DNA from: Streptosporangium nondiastaticum
Lineage (GTDB): Bacteria > Actinomycetota > Actinomycetes > Streptomycetales > Streptomycetaceae
Reading direction: 5' to 3'
DNA length: 64,000 nucleotides
NCBI RefSeq assembly: GCF_003011965.1
Contig: NZ_PXWG01000003.1
Coordinates: forward strand, 124,001-188,000
The notes under the pieces are model-generated. The model was not told the origin of the DNA. It saw only the letters and a program-made list of their open reading frames with translations, and ran no database searches. Position numbers and translations under genes: made by a program. Shown here one piece after another: positions 1 through 64,000 of the stretch; position 1 is the first letter of the stretch; every line of letters begins with the position of its first letter.

Positions 1-1308
1 GTCGCCCGTGCGGTAGAGCAGGCCGTGGGGCTCGGCGGCGGGCACGCGGACGAACCGTGCGGCGGTCAGCTCCGGGTCCCCCGGGTAGCCGAGGGCCAGG
101 CCGTCCCCGCCGACGTACAGCTCGCCCTCCTCGCCCGGCGCCGCGGCGGAGCCGTCGGGGCGCAGGACGTGGCAGGTGGAGGCGCCGAAGGGGCGGCCTA
201 TGGGGACGCTGGTCGCGTCGGCGGGCAGGCTGCGGAGGACGTGGGCCGTGGAGACCACGGAGTTCTCGGTGGGGCCGTAGAAGTTGACGACCGTGGTGTC
301 GGGGCAGGCCTCCAGGACGGCGCGGGCGAGCGCGGGGTCCATGGCCTCGCCGCCGGCCGAGACGAAGCGGAGCCGCTTGAGGGCGGTGGGCCTGTTCCGC
401 GCGACGAGGTGGAAGACGCTGGTGGTCAGGTAGGCCACGGTGACGCCGTGGGCGTGGAAGACCTCCTCCAGCGCCGCGGGGGACAGCAGTTCCTCTCGGT
501 CGGCGAGGACGAGGCAGGCGCCGGTGAGGAGCGCGCCCCAGATCTCGATGGTGGAGGCGTCGGAGGAGAGCCCGTAGGCGTGCAGGACGCCGTCGCCGGG
601 GGCGGGCGGCGGCAGTTCGGGCTCGGAGAGGACCAGGCGGACCACGCCGCGGTGCGGTATCGCCACGGGCTTGGGCCGGCCGGTGGAGCCGGAGGTGAAC
701 ATGACGTAGGCACAGTCGGTCGCGGTGGCGGTCGTGGTGCCGGTCGTGGCGACGGGGGCTGCGGCGGGGGCGCTCGTGGAGGCGGTTTCCGTGCCTACGG
801 AGTCGGGAGCGCTCGTGAAGGCTGCTTCCGCACCCACGGCGTCGGGAGCACTCATGGAGGCCGTCTCCGCGCCCACGGCGTCGACCTCGATCCGGTTCAG
901 CAGCCCGCGTATGCGGCGCCCGCTGCCGGGGAGGACGGCGGCGGCCCGCAGTCCGGCGTCCTCGGCCATGGCCCGCAGCCGGGCCGGCGGGAGCTCCTCG
1001 TCGAGCGGCACGTAGGCGCAGCCGGCCTTGAGGATGCCGAGGAAGGCGACGAGCGCCTCCAGGGAGCGGCTGCCGCAGACGCCCACCGGCGAGCCGGGCT
1101 CGATGCCGTGTGCGAGCAGGCGGGCGGCGAAGGCGTCGGACCGGGCGGCGAGCTGACCGTAGGTCAGGGTGCGGTCGTGGTGCCGGGCGGCAAGGTCGTG
1201 CGGCCGCTGTGCCGCCTGTGCCGTGAACAGTTCGGCCAGGCCGCGCTCCCGGGGGTAGCCGTGCGGGGTAAGGGGAGCGTGGTGCGCCGGGACGTGCAGG
1301 TCTGCCAT
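1..1308 (-). CDS. NRPS-type amino acid adenylation domain protein (partial, C-terminus off the window)
   Basis: This is the first 436 residues of an ANL-superfamily adenylation domain, which activates an amino or aryl acid as its AMP ester for nonribosomal peptide assembly. Visible core motifs, in order, are KAGCAYVPLD (A2), FTSGSTGRPKP (A3), SSDASTIEIW (A4), NFYGPTE (A5), GELYVGGDGLALGY (A6) and YRTGD (A7) at the left edge. ATG at 1308 is chosen because it precedes a normal N-terminus (ERGLAELFTAQAAQRP). An odd Ala/Ser/Thr-rich insert made of three 13-residue repeats plus a Thr/Ala tail sits just before the A3 loop. The gene follows the PPOX gene by 61 bases on the same strand, so the two are probably co-transcribed. 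The substrate cannot be read reliably, and any carrier or condensation domains would lie outside the window. Confidence 0.9.
   Translation of the reverse strand, partial: MADLHVPAHHAPLTPHGYPRERGLAELFTAQAAQRPHDLAARHHDRTLTYGQLAARSDAFAARLLAHGIEPGSPVGVCGSRSLEALVAFLGILKAGCAYVPLDEELPPARLRAMAEDAGLRAAAVLPGSGRRIRGLLNRIEVDAVGAETASMSAPDAVGAEAAFTSAPDSVGTETASTSAPAAAPVATTGTTTATATDCAYVMFTSGSTGRPKPVAIPHRGVVRLVLSEPELPPPAPGDGVLHAYGLSSDASTIEIWGALLTGACLVLADREELLSPAALEEVFHAHGVTVAYLTTSVFHLVARNRPTALKRLRFVSAGGEAMDPALARAVLEACPDTTVVNFYGPTENSVVSTAHVLRSLPADATSVPIGRPFGASTCHVLRPDGSAAAPGEEGELYVGGDGLALGYPGDPELTAARFVRVPAAEPHGLLYRTGD
770..886 (-). repeat. Three 39-bp in-frame tandem repeats inside the adenylation domain gene
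   Basis: Three consecutive imperfect 39-bp units (770-808, 809-847, 848-886) encode 13-residue blocks of the form DAVGAETASMSAP, DAVGAEAAFTSAP and DSVGTETASTSAP. The unit length keeps the reading frame. The block lies between the A2 and A3 motifs, where a surface loop is expected. Confidence 0.85.
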
Positions 1309-1369
1309 GAGTACGGGCTCGCTTCCGGTAAGGGTTCGGGGGCTGCGGTCGTGCGGGGCGGCACGGCTC

Positions 1370-1852
1370 TCACCCGTCCCGGTCGATCCGGTCGGCCTCG
1401 GAGAACTCGGCGGCGAAGGCGGCGAAGTTGGCGGTGCGCCAGCGCTGCGGGCGCATCCGGAAGGTGATGTCGTCGGCGAGCTGGCCGTCGGTGGACTTCA
1501 GGTAGGCGCGGGCCTCTTCGGGGTCGAGGTAGCGGTGGGCGATGGCGTCGCGCTCGCCCGGGTCCACGGGGTCGTTGACCTCTGTGACCGGGCCCTCCAC
1601 GCTCACGTAGCGGTAGGGCGGGTTCTCGTCCTGGACGCAGAGGCTGAACCGCCCCGCCGCGCGCAGCAGCCGCGCCTTGACGGTCTCCCGGCCGGTCTGC
1701 ACGACGACGTCGCCGCCGGGCTCGTAGCGATACCAGACGGGCACGAGCAGCGGGGCGCGGTCGTCGCCGTCACCGTCGGCGACGCCGAGCACGCCGACGT
1801 GGAGGTCGGCAAGGAAACGTTCGCGTTCTTCTCCGGGCATCGCAGGCACCAT
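1370..1852 (-). CDS. Pyridoxamine 5'-phosphate oxidase-fold (PPOX class) protein
   Basis: A 160-residue protein with the split-barrel flavin/F420-binding pattern of PPOX-class oxidoreductases: LHVGVLGVADGDG, LLVPVWYRYEPGGDVVVQTG, KARLLRAAGRFSLCVQ and YVSVEGPV. Such proteins usually bind FMN or F420 and reduce small molecules; the substrate is unknown here. ATG at 1852 is preferred over the longer reading from 1915 because GGGAG lies 7 bases upstream and the conserved fold starts soon after. It is upstream of the adenylation gene on the same strand, so it could act in that secondary-metabolite pathway (inference only). Confidence 0.8.
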   Translation of the reverse strand: MVPAMPGEERERFLADLHVGVLGVADGDGDDRAPLLVPVWYRYEPGGDVVVQTGRETVKARLLRAAGRFSLCVQDENPPYRYVSVEGPVTEVNDPVDPGERDAIAHRYLDPEEARAYLKSTDGQLADDITFRMRPQRWRTANFAAFAAEFSEADRIDRDG

Positions 1853-2226
1853 GAAGGACTCCCAGTGTCGGTGGATCAAGGCCGGATGTCTGAGCCGGTG
1901 ATCAGAAAATGTCACCCATTTGGCAGGTTTTACACGCTATATGCGATTAAAGAAGGCATAGCCAACCCGTCGACGTGACGGACGCGGCAGATGTGACCAG
2001 AGGTCCGCACGTCGGCCTGTAATCGAACAGACCTCCCCACGAACCGCCGGACGGCCACACAGGAACGCACACCTCCGCAGCCCGTCTACGCGCGGATACC
2101 TGTATCTCACCCACAACAGGGCGCACGGCAGGCCGCAAACCGGCCATGAACGAAATCGAGCCGGAGGGAACCCGTTCGCAACCGAAAAAACCTATATATC
2201 CTGATTGCCCGGATAAGATACGCATC
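1853..2226. other. Divergent intergenic region between PPOX gene and PP2C phosphatase gene
   Basis: This 374-bp gap must hold divergent promoters. It is notably AT-richer than its surroundings at 1890-1960 and 2180-2230 (including a CCTATATATCC stretch near 2192). No convincing coding sequence or RNA was seen. A start at 2146 would extend the phosphatase gene into it, but that extension is less GC3-biased. Confidence 0.5.
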
Positions 2227-3333
2227 ATGGTCAAGCCCGGACAGCCGCGACCCCGTCGCCCCCAGGGCCGGTGGTCCCCAGTTCAGCTGTCACCGGTGAT
2301 CCTGACCGTGGTCATCGCCAGCCTGGCGTACGCCACTCCCCCGGACATGGCCTTCAGCCGCATCCTGCCCGCGGCCCCCGCCCTCGCCGCCGCCATGTGG
2401 CCCGTGCTCCCCACGGTGCTGCTGGGAACTGTCTGCTTTCTGCTCATGATCGGCCTCAGCCTCGTGTTCCCGGGCCTGGGAGCGTGGTACACGGTGGCCG
2501 GCATCGTGGCGGTCACCGTGGCCGCCGCGTACGGAAGCCACGTCCGCCTCCAGCGCGAGCAGTCCCTCTTCCAGGTCAGGCTGGTCGCCGACGCGGCGCA
2601 GCAGGTCGTCCTGAGCCCGATGCCGCGCCGCTTCGGCGCCATCGAGATCGAGTCGCTGTACCTGGCGGCCGCGGCGGAGGCCCGCATCGGCGGCGACTTC
2701 TACGAGGTGGCCGACACGCCGCACGGGGTCCGGCTGCTCATCGGCGACGTACGCGGCAAGGGCCTGCCCGCCGTGGGCACGGCCGCGGCGGTGGTCAACT
2801 CCTTCCGCGAGGCGGCCTACGACGAACCCGACCTGGCCGGCATCGCCCGCCGCCTGGAGGCCAGCAGCACCCGCTACAACGCCGCGTTCCCCCCGGACGA
2901 CCTGGCGGAACGCTTCTCCACCGCGGTCCTCGTCGAGATCCCGCACGAGGACGGCAGCAGCATCAGGATCCTCAACTGCGGGCACCCCCCACCGCTCCTC
3001 CTCAACCGCGAGGGCCTCCGCGTCCTGAGCCCCACCGACCCCGCCCCGCTGCTCAACCTCGCGGGGCTGATCGGCGATTGCTACAGCACCGACACCTTCG
3101 CCTTCGCCCCCGAGGACCAGCTGCTCCTCTACACCGACGGCGTCACCGAGGCCCGCGACCGCAACGGCGACTTCTTCCCCCTGACGGACTGGATGCGCAA
3201 CCAGACCCCGGAACGCCCCCGCGAACTCCTCGACGGCCTCCACCGCGACCTGCTCACCCACAGCGGCGGAGGCCTCGACGACGACATCGCGGCACTGGCG
3301 GTGCGCTTCCGCAGAGACCCACCCAGCGGATAA
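2227..3333 (+). CDS. Membrane-anchored PP2C/SpoIIE-type serine/threonine phosphatase
   Basis: A 368-residue protein. The N-terminal 120 residues contain about three membrane segments (SPVILTVVIASLAYATP, VLLGTVCFLLMIGLSLVF, TVAGIVAVTVAAAYG). A PP2C/SpoIIE catalytic domain follows, with metal-binding motifs ARIGGDFYEV, LLIGDVRGKGLPAVG, NCGHPPPLLL, LLLYTDGVTEARD and a final GGLDDDIAALAV. Proteins of this layout in Streptomyces dephosphorylate anti-sigma-factor antagonists; the partner is not identifiable here. ATG 2227 is chosen over 2146 because the residues between lack the codon bias of the gene. It converges on the DrmB-like gene with a strong hairpin between. Confidence 0.88.
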   Translation: MVKPGQPRPRRPQGRWSPVQLSPVILTVVIASLAYATPPDMAFSRILPAAPALAAAMWPVLPTVLLGTVCFLLMIGLSLVFPGLGAWYTVAGIVAVTVAAAYGSHVRLQREQSLFQVRLVADAAQQVVLSPMPRRFGAIEIESLYLAAAAEARIGGDFYEVADTPHGVRLLIGDVRGKGLPAVGTAAAVVNSFREAAYDEPDLAGIARRLEASSTRYNAAFPPDDLAERFSTAVLVEIPHEDGSSIRILNCGHPPPLLLNREGLRVLSPTDPAPLLNLAGLIGDCYSTDTFAFAPEDQLLLYTDGVTEARDRNGDFFPLTDWMRNQTPERPRELLDGLHRDLLTHSGGGLDDDIAALAVRFRRDPPSG

Positions 3334-3368
3334 CCGTCCCTCTGACCTGCGCAGGAAACAGGATGAAC

Positions 3369-3419
3369 GACGCCGGGGCGGGGGAGAGCGCTGCTCGCCT
3401 TTCCCCCCGCCCCGGCGTC
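3369..3419. terminator. Bidirectional terminator-like hairpin between PP2C gene and drmB
   Basis: A perfect 16-bp stem (3369-3384 pairing with 3404-3419; GACGCCGGGGCGGGGG and its complement) with a 19-base loop sits between two convergent stops (3333 and 3432). It marks the left transcriptional boundary of the accessory island. Confidence 0.8.
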
Positions 3420-3431
3420 ACCACCCGGTGC

Positions 3432-5297
3432 TCACGGAGCGAGCAGGTGGGAGAAGAAACCGATCGACGCGTCCTCCGGGGTACCGACAAGGAGGGCCCG
3501 GTCGAGCAGGCCGTTGTTGTGTTCGCAGCTGGTCTCCGGGAGCATCACACAGGCGTGGCAGGCGGCCATGTTGGTGCCGCCCGCACCGGAGGTCTCGGTC
3601 TCGACGCAGAGCGGGTCGGCGGAGCACCACTCGGCTCGGTGGACGGCCGATCCCACGGCCTGTGCGAGACGGTCGGTTTCACCCTGCGCGACCAGACCGC
3701 CGAGGCTACCGGCCGAGTCGCTGGTGGCCGTGTAGATGAGCACGCCCGCCATCTCGTCACTCGAGTAGATCCGCTCGCGCAGCGAAGCCGCCGGATAGCC
3801 GGAGTCCAGGCTCCACTCATTGATCATCACGTGGGCGAGGGTGTGCAGCAGAACCATGCGCGGGGTGGCAGGAGAGGCCGGGACTCGGCCGGGGTCGGAT
3901 GCCCGCTCGGCGAGAACCCGCTGGTGCCGATGGCGCATGAGCTCCACGCGGGCGGCGACGGCAGGCAATTCGGCCCAGGTGTCGACCCTCTCCTCGTCCA
4001 GCCGGAGGAAGACTCCTTCGCCGTGGACCTCCATGGCGGGCAGCCAGTCGGTCGGGGCGAGGGAAAGATCCGCTTCATGGCCCTCGGAGGAGCTCTCGGG
4101 ATCGATGACCCGGGTGAAGGCCTTGAGGGCACGGACCTCGCGGAGCTTCTTCACAAGCATGGGTGTGAGCAGGCCGAGGCCCGTCAGCGGCTCGGCATCG
4201 CCGGCCGGAGGCTCGCAGACGAACTGCTCGGTGTGAGAGCCGGAGTCCTCCGGGTTACCGGCACACAGCCGCTCGTACTCCAGTTCACGCAGGGCCTGGT
4301 AGCGCCGCTCCTGATCGAGTTCGACACTGTCCTCACCGTCGGAATCCTCGGCCTCCATGGCACTGAGCAGCTCCATGACCTGCTCGGGGCTTATCGGGGA
4401 GGGCACCCCTTCGAAGATGTACTGCAGATGAATCCGGATCTCGGCAAGGGAGGAACAAGAGCGGAGCTTGTCCCAGTGCTTGTCCAGGGCGTGCACCTTG
4501 GTGTCGCTCCACGGCGGGATGGACAGAGCCGAGCGGAGCACCGGCTGCCACACCGAGGAGGAACCGCGCTGGAGAGTCCGGGGCGGCTGTGAGCAGATGA
4601 GGTCGGGAGCGTCCTTCAACCACGGGCGCTTGCCCTCGCAGCGAATGTTCAGGTCCTTGAGGGCGCCGCGCCGGAAAGAGCCTTCCATGGACACCTCGGG
4701 CACTCCGCAGGAGCACGAGAGCACGACCGAACGGAGCGAGGAGGTGCGGCCCGAAGAGCGCAGGCTCATCCGACCGCCGCAGAAACCGGCCTCGCCGTCC
4801 CCGCGTCGACCCCGGTGCAGCCACTTCCAGTACGGGAAGTCGGCGATGTGCCCGTCCTCGCAGGCCACCACGAAACGGGAGGGCACCAGGGCCTCCGCGC
4901 ACTCGGCGCACTCGTTGCGTCCGGGCGGTGAGTTGAACTTCCGCACGTGATCCAGCGCGTGGCACTCGGGGCAGTGGTGCCACAACGGGAAGCGGCGCAC
5001 CCGGATGCCGTCGCGGCTGTCGTCGCCTGAGGCGGGCGGGAGGCGGAATCGGCTCACGCCCAGCACCCGGGCGAGACGCGGCTCGTGGATCACCGGGGCT
5101 TCGTCGTGGGGCCACTGCCGCTCGGCGTCGTCGATGCCGGAGACGATGAACGACTCCTGCTCCACGGCGATCAGCGCCCCCACGCCGTACGTGGTGACGG
5201 CCTGGGCGCGGCGGACCGCGCCACGGCGGGGCAGGGTCCGGGTCGGTGCGGCGGAGCCGTGGGTCCCGCGCCTACGGCGGGGAGGGGGCGGGGTCAT
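3432..5297 (-). CDS. drmB: DrmB-like protein with C-terminal DUF1998 (DISARM-type)
   Basis: A 621-residue protein. Near residues 105-130 it has a zinc-knuckle-like pair (CPEC...CAEC) followed by VACEDGHIADFPYWKWLH. The last third has the DUF1998 pattern (MVLLHTLAHVMINEWSLDSGYPAASLRERIY), ending in a Cys cluster (CSADPLC, CHAC, C). DrmB proteins bind DrmA and act with it in DISARM phage defence. The start at 5297 overlaps the DrmA stop as ATGA, so the pair is translationally coupled; an in-frame extension to 5474 inside drmA is rejected. It is the last gene of the minus-strand arm. DUF1998 also occurs in other helicase-associated systems, so assignment as DrmB rests on its tight pairing with the DrmA-like helicase. 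Confidence 0.85.
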   Translation of the reverse strand: MTPPPPRRRRGTHGSAAPTRTLPRRGAVRRAQAVTTYGVGALIAVEQESFIVSGIDDAERQWPHDEAPVIHEPRLARVLGVSRFRLPPASGDDSRDGIRVRRFPLWHHCPECHALDHVRKFNSPPGRNECAECAEALVPSRFVVACEDGHIADFPYWKWLHRGRRGDGEAGFCGGRMSLRSSGRTSSLRSVVLSCSCGVPEVSMEGSFRRGALKDLNIRCEGKRPWLKDAPDLICSQPPRTLQRGSSSVWQPVLRSALSIPPWSDTKVHALDKHWDKLRSCSSLAEIRIHLQYIFEGVPSPISPEQVMELLSAMEAEDSDGEDSVELDQERRYQALRELEYERLCAGNPEDSGSHTEQFVCEPPAGDAEPLTGLGLLTPMLVKKLREVRALKAFTRVIDPESSSEGHEADLSLAPTDWLPAMEVHGEGVFLRLDEERVDTWAELPAVAARVELMRHRHQRVLAERASDPGRVPASPATPRMVLLHTLAHVMINEWSLDSGYPAASLRERIYSSDEMAGVLIYTATSDSAGSLGGLVAQGETDRLAQAVGSAVHRAEWCSADPLCVETETSGAGGTNMAACHACVMLPETSCEHNNGLLDRALLVGTPEDASIGFFSHLLAP

Positions 5298-8200
5298 CGG
5301 GATGCCTCCATGAACAGGGCTGACTCGGCGTCGACGTCGCGGAGGGACCACAGGGTCTCCCACGCCTCGGCGTCCTCCAGGGCGTCGTTGTAGGGCTTGA
5401 GCAGCGAGGGGGCACGGCGTCCGCGCTTCGGCTCGTAGTGCAGCCCACCTTGCGCCTCGGCCTCCTCGTACCACCAGTCGACGAATTCGTCGAAGGCCGC
5501 GGCCACGTGGGAGACCTCCTTGGCTGCGGTCTCCTCCGGGGAGACCCTCTCGACCCGTTCGAGGATCAGAGGGCGGATCTTCTCCCTCAGCTCGTCCCGG
5601 AAGAGGTCGATGTCGCCCGCGGCCTCGTCGGCGCGCGCGGCGGGGATCAGGATGCGGGCCAGGGCGACGATCACCGCGTGAAGGCCGCGGTCACGGGCAC
5701 GAGCCGAGAAGGGGGTCACCGAGGTGGACTCGACCTCTCGGTAGAGGGCGGAGTGGAAGTGCTGGAAGTTCTCGTAGTGGGAGCGGTCCCGGGAGCGGCC
5801 CGCGTTGAGCATCACCGCCACCAGGCCGGGGTGAGCACGGCCGACGCGGCTGGTGGCCTGGATGTACTCCGCGGTGGTCTGCGGTTGGCCCATGACGGCC
5901 ATCAGGCCGAGCCGGTCCACGTCCACGCCGACGGCGATCATGTTCGTGGCCAGGAGGACGTCCACCACGTCACCGCCCGGCAGCCGCCGCTCGATCTGCT
6001 TGAGGCGGGCCGGAATGTCACTGGCGTCGACCCGGCTGGTCAGCTCGGAGTAGTTGTCGACGGAACGGGGCTCGCAGCCGTCGCGGTCCGCCAGGTGTTC
6101 CAGGTAGGCCACGACGTCGTCATGGACCTGGAGTTCGGCGGCGGACAACAGGCGCAGGCTGTTGAAGTAGCCGACCAGTGTCCAGTACGCGTCGCGCACC
6201 TCGTGAGCGGTTTCGGCCCGCATCGCCTGGTGGAGCAGGGTGGCGTAGGTGCGGATCAACAGAGTGGACTGACTGGTGCCGGGGGCGAGCAGGCCCACGT
6301 AGCGGCGGGACGCCTTCTCACCGGCCGGGGTCTCCACGGCGAACCAGGAGTCGCGGGCGTCCAGACCGGCGGGCGGGAACTGACGCACCTCACGGGCGAA
6401 CAGAGCCCTGCCCTGGTCGGCGGCACGGCGGATGGTCGCGGTCGAGGCGATCACCTTGGGACGGTCGGCGAGCACGTCGACGGCCGTCTCGTACAGACCT
6501 GTCAAGGTGCCCAGCGGTCCGGAGATCAGGTGCAGCTCATCCTGCACGATCAGCTCCGGGGGCGGGGTGGAGTCCTGACGGTCCCGGTTGAAGAGGGCGG
6601 CGATCTGCGCGCGCCACGGCATCGAGGCGAACTTGTCGACGGTAGCGATCACCAGGGTGGGCCGTGCCCGGTACACGGTCTCGTCGATCAGGTGCACCGG
6701 CAGCCCGCCGGAGAACGCGCAGCCCGTGCCGGGACAGCGCACGTCCATCCGGACGGCCTCCTCGTCGACCGAGTAGTGGTGGGCGTCGAGGGCGGTACCG
6801 CACCACGGGCAGGCGTGCAGCTGGACCGGGTTCTCCCTCTGGAGGACCTTCCCCGAGCGGGCGGCGCCGAGCTGCCGAGAGGCGACCTCCAAAGTGTTCG
6901 GGGTGGCGGAACGACCCACCCACATGCCGAGGGAAATCTCCTCGTGCCCCAGCTCGGCGGGGTTCCGGCGGCGCATCTGCTCCATGGCGCAGATCAGGAT
7001 CGCGGCACGCTCGAACTGCTGGAGGGTGAGCAGGCGCAGCGTGTAGCGCATCAGGACGGTGACACCGCCGCCCGCAGCGCCGAGCCGTCTCCGGCGCAGG
7101 AAGGTGGTCAACGCGATCAGCCCCAGATAGGCCTCGGTCTTGCCGCCGCCGGTGGGAAACCACAGCAGGTCCGACACGCCTCGGTCGGGGTGGTGCGGGT
7201 CGTCCACCCCGGCCAGGCACAACAGCACGAAGGCGATCTGGAACGGACGCCAGCGCGCGGAGGCAGGTTCCGGTTCCCCCCTCCGACCGTCCTTGACCCA
7301 GGCGCTGCGGGCCCTCTGGGTTGCCATCGCCCGGTTGGCCAGGCGGAACGCCCACATCAGGTCGGGCTTGTCACGCAGCAGCTCGATGCCCTTCCGGATC
7401 CGCCCCAGGGCCTCTTCGCAAGCCTTGACCTGGATCGACGCGGGCCCTTCGTACGAGGTGCCGGCGAGTGCAGCGGCTTCGGCGAGCTTCCGTCCGATCC
7501 ACTGCTCATAGCCCGCGGCCAGCCCTTCCAGGGCGGCGATCACCTCGGCGTCCGGGGCCTCGGCGAGACCGAGCATGGTGAGGGCGCGATCGTCGATCTC
7601 CGGGTTGGAGTCGGTGAGCAACACCTCGAACGTGGGTATGAACTCGGTGCGCACCTCTGCCACGCCGGCGCGCTCCACATCAGTGAGACCGACCGGAGGC
7701 GGGGCCCAATCCCACACGGCTGCGCATCCATGACCAGTAGCGAAGGTGGGAGCGTGTCGGTGCAGCAGTCGGCCGGTCTCCAGCTCCGGATCCACGGCGG
7801 ACAGGGCGGCGGGGCGCTCCACGAAGGCACTCGCCCCGTCGGCGGCGCGGACTGTCAGCCCGGCCTGAAACAGGGCGAAGGCGTCCTGGAGCTCCCGCTC
7901 CCCCACCTTCCGTACGTTGACCAGGGTCACCGTGACGGTGACCGTGCCGGTCTCCGCCGACGGGCGGCGCACGTGCACCTCCAGCCGGACCGTGCCGTCG
8001 ACCAGGTCGCGTGAGGCACCGCGCCCCGGGTACGTCACGTCGACCGTGGTGTCGGGCAGGTCCAGCTCCACCCGACGCCAACGTTCTCGTTGTTCGGAGG
8101 TCGTGCGGGCCTCGCTGCGGCGGGCCGAGACCTTGCGGCCCTCGGCGTCCTCCGGCTCGTACACGGCGGCGCGCGAGGATACCACGATCCGCCGGCACGC

Positions 8201-8557
8201 GGCGAGGTCGACGGCGAAGGTCAGACCGACGGAGGAGGGGCGCCTGTCGCCGGCGTTGGGACGCTCGCCCGCCGGCGCGGATTCGTCGAGACCGTCCGCT
8301 CCGGTCACCGGCTCCTCGTCGAGGCCCTCTTCCTCGGCGGCGTCCTCCTGAAGGCGAAGGCCGGTCTCGGCGTCCGCCGGGCGCGGGAAGAGCACGCCCA
8401 TGGCGTAGCGGGTGATCGGGGCGTCCTGGTCGAGCACCTCGGCACGGTCCTCGGCGCAGGCGTCGGCGTCGGGGCCCAGAAGCTCGCGGCGGAGTCGGGC
8501 CACCAGGTCCTCACGGACCTCGTAGTGCGCGGCGTGCCGCCCTGCGTGGATGGTCAT
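5294..8557 (-). CDS. drmA: DrmA-like SF2 helicase (DISARM-type)
   Basis: A 1087-residue SF2 helicase. Walker A FPTGGGKTEAYLG lies near residue 465, a Walker-B-like VQDELHLISGPLG near 665, SATIRRA near 705 and the arginine-finger motif QATSRVGRAHPGL near 895. The DELH box and QATSRVGR are as expected for DrmA/DpdJ-like helicases. The first 400 residues contain beta-rich sequence of unknown role. ATG 8557 overlaps the UvrD-like gene stop (ATGA), and its own stop overlaps the drmB start the same way. DrmA is established as the DNA-engaging helicase of DISARM; action here on foreign unmethylated DNA is inferred. Confidence 0.88.
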   Translation of the reverse strand: MTIHAGRHAAHYEVREDLVARLRRELLGPDADACAEDRAEVLDQDAPITRYAMGVLFPRPADAETGLRLQEDAAEEEGLDEEPVTGADGLDESAPAGERPNAGDRRPSSVGLTFAVDLAACRRIVVSSRAAVYEPEDAEGRKVSARRSEARTTSEQRERWRRVELDLPDTTVDVTYPGRGASRDLVDGTVRLEVHVRRPSAETGTVTVTVTLVNVRKVGERELQDAFALFQAGLTVRAADGASAFVERPAALSAVDPELETGRLLHRHAPTFATGHGCAAVWDWAPPPVGLTDVERAGVAEVRTEFIPTFEVLLTDSNPEIDDRALTMLGLAEAPDAEVIAALEGLAAGYEQWIGRKLAEAAALAGTSYEGPASIQVKACEEALGRIRKGIELLRDKPDLMWAFRLANRAMATQRARSAWVKDGRRGEPEPASARWRPFQIAFVLLCLAGVDDPHHPDRGVSDLLWFPTGGGKTEAYLGLIALTTFLRRRRLGAAGGGVTVLMRYTLRLLTLQQFERAAILICAMEQMRRRNPAELGHEEISLGMWVGRSATPNTLEVASRQLGAARSGKVLQRENPVQLHACPWCGTALDAHHYSVDEEAVRMDVRCPGTGCAFSGGLPVHLIDETVYRARPTLVIATVDKFASMPWRAQIAALFNRDRQDSTPPPELIVQDELHLISGPLGTLTGLYETAVDVLADRPKVIASTATIRRAADQGRALFAREVRQFPPAGLDARDSWFAVETPAGEKASRRYVGLLAPGTSQSTLLIRTYATLLHQAMRAETAHEVRDAYWTLVGYFNSLRLLSAAELQVHDDVVAYLEHLADRDGCEPRSVDNYSELTSRVDASDIPARLKQIERRLPGGDVVDVLLATNMIAVGVDVDRLGLMAVMGQPQTTAEYIQATSRVGRAHPGLVAVMLNAGRSRDRSHYENFQHFHSALYREVESTSVTPFSARARDRGLHAVIVALARILIPAARADEAAGDIDLFRDELREKIRPLILERVERVSPEETAAKEVSHVAAAFDEFVDWWYEEAEAQGGLHYEPKRGRRAPSLLKPYNDALEDAEAWETLWSLRDVDAESALFMEASR

Positions 8558-10470
8558 TCCTGCTCCTCCCCCGCCCCGGCGGACCGCCGGAACCGTCCGA
8601 TTCCGCTGATGCGCGGGGCGATCCACACCCCGCGCTCGCCCAGGCCCGCGTTGACCCCGGCGGCGGTACTGCCCGCGACCGACTCCAGGCAGTCGATCCG
8701 CAAGCCGGAGATCTCTCCGGGCCATTGGACCTCCCAGGTCGTACCGACCTTCAGGAGGGCGTACAAGTCGCTCCTGAAACCCTCGGAGGCGTCGCCGATC
8801 TCCCTCCCCTCGTGCAGCACCGCGTATCGAGGGCTCTGTTCGGGACCCATGGGGAGGGTGTCGCGCAGCCGGAACGTCACCGTGTCCCCCGGCCGCACCC
8901 GCTCCAGCAGGTACGACTGAACACCGGATGCGTCGTCGAGGGCGCCGGCCGGTTCCTGGTTGCAGACGTCGCCCGCTCGCACCTCGACGCCGTCGCGCCG
9001 CCACTTGTGGCGAGGGTTCGGGACTCCCCGGTACCAGCGCCCGGTCGGCTTGTGCTTGAGAACGGTCACCGTGTCCGGCGCGGCGACGCGATACAGATCC
9101 TCCCGGGCCCTGGTCATCGCCACGTAGAGGGCACGCGCCTCGGCGGGCACGTCGAGTTCGTCGTCACGACGACGCAGCTCGGTCACGGTGGGCGGGGTGA
9201 GCAGCACCACCCGATCGAACTCCAGGCCCTTGGAGCGGTGCACCGTGGACACGATGAGCGGGGCCGGTTCCGGGTCGGCCAGCTCGTCCGGGAAGCGGCG
9301 CTCCGCCACCAGTCCGCGCAGCCGCGCGACATCGAGCGTGCCCCGACCGGTGCCGCGCGCCGCCGCCCGCAGGGCTCGCCACACCCGGTCCGGGTCGATG
9401 CCGTCGGAGATCGGCATCCCCCCGAGGAGTTCGCGCAGCCGCTGTTCGGTGAGCACGGCGGCTTCGGTGCGACGCAGCAGCTCGGCGACCCAGGACGGCA
9501 CGGGCCGGTCCTGGAGCGAGCGTCGCAGGGCGTGCGGTACGCCCTGGGTGTGCAGCAGCTCCGAAACCAGCAGGGCTTGCCGGTTGTCGCGGGCCAGGAT
9601 CGCGCAGGTGCCGGGGAAGGACCGCAGCGAGTCCAGGGTGAACGGGTCGGTGAGCGAACCCATGTCGGGCTGGTCGAGCAGCAGCTCGCGAAGCTCCCCG
9701 TGGAGCCGTTCGGCCGCCGCGTCCGCTCCCTCAGGGGCGCTGCCGATGCCCTGTACGGCCTGTCCAAGAGGGAGCGCGGCGCGCGCCTCGGGGGTGCGGG
9801 CACGGAAGTTCCGCGTCAGCCGCAACTCCACCAGGTCGTCGGAGTAGGAGGCGCGCACCCAGCGGAGGAAGAGGTCCGTCCGGTCGGCGTACTCCTCCGG
9901 GTCCTTGATCTGGAAGTCGTAGATCGCCTGGGCGGAGTCGCCGACCAGGGTGAACCCGCAGGAGTCCTGCAGTTGGTCGAGCAGCGACTCCACCATCTCC
10001 CGGCGCACGCCCACCAGGTCCTGCACCTCGTCGACGATCACGTGCGCCGGCGGCCCGGCCTCCAAGGACTCCAGCGCGCCCTTCTCGATCGCTTCGGTGG
10101 CTGCCCGGATGCGCTCGTCGAAGGTGAGCGCGGACCACTCGCCGTCCGGGTGTACCTGCACCAGCACGGAGTGCGCCCAGGAGTCGAAGGTCTGCACGCG
10201 CACCCGCCGGGCGTGCTCGCCGTGCCGGGCGATGCGGTCCCGCAGCTCGCGCACAGCGGCGCGGGAGAAGCTGAGGACCAGCAGCTCGGAGGCTTCCAAG
10301 GCTTCGTCGGGGTCGACGTGTCCCACGAGCGCGTCCATGCGACGCACCAACGTGTGGGTCTTGCCCGCGCCCGCCCCGGCGGTGACCAACAGGCGAGTGT
10401 CCCAGGGCTGGTCCACGACGGCCTGCTGCTCCGCTGTGAGGACGCGGTCGTCCGCGGAGGAGAAGGTCAC
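8554..10470 (-). CDS. UvrD/Rep-like SF1 helicase with extra C-terminal domain
   Basis: A 638-residue SF1A helicase: Walker A TAGAGAGKTHTL (residues about 28-40), HVIVDEVQDLVG near 145, GDSAQAIYDFQ near 178, LTRNFRA, VSTVHRSKGLEFDRVVLL near 410 and YVAMTRAREDLYRVA near 450. After motif VI about 170 residues remain, rich in beta-like sequence (RPGDTVTFRLRDTLPMG, TTWEVQWPGEISGLRIDCL) and not recognised. No PD-(D/E)XK nuclease motif is visible. GTG 10470 is chosen because it gives a GTGA overlap with the upstream stop, matching the rest of the operon; GTG 10482 is an alternative. It lies between the GHKL-helicase and drmA, so it probably works in the same complex or pathway. Confidence 0.85.
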   Translation of the reverse strand: MTFSSADDRVLTAEQQAVVDQPWDTRLLVTAGAGAGKTHTLVRRMDALVGHVDPDEALEASELLVLSFSRAAVRELRDRIARHGEHARRVRVQTFDSWAHSVLVQVHPDGEWSALTFDERIRAATEAIEKGALESLEAGPPAHVIVDEVQDLVGVRREMVESLLDQLQDSCGFTLVGDSAQAIYDFQIKDPEEYADRTDLFLRWVRASYSDDLVELRLTRNFRARTPEARAALPLGQAVQGIGSAPEGADAAAERLHGELRELLLDQPDMGSLTDPFTLDSLRSFPGTCAILARDNRQALLVSELLHTQGVPHALRRSLQDRPVPSWVAELLRRTEAAVLTEQRLRELLGGMPISDGIDPDRVWRALRAAARGTGRGTLDVARLRGLVAERRFPDELADPEPAPLIVSTVHRSKGLEFDRVVLLTPPTVTELRRRDDELDVPAEARALYVAMTRAREDLYRVAAPDTVTVLKHKPTGRWYRGVPNPRHKWRRDGVEVRAGDVCNQEPAGALDDASGVQSYLLERVRPGDTVTFRLRDTLPMGPEQSPRYAVLHEGREIGDASEGFRSDLYALLKVGTTWEVQWPGEISGLRIDCLESVAGSTAAGVNAGLGERGVWIAPRISGIGRFRRSAGAGEEQE

Positions 10471-13400
10471 TTCTTGCTCCACAGGTGCTCGAACTTGGTG
10501 AAGGCCAGGGCGGTGTCGAAGTTCCGGATGGTGTCGCGGACGTTGAGGATCAGGCAGGTCTCCTTGCCGCCGTTGCGGGGACCGCGCAGACCGCGTCCGA
10601 TCATCTGCTGGTACACGTTCGGGCTGTAGACGGGCCGGGCGACGACGACCGCGCGGGTCGCGGGGGCGTCGAAGCCTTGGGTGAGGACGCCGTAGTTGGT
10701 GAGCACCCGCACCTTGCCGTCACGAAAATCGTCGACACGGGCACGCCGGTCGCTGTCGGACGTGGTGGAGTCCACCGAGGAGGCGGAGATCCCGTGGTCC
10801 TTCAGCCGGGCCGCCAGGTACTTGGCGTGCTCCACCGAGGTGGCGAACACCAGCACCGGCCAGTCCTCGGGCATCGCCGCGATCTCCGAGACGATGCGAC
10901 GACTGCGGTCATGATCGTCGGCCAGACGCTGCTCGGCAGCTTTGGACAGCAGGCTGAACTGCGTGGCGCTCTCCCGCTCCTCGCGGGACAGCTCGATGGT
11001 GCCGCCGGTCAGCTCCCGGTGCCGGACCTGCGCCAGGACCCCGAGCTCCTGGAGGTACCCGTAGGCGTCGTCGGACGGGAAGACGCCCTCGTCCAGCCGG
11101 CGCGCGCCGAAACGGCTGACCAGGCGGCGGGTCTCTTCCTCATTGTGGCCGCGGAACGGAGTGGCGGTGAGGCCCAGCAGGTGCCGGTCGGTCCGGTGCT
11201 GGGTGAGGCCGAGGAGCCCCAGGAGCTCGGTGTAGAGACGGCTGGTGGCCACGTGTGCCTCATCCACCACGACCAACGCCGCGCCCCGCAGCCATTCGTA
11301 CCTCTCCGTGTCCAGGCACTTCTTGAGCTTGGCGTCGGTGGCCACGACGAGCTGCGGCCCGTCGAGGACGGGGGCCGCCTCGTTCGAGCTCCACAGCCGG
11401 TTGATCGTCAGGCGAACCTGTGCACCGGCCTTTTCCCACACGAACCTCCAACTCTGGACGGCCTGTTCACACAGCTCCTCGGTCTGGGCGATCCACAGGA
11501 TCGGGCCCTTGAGGTCACCGGCCTGCTTCACCCACCGGATGACGGCTTCGGCTGTGACGCGCGTCTTGCCGGCGCCGGTGGGCAGCGACAGCATGGCGCG
11601 CTGCGGAGTCAGTCGGTCCAACATCTCGAAGATGTTCAGGGCGAGTCGTTCCTGGTAGTCGTGCAGGCGTGGAAAGTCACGGGGGCCGTCCACCGTCAGG
11701 CTCTGTTCGAGACTCGGGGCTCGGTAGCCTGCGAAGGGAGCGGGTAGACCGAGATCCGCGACGAAGGAGACCGCCGCCGAGCCACCGGTGTAGGACGGTG
11801 GAGCGCTCGGAAAACGCTCCTGGATGTCGCGGGCATGGGTCTTGAGAACGGTGTCGCCGTGCGCGTTGAACGCCATCTGCGCGACCCGACGCCCGGTGGG
11901 CTCCTGCCCGCCCAGCTCCTGGCGCTCGGTCTCCATCAGTCCGGCGGGCAACCGGCCGCGCAGGGCCTCCGCGCCGATCAGCAGCTCCAGTTTGGCCGTC
12001 ACGTCCTCGGCCTCGCGGATCGCCTTCAGCGCGGACCGCACCTTCTCGTCCTGCTCCTGGCGGGTCTGGGCGTCCAACACCGCGCGGCACCCGGCCTCGC
12101 CCATGCGCAGGCCCAGCTCGCGGTCCACGGCCCGGAGCGTCCCGAGCCGGTCCGCCGAGTCCAGGACCTTGATCACATTGCCCTGGCGGGCGCTCTCCAG
12201 GGACTTCGCCCGCGCGCCGTGCGGGGTACGGACGACCTCTTCCAGCGTGGAGCAGCGCAGCAAGGAGTACGTGTTGACGGAGGAACCCATCTTCTGACGC
12301 AGCGTCGGGAACTCCTCGGACAGCGGGACCGCCTCCACGTTCGACTCGTGCCGGGTCTCGCGGCTGACGACATCGTCGTGGCGCAGCATGCCCCATTGCT
12401 CGACCATGAGATCGGCGGACTCCCGGTCCGGCATCAGCAGCGCCGGCACCCGCTCGGCCCGCAGCGAACGGTACTCCTCCGGGTTCGCGGCGACCGCGAT
12501 CTCGCCGTCCTCCCGGGTGTCCCAGGCGTCGCCGATCCGACAGCGGGTCAGGGAGTCCTCGGGAAAGTCGATCTCCAATCGGGTCAGCAGGGCGTAGGTG
12601 GAGCCGACGAAGACGTCGTCCTCGCTGCCCTGGAGCTTCTTCAGCAGTTGCTCCCACTGTTCGGGGCGGACGTTCTCCACGCTGCCCGCGAGCCTCAGCT
12701 TGCGGGCCTTCTCCACGCCGACCTCCTCAGCCACCGGGAGAACGTCACGGTAGGCCGCGAGCTGCGGCCCCACGGCCTCCTTGAGCGTCTTGACGCCCTG
12801 AGAAGTCTCGACCCGGCCGTGCCGGGAGAGCATCCAGCGGATCGGGGACGGCACCGCTCGGCGGGTGGAGACCTGCGCCCCGATCTGGAGCGTCCAGTTC
12901 TCGATCAGCCCTTCCTCGGGGAGCACCCGCAGGAACGCGGCGCGAGCTTCTTCGGAGAGCCGGGGAAGGAGGTGCAGGGGCCCGCCGACGGCCGCCCCCT
13001 CGACCCTGGTACGGGCCAAGGTCGGTCGGCTCGCCCGGTCGTCGAGCGTGCTGCAGTACAGCGCGAGCATGGCCTCGCGGTACTCCTCGAACCAAGGCTC
13101 GCCCTCCGGCCGGCGACCGGCGGTCGGACGGTCCCGCAGGCCCAGTTCGCGGAAGAAGCCCGCGTCGTCCGAGTGGAACCGCATGTCCACCGCGACCCCG
13201 GCATCCCTCTGCGCAGTGACGACGGCACCGGGCAGCATGCAGTCCCGCAGGGCTCGGAACTGCTCGTCCGCCGTACGCACCATGAGCGTGTCCATCGGCG
13301 CGGCCACACGCTTGATCACCTCATGTCCCACCACGGAAGCGCCCGCCTGGTGGAACAGCTCCCAGAACCGGGTCCACTCGCGCGGGCCGTAGGAATCGAG

Positions 13401-15227
13401 GCCCTCGTCGAGCACGCTCACGAAGCGCCCACGGACGTCGGCCTCCCGAATACCGAGCGCTGTCAGGGCAGAGGACAGCGACGGGTTGTCGGACAGGGCC
13501 CGGTCCACGTAGACCAACGACTCCCGCAGGCCGTCCTCGTCGGTGCGTCGGAAGACCTTGCCCGGTACCGGGGCGACCATGCCGTGCTCCTCGGTGAGCA
13601 CGATCCTGGCCTTGCGAGCCTCGCCGGCGCAGCCGGCACCCGACTCGATCATGTCGGCGACGATCCGGATCGCGGTCTCCGAAGCCTCCGCCGTGCCGTC
13701 GGAGACCAGCGCCTCCAGCCATTCGCGGACATCCGCCCGCTGCTGCTTGGTCCGTTCCAGAATGTGACCGACCTTGCCGGCGCGCAGGGCCGTGGCCTCC
13801 ACCGACGGGTGCAGCCACTCCTTGGGGCGGCCGGGGTAGGCGTGCCAAGCGCGCAGCCATCGGTGGGTCGCGGCCAAGTCCTTCGACAGGTCCGGGTGGA
13901 TGCGCAACTCGCGAGGGTTCCGCAACACGCCGTCCTGGTCGGGCAGCGACGGCCGCAGGGCCGCCGTGTCCCAGATCTGCTCCAGCAAATACCGGTCGGC
14001 CCAGCTGATGGCCTCCCGGGAACGGCCGGGCAGGAGCGGGAGGTACGCGGCGGGGTCCTCCGCGGGTGCCAGTTCGGGCAGGGAGTCCACCACCAGACGG
14101 GCCGCGACCCGGATCATCTCCACATTGAAGGGTGAGGCGTCCAGCAGGTTCTGCCTGTCCTCGTTGGTCTTCCAGGCGCCGTTGAGAATCCCGGTGAGCG
14201 ACATCTCGTACTTGCTGGGGAAGTACGCCCAGAACTGTCCGCGACGACGCTGACCCGCAGGGGTGAGCAAGCCGTTCTCGTCGTGCTTGTAGGCGGGAAC
14301 GGCCCAGGCGAGGTCGATGGTCAGGCGGTCGTGCAGCTCTCCCGCATCGCGACGCGCCGCCTCGGTGGGCTCATGGGTGTGGGTGAAGACCTGCCATCGG
14401 GAGTCGGTCGGAACCTTGCCGGTGCGCTCTTCGTGGATCGTGCACAAGGTGCCGACCCGCTCGGCGCGGAGTGTCCGACGCGCGATCGGGCGGGGTCGAC
14501 GGTCCTCCAGGACCACCTGGCCCACGTGCGGGGAGAACAGATGGAAGCCGGACGGGAACTCGTCGCGGGTCTCGTGGCCGGCCGCACCCTGGTGGCCGTG
14601 CATGTCCTTGCCCAGCCGGTCGGCCGCACCGGGCAGCAGCGGCAGGCGGACCACCGTGGTGGCCCACTCCGCCAGCTCGTCCAGCACCTGGTCCCGAAGA
14701 CGCTCGGCCGTCATGTCCAGCTCGCGGGCCATGCGCAGCACAGGGGCCTCGAAGTCGTCTCCCAACTGCTCGCGTACGCCGTCCACACTGCGGATCCGTT
14801 CGTACGACCAAGCCCGGTCGAAGCCGAAGCTGCCGGTGCTGCTGAAGAATTCGGGGGTGTCGGTCACCACCAGGACCGACTTGACGCCCACGCCGAACCG
14901 GCCGATCTGCCCGCCCCGCTTGCGGGACATGCTCATGCGCAGGATGGTCTCCGCGCCCTCGGGGGTCACCGGATTCCCCTGGTTGGCGCAGTACAAGTGA
15001 GTGTCGGTGAGCACCACGTGAATCCGCCCGTCGGGCTCGTCGCGGATCTCGTCGGCGGCGTTCTGGACCAGCTCGAAGAGCTGACGATCGCCGTAGCCGC
15101 CCTGGGTGATGCGGCGCTCGCCGTTGGCGTGCTCCGGGATCAGGCCCGGGTCGACACGGTAGGTCTCCAGGACGCGAAGGGATTGCTCGACGACGGTGCG
15201 GATCACAGGGGACTGAGGGCGGGTCAC
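10467..15227 (-). CDS. Large GHKL (sacsin-like) ATPase fused to DEAH-type SF2 helicase
   Basis: A 1586-residue fusion. Residues about 30-130 form a GHKL/HATPase module with N-box FELVQNAADEI and G-box GQIGRFGVGVKSVL, as in sacsin-type and Hsp90-like ATPases. A roughly 1000-residue middle region is not recognised. The C-terminus is an SF2 helicase: SLPTGAGKTRVTAEA near 1215, VVVDEAHVATS near 1320, GLTATPFRG near 1352, TQGFDAPATRAVV and QQMIGRGLRGP near 1545. GTG 15227 is chosen because conserved-looking sequence begins there; a TTG at 15290 is possible. It heads the helicase arm after a small upstream gene, and its stop overlaps the UvrD-like start. The pairing of two ATPase engines suggests a sensor/translocase, but the function is inferred. 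Confidence 0.85.
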   Translation of the reverse strand: MTRPQSPVIRTVVEQSLRVLETYRVDPGLIPEHANGERRITQGGYGDRQLFELVQNAADEIRDEPDGRIHVVLTDTHLYCANQGNPVTPEGAETILRMSMSRKRGGQIGRFGVGVKSVLVVTDTPEFFSSTGSFGFDRAWSYERIRSVDGVREQLGDDFEAPVLRMARELDMTAERLRDQVLDELAEWATTVVRLPLLPGAADRLGKDMHGHQGAAGHETRDEFPSGFHLFSPHVGQVVLEDRRPRPIARRTLRAERVGTLCTIHEERTGKVPTDSRWQVFTHTHEPTEAARRDAGELHDRLTIDLAWAVPAYKHDENGLLTPAGQRRRGQFWAYFPSKYEMSLTGILNGAWKTNEDRQNLLDASPFNVEMIRVAARLVVDSLPELAPAEDPAAYLPLLPGRSREAISWADRYLLEQIWDTAALRPSLPDQDGVLRNPRELRIHPDLSKDLAATHRWLRAWHAYPGRPKEWLHPSVEATALRAGKVGHILERTKQQRADVREWLEALVSDGTAEASETAIRIVADMIESGAGCAGEARKARIVLTEEHGMVAPVPGKVFRRTDEDGLRESLVYVDRALSDNPSLSSALTALGIREADVRGRFVSVLDEGLDSYGPREWTRFWELFHQAGASVVGHEVIKRVAAPMDTLMVRTADEQFRALRDCMLPGAVVTAQRDAGVAVDMRFHSDDAGFFRELGLRDRPTAGRRPEGEPWFEEYREAMLALYCSTLDDRASRPTLARTRVEGAAVGGPLHLLPRLSEEARAAFLRVLPEEGLIENWTLQIGAQVSTRRAVPSPIRWMLSRHGRVETSQGVKTLKEAVGPQLAAYRDVLPVAEEVGVEKARKLRLAGSVENVRPEQWEQLLKKLQGSEDDVFVGSTYALLTRLEIDFPEDSLTRCRIGDAWDTREDGEIAVAANPEEYRSLRAERVPALLMPDRESADLMVEQWGMLRHDDVVSRETRHESNVEAVPLSEEFPTLRQKMGSSVNTYSLLRCSTLEEVVRTPHGARAKSLESARQGNVIKVLDSADRLGTLRAVDRELGLRMGEAGCRAVLDAQTRQEQDEKVRSALKAIREAEDVTAKLELLIGAEALRGRLPAGLMETERQELGGQEPTGRRVAQMAFNAHGDTVLKTHARDIQERFPSAPPSYTGGSAAVSFVADLGLPAPFAGYRAPSLEQSLTVDGPRDFPRLHDYQERLALNIFEMLDRLTPQRAMLSLPTGAGKTRVTAEAVIRWVKQAGDLKGPILWIAQTEELCEQAVQSWRFVWEKAGAQVRLTINRLWSSNEAAPVLDGPQLVVATDAKLKKCLDTERYEWLRGAALVVVDEAHVATSRLYTELLGLLGLTQHRTDRHLLGLTATPFRGHNEEETRRLVSRFGARRLDEGVFPSDDAYGYLQELGVLAQVRHRELTGGTIELSREERESATQFSLLSKAAEQRLADDHDRSRRIVSEIAAMPEDWPVLVFATSVEHAKYLAARLKDHGISASSVDSTTSDSDRRARVDDFRDGKVRVLTNYGVLTQGFDAPATRAVVVARPVYSPNVYQQMIGRGLRGPRNGGKETCLILNVRDTIRNFDTALAFTKFEHLWSKK

Positions 15228-15283
15228 TAATGGTTCCAGTTCAGGACGAAGAGACGGGTCGGACGAAGAAGCGGCAGCCGATG

Positions 15284-15293
15284 CTGTCAACAG
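15284..15293. promoter_or_regulatory. CTGTCAACAG motif near 5' end of the helicase arm (candidate operator)
   Basis: A full copy of the motif (CTGT-CA-ACAG, ends inverted) lies 57 bases upstream of the GHKL-helicase start and overlaps the stop codon of the small upstream gene. Degenerate copies lie before the divergent HTH-GHKL gene. Binding by the HTH domain of that gene is inferred. Confidence 0.4.
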
Positions 15294-15427
15294 GGGACCT
15301 GCATGCCATGGTCGATACCGCCCATGAGGCGGAGGTAGACCTCCAGCGTCCGAGGGTCGTCGGCAAGCCGGTCGTACAGCGCTACGACGGTACGCATGCG
15401 GTCGAGCGGGGACTTCTTCGATGACAC
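15287..15427 (-). CDS. Small hypothetical protein at the head of the helicase arm
   Basis: A 46-residue reading frame (VSSKKSPLDRMRTVVALYDR...) ends 60 bases before the GHKL-helicase start on the same strand. Its codons have about 83% G/C at the third position, as in genuine genes here. The bias falls to about 57% upstream of 15427, so GTG 15427 is preferred over GTG 15508 (73 residues). The sequence looks like one amphipathic helical unit (DRMRTVVALYDRLADDPRTL), possibly a small regulator or subunit. No family is recognised. It could be a chance reading frame; expression data would settle it. Confidence 0.5.
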   Translation of the reverse strand: MSSKKSPLDRMRTVVALYDRLADDPRTLEVYLRLMGGIDHGMQVPC

Positions 15428-15959
15428 CGAGGTACCTGCGCTTTCGCTTTCGTGGAGATGTTCACGAGGGAATGGTGCGAGGTGGTGCGGGGAGGAAACC
15501 GGGCCCACAGGATTAGCGGAAGGGTTCCGGTGCGCGGGCGAAGAAGGGGCTTCCTCCGATGTGCGAGGCGGTGCGTGCAGATCTTCCGGGCGGCACGGGC
15601 GTATCCGCCCCCTGCCTTCCGACTCGTCGCGGATACCCGAGGCAGGGAAGAAGGCACAACTGTGGCCCAGAAAAGCGCAGTTACCCGAGCAATGCCCGGG
15701 GCTGCCGTGATCAACTCAAGCACGATGCCTCATCGGCACGCAAGGGTTCTCGGATCACCCGCAGAACCAACACGCGGGAACTTTCGGATGATTCAGGAAC
15801 AAATAGGGGCGGACCTTCAAGTTCCACTTTCAGGGCACCCAACGAACCGCTCAAGGCGGACACCCCCCTGTCAAAGGACTGTTGACATGCAACCGCGAGC
15901 GTCAACAGCGGTGGGGTACCGTGGCTCTCACCAGTGGTCCGAGTGGAAGTAGGTGGGAC
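15428..15959. other. Divergent control region of the defence-like island
   Basis: About 530 bp separate the small minus-strand gene from the HTH-GHKL gene. Codon bias is weak in all frames and base composition is slightly less GC-rich, so it is probably noncoding. It holds the clustered CTGTCAACAG-like motifs at 15868-15908 and must contain promoters for both arms. No tRNA, CRISPR-type repeat or insertion sequence was seen. A 113-residue minus-strand frame (15382-15723) has no bias and is judged spurious. Confidence 0.6.
15868..15908. promoter_or_regulatory. Three phased CTGTCAACAG-like sites upstream of the HTH-GHKL gene
   Basis: Three degenerate copies lie at 15868-15877 (CTGTCAAAGG), 15879-15888 (CTGTTGACAT) and 15899-15908 (GCGTCAACAG). 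Spacings are 11 and 20 bases, close to one and two helical turns. Within this block, CTGTTGAC (15879-15886) and GTCAACAG (15901-15908) are a perfect 8-bp inverted repeat, and TGTCAA/TTGACA (15869-15887) is a second one. The position, 12-52 bases before the possible start codons, is typical of an autoregulatory operator for an XRE-type protein. Binding itself is inferred. Confidence 0.55.
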
Positions 15960-18104
15960 GTGGAGGCGGCTGAAGACTTCGGCCCCTGGCTGGCACGCCA
16001 GCTCAGGAACGCCGGAAAGACCCAGACCGACCTGGCGGAGGAGCTGGGCATGACCCGAGCCGCCGTCTCGGCCTGGATCGTGGGCCGCTCGGTCCCCCGG
16101 GACGAGACCATCCGGCGCATCGCAGAGGTACTCAAGACCGACCTGGAGACCATTCACACCCGCAGCGTGGATGCCCAGGCGGGCCTGCCCGTCTCCTGGT
16201 ACCACCGGCCGGCCCATGCCGACGGCGGCCGGGAGTACGGCAACGCCGCAGCGTTCGCGTTCGAAGCCGACGTCTCGGTCCTCGCCCGCGAAGCCACCCA
16301 GAACAGCCTCGACGCGCGGCTCGACCGCACCAAGGCCGTCCGGGTCCGTTACACGCTGCACGAACTCACCGGCGAGGCCCTCGCCCGCTTCCGCGAGGCC
16401 GTCGACTGGGAGCAACTGCTCCCGCACTACCAGGCGCTCACCTCCGACCACGGCAAGCAGGGCAAGGTCTCCCGGACGATCGCAGCGGGACTGCGTGACA
16501 TGTATCAGCGTGACCGGCTGGTGCTGCTCCGCGTGGACGACTACAACGCCACGGGCCTGACCGGCGGCGACTACGACGACGGACTCTTCGCCGCCGTCGT
16601 ACGTCGACAGCTCGACAGTCACAAGACGGACGCCGGTGCAGGCGGCTCCTACGGCCTCGGGAAAGCCACCCTTTGGGCCACCAGTCGACTCGGGCTCGTA
16701 CTGATCAACTCCACTCTCTCCGAACCCCATGAGGGTCGCACCGAGCGCCGCCTGATCGGCCGGCTCGACCTTCCCTGGCACGAGGTCGACGGCAGGCGGT
16801 TCGCGGGCCCGGCCTGGTTCGGACGTCCTGACCCGGACGCCGCCTCCACCGACGTGGCCCGCTCGTGGTGGGCCGACGAGGCGACCGTGGAGAAGCTCTA
16901 CCTCACCCGCGAGAGCGCGGCCCCCGGCACTTCCTTCCTCATTGTCGGTGCCCACGACGTCGCCAGCCTGGCGCCCGTCACGGGATCCGTCGACGAGGGG
17001 GAGGGCGCCGAGGACGACGACTCCGTCCACCGCATGCACGCTCGACTCGTCGACGCCCTCGGCCGTAACTTCTGGGCCGCCATGACCAGCGGCGGCGATC
17101 ACGAGCCGCACCTCAAAGCGTCTGTCTGCACCTACCGCAACGGCGAGGTGCTCATCGCCGAGGAGCGCGTGGACCCGGCCGTCACCCAGCCCTCCCGCAC
17201 CCGAGCTCTGCGTGCGTTCCTGGAGGGCGACACCGTCGACCGTCTCACCACTCCCGGTCAGGTCGCCCGCGCCACCGTGCGGTTGAACGTGCCCCTGCAC
17301 GGCGGCCAGGTTCGTGGCGGTGTGCCGCACGAGGCAGTACTCCTGGTCACTCATGCCGAGGACGCCGACGGCCCTCCCAACCGGCTGGTCTCCATGCGAG
17401 GCAATCGCATGACCGTGAAGGACAGCGCCGTCACCAATGTCCCGATCGGCACCAACCCGTTCCAGGCCGTCCTCCTCGCCGGCAGAGCAGCGGGCCGGGA
17501 CGCCCCCGGTGCCGAGGCCGCCGAGGAGTTCCTTCGCGCCTCCGAACCGCCCGAGCACAACAAGTGGGGCCGGACCGAGGAACTCCGCCTCACCTATTCG
17601 CCCTCCGCATACCGACGCATCGCCGCTCTGACCACCGCTGCCAACAATTCGGTGCGCGACCTGGTCGCCGTTCCCCGGGCCAAACGCCGCAGCGGCGGAG
17701 AGGCCAGGATCGCCGGTCGGCTCAAGGTGGGCGGCAGCACGAAGAAGGCGCGCCCCACCAGAGCCGCGGCACTGCCCGAGCTGGACAACGTGGATGCGCT
17801 GATCGACACGTCCGGAGCCTGGTCGGTCACCGTCGACCTGCGGGTGTCGGCAGGCGTCGACACGGACCGTCCGGTCACTCCCGTCGCCAAGTTCGACGTA
17901 CGCTCGGGCCCCCGCCCCGCCGCGTTTTGGAAAGAACTCGTCGCCGTCAGCGGCTGCGAAGTCGTCGACGGGGCCCTGCACCTGACCCCGGGCAGCCGCA
18001 AGGCCGTCTTCCGCGGCGTTACCGACGTGTCCCGTCACCCGGTCCGGGCTCAACTCTCCGGGCTCGTGGTGGAACTCCGTATCGGAAAGGGGGAGCAGGC
18101 GTGA
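15960..18104 (+). CDS. HTH (XRE)-GHKL ATPase, MORC/MutL-like, first gene of the plus-strand arm
   Basis: A 714-residue protein. Residues about 8-62 form an XRE/Cro helix-turn-helix (KTQTDLAEELGMTRAAVSAW). A GHKL ATPase follows, with N-box LAREATQNSLDAR near 110 and glycine-rich lid GAGGSYGLGKATLW near 230. The remaining 450 residues are not recognised. GHKL ATPases of this sort (MORC/MutL-like) are known from restriction-type loci with C5 methyltransferases. Fusion to a DNA-binding HTH suggests it also regulates its own locus, supported by inverted repeats just upstream. GTG 15960 is chosen as it immediately precedes the HTH; GTG 15921 is possible. Its stop overlaps the next start as GTGA. 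Confidence 0.8.
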   Translation: MEAAEDFGPWLARQLRNAGKTQTDLAEELGMTRAAVSAWIVGRSVPRDETIRRIAEVLKTDLETIHTRSVDAQAGLPVSWYHRPAHADGGREYGNAAAFAFEADVSVLAREATQNSLDARLDRTKAVRVRYTLHELTGEALARFREAVDWEQLLPHYQALTSDHGKQGKVSRTIAAGLRDMYQRDRLVLLRVDDYNATGLTGGDYDDGLFAAVVRRQLDSHKTDAGAGGSYGLGKATLWATSRLGLVLINSTLSEPHEGRTERRLIGRLDLPWHEVDGRRFAGPAWFGRPDPDAASTDVARSWWADEATVEKLYLTRESAAPGTSFLIVGAHDVASLAPVTGSVDEGEGAEDDDSVHRMHARLVDALGRNFWAAMTSGGDHEPHLKASVCTYRNGEVLIAEERVDPAVTQPSRTRALRAFLEGDTVDRLTTPGQVARATVRLNVPLHGGQVRGGVPHEAVLLVTHAEDADGPPNRLVSMRGNRMTVKDSAVTNVPIGTNPFQAVLLAGRAAGRDAPGAEAAEEFLRASEPPEHNKWGRTEELRLTYSPSAYRRIAALTTAANNSVRDLVAVPRAKRRSGGEARIAGRLKVGGSTKKARPTRAAALPELDNVDALIDTSGAWSVTVDLRVSAGVDTDRPVTPVAKFDVRSGPRPAAFWKELVAVSGCEVVDGALHLTPGSRKAVFRGVTDVSRHPVRAQLSGLVVELRIGKGEQA

Positions 18105-19105
18105 AGGTCTACCCCTACCGACGGCTCACCGGCAACGTGTCCTGGCGCGTCGAGAGCGCCCAGCTCAAGGTCGAGGGCGAGCCCTGGGAGGACGTGGAGA
18201 CCAAGTACGTCTCCACCGTCGAACGCGTCGTGGCCCTCGGCCCCGACGAGGACCGCCCCGACTGGAACCAGGCCCGGCTCCGCCTCTCCGCCGGCCTTCC
18301 GGCCAAGGCGGTGGACGCGGCAGGGCCCTGGCAGGACGTCAAGGTCATCGCCGTGCTCACCGAGCGCGCCACGAACTCCCGCACGGCCGTGGAATTGTCT
18401 CCGGTGTCCGACGACGGCCGCGAACGAACCGGCGAGCTGTACATCCACCGCTGCGACCTCCTCGACCGTGCCTCGCTCGCCGTCCACGTCGTCGCCACCG
18501 TGGACCACGTTCCCGGCCGGGTGATCGCCACCTCCGACGTGGAGTGGTTCGTCGACGTCATCGAGGCCGCGCCCTCGCTCGCCCGCGAACTCGACGTCAA
18601 GTTGATCGGTTTCGCCTCGGGGGCGAGCCGGCTCCAGCGCTTCAAGGATTCCCCGTGGCTGGTCGACACCACGGGACGGATCCCCGCCGTACGCGTCAAC
18701 ACCGACTTCGACGGGCTCGGCGATCTGGTCGGCGCGGACGGCGGCAACGGAGCGGAGAAGACCGTCCGGGAGCTCCTTCTCGCCCAGATGTGCTCGGAGG
18801 TATGGACCGCCGTCTTCCACTCCGCCGTCGGCGACCTGGAGATCGAGGAGGACGGTACCCCGCTGTTCCCGCACGGCTGGCAGGGCGAGGTGCTCCGGGA
18901 AATGCTCCCCGACATCTACCCGGATCGCGAGCCGGAGGGCGCTCTCCGCGAAGTCCACGCGGCTCGCACCGGAGCATCCGCCACCGGCTGGGGAGAGCTC
19001 CAGCCGCGCATCCACTTCGCCGCTTCCCGGCGCGCAGGCGTCCCCCGGACGCTCTCCACCACCATCCGCGACCTCGAACGCCTCACTCAGGGGAACGACG
19101 CATGA
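18101..19105 (+). CDS. Protein of unknown family in the defence-like locus
   Basis: A 334-residue protein with no motif I recognise. The first half is beta-rich (VKVYPYRRLTGNVSWRVESA, DVKVIAVLTERATNSRTAVE) and the second half mixed (TVRELLLAQMCSEVWTAVFH, GWQGEVLREMLPDIYPD). No HNH, PLD, GIY-YIG or clear PD-(D/E)XK signature is visible. The GTG start overlaps the stop of the GHKL gene, and its stop overlaps the next start (ATGA), so the three plus-strand genes form one coupled unit. Strict coupling to the ATPase suggests a partner subunit. A highly diverged nuclease cannot be excluded by eye. Confidence 0.75.
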   Translation: MKVYPYRRLTGNVSWRVESAQLKVEGEPWEDVETKYVSTVERVVALGPDEDRPDWNQARLRLSAGLPAKAVDAAGPWQDVKVIAVLTERATNSRTAVELSPVSDDGRERTGELYIHRCDLLDRASLAVHVVATVDHVPGRVIATSDVEWFVDVIEAAPSLARELDVKLIGFASGASRLQRFKDSPWLVDTTGRIPAVRVNTDFDGLGDLVGADGGNGAEKTVRELLLAQMCSEVWTAVFHSAVGDLEIEEDGTPLFPHGWQGEVLREMLPDIYPDREPEGALREVHAARTGASATGWGELQPRIHFAASRRAGVPRTLSTTIRDLERLTQGNDA

Positions 19106-20004
19106 CCGAGCGACCCAGCCACCTCCCGGAGCGTCTCGCTCTGCTCACCAACGCCGAGGCGGCGGAATTCCTCGTCGAAGGACTGCTCGCCGGCCGCGAG
19201 GACGTGCCGAGCATCAAACTCAACCAGGTCGCCGAGCCGCTGCCGCACGCCGACCGGCGCGGTGACCTTCGCCCGGTCCGGGACCTGGTCGAGGACGCCA
19301 TGGCGTACTGCCGGGACGGTGGGCTCAAGGCCACCCGGGCCGACGCCTGGCTCGCTCCCCGCCTGCACGCGGCCCTTCGACTCACCCGCCGCGAGGCAGC
19401 CGACACCGGCCTCTGGAACTACCTCGCGCTCGGTGTCGCGCCGGACTACGTGGTCTGGCGACACCTGCCGGAGCCCAAGGACGGCAAGGTCGCCAAAGTG
19501 GCGGCCGACCGCTTCAGAGGGCAGTACCACAAGCAGGCCTTCGCCCGCCTCTGGTGGGCGGCCGAGCTCTTCCGCGACGGCTCGGACTACGGCCCCGTGG
19601 TCACGGCCTGCAGCAACCAGGACATCCTCAACACCGCCCTGCGCATGTCCGTGATCAACCACCGGCCCACCGCCCAGGCGATCGTCCGGCTGGTGGCAAA
19701 GGGTGTGATCACCAGCGGCCGTGAGGTCAACGCCCTGGCCGGAGCCGTCAACGCCTCCGCCGCGACGCTGATGTACGACGTGATCGCTCCCGACACCGAA
19801 CGCGAGTCCCGTCCGCTGCTCGAGTGGATCGACGAGGCCGAGACGGCACGCCAGGTACCACGGCAGGATCTCCCGACCGGCCCTCACGAGGAACCGGCGC
19901 CGGAACCCTCTGTGAGCGTCCTGGTGAGCTACTTCGCCGACCTCTTCGCGGACGCGCCGGTCCGGGGACGGGACGACTTGGAAGCGGTCGAGGGGGAGGA
20001 CTGA
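19102..20004 (+). CDS. DUF6339-like protein of the defence-like locus
   Basis: A 300-residue mostly helical protein. Its central block (TGLWNYLALGVAPDYVVWRH, QAFARLWWAAELFRDGSDYG, NTALRMSVINHRPTAQAIVR) resembles what I recall of the DUF6339 family, which has no known activity; this is from memory and unverified. ATG 19102 overlaps the upstream stop. The acidic C-terminal tail (VRGRDDLEAVEGED) is encoded in a 76-bp stretch that also encodes the C-terminus of the convergent methyltransferase. A role with the GHKL ATPase is inferred from coupling alone. Confidence 0.7.
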   Translation: MTERPSHLPERLALLTNAEAAEFLVEGLLAGREDVPSIKLNQVAEPLPHADRRGDLRPVRDLVEDAMAYCRDGGLKATRADAWLAPRLHAALRLTRREAADTGLWNYLALGVAPDYVVWRHLPEPKDGKVAKVAADRFRGQYHKQAFARLWWAAELFRDGSDYGPVVTACSNQDILNTALRMSVINHRPTAQAIVRLVAKGVITSGREVNALAGAVNASAATLMYDVIAPDTERESRPLLEWIDEAETARQVPRQDLPTGPHEEPAPEPSVSVLVSYFADLFADAPVRGRDDLEAVEGED

Positions 20005-21284
20005 TCCTCGGGCTTCGGGCAGTCGGAACCACAACCGTCCGAAGCACCGCAGCCCTTCTTACGGAGAGTGGCGTAGTCCTCGCCCTCAGGGTCGAGCGTG
20101 ATCCAGTTCTCCCGCAGCCCTTCTTCCCGAGGAAGCGGGAGAGCGAGCGCCGCCGCGAGCACGTGCACACCGAACAGCGGTGGCACGGCATTGCCCACCT
20201 GCTGCGACCGGTCACCTCCCGACCAGGGGTAGTTGGGGGGGAAGGTCTGAAGGATGCCGGCCTCGCGGATGGTCAGGCGGTCCGGGTCGTGCGGGGTGCC
20301 GTCCGGGTGCCGGACAGCGTTGCGGGAGACCTTTCCGGTGACGGTGAACGAGGGTTGACGGTCAGTCCGGATGCCTCGCTTCTTCGGGTCACCACCACTG
20401 CCGTAGTTCGACTTGATCTCGAAAGGAGGCTTCCTGCTGAGCACCTCTCCCATCGAGACCCAGGCCTTGGGCGGCTCGTCGGCGCCCTCCTCCGTCGGCA
20501 ACGTCGACTGGACCTGTGCCACGGCCATGTCGTCGGGGCCGCCCTGCTTGGGTTTGCGCGAGTTGTAGATGTAGTGCGTCGGCTCGGGAAGCGGAGGGGT
20601 CCCATGCTCGTCGAGCCGTGCGATCAGGATCGTACGGCGGCGAGTCTGCGGCACGCCGTAGGCCTCGGTGTGCAGGGTCTTCACCTCGGCAACCTTGTAC
20701 GGCACCCGCGACCCGTCCGGGCGGGGCAGGCCCTTCTCCAGAGCGCTCTTGTAGACGTCCCAGAGAGCCTTGACCTGCGGCACCTGCTCCAGGACGATCA
20801 CGTCGAACGGTCGTCCCGCCCGGTTCGGGGAACCGAGAGCTTTGATCGCGTACCGGAGGGGCTCCAGGACCAGAGCCGTTCTGGGGTCGCCTCCCTTTGC
20901 CTCCAGCGCTGCCAGCCGGTCGTCGATCTTCTTCTCGTCGGCACCATCCACCAACGCGTGAATGAGCTCTTCGACCTGGACCAGGGCCTTACGGCCGGCG
21001 CCGCTGCCCGCTACCGAGTACGTCTGACACGGCGGACCACCGGCCAGCACATTCAGATCCTGCGGCAGGTCCTCGAACCTGTCCCGACGCACAGCACTGA
21101 CATCCGCATGCCAGGTCGGGAGCCCCGCCTTGTAACGTGTCTCACAGGCACCCCGGTCCCACTCGATCCCGAGTGACGGAACGCCGAGCATGTGCGCGGC
21201 CACGTCAAGACCGCCCGGACCGGCAAAGAGATCCAGAATACGAGGATCCCCAAGGAATCGAGAGTCTGCGTCCGAGCTGGTCAT
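19929..21284 (-). CDS. DNA (cytosine-5-)-methyltransferase of the island
   Basis: A 451-residue C5-MTase. Motif I DLFAGPGGLD (residues 18-27), catalytic PCQ loop AGGPPCQTYS with Cys86, motif VI VLEQVPQV (Glu166, with EQV in place of the usual ENV), motif VIII QTRRRTILIARL near 213, motif IX LTIREAGILQTFPPNY near 338 and motif X QQVGNAVPPLFG near 361 are all present, so it should be active. The segment between PCQ and EQV is unusually long. ATG 21284 is chosen because motif I follows directly. A Cys-rich tail (GCGASDGCGSDC) ends the protein. It probably marks host DNA as self for the island's helicases (inference from DISARM and GHKL restriction loci). Confidence 0.92.
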   Translation of the reverse strand: MTSSDADSRFLGDPRILDLFAGPGGLDVAAHMLGVPSLGIEWDRGACETRYKAGLPTWHADVSAVRRDRFEDLPQDLNVLAGGPPCQTYSVAGSGAGRKALVQVEELIHALVDGADEKKIDDRLAALEAKGGDPRTALVLEPLRYAIKALGSPNRAGRPFDVIVLEQVPQVKALWDVYKSALEKGLPRPDGSRVPYKVAEVKTLHTEAYGVPQTRRRTILIARLDEHGTPPLPEPTHYIYNSRKPKQGGPDDMAVAQVQSTLPTEEGADEPPKAWVSMGEVLSRKPPFEIKSNYGSGGDPKKRGIRTDRQPSFTVTGKVSRNAVRHPDGTPHDPDRLTIREAGILQTFPPNYPWSGGDRSQQVGNAVPPLFGVHVLAAALALPLPREEGLRENWITLDPEGEDYATLRKKGCGASDGCGSDCPKPEDQSSPSTASKSSRPRTGASAKRSAK

Positions 21285-21477
21285 GTGGCGGAAGTTTAGC
21301 CTGCGGCGACCTGCACGCCCCGCACCGGCCACCCCTCTCATCCGGCGCCCCCCCACGAGGTCCCGGGTGACCGTCAACCGCATCAAAGAGTGGACAGAGC
21401 GTTCCACATCCGACTCCGCTCCGCCCAGGTGGAGCTGCCCTCAGCACGACACTCGCGAGCTGCCGGACGAACAACAC

Positions 21478-21523
21478 GAAAAAGCTCCTGATCTACGGAT
21501 TTCCGCCGATCAGAAGCTTCTTT
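21478..21523 (-). terminator. Rho-independent terminator of tRNA-Pro
   Basis: Immediately downstream of the tRNA on the minus strand, an inverted repeat (21508-21523 with 21478-21493; core GATCAG and AAGCTT-type arms) ends in a run of five T on that strand. This is unusually classical for a GC-rich genome. Confidence 0.75.
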
Positions 21524-21530
21524 CGTACCG

Positions 21531-21604
<74 letters not shown>

Positions 21605-21844
21605 GTGCTTGTCCGGCCCGGGCTTTCGCCCTCGCCGACCGCGCATGAGAACAATACCGCACTTCAGCGGGTGATCGCGCACGCCTTCCAAGGGGGCGTT
21701 CACCCCTGAATGTCTCGTTTGAGTTATTTGCTCAGCATTTGTCGGCCCCCTTCCCTCCCCACGCGGTGTTGACCGCCCTCCCGGCCCCCGTGGGACCATC
21801 GGGCCTACGGACGTCGCTCGCGACGCGGGCAACTCCCCTGCCCC

Positions 21845-21850
21845 AGGAGG
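21845..21850 (+). promoter_or_regulatory. Ribosome binding site deciding a TTG start
   Basis: A perfect AGGAGG lies 4 bases before TTG 21855. The next in-frame candidates lie beyond the Tat signal, so this site fixes the start of the secreted amidohydrolase. Confidence 0.7.
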
Positions 21851-21854
21851 ACAG

Positions 21855-24800
21855 TTGGCAACCTCGGACGCCCCGATTCCCCCTTCTTCCCTCTCCCGGC
21901 GCAGGTTCCTGCAGGCCGCAGCCGGGACCGCGGCGGCGGCCGGGGTTGCGGGGGCGTTGCCCGGGGCCGTGGCCGTGGCGGCGACCGTAGAAAGCCCCGT
22001 AGAAAGCGGAGCCTTGTCGTTCACGGCCGCCACCAACGGGGCGGCCAGTCTGGCGCCCGGTGGGGACCGGCTGGTCGCCGAGGTGCAGAACGTGCTGTGG
22101 TCGGTGCCGCGCAAGGGCGGGGAGGCCGTCGCGATCACTCCGGCCGATCTCGAGCCGACCCGGCCGGTGCACTCGCCCGACGGCCGGCAGCTCGCCGTCT
22201 GTGCGTACCGGGGCGGAGGCTTCCACATCTGGACGCTGCGGGCCGACGGCAGCGGGCTGCGGCAGGTCACGGACGGGCCGTGGGACGACCGCGGGCCCGC
22301 CTGGTCGCCCGACGGCTCGCGGATAGCGTTCGCCTCCGAGCGCGGCGGCGACCCCGTCGCCGGGAGTCCGTACCGGGTGTGGGTGGTGGACGTGCGGACG
22401 GGCGCGCTGACGCAGGTCACCGGGGTGAGCGGGCAGGAGGGGCCGCTGCAGGACGGGGCGTGGGAGGACTTCGACCCGGTGTGGTCGCCGGACGGCGCGC
22501 GGCTGCTGTTCGTCCGCGGGCGTCTCGCCGGTGCCGCGCTGGAGGCCCGTACGGTCGCGTCCGTGCCCGCCGACGGGCGCGGACCGGTGCGGGTCGAGCA
22601 CACCGAGGCCGCGGCCGGGCAGATCATGACGCCGGCGGTCGCCCCGGACGGGCGCCTCGCCTATCTCCGCACGACCCCCGCCCCCGCGGCCGGCTGCACG
22701 CTCGTCGTGGACGGCGAGCCCGTGGCGATCGACGGGGACGTCGAGCCGGTGCCGCCGCGCTGGACCCCGTCCGGCGAGCTGCTGCTCACCGTGAGCGGGA
22801 CGTTCCGGGTCGTCCGCCCGCGGGCGCCGCGCGACGCCGAGGTCGTCCCCTTCGCCGGCCGGCTCGCGGTTCCCCGGCCGCGCTACCGCACCAAGCGGTA
22901 CGACTTCGACGCGGGCGGGGTGCACGCGGTCCGCTCGCTGCACTTTCCCGCCCTCTCGCCCGACGGCCGCCGGGTCGCCTTCGGCGCGCTCAACGCGCTC
23001 TGGGTGGCCGACGTGGCGGGCGGCCGGCCGCCGCGCCGGGTCGTCAAGGCCGACCCCGCCCGCTATCCCTTCGGGCCCACGTGGAGCGCCGACGGGCGGT
23101 CCCTCGTGTACGCGGGCGACAGCGGCGGCCTGCTCGCCGCCCGCCGGCACGACCTCGCGTCCGGCGCGGACACCGTGCTGGCCGAGGGCGGCCGCGCGTA
23201 CCCCGTCCTGTCGCCCGACGGCAGGAGACTGGCCGCCCTCGACCTGGCCGGGAACCTCGTCGTGCGCGACCTCGCCGCCGGTACGGACCGGGTCCTGGCG
23301 GCCGCCCTGGGCGGCGGCGGGCTCCCGGGGCGGCCGAGCTGGTCGCCGGACGGCCGCTACGTCGCCCTCTGCGACCGCAACCGGCTGAACCAGCGGTTCC
23401 GCGAGGGCTACAACCTCGTCCGCGTGATCGACACGGCCGGCGGCGGCGCCCGGCTGCACGCGCTCGCCCCGCACGTCTCGCTCAGCGACCGCTACGGCTC
23501 CGGGCCCGTCTGGTCACCCGACGGGCAGCACATGGCGGTGATCGCCGAGTCCGCGCTGTGGCTGCTGCCCGTACGGCCCGACGGCACCCCGGACGGCGAG
23601 CCCCGGCGGCTGACGGACGAGGCCGCCGAGGATCCCTCCTGGGCGGCGGACTCCCGCACGCTCCTCTACCTCTCCGCGGGCCGCCTGCGGCTGCTGGACG
23701 TCGAGAGCGGCTCCGCCCGCACCGTCCGCGTCCCCCTCGACTACCGGCGCCCGGTGCCCGCCGACACCGTCGTGCACGCCGGCCGCTTCTGGGACGGCAC
23801 GGGCGACACCGTGCGCGAGGACGTCGACCTGGTGGTCCGCGACGGACGGATCGCCGCCGTCGAGCCGCACCGGGCGCGGCGCGCGGCCGGCCGCACCGTC
23901 GACGCGTCGTCCGGCACGGTGATCCCCGGGCTCTGGGACACCCACACCCACCCGTACCAGAACACCTACGGCGGCCGGCAGACCGCGCTGCAGCTGGCCT
24001 ACGGGATCACCACCGCGGTCTCGTTCGGCGGCGGCGCCCACGAGCAGGCCCGCATCCGCGAGGCCGTGGCCGCGGGCGAGCTCACGGGGCCGCGGCTGCT
24101 GGCCACCGGGGAGCTGCTCGACGGCGCGCGCGTCGCGTACAGCATGGGCCGCGCGCACCGCACCCGCGAGGGCCTGCGCCGGTCGCTGTCCCGGGCCGAG
24201 GCCCTCGACTGGGACTTCGTGAAGACCTACGTCCGCGCGCCCGGCTGGCTGATGGAGGAGGCGGCCCGCTTCGCTCACGACCGGCTCGGTGTGCGGGCCG
24301 GCAGCCATCTCCTGTCGCCCGGCGTCCAGCTCGGCCAGGACCTGACGACGCATCTGCAGGCCACGCAGCGGCTGGAGTTCGGGCACGCGACGAGCGCGTC
24401 CGGGCGCGCGTACCAGGACGTGGAGGAGATCTACACCCGCGGCGGCTTCCACCTCGTCGCCACGATCTTCACGTCCGTGCCACTGCTCGGCGAGGCGCCG
24501 GCGCTGGCGCAGGACCCCCGGGTGACGCGGATGATGCCGCCGTGGGACGTCGAGGTCGTCCGCCGGACCGCGGCCGCACCGCCGACCGCCGACCAGCTGG
24601 CGACCCTGGAGCGCGAGACCGGCGTCTACCGCCGGGTGCTCGCGGGCGGCGGCCTCGTCGCGCTCGGGACCGACGCGCCCCTGGTGCCCGTGGGTCTCTC
24701 GCTGCACCTGGGGCTGCGCGCGCTGCACCGGTACGGGCTGTCCCCGGCACAGGCGCTGCGGACCGCGACGGTGCTGCCGGCGCGGGTCTTCGGCGCGGAC

Positions 24801-25076
24801 CGGGACCTGGGCACGCTGGAGCCCGGCAAGCTCGCGGACGTGACGGTGGTGGACGGCGACCCGTTCACGGACTTCGACGCGCTGGTGCGGACGGTTTCGG
24901 TGCTGCGGGGCGGGGTGCCGTTCGAGGCGGCGCGGCTGGCCGCGGCGTACGAGCCGGCCGGCGCGCATCCGGCTCCGGCGCCGGCGCCGACCGGGGTCCG
25001 GGCCGCGGACGCGTGGCTCGCCGTGTCACGGCAGATCCGGCGGGACTCCTGCTGTGACATGGAGCTTCACCTGTAG
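21855..25076 (+). CDS. Tat-exported TolB-propeller / amidohydrolase fusion
   Basis: A 1073-residue exported enzyme. The N-terminus has a twin-arginine signal (SRRRFLQ followed by an Ala-rich hydrophobic stretch). Residues about 50-620 form a TolB-like propeller with repeated WSPDG-type blades (PAWSPDGSRIAF, PVWSPDGARLLF, PSWSPDGRYVAL, PVWSPDGQHMAV). The C-terminal 430 residues are a metal-dependent amidohydrolase: metal-binding WDTHTHPY, later LVALGTDAPLVPVG and the closing EPGKLADVTVVDGDPF. Such fusions hydrolyse cyclic amides or peptide-like substrates outside the cytoplasm; the substrate is unknown. Start TTG 21855 is supported by AGGAGG. It is monocistronic, with about 250 bp to the tRNA on its left. 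Confidence 0.88.
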   Translation: MATSDAPIPPSSLSRRRFLQAAAGTAAAAGVAGALPGAVAVAATVESPVESGALSFTAATNGAASLAPGGDRLVAEVQNVLWSVPRKGGEAVAITPADLEPTRPVHSPDGRQLAVCAYRGGGFHIWTLRADGSGLRQVTDGPWDDRGPAWSPDGSRIAFASERGGDPVAGSPYRVWVVDVRTGALTQVTGVSGQEGPLQDGAWEDFDPVWSPDGARLLFVRGRLAGAALEARTVASVPADGRGPVRVEHTEAAAGQIMTPAVAPDGRLAYLRTTPAPAAGCTLVVDGEPVAIDGDVEPVPPRWTPSGELLLTVSGTFRVVRPRAPRDAEVVPFAGRLAVPRPRYRTKRYDFDAGGVHAVRSLHFPALSPDGRRVAFGALNALWVADVAGGRPPRRVVKADPARYPFGPTWSADGRSLVYAGDSGGLLAARRHDLASGADTVLAEGGRAYPVLSPDGRRLAALDLAGNLVVRDLAAGTDRVLAAALGGGGLPGRPSWSPDGRYVALCDRNRLNQRFREGYNLVRVIDTAGGGARLHALAPHVSLSDRYGSGPVWSPDGQHMAVIAESALWLLPVRPDGTPDGEPRRLTDEAAEDPSWAADSRTLLYLSAGRLRLLDVESGSARTVRVPLDYRRPVPADTVVHAGRFWDGTGDTVREDVDLVVRDGRIAAVEPHRARRAAGRTVDASSGTVIPGLWDTHTHPYQNTYGGRQTALQLAYGITTAVSFGGGAHEQARIREAVAAGELTGPRLLATGELLDGARVAYSMGRAHRTREGLRRSLSRAEALDWDFVKTYVRAPGWLMEEAARFAHDRLGVRAGSHLLSPGVQLGQDLTTHLQATQRLEFGHATSASGRAYQDVEEIYTRGGFHLVATIFTSVPLLGEAPALAQDPRVTRMMPPWDVEVVRRTAAAPPTADQLATLERETGVYRRVLAGGGLVALGTDAPLVPVGLSLHLGLRALHRYGLSPAQALRTATVLPARVFGADRDLGTLEPGKLADVTVVDGDPFTDFDALVRTVSVLRGGVPFEAARLAAAYEPAGAHPAPAPAPTGVRAADAWLAVSRQIRRDSCCDMELHL

Positions 25077-25313
25077 CGGTAGGACGGCCGGGCCGGACCC
25101 GGCCGGTGCCCCGGGCCGACGCCGGTACGGCCCCGCCGGTCAGGTTGTGGGGCTTACGCGCCGTGGCGGCGGGAAGAAGAGTGCGTGCTGTGGCACGCCG
25201 CGATCAGTTCCTCGGCCGTGCCTGGTACGGCACCGCCTTACAGGTTCCGGACAGTTGCGCGCCGTTGCGGCGGACAGAAGGGGCGCGGCACTGCGCAGTC
25301 CGCCCCGCCCTTC

Positions 25314-25341
25314 AGCCCCCAGCCCCCAGCCCCCAGCCCCC
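25314..25341. repeat. AGCCCCC heptamer tandem repeat
   Basis: Four exact copies of AGCCCCC in tandem, followed by a degenerate fifth (AGCCTCG), lie in the 286-bp gap between the amidohydrolase gene and the convergent hydrolase gene. The same gap contains two decayed copies of a GCGCCGTTGCGGCGG-type half palindrome (near 25156 and 25260). No gene is seen there. Confidence 0.8.
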
Positions 25342-25362
25342 AGCCTCGAGCGCACCCCGCGC

Positions 25363-26550
25363 TCACGCCCGCAGCGACACCTCCGGCACTCCCTCGGGCT
25401 CAGCCTGCTCCGCAGGCGCCGCGGGCTGACCCGCCGGGCGTGCCGCCACCGCCCGCCACCACGGATCCGTCGGGAGGCCGGCGCCGTCCGCCGGTTCGAA
25501 GGGCTGGCCGGGGCGCGGCGTCACGACGCGCGCCCCGTGGCGGCGGCCCGCGGTGACCGAGCCCTCCACCGGCTCCTCCCACGGGTGCGGGGCGAGGTTG
25601 AACGTGCCCCAGTGGATGGGCAGGAAGACCCCGTGCGCCGCGTCGCCCTGCAGGTCGGCATGGGCCTGCAGGCCCTCCTCGGGCGTCATGTGGATGTCCG
25701 GCCAGAATTCCGAATATGCCCCGATCTGCACCATCGTGGCGTCGAACGGCCCGTACTGCGCGCCGATGTCCTTGAAGCCGGGGAAGTAGCCGGTGTCGCC
25801 GCTGTGGAAGATGCGGTGCGCGGGACCGGCCACCACCCACGAGGCCCAGAGCGTGTGCTGGGTGTTGCGCAGCGCGCGGCCGCAGAAGTGGCGGGCGGGG
25901 GTCGCGGTGAAGGTGAGGCCGGCGACGTCGGCCTGCTCGTGCCAGTCGAGCTCGGTGATCCGGTCCGCGGGCACGCCCCAGTGCTCCAGGTGCGCGCCGA
26001 CGCCGAGCGGCACGACGAAGCGCGCGCCGGTGCCGCGGGCGAGGGCGCGGACGGTCGGCATGTCCAGGTGGTCGTAGTGGTCGTGGGAGATGACCACGGC
26101 GTCGAGGGGCCCGGTCTCGCGCAGCGGGACGGGCACCGGGTGCAGCCGCTTGGGGCCCGCGAACGCGAAGGGCGAGCAGCGCTCGGACCAGACGGGGTCG
26201 AAGAGCACCCGGGCGCCGTCGATCTCGGCGAGGACGCTGGAGTGGCCCATCCAGGTCAGCCGCAGGCCCGACGCGGCGGGGACCGCCAGGTCGGCCACGG
26301 TCGTCGGATGGACCGGCACCGTGCCGGCGGGCGCCCGGCGGGCGCGCTCCTCGGCACGGAAGTACGTGGGCAGGAACTTCAGCATCGCGCCGGAGGGTGT
26401 GCGCTGCGCACCGACCGGGTTGGTGAAGACGCCATCGGCGAAGTGCGGCGACCGCCGGATGCGCGCCATCCGCTCCCCGGACGGGTCGGCTCCGAACGCG
26501 GCGGGGCGCAGGGCGTCGAGCGGTGAGCTGCTGAGGCGGAAGCCGGTCAC
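25363..26550 (-). CDS. Metallo-beta-lactamase-fold hydrolase (NAPE-PLD-like)
   Basis: A 395-residue MBL-fold protein. The metal-binding motif is SHDHYDHLD, preceded by LTWMGHSSVLAEIDGARVLFDP, and later ligands sit in PARHFCGRALR, FHSGDTGYF and LPIHWGTFNL. The pattern matches the NAPE-PLD/UlaG-like branch of phosphodiesterases, which hydrolyse phospholipid or related esters. It starts at GTG 26550. No operon partner is visible. The C-terminal Pro/Ala-rich tail (AARPAGQPAAPAEQAEP) is low-complexity. The precise substrate cannot be read from the sequence. Confidence 0.87.
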   Translation of the reverse strand: MTGFRLSSSPLDALRPAAFGADPSGERMARIRRSPHFADGVFTNPVGAQRTPSGAMLKFLPTYFRAEERARRAPAGTVPVHPTTVADLAVPAASGLRLTWMGHSSVLAEIDGARVLFDPVWSERCSPFAFAGPKRLHPVPVPLRETGPLDAVVISHDHYDHLDMPTVRALARGTGARFVVPLGVGAHLEHWGVPADRITELDWHEQADVAGLTFTATPARHFCGRALRNTQHTLWASWVVAGPAHRIFHSGDTGYFPGFKDIGAQYGPFDATMVQIGAYSEFWPDIHMTPEEGLQAHADLQGDAAHGVFLPIHWGTFNLAPHPWEEPVEGSVTAGRRHGARVVTPRPGQPFEPADGAGLPTDPWWRAVAARPAGQPAAPAEQAEPEGVPEVSLRA

Positions 26551-26902
26551 GGCACCTCCAGGGCGAAAGCGGCCAGATCACCCGCCATTATCTGCCCCGG
26601 TCCGGCGGACGCCCGGGCGGCCCCCGGCCGACTGCCGGGCGTACGTTCCGGGAAGCGCCGGTGACCTCTTTCGGCTACCGCCGCCCGGGCTCACCCCCGT
26701 GATATGAGCCCGGACGCGCGGCCGGCGCACTGCCGGGGACCCACTGTGCAGGGTCGCGCCCCCACCCGCACGTGATTTTTTACGGTGCCGATCGTTCCGG
26801 TTTACGGCTCCGATCGTTCCGGTTCTACGGCGCCGGTCGTTCCGGCTTTACGGCGCCGGTCGTTCCGTTCTCCGGTGCCGCTCAGTCCGCTCGCGGGACC
26901 CC
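26551..26902. other. Intergenic region with tandem repeats
   Basis: These 352 bp separate the MBL-fold hydrolase start from the alkB stop (both minus strand). The hydrolase promoter must lie in the left part. The right part is a degenerate tandem array described separately. No coding potential was seen. Confidence 0.6.
26778..26889. repeat. Five degenerate 22-23-bp tandem repeats
   Basis: Units at 26778-26800, 26801-26822, 26823-26845, 26846-26867 and 26868-26889 share a TTTACGGCGCCGGTCGTTCC-type core. Identity is highest in the middle units and falls at the last. Each unit carries a GGCGCCG or GATCG near-palindrome. Function is unknown. Confidence 0.85.
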
Positions 26903-27565
26903 TCACCACCCGCTGACCCGGAGCGTGATGTTCAGCCGGCCCGTGAGCCCGAGCGCGGCGGGACCGGTGCCGGGGTGGGTGCGGGGCACGCCGTGGAAGG
27001 CCGCGCGCGAGGGCCCGCCGAAGACGAACAGGTCACCGCTGCGCAGCTCGACGTCGGTCCACGGGCGGTTGCGGGTGCGGGTGTTGCCGAAGCGGAAGAC
27101 GCAGCTGTCGCCGAGGCTGAGCGAGACGACGGGCGCCGTGGACTTCTCGTCGCTGTCCCGGTGCATGCCCATCGTCGCGCCGCGGTCGTAGTAGTTGACC
27201 AGGGCCACGTCGTACGCGTCGGGGGCGGGCACGGACTCCGCGCGCTCGTCGCCGTAGGCGTCCCTGACGGCTTGTGCGGCCATCCGCCCCAGCCGGCCGG
27301 GGAACGGCTTGACCGGCGAGCCGTCGCCGTCGACGACCGTGCGGGCGTAGCCGTACGGGTACCAGTGCAGGCCCAGGCAGACCATGCGGACGGACATCTG
27401 CCCTCCGCTCGGCATGCGCACGGTCCGCAGCCCGCCGGGCGGTCGTGCCCAGGTGCGGCAGGCGGCGAGCAGGCTCTGCTGGGCGGCGAGGTCCAGCCAG
27501 CCGGGGACGTGGACGGCTCCCGGCGCGATCTCGGCCCGGGGGCGGGGGAAGAGCTCGTCGTCCAT
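26903..27565 (-). CDS. alkB: AlkB-family Fe(II)/2-oxoglutarate DNA dioxygenase
   Basis: A 220-residue AlkB homologue that oxidatively removes alkyl groups from 1-meA/3-meC in DNA. Visible features are the iron ligands in MGMHRDSDE (HxD) and the C-terminal HGVPRTHPGT, the 2OG-binding arginines in TGRLNITLRVSG, and the substrate lid LGLHWYPYGYAR. NYYDRGATMGMH is characteristic. ATG 27565 begins MDDELFPRPRAEI, typical for actinobacterial AlkB; upstream in-frame codons are unlikely to be translated. It stands alone on the minus strand, divergent from the AhpD-like gene. Confidence 0.93.
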   Translation of the reverse strand: MDDELFPRPRAEIAPGAVHVPGWLDLAAQQSLLAACRTWARPPGGLRTVRMPSGGQMSVRMVCLGLHWYPYGYARTVVDGDGSPVKPFPGRLGRMAAQAVRDAYGDERAESVPAPDAYDVALVNYYDRGATMGMHRDSDEKSTAPVVSLSLGDSCVFRFGNTRTRNRPWTDVELRSGDLFVFGGPSRAAFHGVPRTHPGTGPAALGLTGRLNITLRVSGW

Positions 27566-27712
27566 GCCGCCAGCGTAGGCCGCCGGCCCCGGACATCCGA
27601 TCACCCGCTGTGACGACCATCACACGCCGGCAGCGCGTCACGATGTCACACATCCACCTGTCCGGACCGTCGTAAGGGCACAGGCGCAACCACTGCGACG
27701 GAGGAACCAGCC

Positions 27713-28315
27713 ATGGCCAGGATCTCGCTCACCCCGGACCGCACCCCGCTCGTCCGGATCATGGAGTGGTACAGCAGGCGCACGTACGGCAAGGTGCTGG
27801 AGCCGCTGATGGCCCTCGCCCACAACCGGCGCGTGCTGCTCACGACGTCCCGCTTCGAGCTGTCGGTGGGCCGGTGGAAGAAGCTCGACCCGCAGCTGAA
27901 GGCGCTGGCGGAGATGGCGTCGGCGGCGGCCATCGGCTGCACGTGGTGCATGGACTTCGGCTACTGGCTCAGCCGCGGGCACGGGCTGCCGCACGAGAAG
28001 CTGCAGGACGTCCCGGTGTGGCGCGAGAGCCGCGCGTACGCCCCGCTGGAGCGGGACGTCATGGCGTACGCGGAGGCGATGACGGCCACCCCGCCGACCG
28101 TCGAGGACGACCTGGCGGAGCGGCTGCGGCAGCGCCTGGGCGACGCCGCGTTCGTCGAGCTGACCTCGATGATCGCGGTGGAGAATCTCCGCTCGCGCAC
28201 CAACGCGGCGCTGGGGCTGCACAGCCAGGGCTTCAAGGACAGCTGTGACATCCCGGGCGCCGCCCCGGGCGCCACGGCCCGCCCGCAGGCGGACCGGACG
28301 TCGGCGGGCCAGTAG
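27713..28315 (+). CDS. Carboxymuconolactone decarboxylase / AhpD-like protein
   Basis: A 200-residue alkylhydroperoxidase-like protein. The redox pair is in GCTWCMDFGYW (CxxC), and the surrounding helices (LTTSRFELSVGRWKKLDPQL, AVENLRSRTNAALGL) match the CMD family. Members usually act as peroxide-detoxifying thiol proteins or decarboxylases. The ATG has a GGAGG 8 bases upstream. It is divergent from alkB across about 150 bp, so shared stress regulation is possible but not shown. The C-terminal tail after residue 180 is disordered-looking. Confidence 0.87.
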   Translation: MARISLTPDRTPLVRIMEWYSRRTYGKVLEPLMALAHNRRVLLTTSRFELSVGRWKKLDPQLKALAEMASAAAIGCTWCMDFGYWLSRGHGLPHEKLQDVPVWRESRAYAPLERDVMAYAEAMTATPPTVEDDLAERLRQRLGDAAFVELTSMIAVENLRSRTNAALGLHSQGFKDSCDIPGAAPGATARPQADRTSAGQ

Positions 28316-28379
28316 CTCCGCGGGCCACTGGTCTCCGCGGGCCGTCAGCCACCACGGGCCGGACAGCCACCCCTTGCGG

Positions 28380-29213
28380 CTACCCCTTGCGGCCCACTCC
28401 CCCGTAGAAGATCGTGTCGTTGAGCTCCTCGGGGCCCGGGACCGGCCCGTCCGGCCGCCAGAGCGGCACCCGGACCAGGCCCGGGTCCAGGAGTTCGAAG
28501 GCGCCGAAGAGCGGCTCGACGGCGGCGCGGTCGCGCAGATTGAGGCCCGCGGTGGCGTTCTTGTACGTGCCGACGACGCTGTCGCGGGCCTTCACGTCGG
28601 TGCGGCCGTCCGCGTAGCCCTCGTACGGTTCGGCCGTGGCGTGCGAGAGCACGAGGTGGCTGCCGGCGGGAAGGGCGTCCGCGAAGGCCGCGACGATGCC
28701 CGCCGGGTCCTCCTCGTCAGTGACGAAGTGGAGGACGGCCACGAGCAGCAGGGCCACCGGCTCGTTGAAGTCGATCAGCTCGCGCACCTCGGGCCGGGCG
28801 AGGATCGCCTCCGGGTCGCGCACGTCGCCGAGGACGAAGCCCGCCCGCCCGGTGCCGGTGAGCTTCGCGCCCGCGTGCGTGGCGACGATGGGGTCGTTGT
28901 CGACGTAGGCCACGCGCACGTCCGGGTCGGCCTCCCGCGCCACCTCGTGGGTGTTGGGCGAGGTGGGGATGCCCGTGCCGATGTCGATGATCTGCCGGAC
29001 GCCGCCGCGGACGACCTCCCGCACGGCCCGCTGCAGGAAGGCCCGGTTGGCCCGGGCCGAGAGCCGCACCTGGGGGTGCGCCCGGATGACGTGCTCGGCG
29101 GCCTGCCGGTCGACCTCGTAGTTGTCCCAGCCGCCGAGGTAGTAGTCGTACATCCGGGCCGGGTGCGGCCGGCTGGTGTCGATGTCCTCGGCGGCGAAGC
29201 CCTGCTGGTTCAT
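28380..29213 (-). CDS. SAM-dependent methyltransferase (Methyltransf_19/DUF574 type)
   Basis: A 277-residue actinobacterial methyltransferase of the family with DTSRPHPARMYDYYLGGWDN near the N-terminus. The SAM-binding glycine motif is IIDIGTGIPTSPNTHEVA, with the acidic loop VAYVDNDPIV and VLGDVRDPEAIL. Family substrates are unknown. ATG 29213 is preferred over 29237 because GGAG lies 6 bases upstream. Streptomyces genomes carry many copies of this family, often near XRE/DUF397 genes as here. Confidence 0.87.
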   Translation of the reverse strand: MNQQGFAAEDIDTSRPHPARMYDYYLGGWDNYEVDRQAAEHVIRAHPQVRLSARANRAFLQRAVREVVRGGVRQIIDIGTGIPTSPNTHEVAREADPDVRVAYVDNDPIVATHAGAKLTGTGRAGFVLGDVRDPEAILARPEVRELIDFNEPVALLLVAVLHFVTDEEDPAGIVAAFADALPAGSHLVLSHATAEPYEGYADGRTDVKARDSVVGTYKNATAGLNLRDRAAVEPLFGAFELLDPGLVRVPLWRPDGPVPGPEELNDTIFYGGVGRKG

Positions 29214-29268
29214 GCGGTGCTCCGATCCCGGTGTCATGCCCGTGGGGTCATGCCCGTCGTGTACTGCA

Positions 29269-29352
29269 CGTCATGTACTCCGTCGTGTGCGCTGCACGTC
29301 ATGTACCGCGTCGCGTGCGCCGCACGTCATGTACCGCGTCGTGTGCGCCGCA
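29269..29352. repeat. Three 28-bp tandem repeats upstream of the methyltransferase gene
   Basis: Units at 29269-29296, 29297-29324 and 29325-29352 share a CGTCATGTACCGCGTCGTGT-type sequence; units 2 and 3 differ at only one position. A partial unit lies before the first (from about 29249) and another after the last. They fill most of the gap between the methyltransferase start and the DUF397 stop. Confidence 0.9.
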
Positions 29353-29389
29353 CGTCGCCCGCCGGGCGCCGCGCCCCGCACGCGCGGCC

Positions 29390-29647
29390 CTACTCGCAGG
29401 CGGCTCCCGAACCGGCGAGCAGGAAGTCCGCCGCGCCCGCCTTGGCGCCGTTGATGAAGCTCTCCATCTCGTGACGCGTGTAGATCAGCGCGGGGCCCCC
29501 GGGGTCGGTGGACTGGCGCAGGGCGATCCGGCCGTCGCCCAGCAGCAGCGCCTCGACGCACGAGCCTCCGTTGCCGCCGCTCCACGGCTTGCTCCACCCC
29601 TCGGTGCCGAGGTCGGTGGCGGGCATGCCGTTGTAGATGCGATCCAT
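29390..29647 (-). CDS. DUF397 domain protein
   Basis: An 85-residue DUF397 protein: GWSKPWSGGNGGSCVEALLL, then RIALRQSTDPGGPALIYTRH and EMESFINGAKAGAADFLL. DUF397 proteins pair with an adjacent XRE regulator, probably as its small effector or antagonist; some affect differentiation and antibiotic production in Streptomyces. It starts 3 bases after the XRE gene stop on the same strand, so it is co-transcribed. Its own stop precedes the tandem repeats. Confidence 0.92.
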   Translation of the reverse strand: MDRIYNGMPATDLGTEGWSKPWSGGNGGSCVEALLLGDGRIALRQSTDPGGPALIYTRHEMESFINGAKAGAADFLLAGSGAACE

Positions 29648-29650
29648 GGT

Positions 29651-30517
29651 TCAGATCTCCTTACGAATCCCACCCAGGACGGCCTCGGTGGTCTGGGCCG
29701 GCGCGGCCTGCGCGCACATCCGGTCCAGCGCCTCCAGGAAGGCCGAGACGTCCTCGCGCTGGTCGAAGTACGAGGCGCCGACGAGGTTTTCGGCGTACGC
29801 GATGTCCGGAAGCTCCGGGAGCGGGAACCGGAAGATGTGGAACGGTCCGTACATCGCCGGGTGCGGCCCGGCGGCGAACGGCATGATCTGCAGCCGTACG
29901 TTGGGCATGGCGGTGGCCTCGGCGAGCCGGGAGACCTGCTCGCGCATGATGTCCGGCCCGCCGATGGGCCGGCGGAGCACGGTCTCGTCCATCACCACCC
30001 ACAGCAGCGGCGCGCCCTCGCGGGTGAGCAGCGACTGGCGCTCCCGGCGGACGGCGACGGCGCGCTCGATGTCGGCCTCGGGGGCGTGCGGCTGGCCGGC
30101 GCGGAGCACGGCGCGCGCGTAGCGCTCGGTCTGCAGCAGCCCCGGGACGTAGTGCGGTTCGTAGGCCCGGATGAGGTTGGCCTCGCCCTCCAGGCTGACG
30201 AACGCGCTGAACCACTCGGGCAGGACGTCCCGGAAGCGGTGCCACCAGCCGGGGCGGTTCGCCTCGCGCGCGAGGTCGAGGAAGCCCTCGACCTCGGCGG
30301 GGTCGGTGACGCCGTAGACGCGCAGCAGCTTCTCCACGTAGGGGAGCTTCAGGCCGACTTCGGCCTTCTCCATCCTGCGGACGGTGGCGTGCGTGACGTC
30401 GAGGGCGCGGCCCGCCTGCTCGTAGCTGAGACCGGCCTTCTCCCGCAGGTCGTGCAACCGTTTGCCGAGGACGACCCGCAGTACGGTCGGGGCGCCCGCC
30501 GGACGCGCTTCCGCCAC
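29651..30517 (-). CDS. XRE-family HTH regulator with DUF5753
   Basis: A 288-residue regulator. The N-terminal helix-turn-helix is LGKRLHDLREKAGLSYEQAG through TVRRMEKAEVG (residues about 17-60). The rest is the DUF5753 domain (LIRAYEPHYVPGLLQTERYA, VVMDETVLRRPIGG, LQIMPFAAGPHPAM). These proteins control, and are controlled by, a neighbouring DUF397 protein and often an RsbW-like ATPase; all three are present here. The GTG start at 30517 begins MAEARPAGAPTVLRVVLG. It is divergent from the ATPase gene across about 165 bp. Confidence 0.93.
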   Translation of the reverse strand: MAEARPAGAPTVLRVVLGKRLHDLREKAGLSYEQAGRALDVTHATVRRMEKAEVGLKLPYVEKLLRVYGVTDPAEVEGFLDLAREANRPGWWHRFRDVLPEWFSAFVSLEGEANLIRAYEPHYVPGLLQTERYARAVLRAGQPHAPEADIERAVAVRRERQSLLTREGAPLLWVVMDETVLRRPIGGPDIMREQVSRLAEATAMPNVRLQIMPFAAGPHPAMYGPFHIFRFPLPELPDIAYAENLVGASYFDQREDVSAFLEALDRMCAQAAPAQTTEAVLGGIRKEI

Positions 30518-30683
30518 TGTTCCTCCCCCTCCGTGCCCACCGGTTGTCAGCTGTCCGTCAGATGCTTGTCATATGCCCGCAGTCTGTCACGGGTGGCCCC
30601 GGAGCCGACAGACTGTTCTGACGATTCTGTAATTTGCAGATTGAACCTTGCCACACCTCGGCGGTATCGCACATAGTTACGGC

Positions 30684-31142
30684 GTGGTCCCCTCCCATGA
30701 CGCACCTTCGCTCGGGCGCTTCGGCTGTTCCATGGCCGCGCGCCTGCAGGACGCCTTCCACTTCCCGGCTCGCGGCGCCTCGGTGGCAGCCGCGCGAAAA
30801 CGGGTCCTCGCGCAACTGCGGGAGTGGGGCATCGACGAAGTGGCGTGCGACGACGCCCAGTTGGTGGTGTCGGAGCTCTTCACCAACGCCGTCCGGCACA
30901 CGGACAGCGCGAACGTCAGCTGTCAGCTGAGGATGCTCGGCGCGCACCTGCGCATAGAGGTGGCCGATCAGGGCCGCACGCCGACGGAGCCGCGGGCGCG
31001 GTGCAGCGGGGCGGACGAGGAGAGCGGCCGCGGGCTGCTGCTCGTGGGCGCGCTGTCCCAGGCCTGGGGGGTCCGGCCCGACGACAGCGGCAGGGGCCGC
31101 GTCGTCTGGGCCGATCTGGCTGCCGGGCGGCTCACCCCTTGA
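30684..31142 (+). CDS. RsbW/SpoIIAB-like anti-sigma ATP-binding protein
   Basis: A 152-residue HATPase-like protein. The N-box is LVVSELFTNAVRHT and the G-boxes are IEVADQGRTP and ESGRGLLLVGALSQAWGV. It lacks the phosphoacceptor domain of histidine kinases, so it is a stand-alone ATPase of the anti-sigma type. The start is uncertain: TTG 30648, GTG 30684 and ATG 30732 are in frame. GTG 30684 is chosen where good third-position GC bias begins; none has a strong ribosome site. It completes the XRE/DUF397/ATPase triad. Confidence 0.82.
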   Translation: MVPSHDAPSLGRFGCSMAARLQDAFHFPARGASVAAARKRVLAQLREWGIDEVACDDAQLVVSELFTNAVRHTDSANVSCQLRMLGAHLRIEVADQGRTPTEPRARCSGADEESGRGLLLVGALSQAWGVRPDDSGRGRVVWADLAAGRLTP

Positions 31143-31216
31143 AGCCTTCTCCCCTGAAGCCCTCCCCCTGAAGACTTCCCCCGGCGCCCTTCCCCCGACT
31201 TCCCCCGAAGGCGGTG

Positions 31217-32008
31217 CTAGAGCGGCAGCAGGTCCGGCCGCTTCGGCTCCACGTGGTCTCCCGAGGACTCGCCGCGCAGCCGGCGGCCGATCCACGGCAC
31301 CAGGTGCTCGCGCGCCCAGTGGATGTTGTCGCGCCGCACCTCGGCGGGCGAGCGGTGGTCCTCGTCCGGCCAGGCCTGGTCCGGGTCGGCCGGCACCTCC
31401 AGGCCGAGCACCTGGGCGGCCCGCAGGGCGACCCGCGTGTGCCCGTCGGGCGAGAGGTGGAGCCGGTCGTCGCTCCAGGCCCTGCGGTCCTGCACCGAGC
31501 GCAGCGACCACAGGTCCAGGACCGGGCACCCGTGCCGGTCGGCGATGGCGCGGACGTGGGCGGTGTACGTCGCGATCTTGCCTCGCAGGTGCCGCAGCAC
31601 GGGCATGCCTCGGGTGTCGAAGCCGGTGCACAGCAGCACGGTGCCCACGGAGGAGGCCAGCTCGGCGACGGCCTTCTCGTAGCGCTCGGCCACGTCGTCC
31701 GGGTCGCTGCCCGGGCGCAGGATGTCGTTGCCGCCCGCGCAGAAGGTCACAAGCTCGGGACCGAGCTCCTTCGCCCGGGGCACCTGCTCCGCGACGATCT
31801 GGTCCAGGAGGCGGCCGCGGACGGCGAGGTTGGCGTAGCGGAAGTCGTGCTCGGGGCGCTGGTCGGCGAGGAGTACGGCCAGTCGGTCGGCCCAGCCGAT
31901 GAAGGTGTCGTCCGGCCCTGGGTCGCCGACGCCTTCGGTGAAGCTGTCCCCGACGGCTGCGTACGACCCGATCGCGCTCTTGCTGAATGAATTCGAATCG
32001 TCTGCCAC
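31217..32008 (-). CDS. SGNH/GDSL-family esterase
   Basis: A 263-residue cytoplasmic SGNH hydrolase. Block I is YAAVGDSFTEGVGD (nucleophile Ser), block III is FCAGGNDIL with the oxyanion Asn, and block V is SDDRLHLSPDGH with the catalytic Asp and His. No signal peptide is present. This family hydrolyses ester bonds of lipids or acylated sugars. GTG at 32008 is the only start before block I with an appropriate length. It is divergent from the phosphatase gene at 32221, with about 210 bp between. Confidence 0.9.
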   Translation of the reverse strand: MADDSNSFSKSAIGSYAAVGDSFTEGVGDPGPDDTFIGWADRLAVLLADQRPEHDFRYANLAVRGRLLDQIVAEQVPRAKELGPELVTFCAGGNDILRPGSDPDDVAERYEKAVAELASSVGTVLLCTGFDTRGMPVLRHLRGKIATYTAHVRAIADRHGCPVLDLWSLRSVQDRRAWSDDRLHLSPDGHTRVALRAAQVLGLEVPADPDQAWPDEDHRSPAEVRRDNIHWAREHLVPWIGRRLRGESSGDHVEPKRPDLLPL

Positions 32009-32220
32009 GTCAGTACATCTTTCCTCCCGGGGAGTGACCTACGCCACCGTAACCAGGGGTTGACGTGCCGTGATGTATCCCACCCCGACGAACTCCCCGC
32101 AAGCGGAATACGTCGGCGCGGCTACCGCACGGGGCGGATTGCCCGTACAACCGGTGTCGTAAGGTCGTTGAGACGCCGCGCCGACGGCCGGCGCCGGCAG
32201 CCGAGACCCAGGGAGTGCCC

Positions 32221-33027
32221 GTGACGCAGACGCCGCATGTGCCGTCCACCGAGCCCGAGCTGGCGGGGGTGCGCAACTTCCGCGACCTGGGCGGCCTGCC
32301 CGCCGCGGACGGCCGGCGGGTGCGGCACGGCGTCCTCTACCGCAGCGGCCACCTGGCCCACGCCACCGAGGAGGACGCCCGCTTCCTCGGCACGCTCGGC
32401 CTGCACACGGTCTTCGACTTCCGCAACGACGCCGACATCGCGCTCGACGGCCCGGACGTGGAGCTCACCGGCGTCCGCAACGTGAACCTGCCGCTCAACG
32501 ACCCGGCCCACGGCGCCGAGTTCTGGAACATGGTGCGCGCCCGCGACCTCGCGCACCTGCGCACCGTGCTGGCCGACGGCAGGGCGGCGGACCGCATGGC
32601 CGAGACGTACCGCGAGGTCATCACGGGCCGGACGGCCGAGCTCGGCCACGTCCTGCGCTCCCTCGCCGACGACAGCGTGCCCGCGCTCATGCACTGCGCG
32701 GCCGGCAAGGACCGCGCCGGGCTGTCCGTCGCGGTCACCCTGCTCGCCCTCGGCGTCGCGCGCGACGTCATCGAGGCCGACTACCTGGAGTCCAACGCCC
32801 CGCACCGGCGCTACCGCATGCGGCGCGCGCCGGAGGCGACCGGGCCCGAGGACCGGGAGATCGCGGAGCTGCTCTCGCCGATGTTCGAGGCGCGCGCGAC
32901 GTATCTGCGCGCCGCGTTCGAGACGATCGACGCCGTGTGGGGCACGGTCGACCGGTACCTGATCGAGGGACTGGGGCTCGCCCCTGGAGCCCGTGAGCAG
33001 TTGCGGAACCGTCTCCTCACGGACTGA
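32221..33027 (+). CDS. Tyrosine/dual-specificity protein phosphatase (PTP-SerTyr family)
   Basis: A 268-residue phosphatase of the bacterial family with RNFRDLGGLPAADGRRVRHG and LYRSGHL at the N-terminus. The P-loop is HCAAGKDRAG (CX5R, Cys and Arg catalytic), and the general acid region is in the helical C-terminal half. Related enzymes dephosphorylate tyrosine-phosphorylated proteins or phosphoinositides. GTG 32221 is chosen because GGGAG precedes it by 5 bases; GTG 32215 would overlap that site. It converges on hpnO with a repeat-type terminator between. Confidence 0.9.
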   Translation: MTQTPHVPSTEPELAGVRNFRDLGGLPAADGRRVRHGVLYRSGHLAHATEEDARFLGTLGLHTVFDFRNDADIALDGPDVELTGVRNVNLPLNDPAHGAEFWNMVRARDLAHLRTVLADGRAADRMAETYREVITGRTAELGHVLRSLADDSVPALMHCAAGKDRAGLSVAVTLLALGVARDVIEADYLESNAPHRRYRMRRAPEATGPEDREIAELLSPMFEARATYLRAAFETIDAVWGTVDRYLIEGLGLAPGAREQLRNRLLTD

Positions 33028-33028
33028 C

Positions 33029-33082
33029 ACGGGGCTCCGCCCCGGACCCCGGTCCTCAAACGCCGGACAGGCTGATTTTTTG
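33029..33082. terminator. Streptomyces-type repeat/terminator between convergent genes
   Basis: A GGGGC-TCC-GCCCC hairpin (33031-33043) followed by a CGGACCCCGG...CCTCAAACGCCGGA segment and a T6 run (33076-33081) lies between the phosphatase stop and the hpnO stop. This sequence pattern recurs at the ends of many Streptomyces genes and probably ends transcription from the left. Confidence 0.7.
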
Positions 33083-33088
33083 CCCGGC

Positions 33089-34498
33089 TCAGCGATTGGC
33101 CACCGCCTGCTTCACCAGCGTCCGCCCGAAGTCCCAGAGCAGCCCGCCTCCGCCGTGGGCGTCGTCCATCACCGCGGTGAAGGCGTCCACGAAGCGGTCC
33201 ACCTCGCGCTCCCCGATGATCAGCGGCGGGATCAGCTTGATCACCTCCAGGTGGTCGCCGGAGACCTGGGTGAGGATGCGGTGCTTCTGCAGCAGCGGCA
33301 CCACGACCATCTGCGCGAACAGTCCCTTGCGGGCCGCCTGGAGCATCGCCCAGCGGCTGCGCAGCCCCAGCGAGGACGGCTTGCCGAACTCGATGCCGAT
33401 CATCAGGCCCCGGCCGCGGACGTCGTGCAGCAGCTCGTACTTGCCGGTGAGCGCCGCGAGCCGGGTGCGCAGCAGGTCGCCCGTGCGCCGGGCGTTCGCG
33501 ACGACCTGCTCGTCCTCCAGGACCGAGAGCACCGCGAGCCCGGCCGCCATCGCCTGCGCGTTGGAGCCGAAGCTCGCGGAGTGCACGAGGACCCGGTCCA
33601 TGGAGGAGAAGACCTTCTTGAAGATCCAGTCCTTGCCGAGGGTGGCGCCGACGGGCACGTAGCCGCCCGAGAGCGCCTTGGCCACGCACACCAGGTCCGG
33701 CTCGACGCCCGCCTCGTGCTGGTAGGCGAAGAAGTCGCCGGTGCGCCCGACGCCGGTCTGCACCTCGTCCGCGATGAGCAGCGCCTTGTGCCGGTGCAGC
33801 AGCTCCTGGGCGGCGCGCAGGAAGCCGGGCGGCGCCTCGTGGACGCCCTTGCCCTGGATGGGCTCGACGACGAAGGCAGCGACGTCGCCGCGGGCCAGCT
33901 CCCGCTCCAGCGCCGCGAGGTCGCCGAGCGGGACCGCCGTGTCGGGCAGCAGCGGCGCGAAGCCGTCGCGGAAGCCGTCCTCGCCGTTGACGGAGAGGGA
34001 GCCGGTGGTCAGGCCGTGGAAGGCGTGGTTGCAGTAAAGGACCCGCGGCCTGCCCGTCGCGTACCGCGCGAACTTCAGGGCCGTCTCCACCGCCTCGGTG
34101 CCGCTGTTGCCGAAGAACACCCGGTCCAGGTGGGGCGCGTACGACAGCAGCTTCTCGGCCAGCAGGCCGGGCAGCGGCTGGCAGTCGAAGCGGGTGAGAT
34201 CGGCGAGGGAGGCGTCGAGGACGTCGTGCAGCGCCTTGCGGACGACGGGGTGGTGGCGGCCCACGCCCATCACCCCGAAACCCGCGAGCATGTCGAGGTA
34301 GTCCTGCCCGTCGGCGTCCCAGAAGTAGGCGCCCTCGGCCCGCTCGTAGACCTTGTCGAAGCCGATGGTGTGCAGCATGCGCGGCAGCTGGTGGTTGAGG
34401 TGCCGGGCGTGCAGGTCGTACCGCTCGGCGCCGCGCTCCGCGAGGAGCCGGGTCAGGTCGAAGCCCTTGCCCTTGATGCCCGTCGTGTCGGCTGTCAT
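33089..34498 (-). CDS. hpnO: HpnO-type aminotransferase (aminobacteriohopanetriol synthesis)
   Basis: A 469-residue PLP fold-type I class III aminotransferase. The cofactor motifs are [51 protein letters not shown] and the Schiff-base lysine in [14 protein letters not shown]. In hopanoid loci this enzyme aminates the ribosylhopane-derived aldehyde to aminobacteriohopanetriol. Its ATG overlaps the dxs stop by 4 bases, so it is the last gene of the operon. Class III aminotransferases are broadly similar, so the substrate is assigned from the hpn context. Confidence 0.9.
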
Positions 34499-36420
34499 GC
34501 GTCGTCGTTCTCCTTGCTGACCACGGGAGCGCCCGCGGCTTCGATACGGGCCAGCGCCGCGCTGATCCGGCCGGCGATCTCGGCCGGCGTGAGTCCGAGG
34601 TCCGCCAGGACCTCACTGCGCTTGGCGTGCGGCAGGAACTGCTCGGGGATGCCGAAGGTGCGCAGCGGCACGTCGACGTCGGCGTCGCGCAGCGCCTGTC
34701 CGACGGCCCAGCCGACGCCGCCCGTGCGGCTGTTGTCCTCGACGACCGCGACGAGCCGGTGCCGGTCCGCGAGCGGCACGAGCGCGGGGTCGACGGGCTT
34801 GACCCAGCGGGGGTCGACGACGGTGCACGGCACGCCGCGGTCGGCGAGGAGCGCGGCGGCCTCCAGGCACACGCCGGCCATGGTGCCGACGGAGACGAGC
34901 AGGACCTGCGGCTCCGCACCGTCCGCGGGCAGGCCGATGACGTCCGTGCCGCCCTCGCGGGCGAGTGCCGGGACGGGCTCGCCGACGTTCTCCTTCGGGA
35001 AGCGGATCACGGTGGGCGCGTCGTCGACGTCCACGGCCTCGCGGAGCTGGGCGCGCAGCTGGTCGGCGTCGCGCGGGGCGGCGATCCGCAGGCCGGGCAC
35101 GACCTGCAGGACCGACATGTCCCACATGCCGTTGTGGCTGGGCCCGTCGGTGCCGGTGACGCCGGCCCGGTCGAGGACGAACGTCACGCCGCACTTGTGC
35201 AGGGCGACGTCCATCAGCACCTGGTCGAAGGCGCGGTTGAGGAACGTCGCGTACACGGCGAAGACCGGGTGCAGGCCGCCGGTGGCGAGCCCCGCCGCGG
35301 AGGTGGCGCCGTGCTGCTCGGCGATGCCCACGTCCCAGACCCGGTCGGGGAAGGCCTCCGCGAACCGGGTCAGGCCCACGGGGTGCAGCATCGCGGCGGT
35401 GATCGCGACCACGTCCGGCCGCTCCTTGCCGATCCGCAGCATCTCGTCGCCGAACACCGACGTCCAGGACCGGCCGGCCGAGGGGGCCAGCGGCCGGGAC
35501 GTGAGCGGGTCGATCACGCCGACGGTGTGGAAGCGGTCCGCGTCGTCCTCCAGGGCGGGCTGGTAGCCGCGCCCCTTCTCCGTGCGGCAGTGGACGAGGA
35601 CGGGGCCGTGGAAGCGCTTGGCCCGGCGCAGCGCGGACTCGACGGCGGCGACGTCGTGCCCGTCTATGGGGCCGAGGTACTTCAGGCCCAGGTCCTCGAA
35701 CATGCCCTGCGGGGCGAACGCGTCCTTGAATCCCTTCTTCGCGCCGTGCAGGGACTCGTAGAGCGGCTTGCCGATGGCGGGCAGGCCCTGGATCGCGTCC
35801 TTGCCCCAGGACAGGAAGCGTTCGTAGCCGTCGGTCGTGCGGAGCGTGGCGAGGTGGTCGGCGAGGCCGCCGATGGTGGGGGCGTAGGAGCGCTCGTTGT
35901 CGTTGACGACGATGATCAGCTGCCGGTCCTTGGCGGCGGCTATGTTGTTGAGCGCCTCCCAGGCCATGCCGCCGGTCAGGGCCCCGTCGCCGATGACGGC
36001 GACGACGTGGCGGTTCCAGCGGCCGAGGACCTGGTTGGCCTTGGCGAGGCCGTCGGCCCAGCCGAGGACGGTGGAGGCGTGGCTGTTCTCGATGACGTCG
36101 TGCTCGGACTCCTCGCGCGAGGGGTAGCCGGACAGGCCGCCCTTGCCGCGCAGCTTGGAGAAGTCCTGGCGGCCGGTGAGCAGTTTGTGGACGTACGACT
36201 GGTGGCCGGTGTCCCACAGGATGCGGTCGGCCGGGGAGTCGAAGGAGCGGTGCAGGGCGATGGTGAGCTCCACCACGCCGAGGTTGGGGCCGAGGTGGCC
36301 GCCGGTGCGGGCGACGGCGTGGATGAGGAAGTGGCGGATCTCCTCCGCCAGTTCGGTCAGCTCCTCGGCGTCCAGGGTCTTCAGGTCGCGCGGACTGCGG
36401 ATGTTCTCGAGCAACGACAC
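34495..36420 (-). CDS. dxs: 1-deoxy-D-xylulose-5-phosphate synthase
   Basis: A 641-residue TPP enzyme condensing pyruvate and glyceraldehyde-3-phosphate in the first MEP-pathway step. Features are [20 protein letters not shown], the TPP motif [42 protein letters not shown] and [16 protein letters not shown]. The length is normal. GTG 36420 begins [20 protein letters not shown], the usual N-terminus. It lies 77 bases after the ispG stop and overlaps hpnO, feeding precursor to the hopanoid genes. Streptomyces usually has another dxs, so this may be a dedicated paralogue. Confidence 0.95.
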
Positions 36421-36497
36421 GCGGGCCCCCTCCTCGTCTTGCGGCCTGGGCCGGGGCGGCCGCTCGGTCGCTCTTCCTACGGTGGCGGGTCGCCGGT

Positions 36498-37667
36498 TCA
36501 GGCGACGGTGACGTGCGGTGCCCCGCCGGGGGCGCCGTCGGCCGCCATGACTTCGGCGATCTTCATTGCTTCCTCGATGAGGGTCTCCACGATCTTCGAC
36601 TCGGGCACGGTCTTGATGACCTCACCCTTGACGAAGATCTGCCCCTTGCCATTGCCCGAGGCCACCCCCAGATCGGCCTCACGCGCCTCGCCCGGACCGT
36701 TCACCACACAGCCCATCACCGCGACGCGCAGCGGCACCTCCATGCCCTCCAGGCCGGCGCTGACCTGGTCGGCGAGCTTGTACACGTCCACCTGCGCACG
36801 GCCGCACGACGGACACGAGACGATCTCCAGCCGGCGCTGGCGCAGCCCCAGCGACTCCAGGATCTGCATGCCGACCTTGATCTCCTCCGCCGGCGGCGCC
36901 GACAGCGAGACCCGGATCGTGTCACCGATGCCCTCCGACAGCAGCGCACCGAACGCCACCGCCGACTTGATCGTGCCCTGGAACGCGGGACCCGCCTCGG
37001 TCACACCCAGGTGCAGCGGGTAGTCGCACTGCGCCGCCAGCTGACGGTAAGCGTTGACCATCACCACCGGGTCGTTGTGCTTGACCGAGATCTTGATGTT
37101 CCGGAAACCGTGCTCCTCGAAGAGCGAGGCCTCCCACAGCGCCGACTCCACCAGCGCCTCAGGCGTCGCCTTCCCGTACTTCTGCAGCAGACGCCGGTCC
37201 AGCGACCCCGCGTTCACACCGATCCGGATGGGAGTGCCCGCATCCGAGGCCGCCTTCGCGATCTCCTTGACCTTGTCGTCGAACTGCTTGATGTTGCCCG
37301 GGTTCACCCGAACCGCCGCACACCCGGCATCGATGGCGGCGAAGACGTACTTCGGCTGGAAGTGGATGTCCGCGATCACCGGGATCTGCGACTTCTTCGC
37401 GATCACCGGCAGCGCATCCGCATCATCCTGCGTGGGGCAGGCCACACGCACGATCTGACAGCCGGACGCCGTCAGCTCAGCGATCTGCTGGAGCGTCGCA
37501 CCGATGTCCGACGTCCTGGTCGTGGTCATCGACTGCACCGAGACCGGTGCGTCGCCGCCCACGGCGACCGGCCCGACCTGGATGCGCCGCGAGGGGCGGC
37601 GCACCGCGAGGGGACGGGCCGGCACACCGGGGAGCCCGAGGGACACCGGTCCCGCGGAGGTGGCCAC
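36498..37667 (-). CDS. ispG: 4-hydroxy-3-methylbut-2-enyl diphosphate synthase
   Basis: A 389-residue IspG (GcpE), converting MEcPP to HMBPP in the MEP pathway. Visible motifs are [32 protein letters not shown] and the C-terminal [4Fe-4S] ligands in [13 protein letters not shown] and [19 protein letters not shown]. Its GTG start lies only 5 bases after the hpnH stop, so the two genes are co-translated. A longer in-frame reading through hpnH is a shadow and is rejected. It belongs to the hopanoid operon as a precursor-supply step. Confidence 0.95.
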
Positions 37668-37672
37668 GGCCG

Positions 37673-38695
37673 TCAGCTCCGGTTCCCGGCGACGCTCTCG
37701 CGGGCCGCGCGGATCGACTCCTTCAGCGACCCCATGGTGGCGAGGACCGCCGTCGGCTCGTATCCGCAGTGGGCCATGCAGTTGTCGCAGCGCGGGTCCT
37801 TGCCGCGCCCGTACTTGTCCCAGTCGGTCTCCTCGATCAGCTGCCGGTACGTGGGGACGTAGCCGTCGCTCATCAGGTAGCAGGGGCGCTGCCACCCGAA
37901 GAGGGAGTAGTTGGGGATCGCCCAGGCGGTGCAGGGGAAGTCGACCTTGCCCTCCAGGAAGTCCAGGAAGAGCGGGCTGTGGTTGAGCCGCCAGCGGGCC
38001 CGGTTCCCCCCGGAGAATGCTTTCTTGAACAGCTCCCGGGTCTGTTCGACGCCCAGGAAGTGGTCCTGGTCGGGGGCCTTCTCGTAGGCATAGGCGGGTG
38101 AGATCATCATCTCGTCGACCTGCAGGTCGTCGTTGAGGAAGTTGAGCACCTCGACGATGGTCTGCGGGGTGTCGGTGTTGAAGAAGGTGGAGTTGGTGGT
38201 GACCCGGAAGCCGCGCCGCTTGGCCTCCTTGATCGCCGCCACCGCCTCGTCGAAGACGCCCTCCTTCGCAACGGACTCGTCGTGCCGCTCGCGCAGCCCG
38301 TCGATGTGCACCGCGAACGCGAAATAGGGGGACGGCGTGAACTTGTCCATCTTCTTGCGCAGGAGCATCGCGTTGGTGCAGAGGAAGACATACTTCCGCT
38401 TGGCCACCAGCTGCCGCACGATCTCGTCGATCTGCGGGTGCATCAGGGGCTCGCCGCCCGCGATGGAGACCATCGGCGCGCCGGACTCCAGCACGGCGCC
38501 GACGGCCTGGGCCACCGGCATGCGCTGCTTGAGCACTCCGGCCGGATGCTGGATCTTCCCGCAGCCCTCGCACTTGAGGTTGCAGGCGAAAAGCGGTTCC
38601 AACTCGACGATCAGCGGGAACTTCTCGCGCTTCCTGAGCTTCTGTTCAAAGAGATACGTTCCCACCCGGATGGACTGGCGGAGTGGCATGGCCAT
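37673..38695 (-). CDS. hpnH: HpnH, adenosyl hopane-forming radical SAM enzyme
   Basis: A 340-residue radical SAM protein that joins the 5'-deoxyadenosyl group to hopene to give adenosylhopane. The cluster motif is [10 protein letters not shown] (CX3CX2C), followed by [12 protein letters not shown] and the SPASM-like C-terminal cysteines in [17 protein letters not shown] 38695 ([15 protein letters not shown]) is preceded by AGGAGG at 8 bases, and that ribosome site overlaps the hpnG stop. Upstream in-frame ATG 38734 lacks such a site. Confidence 0.95.
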
Positions 38696-38700
38696 CTGGC

Positions 38701-39351
38701 TCACCTCCTGGGGAGCAGTAAAGAACGGTGCCATTCGATAAAAGCCGGGAGGACGGTGCGCAGGACCCGGAAAGCCGATATTCCACCGCGCAACGTCCCG
38801 ATTCGGACGAGTTCATGTTCTGGAGCGTCCACGACCACCCGGACGGCCGCAACCGGGCGCGGGCCCGCGCGGACGGCGCTCCGGAGCGTGGCCGCGGACT
38901 CCATGTCCACCGCGAGCGCCCCCGCGGCGTGCAGGGCGGCCCGCTCCGCGCCGCGCACGACGTGGTCGGAGCCGACGAGCGGGCCGGTGTGGATCACGCG
39001 CCGGGGCACGGCGCGGGCGAGCTCCTTGGCGAGCAGCTCGACGCCCGAGCACTCGGTGCGGCCCGTGCCGTCCCGGGTCTCGTCGGCGACGACCAGGTCC
39101 CCGGGGTGCATCCCCGGGGCCAGGCCGGCGCAGAAGCCCGTGGCGACGACCGCCGCCTCGCGCATCGCCGGGTCGTGCAGGGCACGGGTGACGGCGTGGT
39201 CCGCGGCCAGCGGGCCCATGCCGGTGCGCAGGACGGTCACGGGCCCGGCCGCCTCGCCGGGGCCGCCCCCGCGCAGTGCGAGGCGCTCGATGCCGAGCGC
39301 GCAGGCGACCAGCAGCGGTGCGGGGCCGGAGCTGCCCGTGCCGTACGTCAT
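38701..39351 (-). CDS. hpnG: HpnG, adenosylhopane nucleosidase/phosphorylase
   Basis: A 216-residue nucleoside phosphorylase-fold protein. Glycine-rich blocks are VVATGFCAGLAPGMHPGDLV and TGPLVGSDHVV, and the active-site motif ALAVDMESAATL carries the conserved Met-Glu. HpnG removes adenine from adenosylhopane to give (phospho)ribohopane. The start at 39351 shares one base with the shc stop (TGATG), so it is coupled to shc, and its stop lies in the hpnH ribosome site. The assignment rests on fold plus cluster position. Confidence 0.9.
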   Translation of the reverse strand: MTYGTGSSGPAPLLVACALGIERLALRGGGPGEAAGPVTVLRTGMGPLAADHAVTRALHDPAMREAAVVATGFCAGLAPGMHPGDLVVADETRDGTGRTECSGVELLAKELARAVPRRVIHTGPLVGSDHVVRGAERAALHAAGALAVDMESAATLRSAVRAGPRPVAAVRVVVDAPEHELVRIGTLRGGISAFRVLRTVLPAFIEWHRSLLLPRR

Positions 39352-41390
39352 CACGCCTCCAGGCGGTCGGGGGTGAACAGCTCCCCGTGCACGTAGCGGC
39401 CCAGGGCCGTGAGGGGGAAGACCTGGCGGTAGAGGTGGTAGTTGATGGAGAAGTCCCAGGGGAAGCCCGTACCGGTGAAGTGCGGTTCGTCCCAGGAGCC
39501 GTCCGGGCGCTGGGTGTCCACCAGCCAGGCCACGCCCCGCTCCACGGCCTTGCCCTCCCGCTCGCCGGCGGCGAGCAGGGCCATCAGCGCCCACGCCGTC
39601 TGGGAGGCGGTGGAGGTGCCGCGGCCGATCCACTCGGCGTCGCGGTACGAGCGCAGGTCCTCGCCCCAGCCGCCGTCGTCGTTCTGCACGGCCTCCAGCC
39701 AGCGCACGGCCCGGCGGATCGCCGGGTGCGAGGCGGGGATGCCGGCCGCGACGAGGGCGGGGAGCACCGAGCCCGTGCCGTAGACGTAGTTGACGCCCCA
39801 GCGGCCGAACCAGGCGCCGCTCTCCTCCTGCTCCGCCAGCAGCCACTCGACGCCGCGCCGGGTGCGCGGGTCGTGCCGCTCGCCGAGGAAGGCGAGCATC
39901 TCCACGACGTGCGCGGTGACGTCGGCGGACGGCGGGTCGACGACCTCGCCGAAGTCGCAGAACGGCAGCCGGTTGGGCAGCGTGCTGGTGTTGTCGGCGT
40001 CGAAGGCGCCCCAGGCGCCGTTCTTCGACTGCATGCCCAGGTTCCAGCGTGCGGCCCGCCGCACGGCCGTCTCGACGCGCGCCGGGTCGGGGTGGCGGAC
40101 CCGCTTGAGGGCCAGCACGACCTCGGCCGTGTCGTCGATGTCGGGGTAGGTGTCGTTGTGGAACTCGAAGGCCCAGCCGCCCGGGGTCAGCCCGGGGCGG
40201 CGCACCGCCCAGTCGCCGGTGCGGTCGATCTGCTCGTCCAGCATCCAGTCGGCGGCCTTGACGAGCGCCGGGTGGTCGGGCGCCACGCCGGCGTCCGCGA
40301 GGGCGATGGTCGCCAGGCAGGTGTCCCACACCGGGGACTGGCACGCCTCGATCATGCGGCTGCCGTCCTCGCGCCGGACGGCGAAACGGTCCAGCGAATT
40401 CAGGCCCTCGCGCAGCACGGGGTGGTCCAGGTCGTAGCCGAGGAGGTGGAGGGCGATGATCGAGTAGACGGCGGGGGGCTGGATGCCGCCCCAGCAGCCG
40501 TCGTTCTCCTGGCGCTCGATGATCCAGCGGGCGGCCTGCTGCAGCGCGAGGCGGCGCAGGCGGCGCAGCGGGAACCGGCGGTAGTGGTGCAGGGCCGCAT
40601 CGAGGCGCTGGAAGGCGCCGTCCCAGCTGGCGGCGGGGGCGAGCGGGCGCGGCGGGTTCGGCCGGGCCGGGTCGGTGTGCAGCTCGTCGAGCGGGAACGG
40701 CGCGGGGCGCACGGGGCGCTTCGCGGAGACCACGGTGAGCGGCACGATGGTCTGCCGGGCCCACTGGCCGAAGTCGTAGAGGTTCAGGGGGAACCACTTC
40801 GGCAGGAACATGATCTCGGGGGGCAGCTCGGGGAGGTCCTCCCACTTCCACCAGCCGAAGAGGGCGAGCCAGATGCGGGTGAAGACCCGGGAGGCGGCGA
40901 TGCCGCCCTGCTCGCGGATCCACGCCGAGGCGGCGGCCATGTGCGGGGCGTCGGGGGCGTCACCGGCGAGCCGCAGGGCGACGTAGGCCTCGATGGTCGT
41001 GGAGAGCTCGCCGGGCCCGCCCAGGAAGGTGGCCCAGGTGCCGTCCGGGCGCTGCTCGGAGCGGATGTACAGGGCGGCGGCGCGGGTGGTCTCCTCGTCC
41101 TGCACGCCCAGGAACTGACGGAGCAGCAGGTCTTCGGCGTCCATGGTGACGTTGGTCTCCAGGTCGCCCTTCCACCAGCCCTGCTCGTCCTGGAGGGAGA
41201 GAAGGTGTTCGGCCGCGCGGGCCGTGGCCCGCTCGGCGGCGGCGAGGGCGCCGGGCGCCTCGCCCTCCGCGAGCGGGGGCCGTGCTGTGGTGCTCCGGGG
41301 TGCTGTGCTGCTCTGTGCGGTGGTGCTGTCGGTGGCCGCGGCAGCGCGGGGCGGCAGGGCCCCGGTGCTTCCGTCGGTCGTCGCTGTCAT
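39351..41390 (-). CDS. shc: Squalene-hopene cyclase
   Basis: A 679-residue triterpene cyclase. The catalytic DXDD is seen in DTYPDIDDTAEV, and the protonating Asp region follows. Many QW repeats occur (QDEQGWWKGDLE, QENDGCWGGIQPP, QNDDGGWGEDL, QRPDGSWDEPHF). It converts squalene to hopene at the membrane. ATG 41390 is preceded by AGGGG at 5 bases. The N-terminal 60 residues are an Ala/Thr/Ser-rich low-complexity extension. It lies between the polyprenyl synthase and hpnG on the same strand. Confidence 0.96.
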   Translation of the reverse strand: MTATTDGSTGALPPRAAAATDSTTAQSSTAPRSTTARPPLAEGEAPGALAAAERATARAAEHLLSLQDEQGWWKGDLETNVTMDAEDLLLRQFLGVQDEETTRAAALYIRSEQRPDGTWATFLGGPGELSTTIEAYVALRLAGDAPDAPHMAAASAWIREQGGIAASRVFTRIWLALFGWWKWEDLPELPPEIMFLPKWFPLNLYDFGQWARQTIVPLTVVSAKRPVRPAPFPLDELHTDPARPNPPRPLAPAASWDGAFQRLDAALHHYRRFPLRRLRRLALQQAARWIIERQENDGCWGGIQPPAVYSIIALHLLGYDLDHPVLREGLNSLDRFAVRREDGSRMIEACQSPVWDTCLATIALADAGVAPDHPALVKAADWMLDEQIDRTGDWAVRRPGLTPGGWAFEFHNDTYPDIDDTAEVVLALKRVRHPDPARVETAVRRAARWNLGMQSKNGAWGAFDADNTSTLPNRLPFCDFGEVVDPPSADVTAHVVEMLAFLGERHDPRTRRGVEWLLAEQEESGAWFGRWGVNYVYGTGSVLPALVAAGIPASHPAIRRAVRWLEAVQNDDGGWGEDLRSYRDAEWIGRGTSTASQTAWALMALLAAGEREGKAVERGVAWLVDTQRPDGSWDEPHFTGTGFPWDFSINYHLYRQVFPLTALGRYVHGELFTPDRLEA

Positions 41391-41509
41391 GGTTTCCCCT
41401 TTTTTGCAGTGAGCTTCCTTCTCTGCCTTCCTGGGGGCTCCGTCGGCCGGCGCCTCGAGCACTGGCGCCGGCCGGCGACCGCGATCCTTTTAGATCGGGT
41501 GAATGGCCA

Positions 41510-42649
41510 TCATCTCTTTCGTACGACGACGAAGTCGGCGAGCGCCACCAGTTGGGCTCGGACTTCTGCGGGCATGTCAACTCGGTCGAGGGCTTCGATC
41601 GCGGTCGCGTGCTGGCGGCGGGCCTCCTGGGAGGTCCACTCCCGGCCGCCCGCCTCTTCGATCAACGCCGCGCGGCTGGCGAATTCTTCCTCGTCGAAGT
41701 CGGCGAGCTGGGCGTCGCTGAGCTTGGCGTCGGCCGCGAGGATCTCCGCGAGCCGCTCGGAGGCCTCCCCGCCCGCGGCGAGGGCCGCGACCACGGGCAG
41801 CGACTTCTTGCGCTGGCGCAGGTCGCTCCAGGTCTGCTTGCCGGTGGCCTCCGGGTCGCCCCAGATGCCGAGCAGGTCGTCCACCGCCTGGAAGGCGAGG
41901 CCGAGGTGGTAGCCGTAGGCCTCCAGGATGTCGGCCGTGCGGTCGTCGGCGCCGCCGAGGACCGCGCCGATGGAGACGGCGCAGGCGAGCAGGGCGCCTG
42001 TCTTGTTGCCCTCCATCTCCAGGCACTCCTCGACGGTGACCCGCTCGCGGTGCTCGTAGGAGATGTCCTGGGCCTGGCCGTCGATCAGCTTGCGGGTGGC
42101 CGTGGTCAGCCGCCGGGTGGCGCGGCCGGCCTCGACGGTGCCGAGCTCCAGCAGGATCTCGTTGGCGAGCGCGAAGAGGGCGTCGCCGACGAGGATGGCC
42201 TGCTCGGGCCCGTACACCTTCCACACGGTGTCGCGGTGGCGGCGCTGCTCGTCGCCGTCCATCAGGTCGTCGTGCAGGAGCGAGAAGTTGTGCACGAGCT
42301 CGACGGCCACGGCGCCGGGGATGCCCACCTCGGGGGCGCGGCCGGCGGCCTCGGCCGAGAGCAGGGCGAGCGCGGGCCGGACGGCCTTGCCGCTGTCGCC
42401 GTGCGCCGGCCGGCCCTCGGCGTCGATCCAGCCGAAGTGGTAGGCGGCGACGGTGTCCATGGGCGGCGCGAGCCGTTCCACGGCGGCACGCAGCACCGGC
42501 GTGGCAAGCGTCCGTCCCCGCTCCAGCATGGCATTGACGCCCGCGGTGTCGACAGCTGGGATCGCCGAAGTCACGGTCTCTCCTCTGGTGGTCGTGCTCG
42601 TGCGCGGCCCGGTCCGGGCACGCGACGCTTCATGGCTCGCCTCGGTCAT
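41510..42649 (-). CDS. Polyprenyl (farnesyl-type) diphosphate synthase of the hopanoid cluster
   Basis: A 379-residue trans-prenyltransferase. The two Asp-rich metal motifs are NFSLLHDDLMDGD and FQAVDDLLGIWGD. The residues before the first motif (VAVELVH) set chain length and suggest a short product such as FPP, which is what squalene synthesis requires. ATG 42649 overlaps the hpnE stop (ATGA) with GGGAGG 5 bases upstream, and is preferred to GTG 42574. Product length is inferred from context. Confidence 0.93.
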   Translation of the reverse strand: MTEASHEASRARTGPRTSTTTRGETVTSAIPAVDTAGVNAMLERGRTLATPVLRAAVERLAPPMDTVAAYHFGWIDAEGRPAHGDSGKAVRPALALLSAEAAGRAPEVGIPGAVAVELVHNFSLLHDDLMDGDEQRRHRDTVWKVYGPEQAILVGDALFALANEILLELGTVEAGRATRRLTTATRKLIDGQAQDISYEHRERVTVEECLEMEGNKTGALLACAVSIGAVLGGADDRTADILEAYGYHLGLAFQAVDDLLGIWGDPEATGKQTWSDLRQRKKSLPVVAALAAGGEASERLAEILAADAKLSDAQLADFDEEEFASRAALIEEAGGREWTSQEARRQHATAIEALDRVDMPAEVRAQLVALADFVVVRKR

Positions 42650-44114
42650 ACCGCCTCCCGCAGGGGGCTCACGTGCGGTCGGCCGAGCTCGGAGAGTGCC
42701 GCGCCGGCGGCGTGGACACCGCTGCGCACCGCGCCCTCCATGGTCGCGGGCCAGCCGGTGGCGGTCCACGCGCCGGCCAGGTACAGGCCGGGCGTGTTCG
42801 TGCGGGCGGCCGGCCTGTGCCTGCCGACGCCCGGGGTGGGGGCGAACGTCGCTGTCCGCTCCCGGGTCACGAAGAAGTCCCGTACGCCGGCGCCGCGTGC
42901 GGCGGGCAACAGCCGTTCCAGCTCGGGAAGATAGCGGGCGCGCAGCTCGGCGACGGGCCGCTCGATGTCGTCCTGCGCGGCGGACTGGGAGACCGCGAGG
43001 TACTGGCAGCCTTCCCAGTGTTCCCCCTTCGCGGCGAGCCCGGACGACTCGGTGCGGTCGAAGACCCACTGCACGGGCGAGCCCAGCGCGGCGAAGAACG
43101 GCTGCCGGAGGACCTTGCGGTCGTAGACGACGTGCAGGTTGAGGATCGGGGCGGTGCCGATCTCCAGCAGGCGGCCGGGCTCGTCGAGGGCGCCGTCGGG
43201 CAGCAGGGCGTGGGTCTCGCGCTGCGGCACGGCGAGCACGACCGTCTCGGCCGTGAGCTGCTCGGCGGTGCCGGGGCCGGTCTCGGCGCCGACCTGCCAG
43301 GTGCCGTCCGCGGCGCGGGCGATGCCGGTGGCGCGGGTGCGCAGCAGGGTGCGCACGCCGGCCGCCTTGAGGGCGGCGCGGGCGCGCGTGTCGTGCAGCT
43401 CGCCGAGGGGGACGTGGGCCCAGCCGATGTCGGCGGCGCCCGGGTCGGTGAGCAGCGCGGTCTTGAAGACCATGGCGGCGAGGCCGAGCGAGGACTCGCC
43501 GGCGGTGGCGTTGAGGGTGGCCACGCCGATCAGGTCCCACAGGGCCTCGACCGAGCGGGCGGACTGGCCCTTGCGGCGCAGCCAGCCGCCGAAGTCCGTG
43601 CCGTCGAGCGCGGGGTCCTGCGGGTCGAGGCCGCGCAGGGCCAGTGCGGCCCGGCCGACCGCGGCGCGCTCGGCGAGCGAGAGGTGCGGGTACGTGGCGA
43701 GGCTCTTGGCCAGGTGCAGTGGGACGGGGAGCAAAGGGGAGGCAGCGCGGCGCAGCCGGCCCAGGCGGGGCTTGCCGGAGGGGTGGCCGACGTCGAGGAC
43801 GGGCACGTCGAGGCGGTCCTGCAGGGGGCGAGGTGCAGGGCGTCGAGCCGCTTCAGGAAGGAGCTGTAGGCGGTGCAGCAGCGCAGGTAGACGTGCTGGC
43901 CGTTGTCGATGGTGAGGTCGCCGCGGCGGAAGGAGAAGGCGAGGCCGCCGAGGCGGGGCCGGCCCTCCAGGAGGGTGACGCGCACGCCGGCGTCGGCGAG
44001 CTCCAGCGCGGCCGTGATGCCGGCGAGGCCGCCGCCGACGACCACCGCGCGGGCGGGCGCGGCGCCGTCCCCGTCCGCGTGGCCGTGGCCCGGTCCGGTT
44101 GTCGTGGCTGTCAT
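42646..44114 (-). pseudogene. hpnE: hpnE (squalene-forming FAD oxidoreductase) with a -1 frameshift
   Basis: Two frames together make one HpnE. The first 95 codons from ATG 44114 encode the FAD-binding motif VVVGGGLAGITAALELADAG and GQHVYLRCCTAYSSFLKRLD. The rest continues in another frame from about 43823 (RRKGQSARSVEALWDLIGVA through GLYLAGAWTATGWPATMEGA). The switch falls at a run of five C (43824-43828 on the plus strand as G); one more base would restore LAPLQDRLDVPVLDV. HpnE reduces hydroxysqualene to squalene. The break could be a real mutation, slippage, or a homopolymer sequencing error; both halves keep strong codon bias, so any loss is recent. Confidence 0.88.
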
Positions 44115-44196
44115 GTGCCCACCCCTTCGGCTGCTGTCAGGGACGTGTCCGCAGGGCGGAGGGTTGCGCGCCGGTCGGCGGCCTGGAACAGGGAGA

Positions 44197-45147
44197 TCAA
44201 GCGCGCCCCCCGGCGGTCCGCCGGTGGACGCTGCGGGCGTCGAGGCCGGACAGGCCGCGCACGGCGACGTAGACCTTCTCGCGGCCGGGCAGCGAGACCC
44301 GGCCGCGCAGGACCGCCTCGGGGTCCTCGGCGATCCGGTCGAGGAGCCTGCGGTAGATGCCGGCCATGGCGGCGACGCAGGCGCCGCTGCGGCGGTCGAG
44401 CATGGGCAGCAGCCGGGTGCCCTCGGCGAACAGGGCGCGGGCGCGCCGGACCTCGAAGTGGACGAGGCCGGTGAAGTCGGCGCCGGCCGGGGGCCGGGCC
44501 GAGTGGAAGCCCTCGGCGCAGCCGAACTTCGCGAGGTCGTCGGAGGGCAGGTAGGTGCGGCCGTTGGCGGCGTCCTCGCGCACGTCGCGCAGGATGTTGG
44601 TGAGCTGCAGCGCCAGGCCGAGGGTATCGGCGTACTCCGCGGCGCGCGCGGCGTCCCGCGCGCCGGGCACGGTGCCGAACACGCCGAGGGAGAGGCGGCC
44701 GATGGCGCCCGCGACGCAGCGGCAGTACACCGCGAGGTCGTCCCAGGTCTCGTACGACTGGCCGCGCACGTCCATCTGAACGCCGTCGATGAGTTCGTCC
44801 AGCCCGCCGAGCGGGATGGGGAAGCGGCGCGCGGCATGGCTGAGCGCGACGGCCACCGGGTCGGTGTCGTCCTCGGCGATGCGGCCCTCGCGGATGCGGG
44901 AGAGCAGCTCGCGCGTCTCCTCCAGGCGGCGGTGCTTGGCGTCGGCGTCCAGCGGGCCGTCGCCGATGTCGTCGACGCGGCGCGAGAAGGCGTAGAGCGC
45001 CGACATGGCGCGCCGCTTGGCGGTCGGCAGGAGCCTGATGCCGTAGCTGAAGTTGCCGGCCTGCTGGCCGGTGACCGCCTCGCAGTAGCTGTACGCGGCG
45101 AGCACCGGTGCGGACGCGTCCGGGGTTCCGTTCACGGCCTTGCTCAC
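44197..45147 (-). CDS. hpnD: HpnD, presqualene diphosphate synthase
   Basis: A 316-residue trans-isoprenyl synthase joining two FPP to presqualene diphosphate. Asp-rich motifs are AFSRRVDDIGDG and LQLTNILRDVREDAANGRTY. The lead SYCEAVTGQQAGNFSYGIRL is typical of HpnD rather than HpnC. GTG 45147 overlaps the hpnC stop (GTGA). Position second in the operon matches known hopanoid loci, where HpnC then HpnE complete squalene formation. Confidence 0.94.
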   Translation of the reverse strand: MSKAVNGTPDASAPVLAAYSYCEAVTGQQAGNFSYGIRLLPTAKRRAMSALYAFSRRVDDIGDGPLDADAKHRRLEETRELLSRIREGRIAEDDTDPVAVALSHAARRFPIPLGGLDELIDGVQMDVRGQSYETWDDLAVYCRCVAGAIGRLSLGVFGTVPGARDAARAAEYADTLGLALQLTNILRDVREDAANGRTYLPSDDLAKFGCAEGFHSARPPAGADFTGLVHFEVRRARALFAEGTRLLPMLDRRSGACVAAMAGIYRRLLDRIAEDPEAVLRGRVSLPGREKVYVAVRGLSGLDARSVHRRTAGGRA

Positions 45148-46040
45148 CCCTCTCTTCGCAGTGTCGCTCCCACCTCGCGCAGCAGGCTGAGCTTGGTGGG
45201 CTTGGGCGGTCCGGGCAGTACGTCGTGTCCTGCGGCGGCGACCGCGCGGAGCGCGGCCCTCCCCCCGCCCACGAACCCCGCGAGCAACAGCTTCAACCTG
45301 CCGTGGACGCTACCCACCAGGGGGGTGCCTTCATTCAGCAGTTCCCCGGCGCGTTCCCCCTCGTACGCGACCAGGGCGCGCAACGACGCGCCGCCGGCCG
45401 GGCGCGCGAGGTCGGCCTCGGTGACGCGGAAGCGCGCCATGTCCTCGGCCGGGAGGTAGATGCGGTCGCGGCCGAGGTCCTCGGCGACGTCCTGCAGGTG
45501 TTCCACGATCTGCAGCCCGGTGCAGACCGCGTCCGAGCGGCGGATCCGCTCGGGGCTGGAGGTGCCGGTGATGCCCAGGACGAGGCGGCCGACGGGGTTC
45601 GCGGACAGCTCGCAGTAGGCGAGCAGATCGTCGTACGTACCGTAGCGGCGGACCCGCTGGTCCTGGCGGTTGGCCTCGATGAGCCCCAGGAAGGGCTCCG
45701 GGGTCAGCCCGCAGCGGCGGACGGTGGGCCGCAGGCGGCACAGCAGCGGGTGGCGCGGGCCGGTGGGGCCGCCGAAGACGCGGAGCAGGTCGGCCTCGAA
45801 GGCGTCGAGCATCGTGAGACGGTCGTCACTCTGCTCCGGGTCGAGCCCCAGCAGCTCGGCGTCCCGCCCGCCGGGGGCCAGGTCGCCGTCGCCGATGTCG
45901 TCGACGAGGCGGGCGTATCCGTAGACGGCCATCAGGTCGTCCCGCCAGGCGCGCGGCACGAAGAAGGGGGCCACGGGGAAGTTCTCGTGCGCGGCTTTGT
46001 CGAGCACGGCGCGCTCGTGCGCGTCCGTCCCCGCCGTCAC
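45144..46040 (-). CDS. hpnC: HpnC, hydroxysqualene synthase
   Basis: A 298-residue squalene-synthase-fold protein that converts presqualene diphosphate to hydroxysqualene. The motifs are ENFPVAPFFVPRAWRDDLMA, YARLVDDIGDGDLA and EHLQDVAEDLGRDRIYLPAE. It is the first gene of the hopanoid operon; its GTG start lies 432 bases from the next upstream coding sequence, so the operon promoter should be within that gap. It is distinguished from HpnD by its N-terminus. Confidence 0.93.
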   Translation of the reverse strand: MTAGTDAHERAVLDKAAHENFPVAPFFVPRAWRDDLMAVYGYARLVDDIGDGDLAPGGRDAELLGLDPEQSDDRLTMLDAFEADLLRVFGGPTGPRHPLLCRLRPTVRRCGLTPEPFLGLIEANRQDQRVRRYGTYDDLLAYCELSANPVGRLVLGITGTSSPERIRRSDAVCTGLQIVEHLQDVAEDLGRDRIYLPAEDMARFRVTEADLARPAGGASLRALVAYEGERAGELLNEGTPLVGSVHGRLKLLLAGFVGGGRAALRAVAAAGHDVLPGPPKPTKLSLLREVGATLRREG

Positions 46041-46472
46041 AGCGGGCTGCCCGGACCGGGGACGGCGTGCACGCCTCGGATCTGGAGAGGCCCCGCAGCC
46101 AATACAGCCATTGCCGTCACATCTCCCGTTCTACACTGCCGACCCAGAACATCCTATTTCGGACACGCCGCAGGGGTGGACACCCCCTTCGGCGCCCCCT
46201 GCTCCCCCTTCGGCACCCGCCGCCGCACCGCGTCCGACCCCGTCCCCGGAGTCGCGGATACACCGGTATCGCACGCTTCGCCGTAATTCGGCACGGTACA
46301 GCGTACGCCGCACACCTGTCCGATGCGCGACCGGGTAGGTGCTTGATCCATACAATGCCACGCGGGCAGCGAATCAACCCTGCCAATAAGCCAGTTGATC
46401 GTTACGGAACGGTCAAGGCCCCCGCCGGAGCAGACCGGCGGAGGCCCTGCGAGACGCATGTCACGACCGCGA
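46041..46472. other. Intergenic region upstream of hpnC
   Basis: These 432 bp lie between the hpnC start and the ABC ATPase stop (both minus strand), so they hold the hopanoid operon promoter. The part near 46270-46420 is AT-richer. A terminator hairpin is listed separately. No coding bias was seen in the frames there. Confidence 0.6.
46417..46446 (-). terminator. Terminator hairpin downstream of the TagH-like ATPase gene
   Basis: A stem of GGCC-CCGCCGG against CCGGCGG-GGCC (one mismatch) with a 6-base loop lies 26 bases past the ABC ATPase stop on the minus strand, closing the surface-polymer operon before the hopanoid operon begins. Confidence 0.65.
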
Positions 46473-47267
46473 CTAGCGGGCCGTCTCCTTCTCGTACGCC
46501 CGGACCACTTCCTCGGTCGGGCCGTCCATGAGCAGCTGCCCGTGCTCCAGCCACAGCACGCGGTCGCAGGTGTCCCGGATCGACCTGTTGTTGTGGCTGA
46601 CGAGGAAGACCGTGCCCGCCTGCTTGCGCAGCTCGCGGATGCGGGCCTCGGAGCGCTTCTGGAACGAGCGGTCACCGGTGGCCAGCGCCTCGTCGATCAT
46701 CAGCACGTCGTGGTCCTTGGCCGCGGCGATGGAGAACCGCAGCCGGGCCGCCATGCCGGACGAGTAGGTCCGCATGGGCAGCGTGATGAAGTCGCCCTTC
46801 TCGTTGATCCCCGAGAAGTCGACGATGCCCTGGTAGCGCTCGCGGATCTGCTCGCGCGACATGCCCATGGCCAGACCGCCGAGCATCACGTTCTTCTCGC
46901 CCGTGAGGTCGTTCATCATGGCCGCGTTCACGCCCAGCAGCGAGGGCTGGCCGTCGGTGTAGACCTTGCCGCGCTCGGTGGGCAGCAGCCCGGCGATCGC
47001 CTTCAGCAGGGTGGACTTGCCGGAGCCGTTCGAGCCGATCAGGCCGATCGCCTCGCCGCGGTAGGCGGTGAAGCTCACGCCCTTCACGGCGTGCACCTCG
47101 CGCACGCCCGCGCTCGGCTGGCGCCGCACGAGACGGTTGAGCGCGGCGGTCGCGCTGCCGCGGCCGGTGTTGCCGCCGTAGACGCGGTAGACGATGTGCA
47201 CGTCGTCCGCGATGACGGTGGGCACGCGGGCGGCGTCCGCCGCCGGGGTCGGGTTCTGTTCAGCCAC
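46473..47267 (-). CDS. TagH/Wzt-type ABC transporter ATPase
   Basis: A 264-residue ATPase powering export of a lipid-linked polysaccharide or teichoic acid-like polymer. Walker A GLIGSNGSGKSTLL, signature YSSGMAARLRFSIAAA (divergent LSSGM form typical of Wzt/TagH), Walker B HDVLMIDEALATGD and the H-loop LVSHNN are present. The N-terminal segment VHIVYRVYGGN is usual for this subgroup, and there is no long C-terminal substrate domain. The GTG start overlaps the permease stop by 8 bases. Confidence 0.93.
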   Translation of the reverse strand: MAEQNPTPAADAARVPTVIADDVHIVYRVYGGNTGRGSATAALNRLVRRQPSAGVREVHAVKGVSFTAYRGEAIGLIGSNGSGKSTLLKAIAGLLPTERGKVYTDGQPSLLGVNAAMMNDLTGEKNVMLGGLAMGMSREQIRERYQGIVDFSGINEKGDFITLPMRTYSSGMAARLRFSIAAAKDHDVLMIDEALATGDRSFQKRSEARIRELRKQAGTVFLVSHNNRSIRDTCDRVLWLEHGQLLMDGPTEEVVRAYEKETAR

Positions 47268-48213
47268 GGCCGTACTGCTCCTCAGCCTTCCAGAAGTACA
47301 CGAAACCGCCGACGCCGATCAGCAGCGCCCAGCCGACGGCCAGCGCCCACACGTGCGGCGGCAGGTCGATGTGCTTGTGCGCGGCGTGGCCGCTGATCAG
47401 GGAGGATCGCATCAGATTGATGAAGACGGCCGCCGGGTTCGCGCTCAGCACGTCGATGAGCCACTTCGGGGCGTGCTGCTTCTCCAGCGCCTCGACCAGG
47501 TTGTACATCACACCGGACGCGTACATCCAGGTGCGCAGGACGAACGGCAGCAGCTGCGCCAGGTCGGGGGTCTTGCTGCCCGCGCGGGCCAGGATCATCG
47601 CCAGGCCGGTGTTGAAGACGAACTGCAGCACCAGCGTCGGGACGATCAGCAGCCAGGACAGCTGCGGGGTGTGCCCGAACCCGAGCAGGAAGAGGAAGAG
47701 CACCAGCATCGAGAACAGCAGTTGCTGGAGCTGCTGGAGCGCGAAGGAGATGGGCAGCGCCGCCCGGGGGAAGTGCAGGGCCCGCACCAGCCCCAGGTTG
47801 CCGGCGATCGACCGGACGCCCGACATGGCCGAGCTCTGGGTGAAGGTGAAGACGAAGATGCCCGTCACCAGGAACGGGATGTACGTCGCGATGCCCATGC
47901 CCTTGCTCTGACCCATCAGCACGCCGAAGATCAGGAAGTACACCGTGGCGTTCAGCAGCGGCGTCGCCACCTGCCACACCTGGCCCAGCTTCGCCTGGCT
48001 GTACTGGGCGGTCAGCTTGGCGCGGGAGAAGGCGATGATGAAATGCCGCCGCGCCCACAGCTGCCGGGCGTACTCCGGCAGGCTCGGGCGGGCCCCGCTC
48101 ACCGCGAGGCCGTACTTCCTGGCCAGCTCGGCGGCGGGCAGGCCGTCGTCCGGTGATGGCGGGGCACTCATGGCGACCGCACTGCCGTGCGTTGTCTCGC
48201 TCACAGTTGACAC
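47260..48213 (-). CDS. TagG/Wzm-type ABC transporter permease
   Basis: A 317-residue ABC-2 permease with about six membrane segments (NATVYFLIFGVLMG, YIPFLVTGIFVFTFTQSSAM, QLQQLLFSMLVLFLFLLGFG, WLLIVPTLVLQFVFNTGLAM, and a final ALAVGWALLIGVGGFVYFWK). It partners with the downstream TagH-like ATPase. GTG 48213 is chosen because GAGG lies 6 bases upstream; TTG 48225 and GTG 48204 fit less well. It exports the product of the biosynthetic genes upstream in the same operon (inference). Confidence 0.92.
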   Translation of the reverse strand: MSTVSETTHGSAVAMSAPPSPDDGLPAAELARKYGLAVSGARPSLPEYARQLWARRHFIIAFSRAKLTAQYSQAKLGQVWQVATPLLNATVYFLIFGVLMGQSKGMGIATYIPFLVTGIFVFTFTQSSAMSGVRSIAGNLGLVRALHFPRAALPISFALQQLQQLLFSMLVLFLFLLGFGHTPQLSWLLIVPTLVLQFVFNTGLAMILARAGSKTPDLAQLLPFVLRTWMYASGVMYNLVEALEKQHAPKWLIDVLSANPAAVFINLMRSSLISGHAAHKHIDLPPHVWALAVGWALLIGVGGFVYFWKAEEQYGRG

Positions 48214-48232
48214 TTTCGTCCTCAAGGTGCGC

Positions 48233-48253
48233 TGCCGGGGGCTCGCCCCGGCA
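48233..48253. terminator. Small hairpin between glycosyltransferase and permease genes
   Basis: An 8-bp perfect stem (TGCCGGGG with CCCCGGCA) with a 5-base loop lies in the 69-bp gap. It lacks a T run, so it may only attenuate transcription between the biosynthetic and export halves of the operon. Confidence 0.45.
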
Positions 48254-48282
48254 CGCGCCCGGTGCTCATAGACAAGAGCTTG

Positions 48283-49188
48283 TCAGATCACGGGAGGCCG
48301 ACCCAGCCGGGTCAGGCGCCACACGGTACGCCACTTCATGGGGCGCCGTGGACCACAGGGCGTCGTCCAGCCCTCCTTGAAGCCCCCGAACCACGCCCGC
48401 AGCGCGGGCAGGGAGGGCCGCCGGGCCAGGGTCAGCAGCAGCCACACCCCGAGGTAGACCGGGACCAGGGGGGCCGGCAGGTTGCGCCGGGCGAGCCAGA
48501 CCCGGTTGCGGGCGACCATCCGGTGGTAGACCGCGTGCCGGCTCGGGGCCGTCGTCGGGTGGTGCAGCACCATGTCCGCGCGGTAGTCGATCATCCAGCC
48601 CGCGTCGAGGGCCCGCCAGGCGAGGTCGGTCTCCTCGTGCGCGTAGAAGAACTCGTCCGGCAGCAGGCCGGCCTCGGCGAAGACCCGGGTGCGGACCGCG
48701 TTGGCGCCGCCCAGGAAGGTGGTCACCCGCGAGGAGCGCATCGGGTCGGAGGCGCGCAGCCGCGGCACGTGGCGGCGCTGGGTGACGCCCGTGTCCGGGT
48801 CGGCGATCCGGAAGCTGATGATGCCGAGCTTCGGGTCGGCGGCGAACGCCTGCCGGCACAGCTCGGCGGTGTCCTGGCCGGGCAGAAGGCCGTCGTCGTC
48901 CAGGAACAGCAGGATGTCGGCCTCGCGCCCGGCGGGCCCGAACGCCTCGATGCCCACGTTGCGCCCGGCCGGGATGCCGACGTTCTCCGACAGCTCGACG
49001 GTGCGCACGGTCAGGCCGGGGACGGCGATCGGCGGCAGCGGGGAGCCGTTGCCGACGACGACGACCTCGATGGGGTCGCCGTCCTGCTTGGCGACCGACT
49101 CCAGCAGGGCGCGAAGCTCCGCGGGGCGGTTGCCCATGGTGAGGACAACCGCGCCGACCTTGACGGCGGAAGCGGAGGGAGCGTTCAT
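48283..49188 (-). CDS. GT2-family glycosyltransferase
   Basis: A 301-residue GT-A enzyme. The nucleotide-sugar site includes VGAVVLTMGNRPAELRALLE, the metal-binding ILLFLDDDGLLPG and the acceptor-side motif FFYAHEETDLAWRALDAGW. It likely adds sugars to the polymer made by the neighbouring CDP-alcohol enzymes before export. ATG 49188 overlaps the upstream stop (ATGA). Donor and acceptor cannot be read from the sequence. A C-terminal hydrophobic stretch (VYLGVWLLLTLARR) may tether it to the membrane. Confidence 0.9.
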   Translation of the reverse strand: MNAPSASAVKVGAVVLTMGNRPAELRALLESVAKQDGDPIEVVVVGNGSPLPPIAVPGLTVRTVELSENVGIPAGRNVGIEAFGPAGREADILLFLDDDGLLPGQDTAELCRQAFAADPKLGIISFRIADPDTGVTQRRHVPRLRASDPMRSSRVTTFLGGANAVRTRVFAEAGLLPDEFFYAHEETDLAWRALDAGWMIDYRADMVLHHPTTAPSRHAVYHRMVARNRVWLARRNLPAPLVPVYLGVWLLLTLARRPSLPALRAWFGGFKEGWTTPCGPRRPMKWRTVWRLTRLGRPPVI

Positions 49189-49970
49189 CGGAGCCTGCTC
49201 GACGCGAGGATGGACACGAGGTGCAGCACAGTCTGCAGCACCGCGACGGCGGCGAGGAGGACCACCGCGACACGCGTGAAGAGCAGGTCGCCGTGGACGA
49301 AGTCCGCGATGCCCGCCACCAGCATCAGCAGCGACGCCTCGACGCCGCCGACCAGCCGGTGGAACTTGAGCGCGGCCGCGGCCCGGCGGGCCAGGGCCAT
49401 GCCGGAGGAGCGGGGCGTGGCCGCGGCGTCCTCGGCGGCCGCCATGCCGCTGCGGGCGCGGGCCACGTCGACCAGGTCCGTCTCCGCCTTGATCAGGATG
49501 GCGCCGAGCGCCGCCAGCGTGCCCAGGAAGGCCCACTGCCACTGCGTGGCCGCGCCGTCCTTGTGCAGGACGTCCGCCGCCCGGATGCCGAAGCCCACGA
49601 GCAGCGCGGCCTCGGAGAGGTAGTGCCCCACGCGGTCCAGGTAGACGCCGGTCGTGGAGGTGACCTTGCGCCAGCGCGCGAGCTCGCCGTCCACGCAGTC
49701 CAGCAGCAGGTACAGCTGGATGAGCAGCGCGCCGAGGATCGCCCCGGTCAGGCCGGGGATCAGCAGGGCCGCGCCCGCGGCGATGCCGGCCAGGATCATC
49801 AGGCCGGTGTACTGGTTGGGCGTGAGCCGGGTGTTCAGCAGGACCCGTGTGCAGCGCAGGGAGATCTCGCGCATGTACAGGCGCCCGGCCCAGTGCTCGC
49901 CGCTGCGCCGGTCCTTGAGCCCGCCGGGGTGGACGACCGGGCGGAGTTCAGCTAGTGACGGTTTTGGCAT
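49185..49970 (-). CDS. CDP-alcohol phosphatidyltransferase (His in place of the last Asp)
   Basis: A 261-residue membrane protein of the CDP-alcohol phosphotransferase family. The signature reads DCVDGELAR...GVYLDRVGH: the first three Asp are in place, but the fourth position (normally Asp, the proposed catalytic base) is His. About five or six membrane segments follow. It should transfer an alcohol phosphate between a CDP donor and a lipid or sugar acceptor. Its ATG start overlaps the preceding dehydrogenase gene by 23 bases. It may define a variant subfamily rather than a dead enzyme. Confidence 0.85.
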   Translation of the reverse strand: MPKPSLAELRPVVHPGGLKDRRSGEHWAGRLYMREISLRCTRVLLNTRLTPNQYTGLMILAGIAAGAALLIPGLTGAILGALLIQLYLLLDCVDGELARWRKVTSTTGVYLDRVGHYLSEAALLVGFGIRAADVLHKDGAATQWQWAFLGTLAALGAILIKAETDLVDVARARSGMAAAEDAAATPRSSGMALARRAAAALKFHRLVGGVEASLLMLVAGIADFVHGDLLFTRVAVVLLAAVAVLQTVLHLVSILASSRLR

Positions 49971-51009
49971 AGTCGGCGTAAGCGTCCCTGATCTGGTCGG
50001 TGGAGAGCGCGAGGTGCTCCAGGATCGTGTAGCGGCCGGGGCGGGTCTGCGGCGCGTACTCCACGGCCGCGACGAACTCCTCGGCGCTGAAGCCGATCTC
50101 CTGCGGCAGCACGGGCAGGCCGTGCCGGCGGAGCACCTCGACCATCAGTGCGGACTCCTCGCGGGCACCGCGCAGGTACATCGCGAAGGCCGCGCCGAGG
50201 CCGCACTGCTCGCCGTGGCTCGCCGCGCGCTTGGGGTAGAGCAGGTCGAAGGCGTGGTTGATCTCGTGGCAGGCGCCGGAGGCGGGGCGGCTGTCGCCGG
50301 CCACCGACATGGCGATGCCGGTGAGGACCAGGCCCTCGGCCAGCACCTGCAGGAAGCCGTCGTCGCCGACGCCGCCGGGGTGGCGCAGCACGGCCTCGCC
50401 GGCCTGCCGGGCCATGGCGGCTGCCAGGCCGTCGATGGCCTCGCCCGTCTCGCGGTGGGAGAGCTCCCAGTCCGCGACGGAGGAGATGTTGGAGATCGCG
50501 TCGCCGATGCCGGAGCGCACGAAGCGGACCGGGGCCTCACGGATCACGTCGAGGTCGATCACGACGGCGATCGGGTTGGGCACGCCGTACGAGCCGCGGC
50601 CCGCGTCGTTGTCGAGGGTCGCGACCGGCGAGCAGAGCCCGTCGTGCGAGAGGTTCGTGGCCACGGCGACCAGCGGCAGGCCGATGCGCGCGGCGGCGAA
50701 CTTCGCGCAGTCGATGATCTTGCCGCCGCCGAGGCCCACGACCGCGTCGTAGTGCCCCTTCTTCATGGCGTCGGCCAGCTTGATGGCGTCGTCCAGCGTG
50801 CCGCCGCCCACCTCGTACCACGAGGCGCCGGGCAGCGCCGGGGCGAGCCGCTCGCGCAGCACCGCCCCGGAGCCGCCGCTGATGGCGACGGCCAGCTTGC
50901 CGGAGCTGGAGATCCGCTGATCGGCGAGGATCTTCGCCAGATCGTCCAGCGCTCCGGCCCGGATGTCGACGACGACCGGCGAGGGGATGAGCCTCGTCAG
51001 TACTGGCAC
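49948..51009 (-). CDS. Iron-type alcohol dehydrogenase, sn-glycerol-1-phosphate dehydrogenase-like
   Basis: A 353-residue protein of the glycerol-1-phosphate dehydrogenase/AraM group. The NAD-binding GLGGGKIIDCAKFAA, the family block TNLSHDGLCSPVATLDND and the metal-binding histidines in ACHEINHAFD and RAASHGEQCG are visible. It would reduce dihydroxyacetone phosphate (or a related ketose phosphate) to a chiral polyol phosphate. GTG 51009 with GGGGGAT upstream is preferred to 51060. It overlaps the nucleotidyltransferase stop by 13 bases. Substrate stereochemistry is inferred from family. Confidence 0.85.
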   Translation of the reverse strand: MPVLTRLIPSPVVVDIRAGALDDLAKILADQRISSSGKLAVAISGGSGAVLRERLAPALPGASWYEVGGGTLDDAIKLADAMKKGHYDAVVGLGGGKIIDCAKFAAARIGLPLVAVATNLSHDGLCSPVATLDNDAGRGSYGVPNPIAVVIDLDVIREAPVRFVRSGIGDAISNISSVADWELSHRETGEAIDGLAAAMARQAGEAVLRHPGGVGDDGFLQVLAEGLVLTGIAMSVAGDSRPASGACHEINHAFDLLYPKRAASHGEQCGLGAAFAMYLRGAREESALMVEVLRRHGLPVLPQEIGFSAEEFVAAVEYAPQTRPGRYTILEHLALSTDQIRDAYADYAKTVTS

Positions 51010-51734
51010 GCGATCCCCCGGCCCTTGGCGAGGTCGTCGTGGTTGTCGATCTCGACCCACTGGACATCGCCGATGGGCGCCACGTCGATCTTGAAGCCGC
51101 GGTTGACGAGCTCCTGGTAGCCGTCCTCGTAGTAGAGGTCGGGGTCGCGCTCGAAGGTGACCTTGAGGGCGTCGGCCAGGTCGGCGGCGGCCTCGCCCTC
51201 GATGAGGGTGACGCCGATGTACTCGCCGGTGGCCTCGGACGGGTCCATCAGCTTGGTGATCTTCTGGACGCCCTTGTCGGGGTCCACGACGACCTTCATC
51301 TCCTCGTCGGCGAGCTGCTTCACCGTGTCGAGGGCGAGGATGATCTTCTGGCCGTTGCCGCGGGCGGCGAGCAGGGTCTTCTCGACGGAGACCGGGTGCA
51401 CGGTGTCACCGTTGGCGAGGATCACGCCGTCCTTGAGGGCGTCGCGGCCGCACCACAGGGAGTAGGCGTTGTTCCACTCCTCGGCCTTGTCGTTGTCGAT
51501 CAGGGTGAGGCTCAGGCCGTACTTGGCCTCCAGGGCCTCCTTGCGGGCGTACACGGCCTCCTTGCGGTAGCCCACGATGATCGCGACCTCGGTCAGACCG
51601 ATCTCGGCGAAGTTGGCCAGGGTGAGGTCGAGGATGGTGGTGTCACCGTCCACCGGCACCAGGGCCTTCGGCAGGGTGTCGGTGTAGGGACGCAGACGCC
51701 GTCCGGCGCCGGCGGCCAGCACGAGGCCGATCAT
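50997..51734 (-). CDS. Nucleotidyltransferase (MobA/LicC-like, CTP-type candidate)
   Basis: A 245-residue sugar/polyol phosphate nucleotidyltransferase. The nucleotide motif is MIGLVLAAGAGRRLRPYTDT, with LPKALVPVDG, the divalent-metal Asp in VILANGDTVHPVS and a C-terminal WVEIDNHDDL. Related LicC/inositol-phosphate cytidylyltransferases make CDP-choline or CDP-inositol. With a polyol-phosphate dehydrogenase and two CDP-alcohol transferases alongside, it probably makes a CDP-polyol (inference). ATG 51734 overlaps the upstream stop (ATGA) and has AGGAGA. Confidence 0.85.
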   Translation of the reverse strand: MIGLVLAAGAGRRLRPYTDTLPKALVPVDGDTTILDLTLANFAEIGLTEVAIIVGYRKEAVYARKEALEAKYGLSLTLIDNDKAEEWNNAYSLWCGRDALKDGVILANGDTVHPVSVEKTLLAARGNGQKIILALDTVKQLADEEMKVVVDPDKGVQKITKLMDPSEATGEYIGVTLIEGEAAADLADALKVTFERDPDLYYEDGYQELVNRGFKIDVAPIGDVQWVEIDNHDDLAKGRGIACQY

Positions 51735-53515
51735 GCGGGTTCTCCTGTTTCGTCGTGTACTGCGGGTGCCCCGGAGGACACCCAGAAGCGGATGCTCTCG
51801 CTGAGCACCACGAGGGCGATGGCGGCCGCGAGGACCGTCAGCGCGATGGTGAAACCTCGGCCGTGCCACAGGGCGGCCGCGATGGTGACCGCCAGGACGC
51901 GACCCTCGTGTCCGCCGATCGCCCGCACCAGCCGGTGCGGGGGCGCGCCGGTGCCGCCGCGGATGCGGTACACCGTGTCGTAGTGATGGTAGGCGACCGC
52001 GGCCACCAGGCCGAAAGCCGCCGGGAGGGCCCCGGGGGCGCCGGACTGGGCGGCCAGGCCCAGGATCATGCCGTACTCCGCGCCCCGGAAGACCGGCGGG
52101 ACCAGCCAGTCGAGGGGGCCCTTGAGGGGCTGGGCGACGGCGACGCCGGCGAAGACCGCGTAGACCACGGCCTGCAGGACGGCGCGCCAGGTGCCGCCGC
52201 TGCCGGTGAGCAGCGGGCCGATGAGCAGGCAGGCGGCGGCGAGCAGGGCCCAGAAGGGGGCGCTGTAGGCCCGGCCGGGCACCGTGCGGCCGAGGCTGCC
52301 GGCCGCGGCCTCGGCGACCGGGCCGGAGTCAGCGAGGTCCGCCAGCGCCTGCGCGGCGCGGTCGGTGCGCCGTGCCTTGCGGGTCAGGGAGCGCAGGACG
52401 CGGCCCGCGGTGGTGTAGCAGGCGGCGAAGGCGCAGCCGATCAGCAGCACGTAGAAGACGGTGCGGGGCGTGGTGAGCGCGGTGAGGACCGCGATCAGCG
52501 CCCAGCGCTCGCCGATGGGCAGCACGATCATGCGGCGGACCCAGACGGTCCAGCCGACGCTGTCGAGGCGGCCGGAGAGCGCGGCGGTCGGGCTCGTGTT
52601 GGCCGTGGCGTCGTGGTTGGCCTCGTTGAAGGCGAAGTCGACGACGTGCCGGCAGGTCATGAGGACCATGGCGCCGAGCGCGAGCGCCCACACGTCGTCA
52701 TGGCCGCCGCCGCGGGAGGCGCCGAGGGCCAGGCCCGCGTAGAAGGCGTACTCCTTGGCGCGGTCAAAGGTCGCGTCGAGCCAGGCGCCGAGCGTGGAGT
52801 ACTGCAGCGAGTAGCGGGCGAGCTGGCCGTCGGTGCAGTCGAGGACGAAGGAGAACAGCAGCAGCGCGCCGGCGGCGACGAAGCCGCCCCGGGTGCCGGT
52901 CGCCGCGCAGCCGGCCGCGATCAGCGCGGTCAGCAGGGACGCGGTGGTGACCTGGTTGGGGGTGAGGCCGCGGCGGGCGCACCAGCGGGCGAGGTAGCGC
53001 GAGTACGGGCTGATGCAGAAGGTGGTGAAGAACCCGTCGCGGGACTTCACGGCGCTGCGCAGCCGTACGGCCTCGTCGTCGACGGCCTCGGTCTCGGCGA
53101 GCGCCTTGGCGCGGAGCTCGCCGCCGTCCGGCACGGCCGCGACGAGGACGCCGAGGTCGGGCCGGTGCACGGGGACGCCGTCGGCTTCGAGCCGGGCGGC
53201 GAGGAGACCGGGCAGGCTCGCGCCGTCGTCCGGGCCGGTCAGCGCGCGCGTCAGGGACGCGCGCGCGTCCGGCTGGACGGTGAGCGCGCCCTCGGTGGCG
53301 CCGGCCGGGAAGCGGGGGTCGGTCAGGGCGAGGCGCAGGGCGTGCACGTGGCCCACGAAGCGGTGGTCCACCACGGCGACCCGCTCCGTGGCCGGGACGG
53401 CGGCCAGCGCCCCGGCGACGTCCGCCGCCACGCGGACGTCGAAGCCGAGGGACCGCAGGTCCTCCTCCAGGGAGGAGCCGGCGGGCGGCGGACCGGTGAG
53501 GATGGCGGTCGACAG
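51731..53515 (-). CDS. Bipartite CDP-alcohol phosphatidyltransferase with DUF5941-like C-terminus
   Basis: A 594-residue membrane protein. The first 170 residues resemble a degenerate nucleotidyltransferase-like domain (VAVVDHRFVGHVHALRLALT). The middle is a CDP-alcohol transferase with all four Asp: DCTDGQLARY...GAWLDATFD. The C-terminal 250 residues are a hydrophobic region that I believe corresponds to DUF5941 (from memory). The start is taken as CTG 53515 (LSTAILTGPPPAG...) with AAGGAG 9 bases upstream, because good coding sequence continues past GTG 53431 to a stop with no ATG, GTG or TTG near that site. It heads the polymer operon. Confidence 0.85.
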   Translation of the reverse strand: MSTAILTGPPPAGSSLEEDLRSLGFDVRVAADVAGALAAVPATERVAVVDHRFVGHVHALRLALTDPRFPAGATEGALTVQPDARASLTRALTGPDDGASLPGLLAARLEADGVPVHRPDLGVLVAAVPDGGELRAKALAETEAVDDEAVRLRSAVKSRDGFFTTFCISPYSRYLARWCARRGLTPNQVTTASLLTALIAAGCAATGTRGGFVAAGALLLFSFVLDCTDGQLARYSLQYSTLGAWLDATFDRAKEYAFYAGLALGASRGGGHDDVWALALGAMVLMTCRHVVDFAFNEANHDATANTSPTAALSGRLDSVGWTVWVRRMIVLPIGERWALIAVLTALTTPRTVFYVLLIGCAFAACYTTAGRVLRSLTRKARRTDRAAQALADLADSGPVAEAAAGSLGRTVPGRAYSAPFWALLAAACLLIGPLLTGSGGTWRAVLQAVVYAVFAGVAVAQPLKGPLDWLVPPVFRGAEYGMILGLAAQSGAPGALPAAFGLVAAVAYHHYDTVYRIRGGTGAPPHRLVRAIGGHEGRVLAVTIAAALWHGRGFTIALTVLAAAIALVVLSESIRFWVSSGAPAVHDETGEPA

Positions 53516-53839
53516 ACGAACTCACTCCTTGCGGCGGACATGGCCGCTCCGGGGCCGCGGGACGCGGCGGGCGGCGTTCGCGCCGGAAGCCCCCGGCGGG
53601 GGCCGGCACGTCGGCAGAGGCTATCGGATCACCGGAAGACGCCGTTCACCGCCGGTATGCCTGCGGCGGGCCCGCCATGGGAAGGACGCCCGGGCGGGGC
53701 GTCCGGTTCCAGGCCGGGACGGTCCGGCACCGCCGGAATGCGCCATCGTGGTGTCCCGCCGCGAGAGTCCGGCGGAATGCCCGATCACCAGAATCGAACA
53801 CAGATCGTGACCCGCCGTCCAGGCGCTATCGTGCCGGTC
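53516..53839. other. Divergent intergenic region before galE-like gene
   Basis: These 324 bp separate the polymer operon head from the plus-strand epimerase gene and must hold promoters for both. Apart from the ribosome site at 53525-53530, I saw nothing specific: no repeats, RNA or coding bias. Confidence 0.5.
53525..53530 (-). promoter_or_regulatory. Ribosome binding site supporting a CTG start
   Basis: AAGGAG on the minus strand lies 9 bases before CTG 53515, the only plausible start for the N-terminal extension of the CDP-alcohol transferase gene. Confidence 0.5.
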
Positions 53840-54838
53840 ATGACATGGCTGATCACAGGCGGTGCCGGGTACATCGGAGCGCACGTCGCCCGGGCGATGA
53901 CGCAGGCCGGCGAGCGGGTCGCCGTGCTGGACGACCTGTCCACGGGCGTGGCCGCGCGGCTGCCCGCGGGCTGCGTGCTGGTGCGGGGCTCGGTGCTGGA
54001 CCGCGAGCTGCTGGACCGCACGTTCGCGGAGCTCGGTGTGACGGGCATCGTGCACCTGGCGGCGAAGAAGCAGGTCGGGGAGTCGGTGGAGAAGCCGCTC
54101 CTCTACTACCGGGAGAACCTGCACGGGCTGACCGTGCTGCTGGAGGCGGCCGTCGCCGCGGGCGTCCGCAGCTTCGTGTACTCCTCCTCCGCCGCCGTCT
54201 ACGGCATGCCGGACGTGGACCTCGTCACGGAGGACACGCCGTGCGCGCCGATGAACCCGTACGGCGAGACGAAGCTGGCCGGCGAGTGGCTGGTGCGGGC
54301 CACCGGCAAGGCGCACGGCCTGTCGACGGCCTGCCTGCGCTACTTCAACGTGGCGGGCGCGGCGGTGCCGGAGCTCGCGGACACCGGGATCTTCAACATC
54401 ATCCCGATGATGTTCGACCGGCTCACCCGGGGCGAGGCGCCGCGGATCTTCGGCGAGGACTACGCCACCCCGGACGGCACCTGCGTCCGTGACTACATCC
54501 ACATCGAGGACCTGGCGACCGCGCACCTCGCGGCGGCCCGCCGGCTGGCCGAGCGCACGGAGCCGGGCGACCTCACGCTGAACGTGGGCACGGGGCGGGG
54601 CGTCTCGGTGCGGGAGATGGCCGACCTGATCGCCTCGGTGACCGGCCGCACCGAGCCCGCGCCGCTCGTCGAGCCGCGCCGTCCGGGTGATCCGGCGCGT
54701 GTCGTCGCCTCGAACGAGCTGATCGCGAAGGAGCTCGGCTGGAGCCCGGCGCACGACGTGCACAGCATGGTCGCGTCCGCGTGGGAAGGCTGGTGCCTGC
54801 ATCACCCGGAGGCCCGGGAGGGCGCTCCGCGGGGCTGA
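53840..54838 (+). CDS. galE: UDP-glucose 4-epimerase-type NAD-dependent epimerase
   Basis: A 332-residue extended SDR. The NAD-binding motif is WLITGGAGYIGAHVARAM, the active site is SSSAAVYG with the YxxxK of NPYGETKLAGE, and the GalE-type signature CLRYFNVAGA is present. It would interconvert UDP-glucose and UDP-galactose or related sugars. ATG 53840 directly precedes the Rossmann motif. It is divergent from the polymer operon and could supply its nucleotide sugar. Exact substrate specificity (Glc, GlcNAc) cannot be read. Confidence 0.88.
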   Translation: MTWLITGGAGYIGAHVARAMTQAGERVAVLDDLSTGVAARLPAGCVLVRGSVLDRELLDRTFAELGVTGIVHLAAKKQVGESVEKPLLYYRENLHGLTVLLEAAVAAGVRSFVYSSSAAVYGMPDVDLVTEDTPCAPMNPYGETKLAGEWLVRATGKAHGLSTACLRYFNVAGAAVPELADTGIFNIIPMMFDRLTRGEAPRIFGEDYATPDGTCVRDYIHIEDLATAHLAAARRLAERTEPGDLTLNVGTGRGVSVREMADLIASVTGRTEPAPLVEPRRPGDPARVVASNELIAKELGWSPAHDVHSMVASAWEGWCLHHPEAREGAPRG

Positions 54839-55014
54839 CGACACCGCACGCAGGGTGATCGCCGCAGGTCGGCGAGATGTACGTCTTCGCAGGTCAGAGC
54901 ACATGACAACGGTGTTCAGTGCCGCGTTGCCCGATACCCCCCACCCGTAGTTCACTGGGTCCCGGCCGGCAGCCGCCGGCCGGACGGGCAGCGGTTTTCC
55001 GAGGGCGGCATCTC

Positions 55015-55962
55015 ATGGGCGCAGGGCACGATCACGGTCACTCTCACGGAGGACCCCCGCCGGGCACGAGCGGCACGGCCGCGGCGGCCTACAAGGGCCG
55101 GCTGCGGGTCGCGCTGGGCATCACGCTGACGGTGCTCGTGGCGGAGGTCGTGGGCAGCGCGCTGACCGGTTCGCTGGCGCTGCTCGCGGACGCCGGGCAC
55201 ATGGCGACGGACGCCGTCGGGGTGGGCATGGCGCTGGTCGCGATCCACTTCGCGAACCGCCCGTCGAGCGGCCGCCGCACCTACGGGTACGCCCGGGCGG
55301 AGATCCTGGCGGCGCTGCTGAACTGCCTGCTGCTGCTCGGCGTGGGCGGGTTCATCCTCTACGAGGCGGTGGGGCGCCTGATGAACCCCACCGAGGTGCC
55401 GGGCGGCATGACCGTGGTCTTCGGTCTGGTGGGCGTCGTCGCCAACCTGATCTCGCTGGCGCTGCTGATGCGCGGCCAGAAGGAGAGCCTCAACGTGCGC
55501 GGGGCGTTCCTGGAGGTCCTCTCGGACGCCCTGGGCTCGTTCGCGGTGGTGGTCTCCGCCGTGGTGATCATGCTGACGGGGTGGACGCAGGCCGACCCGG
55601 TCGCCTCGCTCCTGATCGGCCTGATGATCGTGCCGCGCACGCTGAAGCTGCTGCGGGAGGCGCTGGACGTCCTGCTGGAGGCCGCGCCGAAGCACGTCGA
55701 CATGGACGAGATCCGGTCGCACATCATGGCGCTGCCGGGCGTGCAGGACCTGCACGACCTCCATGTGTGGACCATCACATCCGGAATGCCGGTGCTCTCC
55801 GCCCACGTGGTGGTCGACCACCTGGCGCTGGATTCGGTCGGGCACGAGAAAATGCTCCACGACCTGCAGGCCTGCCTCGGCGAGCACTTCGACGTGGAGC
55901 ACTGCACCTTCCAGCTGGAGCCCGGCGGCCATGCGGAGCACGAGGCGAAGCTCTGTCATTGA
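55015..55962 (+). CDS. CDF-family zinc/cobalt efflux transporter
   Basis: A 315-residue cation diffusion facilitator. The N-terminus is His-rich (GHDHGHSHGG), six membrane segments follow, and the transport site is LLADAGHMATDAVGVGM with the second in FLEVLSDALGSFAVVV. The cytoplasmic C-terminal domain binds metal (LHDLHVWTITSGMPVLSAHV). It exports Zn or Co in exchange for protons. ATG 55015 is chosen because the His-rich segment begins there; an upstream start at 54919 gives sequence unlike the family. No metal-regulator box was identified in the 176-bp leader. Confidence 0.92.
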   Translation: MGAGHDHGHSHGGPPPGTSGTAAAAYKGRLRVALGITLTVLVAEVVGSALTGSLALLADAGHMATDAVGVGMALVAIHFANRPSSGRRTYGYARAEILAALLNCLLLLGVGGFILYEAVGRLMNPTEVPGGMTVVFGLVGVVANLISLALLMRGQKESLNVRGAFLEVLSDALGSFAVVVSAVVIMLTGWTQADPVASLLIGLMIVPRTLKLLREALDVLLEAAPKHVDMDEIRSHIMALPGVQDLHDLHVWTITSGMPVLSAHVVVDHLALDSVGHEKMLHDLQACLGEHFDVEHCTFQLEPGGHAEHEAKLCH

Positions 55963-56018
55963 CGCCCCGGCCCGGTACGGCAGACTTGAGGGCCGAAGAC
56001 CGACAACGAGGATGGTCA

Positions 56019-56630
56019 ATGCCGATCACACCAGCCAATGGCCTCTCCGCCGACACCGCAGCGGTTCCCGCTCCGGAGGACTCAGCCGAACCGATCATGC
56101 TGGAGCTGGTCGACGAGGACGGCAGAACCATCGGCACGGCGGAGAAGCTGTCCGCCCACATCGCCCCCGGCAAGCTGCACCGGGCGTTCTCGGTCTTCCT
56201 CTTCGACGACGCGGGCCGGCTGCTGCTGCAGCGGCGGGCGCTGGAGAAGTACCACTCCCCCGGCGTGTGGTCGAACACGTGCTGCGGCCACCCGTACCCC
56301 GGCGAGCCGCCGTTCGTGGCGGCGGCGCGCCGCACGGGCGAGGAGCTGGGGCTCGCGCCCGCGCTGATGCGCGAGTCCGGGACCGTGCGCTACAACCACC
56401 CCGACCCGGACTCGGGACTGGTGGAGCAGGAGTACAACCACCTCTTCGTGGGAATCGTGCGGGCCGAGCCGCGCCCGGCCCCGGAGGAGATCGCGGAGAC
56501 CGCGTTCGTGACCCCGGCCGAGCTGGAGGAGCTGCGGGCGCGCTACCCGTTCTCGGCGTGGTTCATGACCGTGCTGGACGCGGCGCGGCCCGCGGTGCGC
56601 GAGGTCACCGGGGACGCGGCGGGCTGGTAG
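56019..56630 (+). CDS. idi: Isopentenyl-diphosphate delta-isomerase, type I
   Basis: A 203-residue Nudix-fold isomerase interconverting IPP and DMAPP. The catalytic Cys lies in SNTCCGHPYPGE, metal ligands are in LHRAFSVFLF and VEQEYNHLF, and the Glu of the second motif is EEI. ATG 56019 follows the CDF stop by 56 bases. It provides DMAPP for the nearby hopanoid genes, though it is a separate unit. Its last 26 bases overlap the convergent ATPase gene. Confidence 0.94.
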   Translation: MPITPANGLSADTAAVPAPEDSAEPIMLELVDEDGRTIGTAEKLSAHIAPGKLHRAFSVFLFDDAGRLLLQRRALEKYHSPGVWSNTCCGHPYPGEPPFVAAARRTGEELGLAPALMRESGTVRYNHPDPDSGLVEQEYNHLFVGIVRAEPRPAPEEIAETAFVTPAELEELRARYPFSAWFMTVLDAARPAVREVTGDAAGW

Positions 56631-57114
56631 GCCCGCCGGGGGCCGCGGGGAGCGGCAGGGCGGCCCAGACCACCTTGCCGCCGCTCGCGGTGTGCTCGAC
56701 GTCGCACATGCCGCCGGCCTCGGCGGAGATGGCCTGGACGAGCAGCAGCCCGCGGCCGCCGATGCGCTCGTCGTCCGCCTCCAGCGGCTTGGGCCGGTAC
56801 GGGTGGTCGTCCTCGACGGCCACCCGCACCCAGTGGCGGCCGATGGAGACCTCCACGGCGACCTCGGGCGAGAGCAGCGCCGCGTGCTGCACGGCATTGG
56901 TGACCAGCTCCGAGACGATCAGCAGGAGCCCCTGCAGCAGGTCGTCACCGAGCGGCACGCGCTGGTGCCGGAGGAGGTCGCGGACGGCGTGCCGCGCCCG
57001 CGGGACGGAGGAGTGCAGCGCGGGAGCGGTGAAGCGCCAGGCTCCGTCGAACTCGACCGGGCTCCGGGGTGGGGCCTGCCCGCGGTCGGGCGGGACGCTC
57101 CCGAGGATTTCCAT
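56605..57114 (-). CDS. RsbW-like anti-sigma ATP-binding protein
   Basis: A 169-residue HATPase. The N-box is LIVSELVTNAVQHA, and the G-boxes are VAVEDDHPYRP and IGGRGLLLVQAISAEAG. It has no sensor or transmembrane part, so it probably antagonises a sigma factor or regulates another protein. ATG 57114 (MEILGSVPPDRG) is chosen as the N-terminus; ATG 57153 is possible. It overlaps idi tail to tail by 26 bases. No partner regulator is adjacent. Confidence 0.85.
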   Translation of the reverse strand: MEILGSVPPDRGQAPPRSPVEFDGAWRFTAPALHSSVPRARHAVRDLLRHQRVPLGDDLLQGLLLIVSELVTNAVQHAALLSPEVAVEVSIGRHWVRVAVEDDHPYRPKPLEADDERIGGRGLLLVQAISAEAGGMCDVEHTASGGKVVWAALPLPAAPGGPTSPPRPR

Positions 57115-57335
57115 GTCCGATACCAACCCCTCACCATGGTCGACCGCACCCATGAGTGTTGGGAACTTGAGGGTCCTACCGGCGGGCTGACCACAAAACA
57201 CCGGCTATCGACGGAGTTTGACCGGGTGCGTATGCCAGGGTCACTCACGCGACTGATCCTGCCCACCCTGTTCCACGTTCCCTGAGCAACCCGGAGTTAG
57301 GTATTCCGAGGGAGGGCCCGGATAGCATCCGGCGC

Positions 57336-58103
57336 ATGGAGCCCGCACTTCACCTGGACGTCGCCGGTGGCACCGCCACGGTCCGCATCGCCAACCCCGC
57401 CAAGCGCAACGCCATGACCACGGACATGTGGCGGGCCCTCCCCGGGCTGCTGGAGCGGTGCGCCGCCGACCCGGCCGTCCGGGTGCTGGTGCTCACCGGC
57501 GAGGGCGGCACGTTCTGCGCGGGCGCCGACATCTCCTCGCTGACCGAGGGCGTCGACCGCTCGCGGGACCTCGCGATCGCCGCCGAGGAGGCCCTCGCCG
57601 CCTTCCCCAAGCCCACGCTCGCCGCCGTGCGCGGCTTCTGCGTGGGCGGCGGCTGCCAGCTCGCCGCCGCGTGCGACCTGCGGTTCGCGTCCGAAGACGC
57701 CTCCTTCGGGGTGACCCCCGCGAAGCTCGGCATCGTCTACGGGGCCTCCTCCACCCGCCGGCTGGTGGAGCTGACCGGCCCGGCCACGGCCAAGTACCTG
57801 CTCTTCTCGGGCGAGCTGATCGACGCCGCGCGGGCGCTGCGGACGGGGCTCGTGGACGAGGTGTGGCCGCAGGAGGCGCTGGACCGGCGGGTCGCGGAGT
57901 TCGCCAAGGTGCTGGCCTCGCGGTCGCAGCTGACGCAGGCCGCCGCGAAGGAGTTCGCTGCGAGGCCGGCCGGTCCCGGACGGATCGCGCACTGGGCGGA
58001 GCAGGAGCGCGCCGGCGGCGACACCGCGGAGGGCGTCGCCGCGTTCCTGGAGCGGCGGCAGCCGCGGTTCGGTTGGACGGTCGGCGAGGAGACCTTCGTC
58101 TGA
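57336..58103 (+). CDS. Enoyl-CoA hydratase/isomerase family protein
   Basis: A 255-residue crotonase-fold enzyme. The oxyanion-hole motifs are GTFCAGADISSL and VRGFCVGGGCQLAAACDLRF, and FGVTPAKLGIVYG follows. The position that normally holds one catalytic Glu is not obvious by eye, so it could be an isomerase or hydratase of unknown substrate. ATG 57336 directly precedes the first beta strand. It is preceded by a 220-bp gap and transcribed alone. Confidence 0.88.
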   Translation: MEPALHLDVAGGTATVRIANPAKRNAMTTDMWRALPGLLERCAADPAVRVLVLTGEGGTFCAGADISSLTEGVDRSRDLAIAAEEALAAFPKPTLAAVRGFCVGGGCQLAAACDLRFASEDASFGVTPAKLGIVYGASSTRRLVELTGPATAKYLLFSGELIDAARALRTGLVDEVWPQEALDRRVAEFAKVLASRSQLTQAAAKEFAARPAGPGRIAHWAEQERAGGDTAEGVAAFLERRQPRFGWTVGEETFV

Positions 58104-58176
58104 CGGTCCGCTGACGGGCGGCCGGACCCCCGTACCGGCCTTCCCATCAACGGCCACTGACCGTGGCGCCTGACGG

Positions 58177-58830
58177 TCAGTCAATCGGCTGCGGCTTCAC
58201 CAGTTGTGCCAGGTCCGCGTTCCGCCACTCCGCCACGAGGTCGGCCGGGGCCTTCTCCGGGGACCCCGCGTCGTAGGGCGGCTGCGGGTCGTACTCGATG
58301 AGCAGCTGGACGGACTGCGCGGCGCGGTCGCCCGCGATCCGGCCCACGAGCGCGAGGGCCATGTCGATGCCGGAGGAGACGCCGGCGGCGGTCACGTACT
58401 TGCCGTCGAAGACGACGCGCTCCCCCGTGGCCTCGACGCCGTACGCGGCGAGCTGCTCCAGCATCAGCCAGTGCGACGTGGCGCGACGGCCCGTCAGCAG
58501 CCCTGCCGAGGCCAGGATCAGGGAGCCGGAGCAGACGGACGTCGTCCAGGTGGTTGTCCGGTCGACCTGCTGCAGCCACTCGGTGACGGGTCCCGGCCCC
58601 AGCTGCCCGCTCGGGTCGGCGCTGCCGGGGACCACGACCACGTCCGGGCTCGTGACCTCGGCGAGCGAGGCGTCGGCGACGAGGGCGAGGTTGCCGCTCT
58701 CGTTGCGGACGGGGCCGGGGCGCTCGGCGACGAGGACGACCTCGGTGCCGGGCAGGGGGCTGAGGGTGTCGAACGGGCCGATGGCGTCGAGGGCGGTGAA
58801 GCCGGGGTAGAGCAGGACGGCGATCTGCAC
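58177..58830 (-). CDS. DJ-1/PfpI-family protein (GATase1-like)
   Basis: A 217-residue class I glutamine amidotransferase-like protein of the DJ-1/PfpI group. The nucleophile elbow is TTSVCSGSLILASAGLL, with VVPGSADPSG near the glutamate position. Related proteins act as isocyanide hydratases, chaperones or glyoxalases. GTG 58830 begins VQIAVLLYPGFTALDAIGP. It lies 29 bases after the GlxA-type regulator gene on the same strand, sharing the same fold, so one may have arisen from the other. Confidence 0.88.
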   Translation of the reverse strand: MQIAVLLYPGFTALDAIGPFDTLSPLPGTEVVLVAERPGPVRNESGNLALVADASLAEVTSPDVVVVPGSADPSGQLGPGPVTEWLQQVDRTTTWTTSVCSGSLILASAGLLTGRRATSHWLMLEQLAAYGVEATGERVVFDGKYVTAAGVSSGIDMALALVGRIAGDRAAQSVQLLIEYDPQPPYDAGSPEKAPADLVAEWRNADLAQLVKPQPID

Positions 58831-58859
58831 GGTGGTCCCTTTCCTTTTCCTGTCGGGTG

Positions 58860-59849
58860 TCAGGCCGCGGTCAGCGGCCGGAAGCGGCGCCGGTACTCGG
58901 CGGGCGAGGTCCCCAGGGACCGGACGAAGGCGCGGCGCATGGCCTCGGGCGTGCCGTAGCCGCAGGCCCGCGAGACCTCCTCGACGCCGTCGCCGGTGTC
59001 CTCCAGCTGCCGGCGCGCGGCCTCCAGGCGGACCCGGTCGACGTAGCGGCCCGGCGTCATGCCGGTCTCGCTGTGGAAGGCGCGGGCGAAGTGCCGCGGG
59101 GAGAGGTCCGCGCGGGCGGCGAGCGCCTCGACGGACAGGTCCGCCGCCGGGTTCTCCACGATCCAGTGCTGCACGTCGCGCAGCCGCGGGCGGCTCGCGG
59201 TCTGGGCCGCGAGCGGGGCGCTGAACTGGGTCTGGTTGCCGGGGCGGCGCAGGAAGACGACGAGGTTGCGGGCGACGGCGAGCGCCGGCTCGCGGCCCAG
59301 GTCGTCCTCGACGAGGGCGAGGGCGAGGTCGATGCCGGCGGTGACGCCGGCCGAGGTGACGACGTTCCCGTCGCGCACGTAGATGGGGTCGGGCTCCACG
59401 CGGACGGACGGGAAGCGCGCGGCGAGGGCCGCGCAGAACGCCCAGTGGGTCGTCGCGCGGCGGCCCTCCAGCAGGCCGGCCGCGGCGAGCAGGAAGGAGC
59501 CCGTGCACACCGACACCACGCGCTCCGCCCGCGGCGCGTGCTCGCGCAGCCAGGTGACGAGGCGCGGGTCGGGGGTGCGCGTGCCCTCGCCGCCCGGCAC
59601 GAGCAGGGTGTGCGCGGCGGGGGCGTCGTGCAGGGCGGAGTCGGGCGTGACGCGCAGGCCGCTGCTGGTGCGCACGGGGCCGCCGTCGAGGGTGGCGGTG
59701 TGCACGCGGTACGTGGCGGGGTCGCCCGTCCACTGCCGCGCTCCGGCGAACACCTCGGCGGGGCCCGTGAAGTCGAGGCTCTGGACCTCGTCGAAGAGGA
59801 CGATCAGCACGGTGCGGCGCTGCGTGCGGCGGGGCGTCATGGTGACCAT
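58860..59849 (-). CDS. GlxA-type AraC-family transcriptional regulator
   Basis: A 329-residue regulator. The N-terminal half is a DJ-1-like domain (VLIVLFDEVQSLDFTGPAEV, VVSVCTGSFLLAAAGLLEG with the conserved Cys). The C-terminal half is a double helix-turn-helix (LSVEALAARADLSPRHFARA, GVEEVSRACGYGTPEAMRRA). Such GlxA-like regulators respond to small metabolites and often govern a neighbouring enzyme, here the DJ-1/PfpI gene. ATG 59849 or ATG 59840 fits; the first is used. Confidence 0.9.
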   Translation of the reverse strand: MVTMTPRRTQRRTVLIVLFDEVQSLDFTGPAEVFAGARQWTGDPATYRVHTATLDGGPVRTSSGLRVTPDSALHDAPAAHTLLVPGGEGTRTPDPRLVTWLREHAPRAERVVSVCTGSFLLAAAGLLEGRRATTHWAFCAALAARFPSVRVEPDPIYVRDGNVVTSAGVTAGIDLALALVEDDLGREPALAVARNLVVFLRRPGNQTQFSAPLAAQTASRPRLRDVQHWIVENPAADLSVEALAARADLSPRHFARAFHSETGMTPGRYVDRVRLEAARRQLEDTGDGVEEVSRACGYGTPEAMRRAFVRSLGTSPAEYRRRFRPLTAA

Positions 59850-59963
59850 GCTGGTCGCCCGGTCAGGTGTCCGCAATGACGAACACCCCACCTTTCCTGC
59901 CATCGCCGCCGGGTGCGGGGGACCCCCCTTCACGCCATACCGGCCAGTCGGTAGCGTGCCCGC

Positions 59964-60839
59964 ATGACTTCTCTCAACGGGCCCAGGCCCGAGCTGGCCG
60001 CGCGCCGCTGTCAGCAGCCCCTCAACACCCTTCACGCCACTGTGTACTTCTCGCCCGAGATCGTGCGGGAGATGGGCGCCCTGGGGATCGAGGAATTCTC
60101 CGCCGTCAACATCGCCGGGCGGACGGCCGCGTTCGGGCGCGTCGGCCCGGGCCCGGTCACGGCCGCGTTCTACAACTACAAGCACGAGCGGATCGCCGCT
60201 CACCTCCCGGGCGTCTGGGACGCCGCCGCCCCGCAGGACGTCCTCGCCGCGCGGCTGCGCGCGGCCGACGGCACGCTGCGCCGCCTGCTCGGCGAGGACG
60301 TCATCGCCTCCCCCGAGATGGCCGAGGCCGCGGAGCTCGCCCTGCGCGCCACCGAGGGCTGCGGCCGCGGCGGCCGCCCCCTGTACTCCGCCCACGCCGA
60401 CCTGCCCGTCCCCGAGACCCCCCACCTGGCGCTCTGGCACGCCGCCACGCTGCTGCGCGAGCACCGCGGCGACGGTCACGTCATGGCGCTCGTCCGGGCG
60501 GGCCTCGACCCGGTCGAGGCGCTCCTCAGCCACAGCGCCACCGGCGGCGGCATGAGCGACAAGTGGCTCGTCCGCACGCGCGGCTGGACCGTGGAGGAGC
60601 TCATCGCCGGCCGCGAGCGGCTGCGGGCGCGCGGGCTGCTGGACGAGGCCGGCGAGCTGACGGAGGCGGGCACCGCGCTGCGCGACGCGGTGGAGGCCGA
60701 GACCGACCGTCTCGACGCCGCGCCGTACGAGCATCTCGGCGCGGCGGGCGTGGAGCGCCTCACCGGGCTGGCCAAGACCTTCGCCATGGCCGCGGTCGAG
60801 GCGGGCGCGTTCCCCGCCGACCTCCTCGGCAACGGCTGA
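59964..60839 (+). CDS. SCO6745-family HTH-like protein
   Basis: A 291-residue protein resembling the actinobacterial SCO6745 family (recalled, unverified). It is helical, with LARRCQQPLNTLHATVYFSP at the start and a winged-helix-like C-terminus (RGLLDEAGELTEAGTALRDA). A central TPHLALWHAATLLREHRGDGH block is characteristic. It is probably a MarR-like DNA-binding protein, but a target is not known. It is followed by a hairpin and then tex. Confidence 0.78.
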   Translation: MTSLNGPRPELAARRCQQPLNTLHATVYFSPEIVREMGALGIEEFSAVNIAGRTAAFGRVGPGPVTAAFYNYKHERIAAHLPGVWDAAAPQDVLAARLRAADGTLRRLLGEDVIASPEMAEAAELALRATEGCGRGGRPLYSAHADLPVPETPHLALWHAATLLREHRGDGHVMALVRAGLDPVEALLSHSATGGGMSDKWLVRTRGWTVEELIAGRERLRARGLLDEAGELTEAGTALRDAVEAETDRLDAAPYEHLGAAGVERLTGLAKTFAMAAVEAGAFPADLLGNG

Positions 60840-60841
60840 GA

Positions 60842-60894
60842 CGCCGCCGAAACCACCGGCGCCGCGCGGCTCGGGCGCGGCGCTGTCGGCGGCA
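60842..60894 (+). terminator. Nested hairpin between SCO6745-like gene and tex
   Basis: Inner stem GCGCCGCG/CGCGGCGC (60859-60866 with 60876-60883) is enclosed by GCCGCC/GGCGGC arms. It lies right after the stop at 60839 and probably ends that transcript before the tex promoter. Confidence 0.6.
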
Positions 60895-60941
60895 CCTGCC
60901 ACAATGCAGTCCGCAGCCCGAAGAGAAAGCGGAGCGTGATC

Positions 60942-63338
60942 GTGACGGCAATTGGTGCGTCGCCCGGGGCGTCGATCGAAGGCAGGATCGCCGAGGAGCT
61001 CGGCGTGCGGGAGCGGCAGGTGAAGGCCGCGGTCGACTTGCTCGACGGCGGTTCGACCGTGCCGTTCATCGCCCGCTACCGCAAGGAGGCCACCGAGATG
61101 CTCGACGATGCGCAGCTGCGCACCGTCGAGGAGCGGCTGAGGTACCTGCGCGAGCTGGAGGAGCGCCGCACGGCGGTCCTGGAGTCCGTGCGCTCCCAGG
61201 GCAAGCTGGACGAGGCGCTGGAGGCGCGGATCCGCGCCGCCGACTCCAAGGCCCGGCTGGAGGACATCTACCTGCCCTTCAAGCCCAAGCGGCGCACGAA
61301 GGCGCAGATCGCGCGGGAGGCCGGCCTGGAGCCGCTGGCGGACGGCCTGCTCGCCGACCCCGGCACCGAGCCGCTCGCCGCGGCCGCCGCCTTCGCCGGC
61401 CCGGACAAGGGCGTCGCCGACGCCGCCGCCGCGCTGGAGGGCGCCCGGGCCATCCTCACCGAGCGCTTCGGCGAGGACGCCGACCTCATCGGCGAGCTGC
61501 GCGAGCGCATGTGGACGCGCGGGCGCGTCGCCGCGAAGGTCCGCGAGGGCAAGGAGGAGGAAGGCGCGAAGTTCGCCGACTACTTCGACTTCGCCGAGCC
61601 CTTCACCGAGCTGCCCTCGCACCGGGTGCTCGCCATGCTGCGCGGCGAGAAGGAAGAGGTCCTCGACCTCACCCTGGAGCCGGAGCCGGCGGGCGAGGCG
61701 CCCGCGGGACCCAGCTCGTACGAGCAGATGATCGCCCAGCGCTTCGGCATCGCCGACCGGGGCCGCCCCGCCGACAAGTGGCTGGGCGACACGGTGCGGT
61801 GGGCCTGGCGCACGCGCGTCCTCGTCCACCTCGGCATCGACCTGCGGCTGCGGCTGCGCCAGGCCGCCGAGGACGAGGCCGTCCGCGTCTTCGCGGCGAA
61901 CCTGCGCGACCTGCTGCTCGCCGCCCCGGCCGGCACCCGCGCCACGATGGGCCTCGACCCCGGCTTCCGCACGGGCGTGAAGGTCGCCGTCGTCGACGCC
62001 ACGGGCAAGGTCGCGGCCACCGAGACCATCTACCCCCACGTCCCGCAGAACAAGTGGGACGCCTCGCTCGCCACGCTGGCCCGGCTCGCCCGGGAGCACG
62101 GCGTCGAGCTCGTCGCCATCGGCAACGGCACCGCCTCCCGCGAGACGGACCGGCTGGCGGCCGATCTGATCTCCCGTCACCCGGAGCTGAAGCTCACCAA
62201 GGTGATGGTCTCCGAGGCCGGCGCCTCGGTCTACTCCGCCTCCGCGTTCGCCTCCCAGGAGCTGCCCGGGCTGGACGTCTCGCTGCGCGGCGCGGTCTCG
62301 ATCGCCCGCCGCCTGCAGGACCCGCTCGCCGAGCTCGTCAAGATCGACCCCAAGTCGATCGGCGTCGGCCAGTACCAGCACGACCTGTCCGAGGTGAAAC
62401 TGTCGCGGTCGCTGGACGCGGTCGTGGAGGACTGCGTCAACGGCGTCGGCGTCGACGTCAACACCGCGTCCGCGCCGCTGCTCGCCCGCGTCTCCGGCAT
62501 CAGCTCCGGCCTCGCCGAGAACATCGTCTCCCACCGCGACGCGAACGGTCCGTTCCGCTCCCGCCGGGCCCTGAAGGACGTGGCGCGGCTCGGTCCCAAG
62601 GCGTACGAGCAGTGCGCGGGCTTCCTGCGCATCCGCGGCGGGGACGACCCGCTGGACGCCTCCAGCGTCCACCCCGAGGCGTACCCGGTGGTGCGGAAGA
62701 TGGTGAAGTCGACCGGCGGCGAGGTCGCCTCCCTCATCGGCAACACGTCCGTGCTGCGCTCCCTGCGGCCGGACGCGTTCGTCGACGACACGTTCGGTCT
62801 GCCGACGGTCACCGACATCCTGCGCGAACTGGAGAAGCCCGGCCGGGACCCGCGGCCCGCGTTCAAGACGGCCGCCTTCAAGGAAGGCGTCGAGAAGATC
62901 GGCGACCTGCGGGCGGGGATGATCCTGGAGGGCGTCGTCACCAACGTGGCCGCGTTCGGGGCGTTCGTGGACGTCGGCGTCCACCAGGACGGGCTGGTGC
63001 ACGTGTCGGCCATGTCCCGGACGTTCGTGAAGGACCCCCGGGACGTCGTCAAGCCCGGTGACATCGTGCGGGTCAAGGTCATGGACGTCGACATCCCGCG
63101 CAAGCGGATCTCGCTGACGCTGCGGCTGGACGACGACGCGGCGTCGTCGTCCGGCGGGGGCGGGGGCCGTCCGCGCCCGGAACGGGGTTCCGAGCGCGGA
63201 TCCGAGCGGGGTTCCGAGCGCGGCTCCGGCCGCCGCGGCGGTGGCGCGCCGCAGCAGCGGCGCGGCGGCTCGCGCGAGGCGGCTCCGCCGGTGAACGACG
63301 CAATGGCGGAAGCCCTCCGCCGCGCGGGGCTCCGCTAG
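60942..63338 (+). CDS. tex: Tex-family transcription accessory protein (RNA-binding, S1 domain)
   Basis: A 798-residue Tex protein. In order: N-terminal helical region, YqgF/RNase H-like domain ([20 protein letters not shown] near 335), helix-hairpin-helix motifs ([20 protein letters not shown]) and a C-terminal S1 domain ([20 protein letters not shown]). It binds nucleic acid and modulates transcription elongation. GTG 60942 is preferred over GTG 60936 because GGAG lies 7 bases upstream. The tail is Arg/Gly/Ser-rich with SERG repeats, probably RNA-binding. Confidence 0.95.
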
Positions 63339-63363
63339 CGCGGAGGGAAACGACGTACGTACG

Positions 63364-63393
63364 GGGCCCGGCGGCCTCCATTCCGCCGGGCCC
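63364..63393. terminator. Terminator hairpin after tex
   Basis: A perfect 11-bp stem (GGGCCCGGCGG with CCGCCGGGCCC) and 8-base loop lies 26 bases after the tex stop, between convergent genes. Confidence 0.75.
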
Positions 63394-63410
63394 TCGCCGT
63401 CGTGGTGACG

Positions 63411-63449
63411 CGCCGTTGCGGCGGGCAGAATTTCCCCGCCGCAACGGCG
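63411..63449. repeat. Palindromic intergenic repeat (15-bp stem)
   Basis: A perfect 15-bp stem CGCCGTTGCGGCGGG with its complement around a 9-base loop. Degraded copies of the left arm and first loop bases occur near 25156 and 25260. It probably acts as a second, bidirectional terminator here. Confidence 0.75.
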
Positions 63450-63498
63450 ACAAGCCACCACGTGGCAGGCCGGCGGTGCCCAGCCGGCCTGTAGGGGG

Positions 63499-64000
63499 TC
63501 AGGTCACCCCCTCCTCGGGGGAGAAGTCCGGGACCGGGGCCTCGTACAGCCACGCGGCCAGCAGGGGACGCAGCGGACGGTCCGCCGTCTTTTCCGCGTG
63601 GGACACGAAGCGTTCCGTGTCCGCCGTCCCGCCCCGGTGCGCCGCGTGCCACGTCCGCAAGGTGCGGAAGAAGCACTCGTCGCCGACGGCGAGCCGCAGG
63701 GCGTGGAGGGTGCACGCGCCGCGCACGTAGATCCGGTCGTCGAAGAGCTGCCGCGGGCCGGGGTCGGCGATGCACAGGTTCTGCCCGCGGCAGGCGAGCT
63801 CGTGCCGGGCGGCCCGGGCGAGCGTGTCCGCGTCGTCCTCGCCGAGGTGTTCGGACCACAGCCATTCCGCGTAGGTGGCGAAGCCCTCGTTGAGCCAGAT
63901 GTGCCGCCAGTCGGCGACGCCGGCGCTGTTGCCGAACCACTGGTGGGCGAGTTCGTGGGCGACGAGGGTCTCGGAGCCGCGCCGCCCGTCGACGTGGTTG
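63499..64000 (-). CDS. M1-family aminopeptidase (C-terminal part, N-terminus off the window)
   Basis: The C-terminal 166 residues of a zinc aminopeptidase. [10 protein letters not shown] is the HExxH zinc motif and [10 protein letters not shown] supplies the third ligand (Glu). The end (YRAP-type tail [12 protein letters not shown]) is the usual short M1 terminus seen in Streptomyces rather than a long ERAP1-like domain. It would release N-terminal residues from peptides. The start lies beyond the right edge, so the length is not known. Confidence 0.92.

What the first reader, a model, noticed from the sequence alone, without database searches (positions are those of the whole stretch)
3432..21284. 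Composite DISARM-like island with two GHKL ATPases, three helicases and a C5 methyltransferase
Sequence shows a DrmA/DrmB-like pair, a UvrD-like helicase, a GHKL-SF2 fusion, an HTH-GHKL ATPase, two uncharacterised partners and a C5-MTase, coupled by 4-base overlaps into two divergent arms. DISARM class II (known) has drmA, drmB, drmC, drmE and drmMII; GHKL restriction loci (known) have MORC-like ATPases and C5-MTases. I know of no described system with this exact set. That it is one defence system is inference.
Basis: partly seen in the sequence, partly recalled or inferred. Interest (0 to 1): 0.85.

Follow-up and report, generated by a model that had tools for sequence, protein, structure and literature searches.

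The report
DISARM-like helicase cassette with swappable GHKL module
Streptomyces genomes carry a compact eight-gene block, probably a phage-defence system, that joins the helicase pair of the known DISARM system to a second gene set that other likely defence loci also use, which suggests that bacteria assemble defences by swapping whole modules.

Summary
Window 3432-21284 encodes DrmB, DrmA, a UvrD-type helicase and a sacsin-type GHKL/RadD-like SF2 fusion on one arm; an HTH-GHKL ATPase, an orphan protein and a DUF6339 protein on the divergent arm; and a convergent C5 methyltransferase. It is a real unit: DNA similarity to 11 relatives starts at 3369-3477 and in 9 of 11 ends at 21041-21311, and 42 of 45 fetched loci keep both arms together. 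It is not DISARM type I or II as PADLOC defines them: DrmC, DrmD and DrmE were not found and the methyltransferase is not DrmMII-like. Its DrmA forms its own clade, apart from 16 DrmC-bearing DISARM loci. The arms are separable. Of 44 same-genus genomes (199 searched) with the GHKL arm, 32 have it with this cassette, 5 with a NERD-helicase/DrmA/DrmB cassette and 7 with a Z1 helicase. The GHKL tree requires several exchanges. Best reading: a DISARM-related helicase cassette coupled to a MORC-type restriction module, cytosine methylation being the likely self mark. No nuclease was recognised; mechanism and phage protection are untested. No published name was found in the library searched.

The parts
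3432..5297 (-). DrmB (OB/DUF1998-MZB partner of DrmA)
   Evidence: NF038324 469.3 bits > 240; MZB Pfam; matches solved DrmB 7S9V_B, E 6e-80
5294..8557 (-). DrmA, SF2 YprA-family helicase; residues 60-106 are an acidic stretch aligned near the trigger loop of Serratia DrmA
   Evidence: NF038325 1012.7 > 950; 7S9V_A E 5e-176; helicase motifs I, II and VI in 45 of 45 DrmA, window included
8554..10482 (-). UvrD-type SF1 helicase (GajB-like), no nuclease domain recognised
   Evidence: PF00580/PF13361; PADLOC GajB best E 2e-25; motif I in 41 of 43, motifs II, III, V, VI in 43 of 43
10467..15290 (-). SacsSF2: N-terminal sacsin-type GHKL ATPase fused to C-terminal RadD-like SF2 helicase; start TTG 15290 doubtful, GTG 15227 possible
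   Evidence: NF047352 66.6 > 50, RadD model E 8e-31 but under its cut-off; RadD structure 6JDE best PDB profile hit, sacsin 5V47 for the N-terminus; PADLOC TmtA E 3e-39
15291..15881 (.). divergent intergenic/promoter region, poorly conserved; three GTCAACA/TGTTGAC sites in or beside it in the window
   Evidence: the motif is weak across loci (10 of 43)
15882..18104 (+). HTH-GHKL ATPase (PDC-M33A-like); likely start GTG 15960
   Evidence: HTH_3 E 5.5e-12; PDC-M33A E 5.7e-23; GHKL N-box, G1, G2 patterns in 38, 37 and 38 of 38
18101..19105 (+). MID: orphan 334-aa protein, predicted Ig-like beta sandwich plus helical C-terminus
   Evidence: no family in Pfam, PADLOC or NCBIfam for the frame that holds it; AlphaFold pLDDT 84.3; best Z 7.0 to beta-sandwich domains
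19102..20004 (+). DUF6339 protein (PDC-M33C-like), helical
   Evidence: PF19866 E 1.7e-12; PDC-M33C E 4e-8; AlphaFold pLDDT 78.5
19929..21284 (-). C5 cytosine DNA methyltransferase, convergent with the DUF6339 gene; motif VI reads EQV
   Evidence: PF00145 E 1e-24; PADLOC MTase_II 258.7 bits, DrmMII best shown 63.2; motif IV pattern in 37 of 37, EQV in 37 of 37

Best explanation
A two-module, methylation-guided DNA-interference system. Module 1 (SacsSF2, UvrD, DrmA, DrmB) is a DISARM-related helicase effector cassette: DrmAB loads on exposed 5' single-stranded DNA of unprotected (phage or plasmid) DNA and, with the SF1 and RadD-like SF2 motors, unwinds and strips it, which blocks replication and exposes it to a host nuclease. 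Module 2 (HTH-GHKL, MID, DUF6339) is a MORC-type ATP-switch sensor or licensing module shared with cytosine-methylation restriction loci; it senses DNA or methylation state, gates module 1, and its HTH may control the divergent promoters. The C5 methyltransferase marks self. Shown here: gene identities, intact motifs, unit boundaries, conserved linkage, module exchange. Inferred: complex formation, methylation as self mark, DNA loading, gating, use of a host nuclease, phage protection.
For: DrmA and DrmB match the solved DISARM DrmAB complex over most of their length and pass NCBIfam cut-offs. An acidic stretch of 43-47 residues lies near where the Serratia DrmA trigger loop aligns (my pattern found it in 23 of 45 DrmA). 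Helicase and GHKL motifs are intact in nearly all relatives. Unit boundaries; linkage 42 of 45; pairwise distances of arm-1 and arm-2 genes correlate at r 0.88-0.96 over 27 complete loci. The core order SacsSF2-UvrD-DrmA-DrmB beside a C5 methyltransferase is kept in another family (G370). The GHKL arm sits beside C5 methyltransferases and Z1 helicases elsewhere; GHKL ATPases with SF2 helicases and cytosine methyltransferases are the MORC operons of Iyer 2008 (PMC2292703, parts 1-2 of 4 read). Bravo 2022 (passages): DrmAB binds 5' overhangs and DrmC appears non-essential.
Against: No experiment. No nuclease recognised in the unit. The motors' order of action and the GHKL role are guesses. The distance correlation is not corrected for host relatedness. 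Exchange of arms means neither arm strictly needs the other, so two independent systems side by side are not excluded. The C5 methyltransferase is the most variable gene (mean pairwise identity 0.545); of 42 loci with both arms it is not at its usual place in L019 and L076 and is about 2 kb off in L079. My strict patterns for its motifs VIII and X fit only 21 and 27 of 37.
Confidence: 0.45

Rival explanations
1. Two independent defence systems kept side by side as an island: a DISARM-like SacsSF2-UvrD-DrmAB system and a MORC-type GHKL restriction module, with no functional coupling.
For: Each arm occurs without the other: arm 2 with other cassettes in 12 of 44 genomes, arm 1 (or a relative of it) alone in G095, G172, G097 and G370. 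The GHKL tree needs 4 label changes. In G468 the same kinds of genes are spread over 40 kb among other defence genes.
Against: 32 of 33 close SacsSF2 genes in the genus sample have arm 2, and in the fetched loci it is in the same divergent arrangement with sharp outer boundaries; 5 of the 12 arm-2 loci without SacsSF2 carry another DrmA/DrmB cassette.
Confidence: 0.3
2. Arm 2 is chiefly a transcriptional controller: the HTH-GHKL protein with MID and DUF6339 senses infection or DNA stress and switches on the helicase arm through the divergent promoters.
For: N-terminal HTH_3 fused to a GHKL ATPase; divergent arrangement; three GTCAACA/TGTTGAC sites in 733 intergenic bases against 0.06 expected, a post hoc motif.
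Against: The motif is present in only 10 of 43 loci; the distant GHKL protein of L100 gave no Pfam HTH hit; three conserved proteins are more than a repressor needs.
Confidence: 0.15
3. A DNA-repair or stress locus (RadD-, UvrD- and YprA/MrfA-type helicases) rather than phage defence.
For: RadD-like and UvrD-like motors; YprA-family relatives include repair helicases (PMC12458937, introduction read).
Against: Sporadic distribution (33 of 199 genomes with a close SacsSF2), protein-coding flanks not shared with the window in 11 of 11 loci, DrmAB over DISARM cut-offs, variable C5 methyltransferase.
Confidence: 0.06
4. A degenerate or non-functional island.
For: SacsSF2 has in-frame stops in G143 and is in pieces in G171.
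Against: Open frames without stops in the other full-length SacsSF2 rows listed and intact motifs in nearly all loci.
Confidence: 0.04

Closest known systems
DISARM type I and II (Ofir 2018, recalled, not held; PADLOC definition in PMC9252829, passages read)
   Same: DrmA and DrmB over curated cut-offs and homologous to the solved DrmAB complex; a DNA methyltransferase beside them; operon layout.
   Different: No DrmC, DrmD, DrmE or DrmMII-like protein found; instead SacsSF2, UvrD-type helicase and a GHKL/MID/DUF6339 arm; DrmA is a separate clade from DrmC-bearing DISARM of the same genus.
MORC/paraMORC restriction loci with SF2 helicase, RE-fold nuclease and cytosine methyltransferase (Iyer 2008, PMC2292703, parts 1-2 of 4 read); PADLOC candidate module PDC-M33
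   Same: GHKL ATPase (PDC-M33A), DUF6339 (PDC-M33C) and C5 methyltransferase; the same arm is found beside Z1 helicases in 7 genomes.
   Different: No Z1 helicase and no DUF4420 PD-(D/E)XK protein in the fetched stretches of the SacsSF2 loci; helicase work is taken over by SacsSF2, UvrD and DrmA.
ARMADA, BRIGADE, TALON (Bell 2025 preprint, PMC12458937: abstract, opening part, sections 5 and 7, find passages read)
   Same: YprA-family helicase as core; a GajB-like UvrD helicase in ARMADA II.
   Different: Here the helicase and DUF1998 parts are split as in DISARM; no BrxHII-like helicase or PglX-like methyltransferase found. The paper's main text has no occurrence of GHKL or sacsin.
CglI/NgoAVII restriction systems (PMC4267653: abstract and passages read)
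   Same: Methyltransferase plus a Z1-domain ATPase, a biochemically studied system with the helicase type of the Z1 loci that share arm 2 (kinship to these systems was not tested here; that the methyltransferase is C5 is recalled).
   Different: Three genes, PLD-B3 nuclease; no GHKL protein among the three.
VcSduA, a GHKL-Shedu (paraMORC3) nuclease (PMC12137116, passages read)
   Same: GHKL ATPase as proposed controller of a DNA-targeting defence.
   Different: Single protein with its own nuclease.

Membership tests
DISARM (type I or II, PADLOC definition) | DrmA | tested here: met
   NF038325 1012.7 > 950; PADLOC DrmA E 8e-246
DISARM (type I or II, PADLOC definition) | DrmB | tested here: met
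   NF038324 469.3 > 240; 7S9V_B
DISARM (type I or II, PADLOC definition) | DrmC PLD nuclease | tested here: not met
   No DrmC in the lists for the locus proteins; in 199 genomes NF038319 passes its cut-off in 24, of which only G029 has a close SacsSF2, on another contig; own genome only sub-cut-off, E 1.6e-6
DISARM (type I or II, PADLOC definition) | DrmE and DrmMII (type II) | tested here: not met
   No DrmE in the lists for the eight proteins (for the UvrD protein and the methyltransferase only the best 25 of 45 and 53 families are shown); methyltransferase 258.7 bits to a general type II model, at most 63.2 to DrmMII
DISARM (type I or II, PADLOC definition) | DrmD and DrmMI (type I) | tested here: not met
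   Only a 17-bit DrmD match inside the SacsSF2 helicase; no DrmMI in the lists shown
MORC/paraMORC restriction locus (PDC-M33 kind) | GHKL ATPase with N, G1, G2 motifs | tested here: met
   PDC-M33A E 6e-23; motif patterns
MORC/paraMORC restriction locus (PDC-M33 kind) | S5 domain after the GHKL domain | not tested
   No model of this protein was made; which paraMORC family it belongs to is open
MORC/paraMORC restriction locus (PDC-M33 kind) | C5 methyltransferase | tested here: met
MORC/paraMORC restriction locus (PDC-M33 kind) | Z1-domain SF2 helicase beside the GHKL gene | tested here: not met
   No Z1 in the window proteins; tblastn with a same-genus Z1 protein: no hit in any fetched SacsSF2 locus of the genus
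MORC/paraMORC restriction locus (PDC-M33 kind) | alternatively a Rad25-like SF2 helicase (Iyer's first operon kind) | tested here: inconclusive
   The SacsSF2 helicase has sub-cut-off matches to RadD (107 bits) and XPB (33.5 bits) models; it lies on the divergent arm
MORC/paraMORC restriction locus (PDC-M33 kind) | restriction nuclease in the locus | tested here: not met
   No Pfam nuclease domain in the eight proteins; DUF4420 search of the loci
[quoted passage not shown]
   Neither in the PADLOC lists shown for the locus
Gabija | GajA OLD-TOPRIM nuclease with GajB | tested here: not met
   Only GajB-like matches to the UvrD protein; no GajA in the lists shown

The most novel reading that the evidence does not exclude
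A third DISARM-related class (SacsSF2-UvrD-DrmA-DrmB) in actinobacteria that works under the control of an interchangeable MORC-type GHKL sensor module, so that one sensor/methylation module is plugged into at least three different helicase effector cassettes (SacsSF2-DrmAB, NERD-DrmAB, Z1). That would be a general plug-in architecture for methylation-guided immunity, possibly restricting without an encoded nuclease.
Probability: 0.4. Interest if true: 0.75.

Novelty: new variant of a known kind. Interest (0 to 1): 0.6.

Why it matters
It links two defence lineages usually treated apart, DISARM and MORC-type cytosine restriction, through a shared exchangeable module present in about a fifth of the genus sample (44 of 199). 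It offers a natural experiment on what the GHKL module contributes, since closely related GHKL proteins occur with different effectors. It also gives a DrmAB system without DrmC, bearing on the open question of how DISARM disposes of DNA.

Tried and rejected
Nuclease hunt: Pfam, PADLOC and NCBIfam scans of the eight proteins named no nuclease domain of their own. For the AlphaFold model of the DUF6339 protein Foldseek had no PDB match with E <= 0.001 (VIA-align best Z 6.0, rmsd 3.2, 65 aligned). For MID Foldseek gave 6 such matches, mostly Unc119 beta sandwiches, and VIA-align best Z 7.0, rmsd 2.9, 104 aligned, to a beta-galactosidase domain; both are within what the tool calls middling, and MID's helical C-terminal part was barely tested. 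Highly conserved polar residues of the DUF6339 protein fit no motif that I recognised.

Opposite-strand frames 15711-18053(-), 18050-19015(-), 19087-20034(-) and 19824-21176(+) gave no family and were dropped as shadows of the real genes.

MID against the middle proteins of L100 and L101 (same position between GHKL and DUF6339): no hhalign support, so homology there is not claimed.

Attachment site: the tRNA-Pro at 21530-21604 has no 12-base match elsewhere in the window. A tRNA-Pro was seen in only L015, L078 (both GGG) and L094 (CGG) of 55 loci scanned, many of which end soon after the methyltransferase. A tRNA-borne island is not shown.

Operator: GTCAACA looked enriched in the window but is in only 10 of 43 loci; kept as weak.

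Plasmid carriage: one partial 30% match of SacsSF2 on an Arthrobacter plasmid, none for MID.

Published name: searches showed none; several listings were capped (25 of 45, 20 of 125, 10 of 15, 20 of 25, 10 of 15 and 10 of 93 papers) and the library lacks most subscription papers, so this is not proof. Ofir 2018 is not held. PMC8011034 was seen as abstract and outline only; PMC13118837, PMC12926258 and PMC10952713 as passages; what I saw of them did not name the set.

Rows dropped: one search used 27 loci with all eight genes complete (window included), of 45 plus the window; one search thinned 42 SacsSF2-type DrmA to 15, by my choice for diversity. L014 and L054 are taken as one genome (identical rows; contigs of the same length), so the 45 loci are 44 distinct. 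The genus sample is unnamed; that it is Streptomyces is inferred and from this identity.
Full report
What is there. The window belongs to a Streptomyces-type genome (all 11 loci found in the named collection are Streptomyces; own genome 8.03 Mb in 431 contigs). The genome search sample is unnamed; I call it the genus sample. Between 3432 and 21284 lie eight genes. The (-) arm runs SacsSF2 (10467-15290), a UvrD-type helicase (8554-10482), DrmA (5294-8557), DrmB (3432-5297). The (+) arm runs HTH-GHKL (15882-18104, probable start 15960), an orphan protein here called MID (18101-19105), and a DUF6339 protein (19102-20004). A C5 cytosine methyltransferase (19929-21284, -) points back at the DUF6339 gene. 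The names SacsSF2 and MID are mine. Family evidence is: DrmA and DrmB exceed the NCBIfam cut-offs, SacsSF2 exceeds the sacsin-domain cut-off and carries a RadD-like helicase (below that model's cut-off), and the (+) arm matches PADLOC's candidate module PDC-M33 (A and C). DrmA and DrmB both find the solved Serratia DrmAB complex 7S9V. By pattern, helicase and GHKL motifs are intact in the window and nearly all relatives; my pattern for DrmA motif III fitted 2 of 45 and was too strict (the window reads STATI), and my patterns for methyltransferase motifs VIII and X fitted 21 and 27 of 37.

It is a unit. A scan of the genome collection with SacsSF2 gave 11 loci. DNA similarity to the window starts at 3369-3477 in all 11. 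It ends at 21041-21311 in 9 of 11; L015 goes on to 21687 across the tRNA, and L016 stops at 19689, short of the methyltransferase. Nothing else outside matches, and the divergent intergenic region is weakly conserved. A search of 199 genus-sample genomes gave 32 near-full-length SacsSF2 at 48% identity or more (G143 with two in-frame stops), one in two pieces (G171), and two at 33% (G172, G097). With the flanks fetched, 42 of 45 loci carry HTH-GHKL, MID and the DUF6339 gene in the same divergent position; the exceptions are G095, G172 and G097. In 39 of these 42 the methyltransferase lies directly beside the DUF6339 gene; in L079 a partial match lies about 2 kb off, in L019 a weaker match lies on the other side of DrmB, and in L076 only a fragment match was seen, also there. 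Short overlaps recur: UvrD/DrmA 4 bases in 38 of 41, DrmA/DrmB 37 of 44, MID/DUF6339 36 of 40, GHKL/MID 23 of 37, SacsSF2/UvrD 4 bases in 20 and 16 bases in 15 of 40 (starts were chosen by my script). Pairwise distances correlate between arm-1 and arm-2 genes at r 0.88-0.96 and least with the methyltransferase, 0.77-0.89 (27 loci); host relatedness was not removed.

It is not one of the defined DISARM types. PADLOC's paper requires DrmC plus DrmD/DrmMI or DrmE/DrmMII (passages). None was found among the locus proteins (two of the PADLOC lists are capped at 25 rows). DrmC passes its cut-off in 24 of 199 genomes; of the 33 genomes with a close SacsSF2 only G029 is among them, on another contig. 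I fetched DrmC-bearing loci of 16 of the 24 and built a DrmA tree of 40 rows: the SacsSF2-type DrmA is one group (99/98), joined by G095 (100/99) and then G468 (99/98), apart from the DrmC-bearing group (100/100) and from a group of the NERD-type rows with G172 and G097 (100/100). So the DrmA of G172 and G097, which also have a SacsSF2, does not group with the window's. The program warns of long branches, so the deep order is open.

The modules swap. MID, the marker of the (+) arm, is in 44 of 199 genomes: 32 with a close SacsSF2 and 12 without. In 5 of the 12 (G073, G088, G090, G150, G165) the arm and a C5 methyltransferase sit beside another DrmA/DrmB cassette (37-39% and 32-33% identical) flanked by a NERD-domain SF1 helicase and a second SF1 helicase; in 7 (G025, G042, G054, G062, G092, G099, G151) they sit beside a Z1-domain helicase (family scans on L097 and L090, the others by tblastn to these). 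C5 methyltransferases were seen in these loci too. A DUF4420 PD-(D/E)XK gene follows Z1 in L088, the one case where the fetched stretch reaches well past Z1. Z1, DUF4420 and NERD-helicase gave no hit in any SacsSF2 locus carrying the (+) arm, within the stretches fetched. On the HTH-GHKL tree (55 rows) the SacsSF2 label needs four changes, all forced by well-supported branches, against a shuffled mean of 11.1: L079 (SacsSF2 type) lies next to Z1-type rows and L061 next to the NERD type. So the arm has been exchanged between effectors several times, although the label is also clearly clustered.

Outside the genus. In 396 genomes of the phylum, SacsSF2 is full-length in G000, G095, G468 and G370. 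G370, another family, has a C5 methyltransferase, then SacsSF2-UvrD-DrmA-DrmB in the same order, then a NERD helicase, and no GHKL arm. G468, a third family, has UvrD-DrmA-DrmB at one end, Z1-GHKL-DUF6339-C5 methyltransferase in the middle, an SNF2/type-IIG/YprA/GajB-like run in the order that Bell 2025 gives for ARMADA II, and SacsSF2 at the far end, these genes all on one strand over about 40 kb. In G172 and G097 SacsSF2 is followed by a NERD-SF1 helicase, DrmA and DrmB. The recurring core is thus SacsSF2 with DrmA/DrmB and an SF1 helicase of one kind or another, usually with a C5 methyltransferase; the GHKL arm is the usual companion in the genus.

How it may work. Bravo 2022 (passages) reports that DrmAB is autoinhibited by a loop in DrmA, is opened by 5' overhangs, and that DrmC appears non-essential. 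The window DrmA has an acidic 47-residue stretch (60-106) where HMMER aligns it near that loop; my pattern found such a stretch in 23 of 45 DrmA, 43-47 residues long, the others not being examined further. I propose that DrmAB and the two other motors form the attacking arm, that the C5 mark protects self, and that the GHKL trio is an ATP-driven sensor or licence, by analogy with MORC-type restriction (Iyer 2008, PMC2292703, parts 1-2 of 4). No nuclease was recognised, so either a host nuclease finishes the job or an unknown fold does. MID is predicted as a beta sandwich with a helical tail and the DUF6339 protein as helical without a clear relative. These steps are inference.

Known or new. 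The parts are known families; the combination carries no name in the papers listed by my searches, with the library's limits. The YprA-family preprint that surveys DrmA relatives does not use the words GHKL or sacsin in its main text. I file it as a new variant: DISARM-related effector cassette plus MORC-type module. Interest is moderate to high because of the module exchange, and is held down by the lack of any phenotype.

Noticed in passing
L125 (1-16300), L100, L124: G468 contig C3 about 2.4-42.4 kb: A 40-kb defence island in another actinobacterial family holding SacsSF2, an ARMADA-II-like gene run, a Z1/GHKL/DUF6339/C5 methyltransferase cluster and UvrD-DrmA-DrmB, these genes all on one strand.
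   Followed up: partly
L080:12723-14210(+): In G095, which lacks the GHKL arm, the divergent slot next to SacsSF2 holds a 496-aa frame without a Pfam or PADLOC hit; by eye it suggests an EVE-like part and a PD-(D/E)XK-like stretch, untested.
   Followed up: partly
window 21530-21604: tRNA-Pro(GGG) lies just beyond the methyltransferase start; a tRNA-Pro(GGG) is also close to the locus in L015 and L078, without a detectable attachment repeat in the window.
   Followed up: partly
window 19929-21284: The C5 methyltransferase family reads EQV where ENV is usual at motif VI (usual form recalled): EQV occurs in 37 of 37 members, ENV anywhere in 2 of 37.
   Followed up: no
G143:C12:156711-161522 and G171:C1:4472253-4476987: SacsSF2 is interrupted (two stops in one, pieces in the other) while the rest of the locus is largely retained; in G171 the DUF6339 match is split too.
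   Followed up: no
window 15285-15292 and 15869-15907: Three GTCAACA/TGTTGAC sites flank the divergent promoter region, one overlapping the doubtful TTG start of SacsSF2; not found in most loci.
   Followed up: yes
L017:21970-22974 and L019:22702-23670: A C5 methyltransferase gene (49% and 47% to the window's) on the DrmB side of the locus; in L017 it is a second copy, in L019 the only one matched.
   Followed up: no
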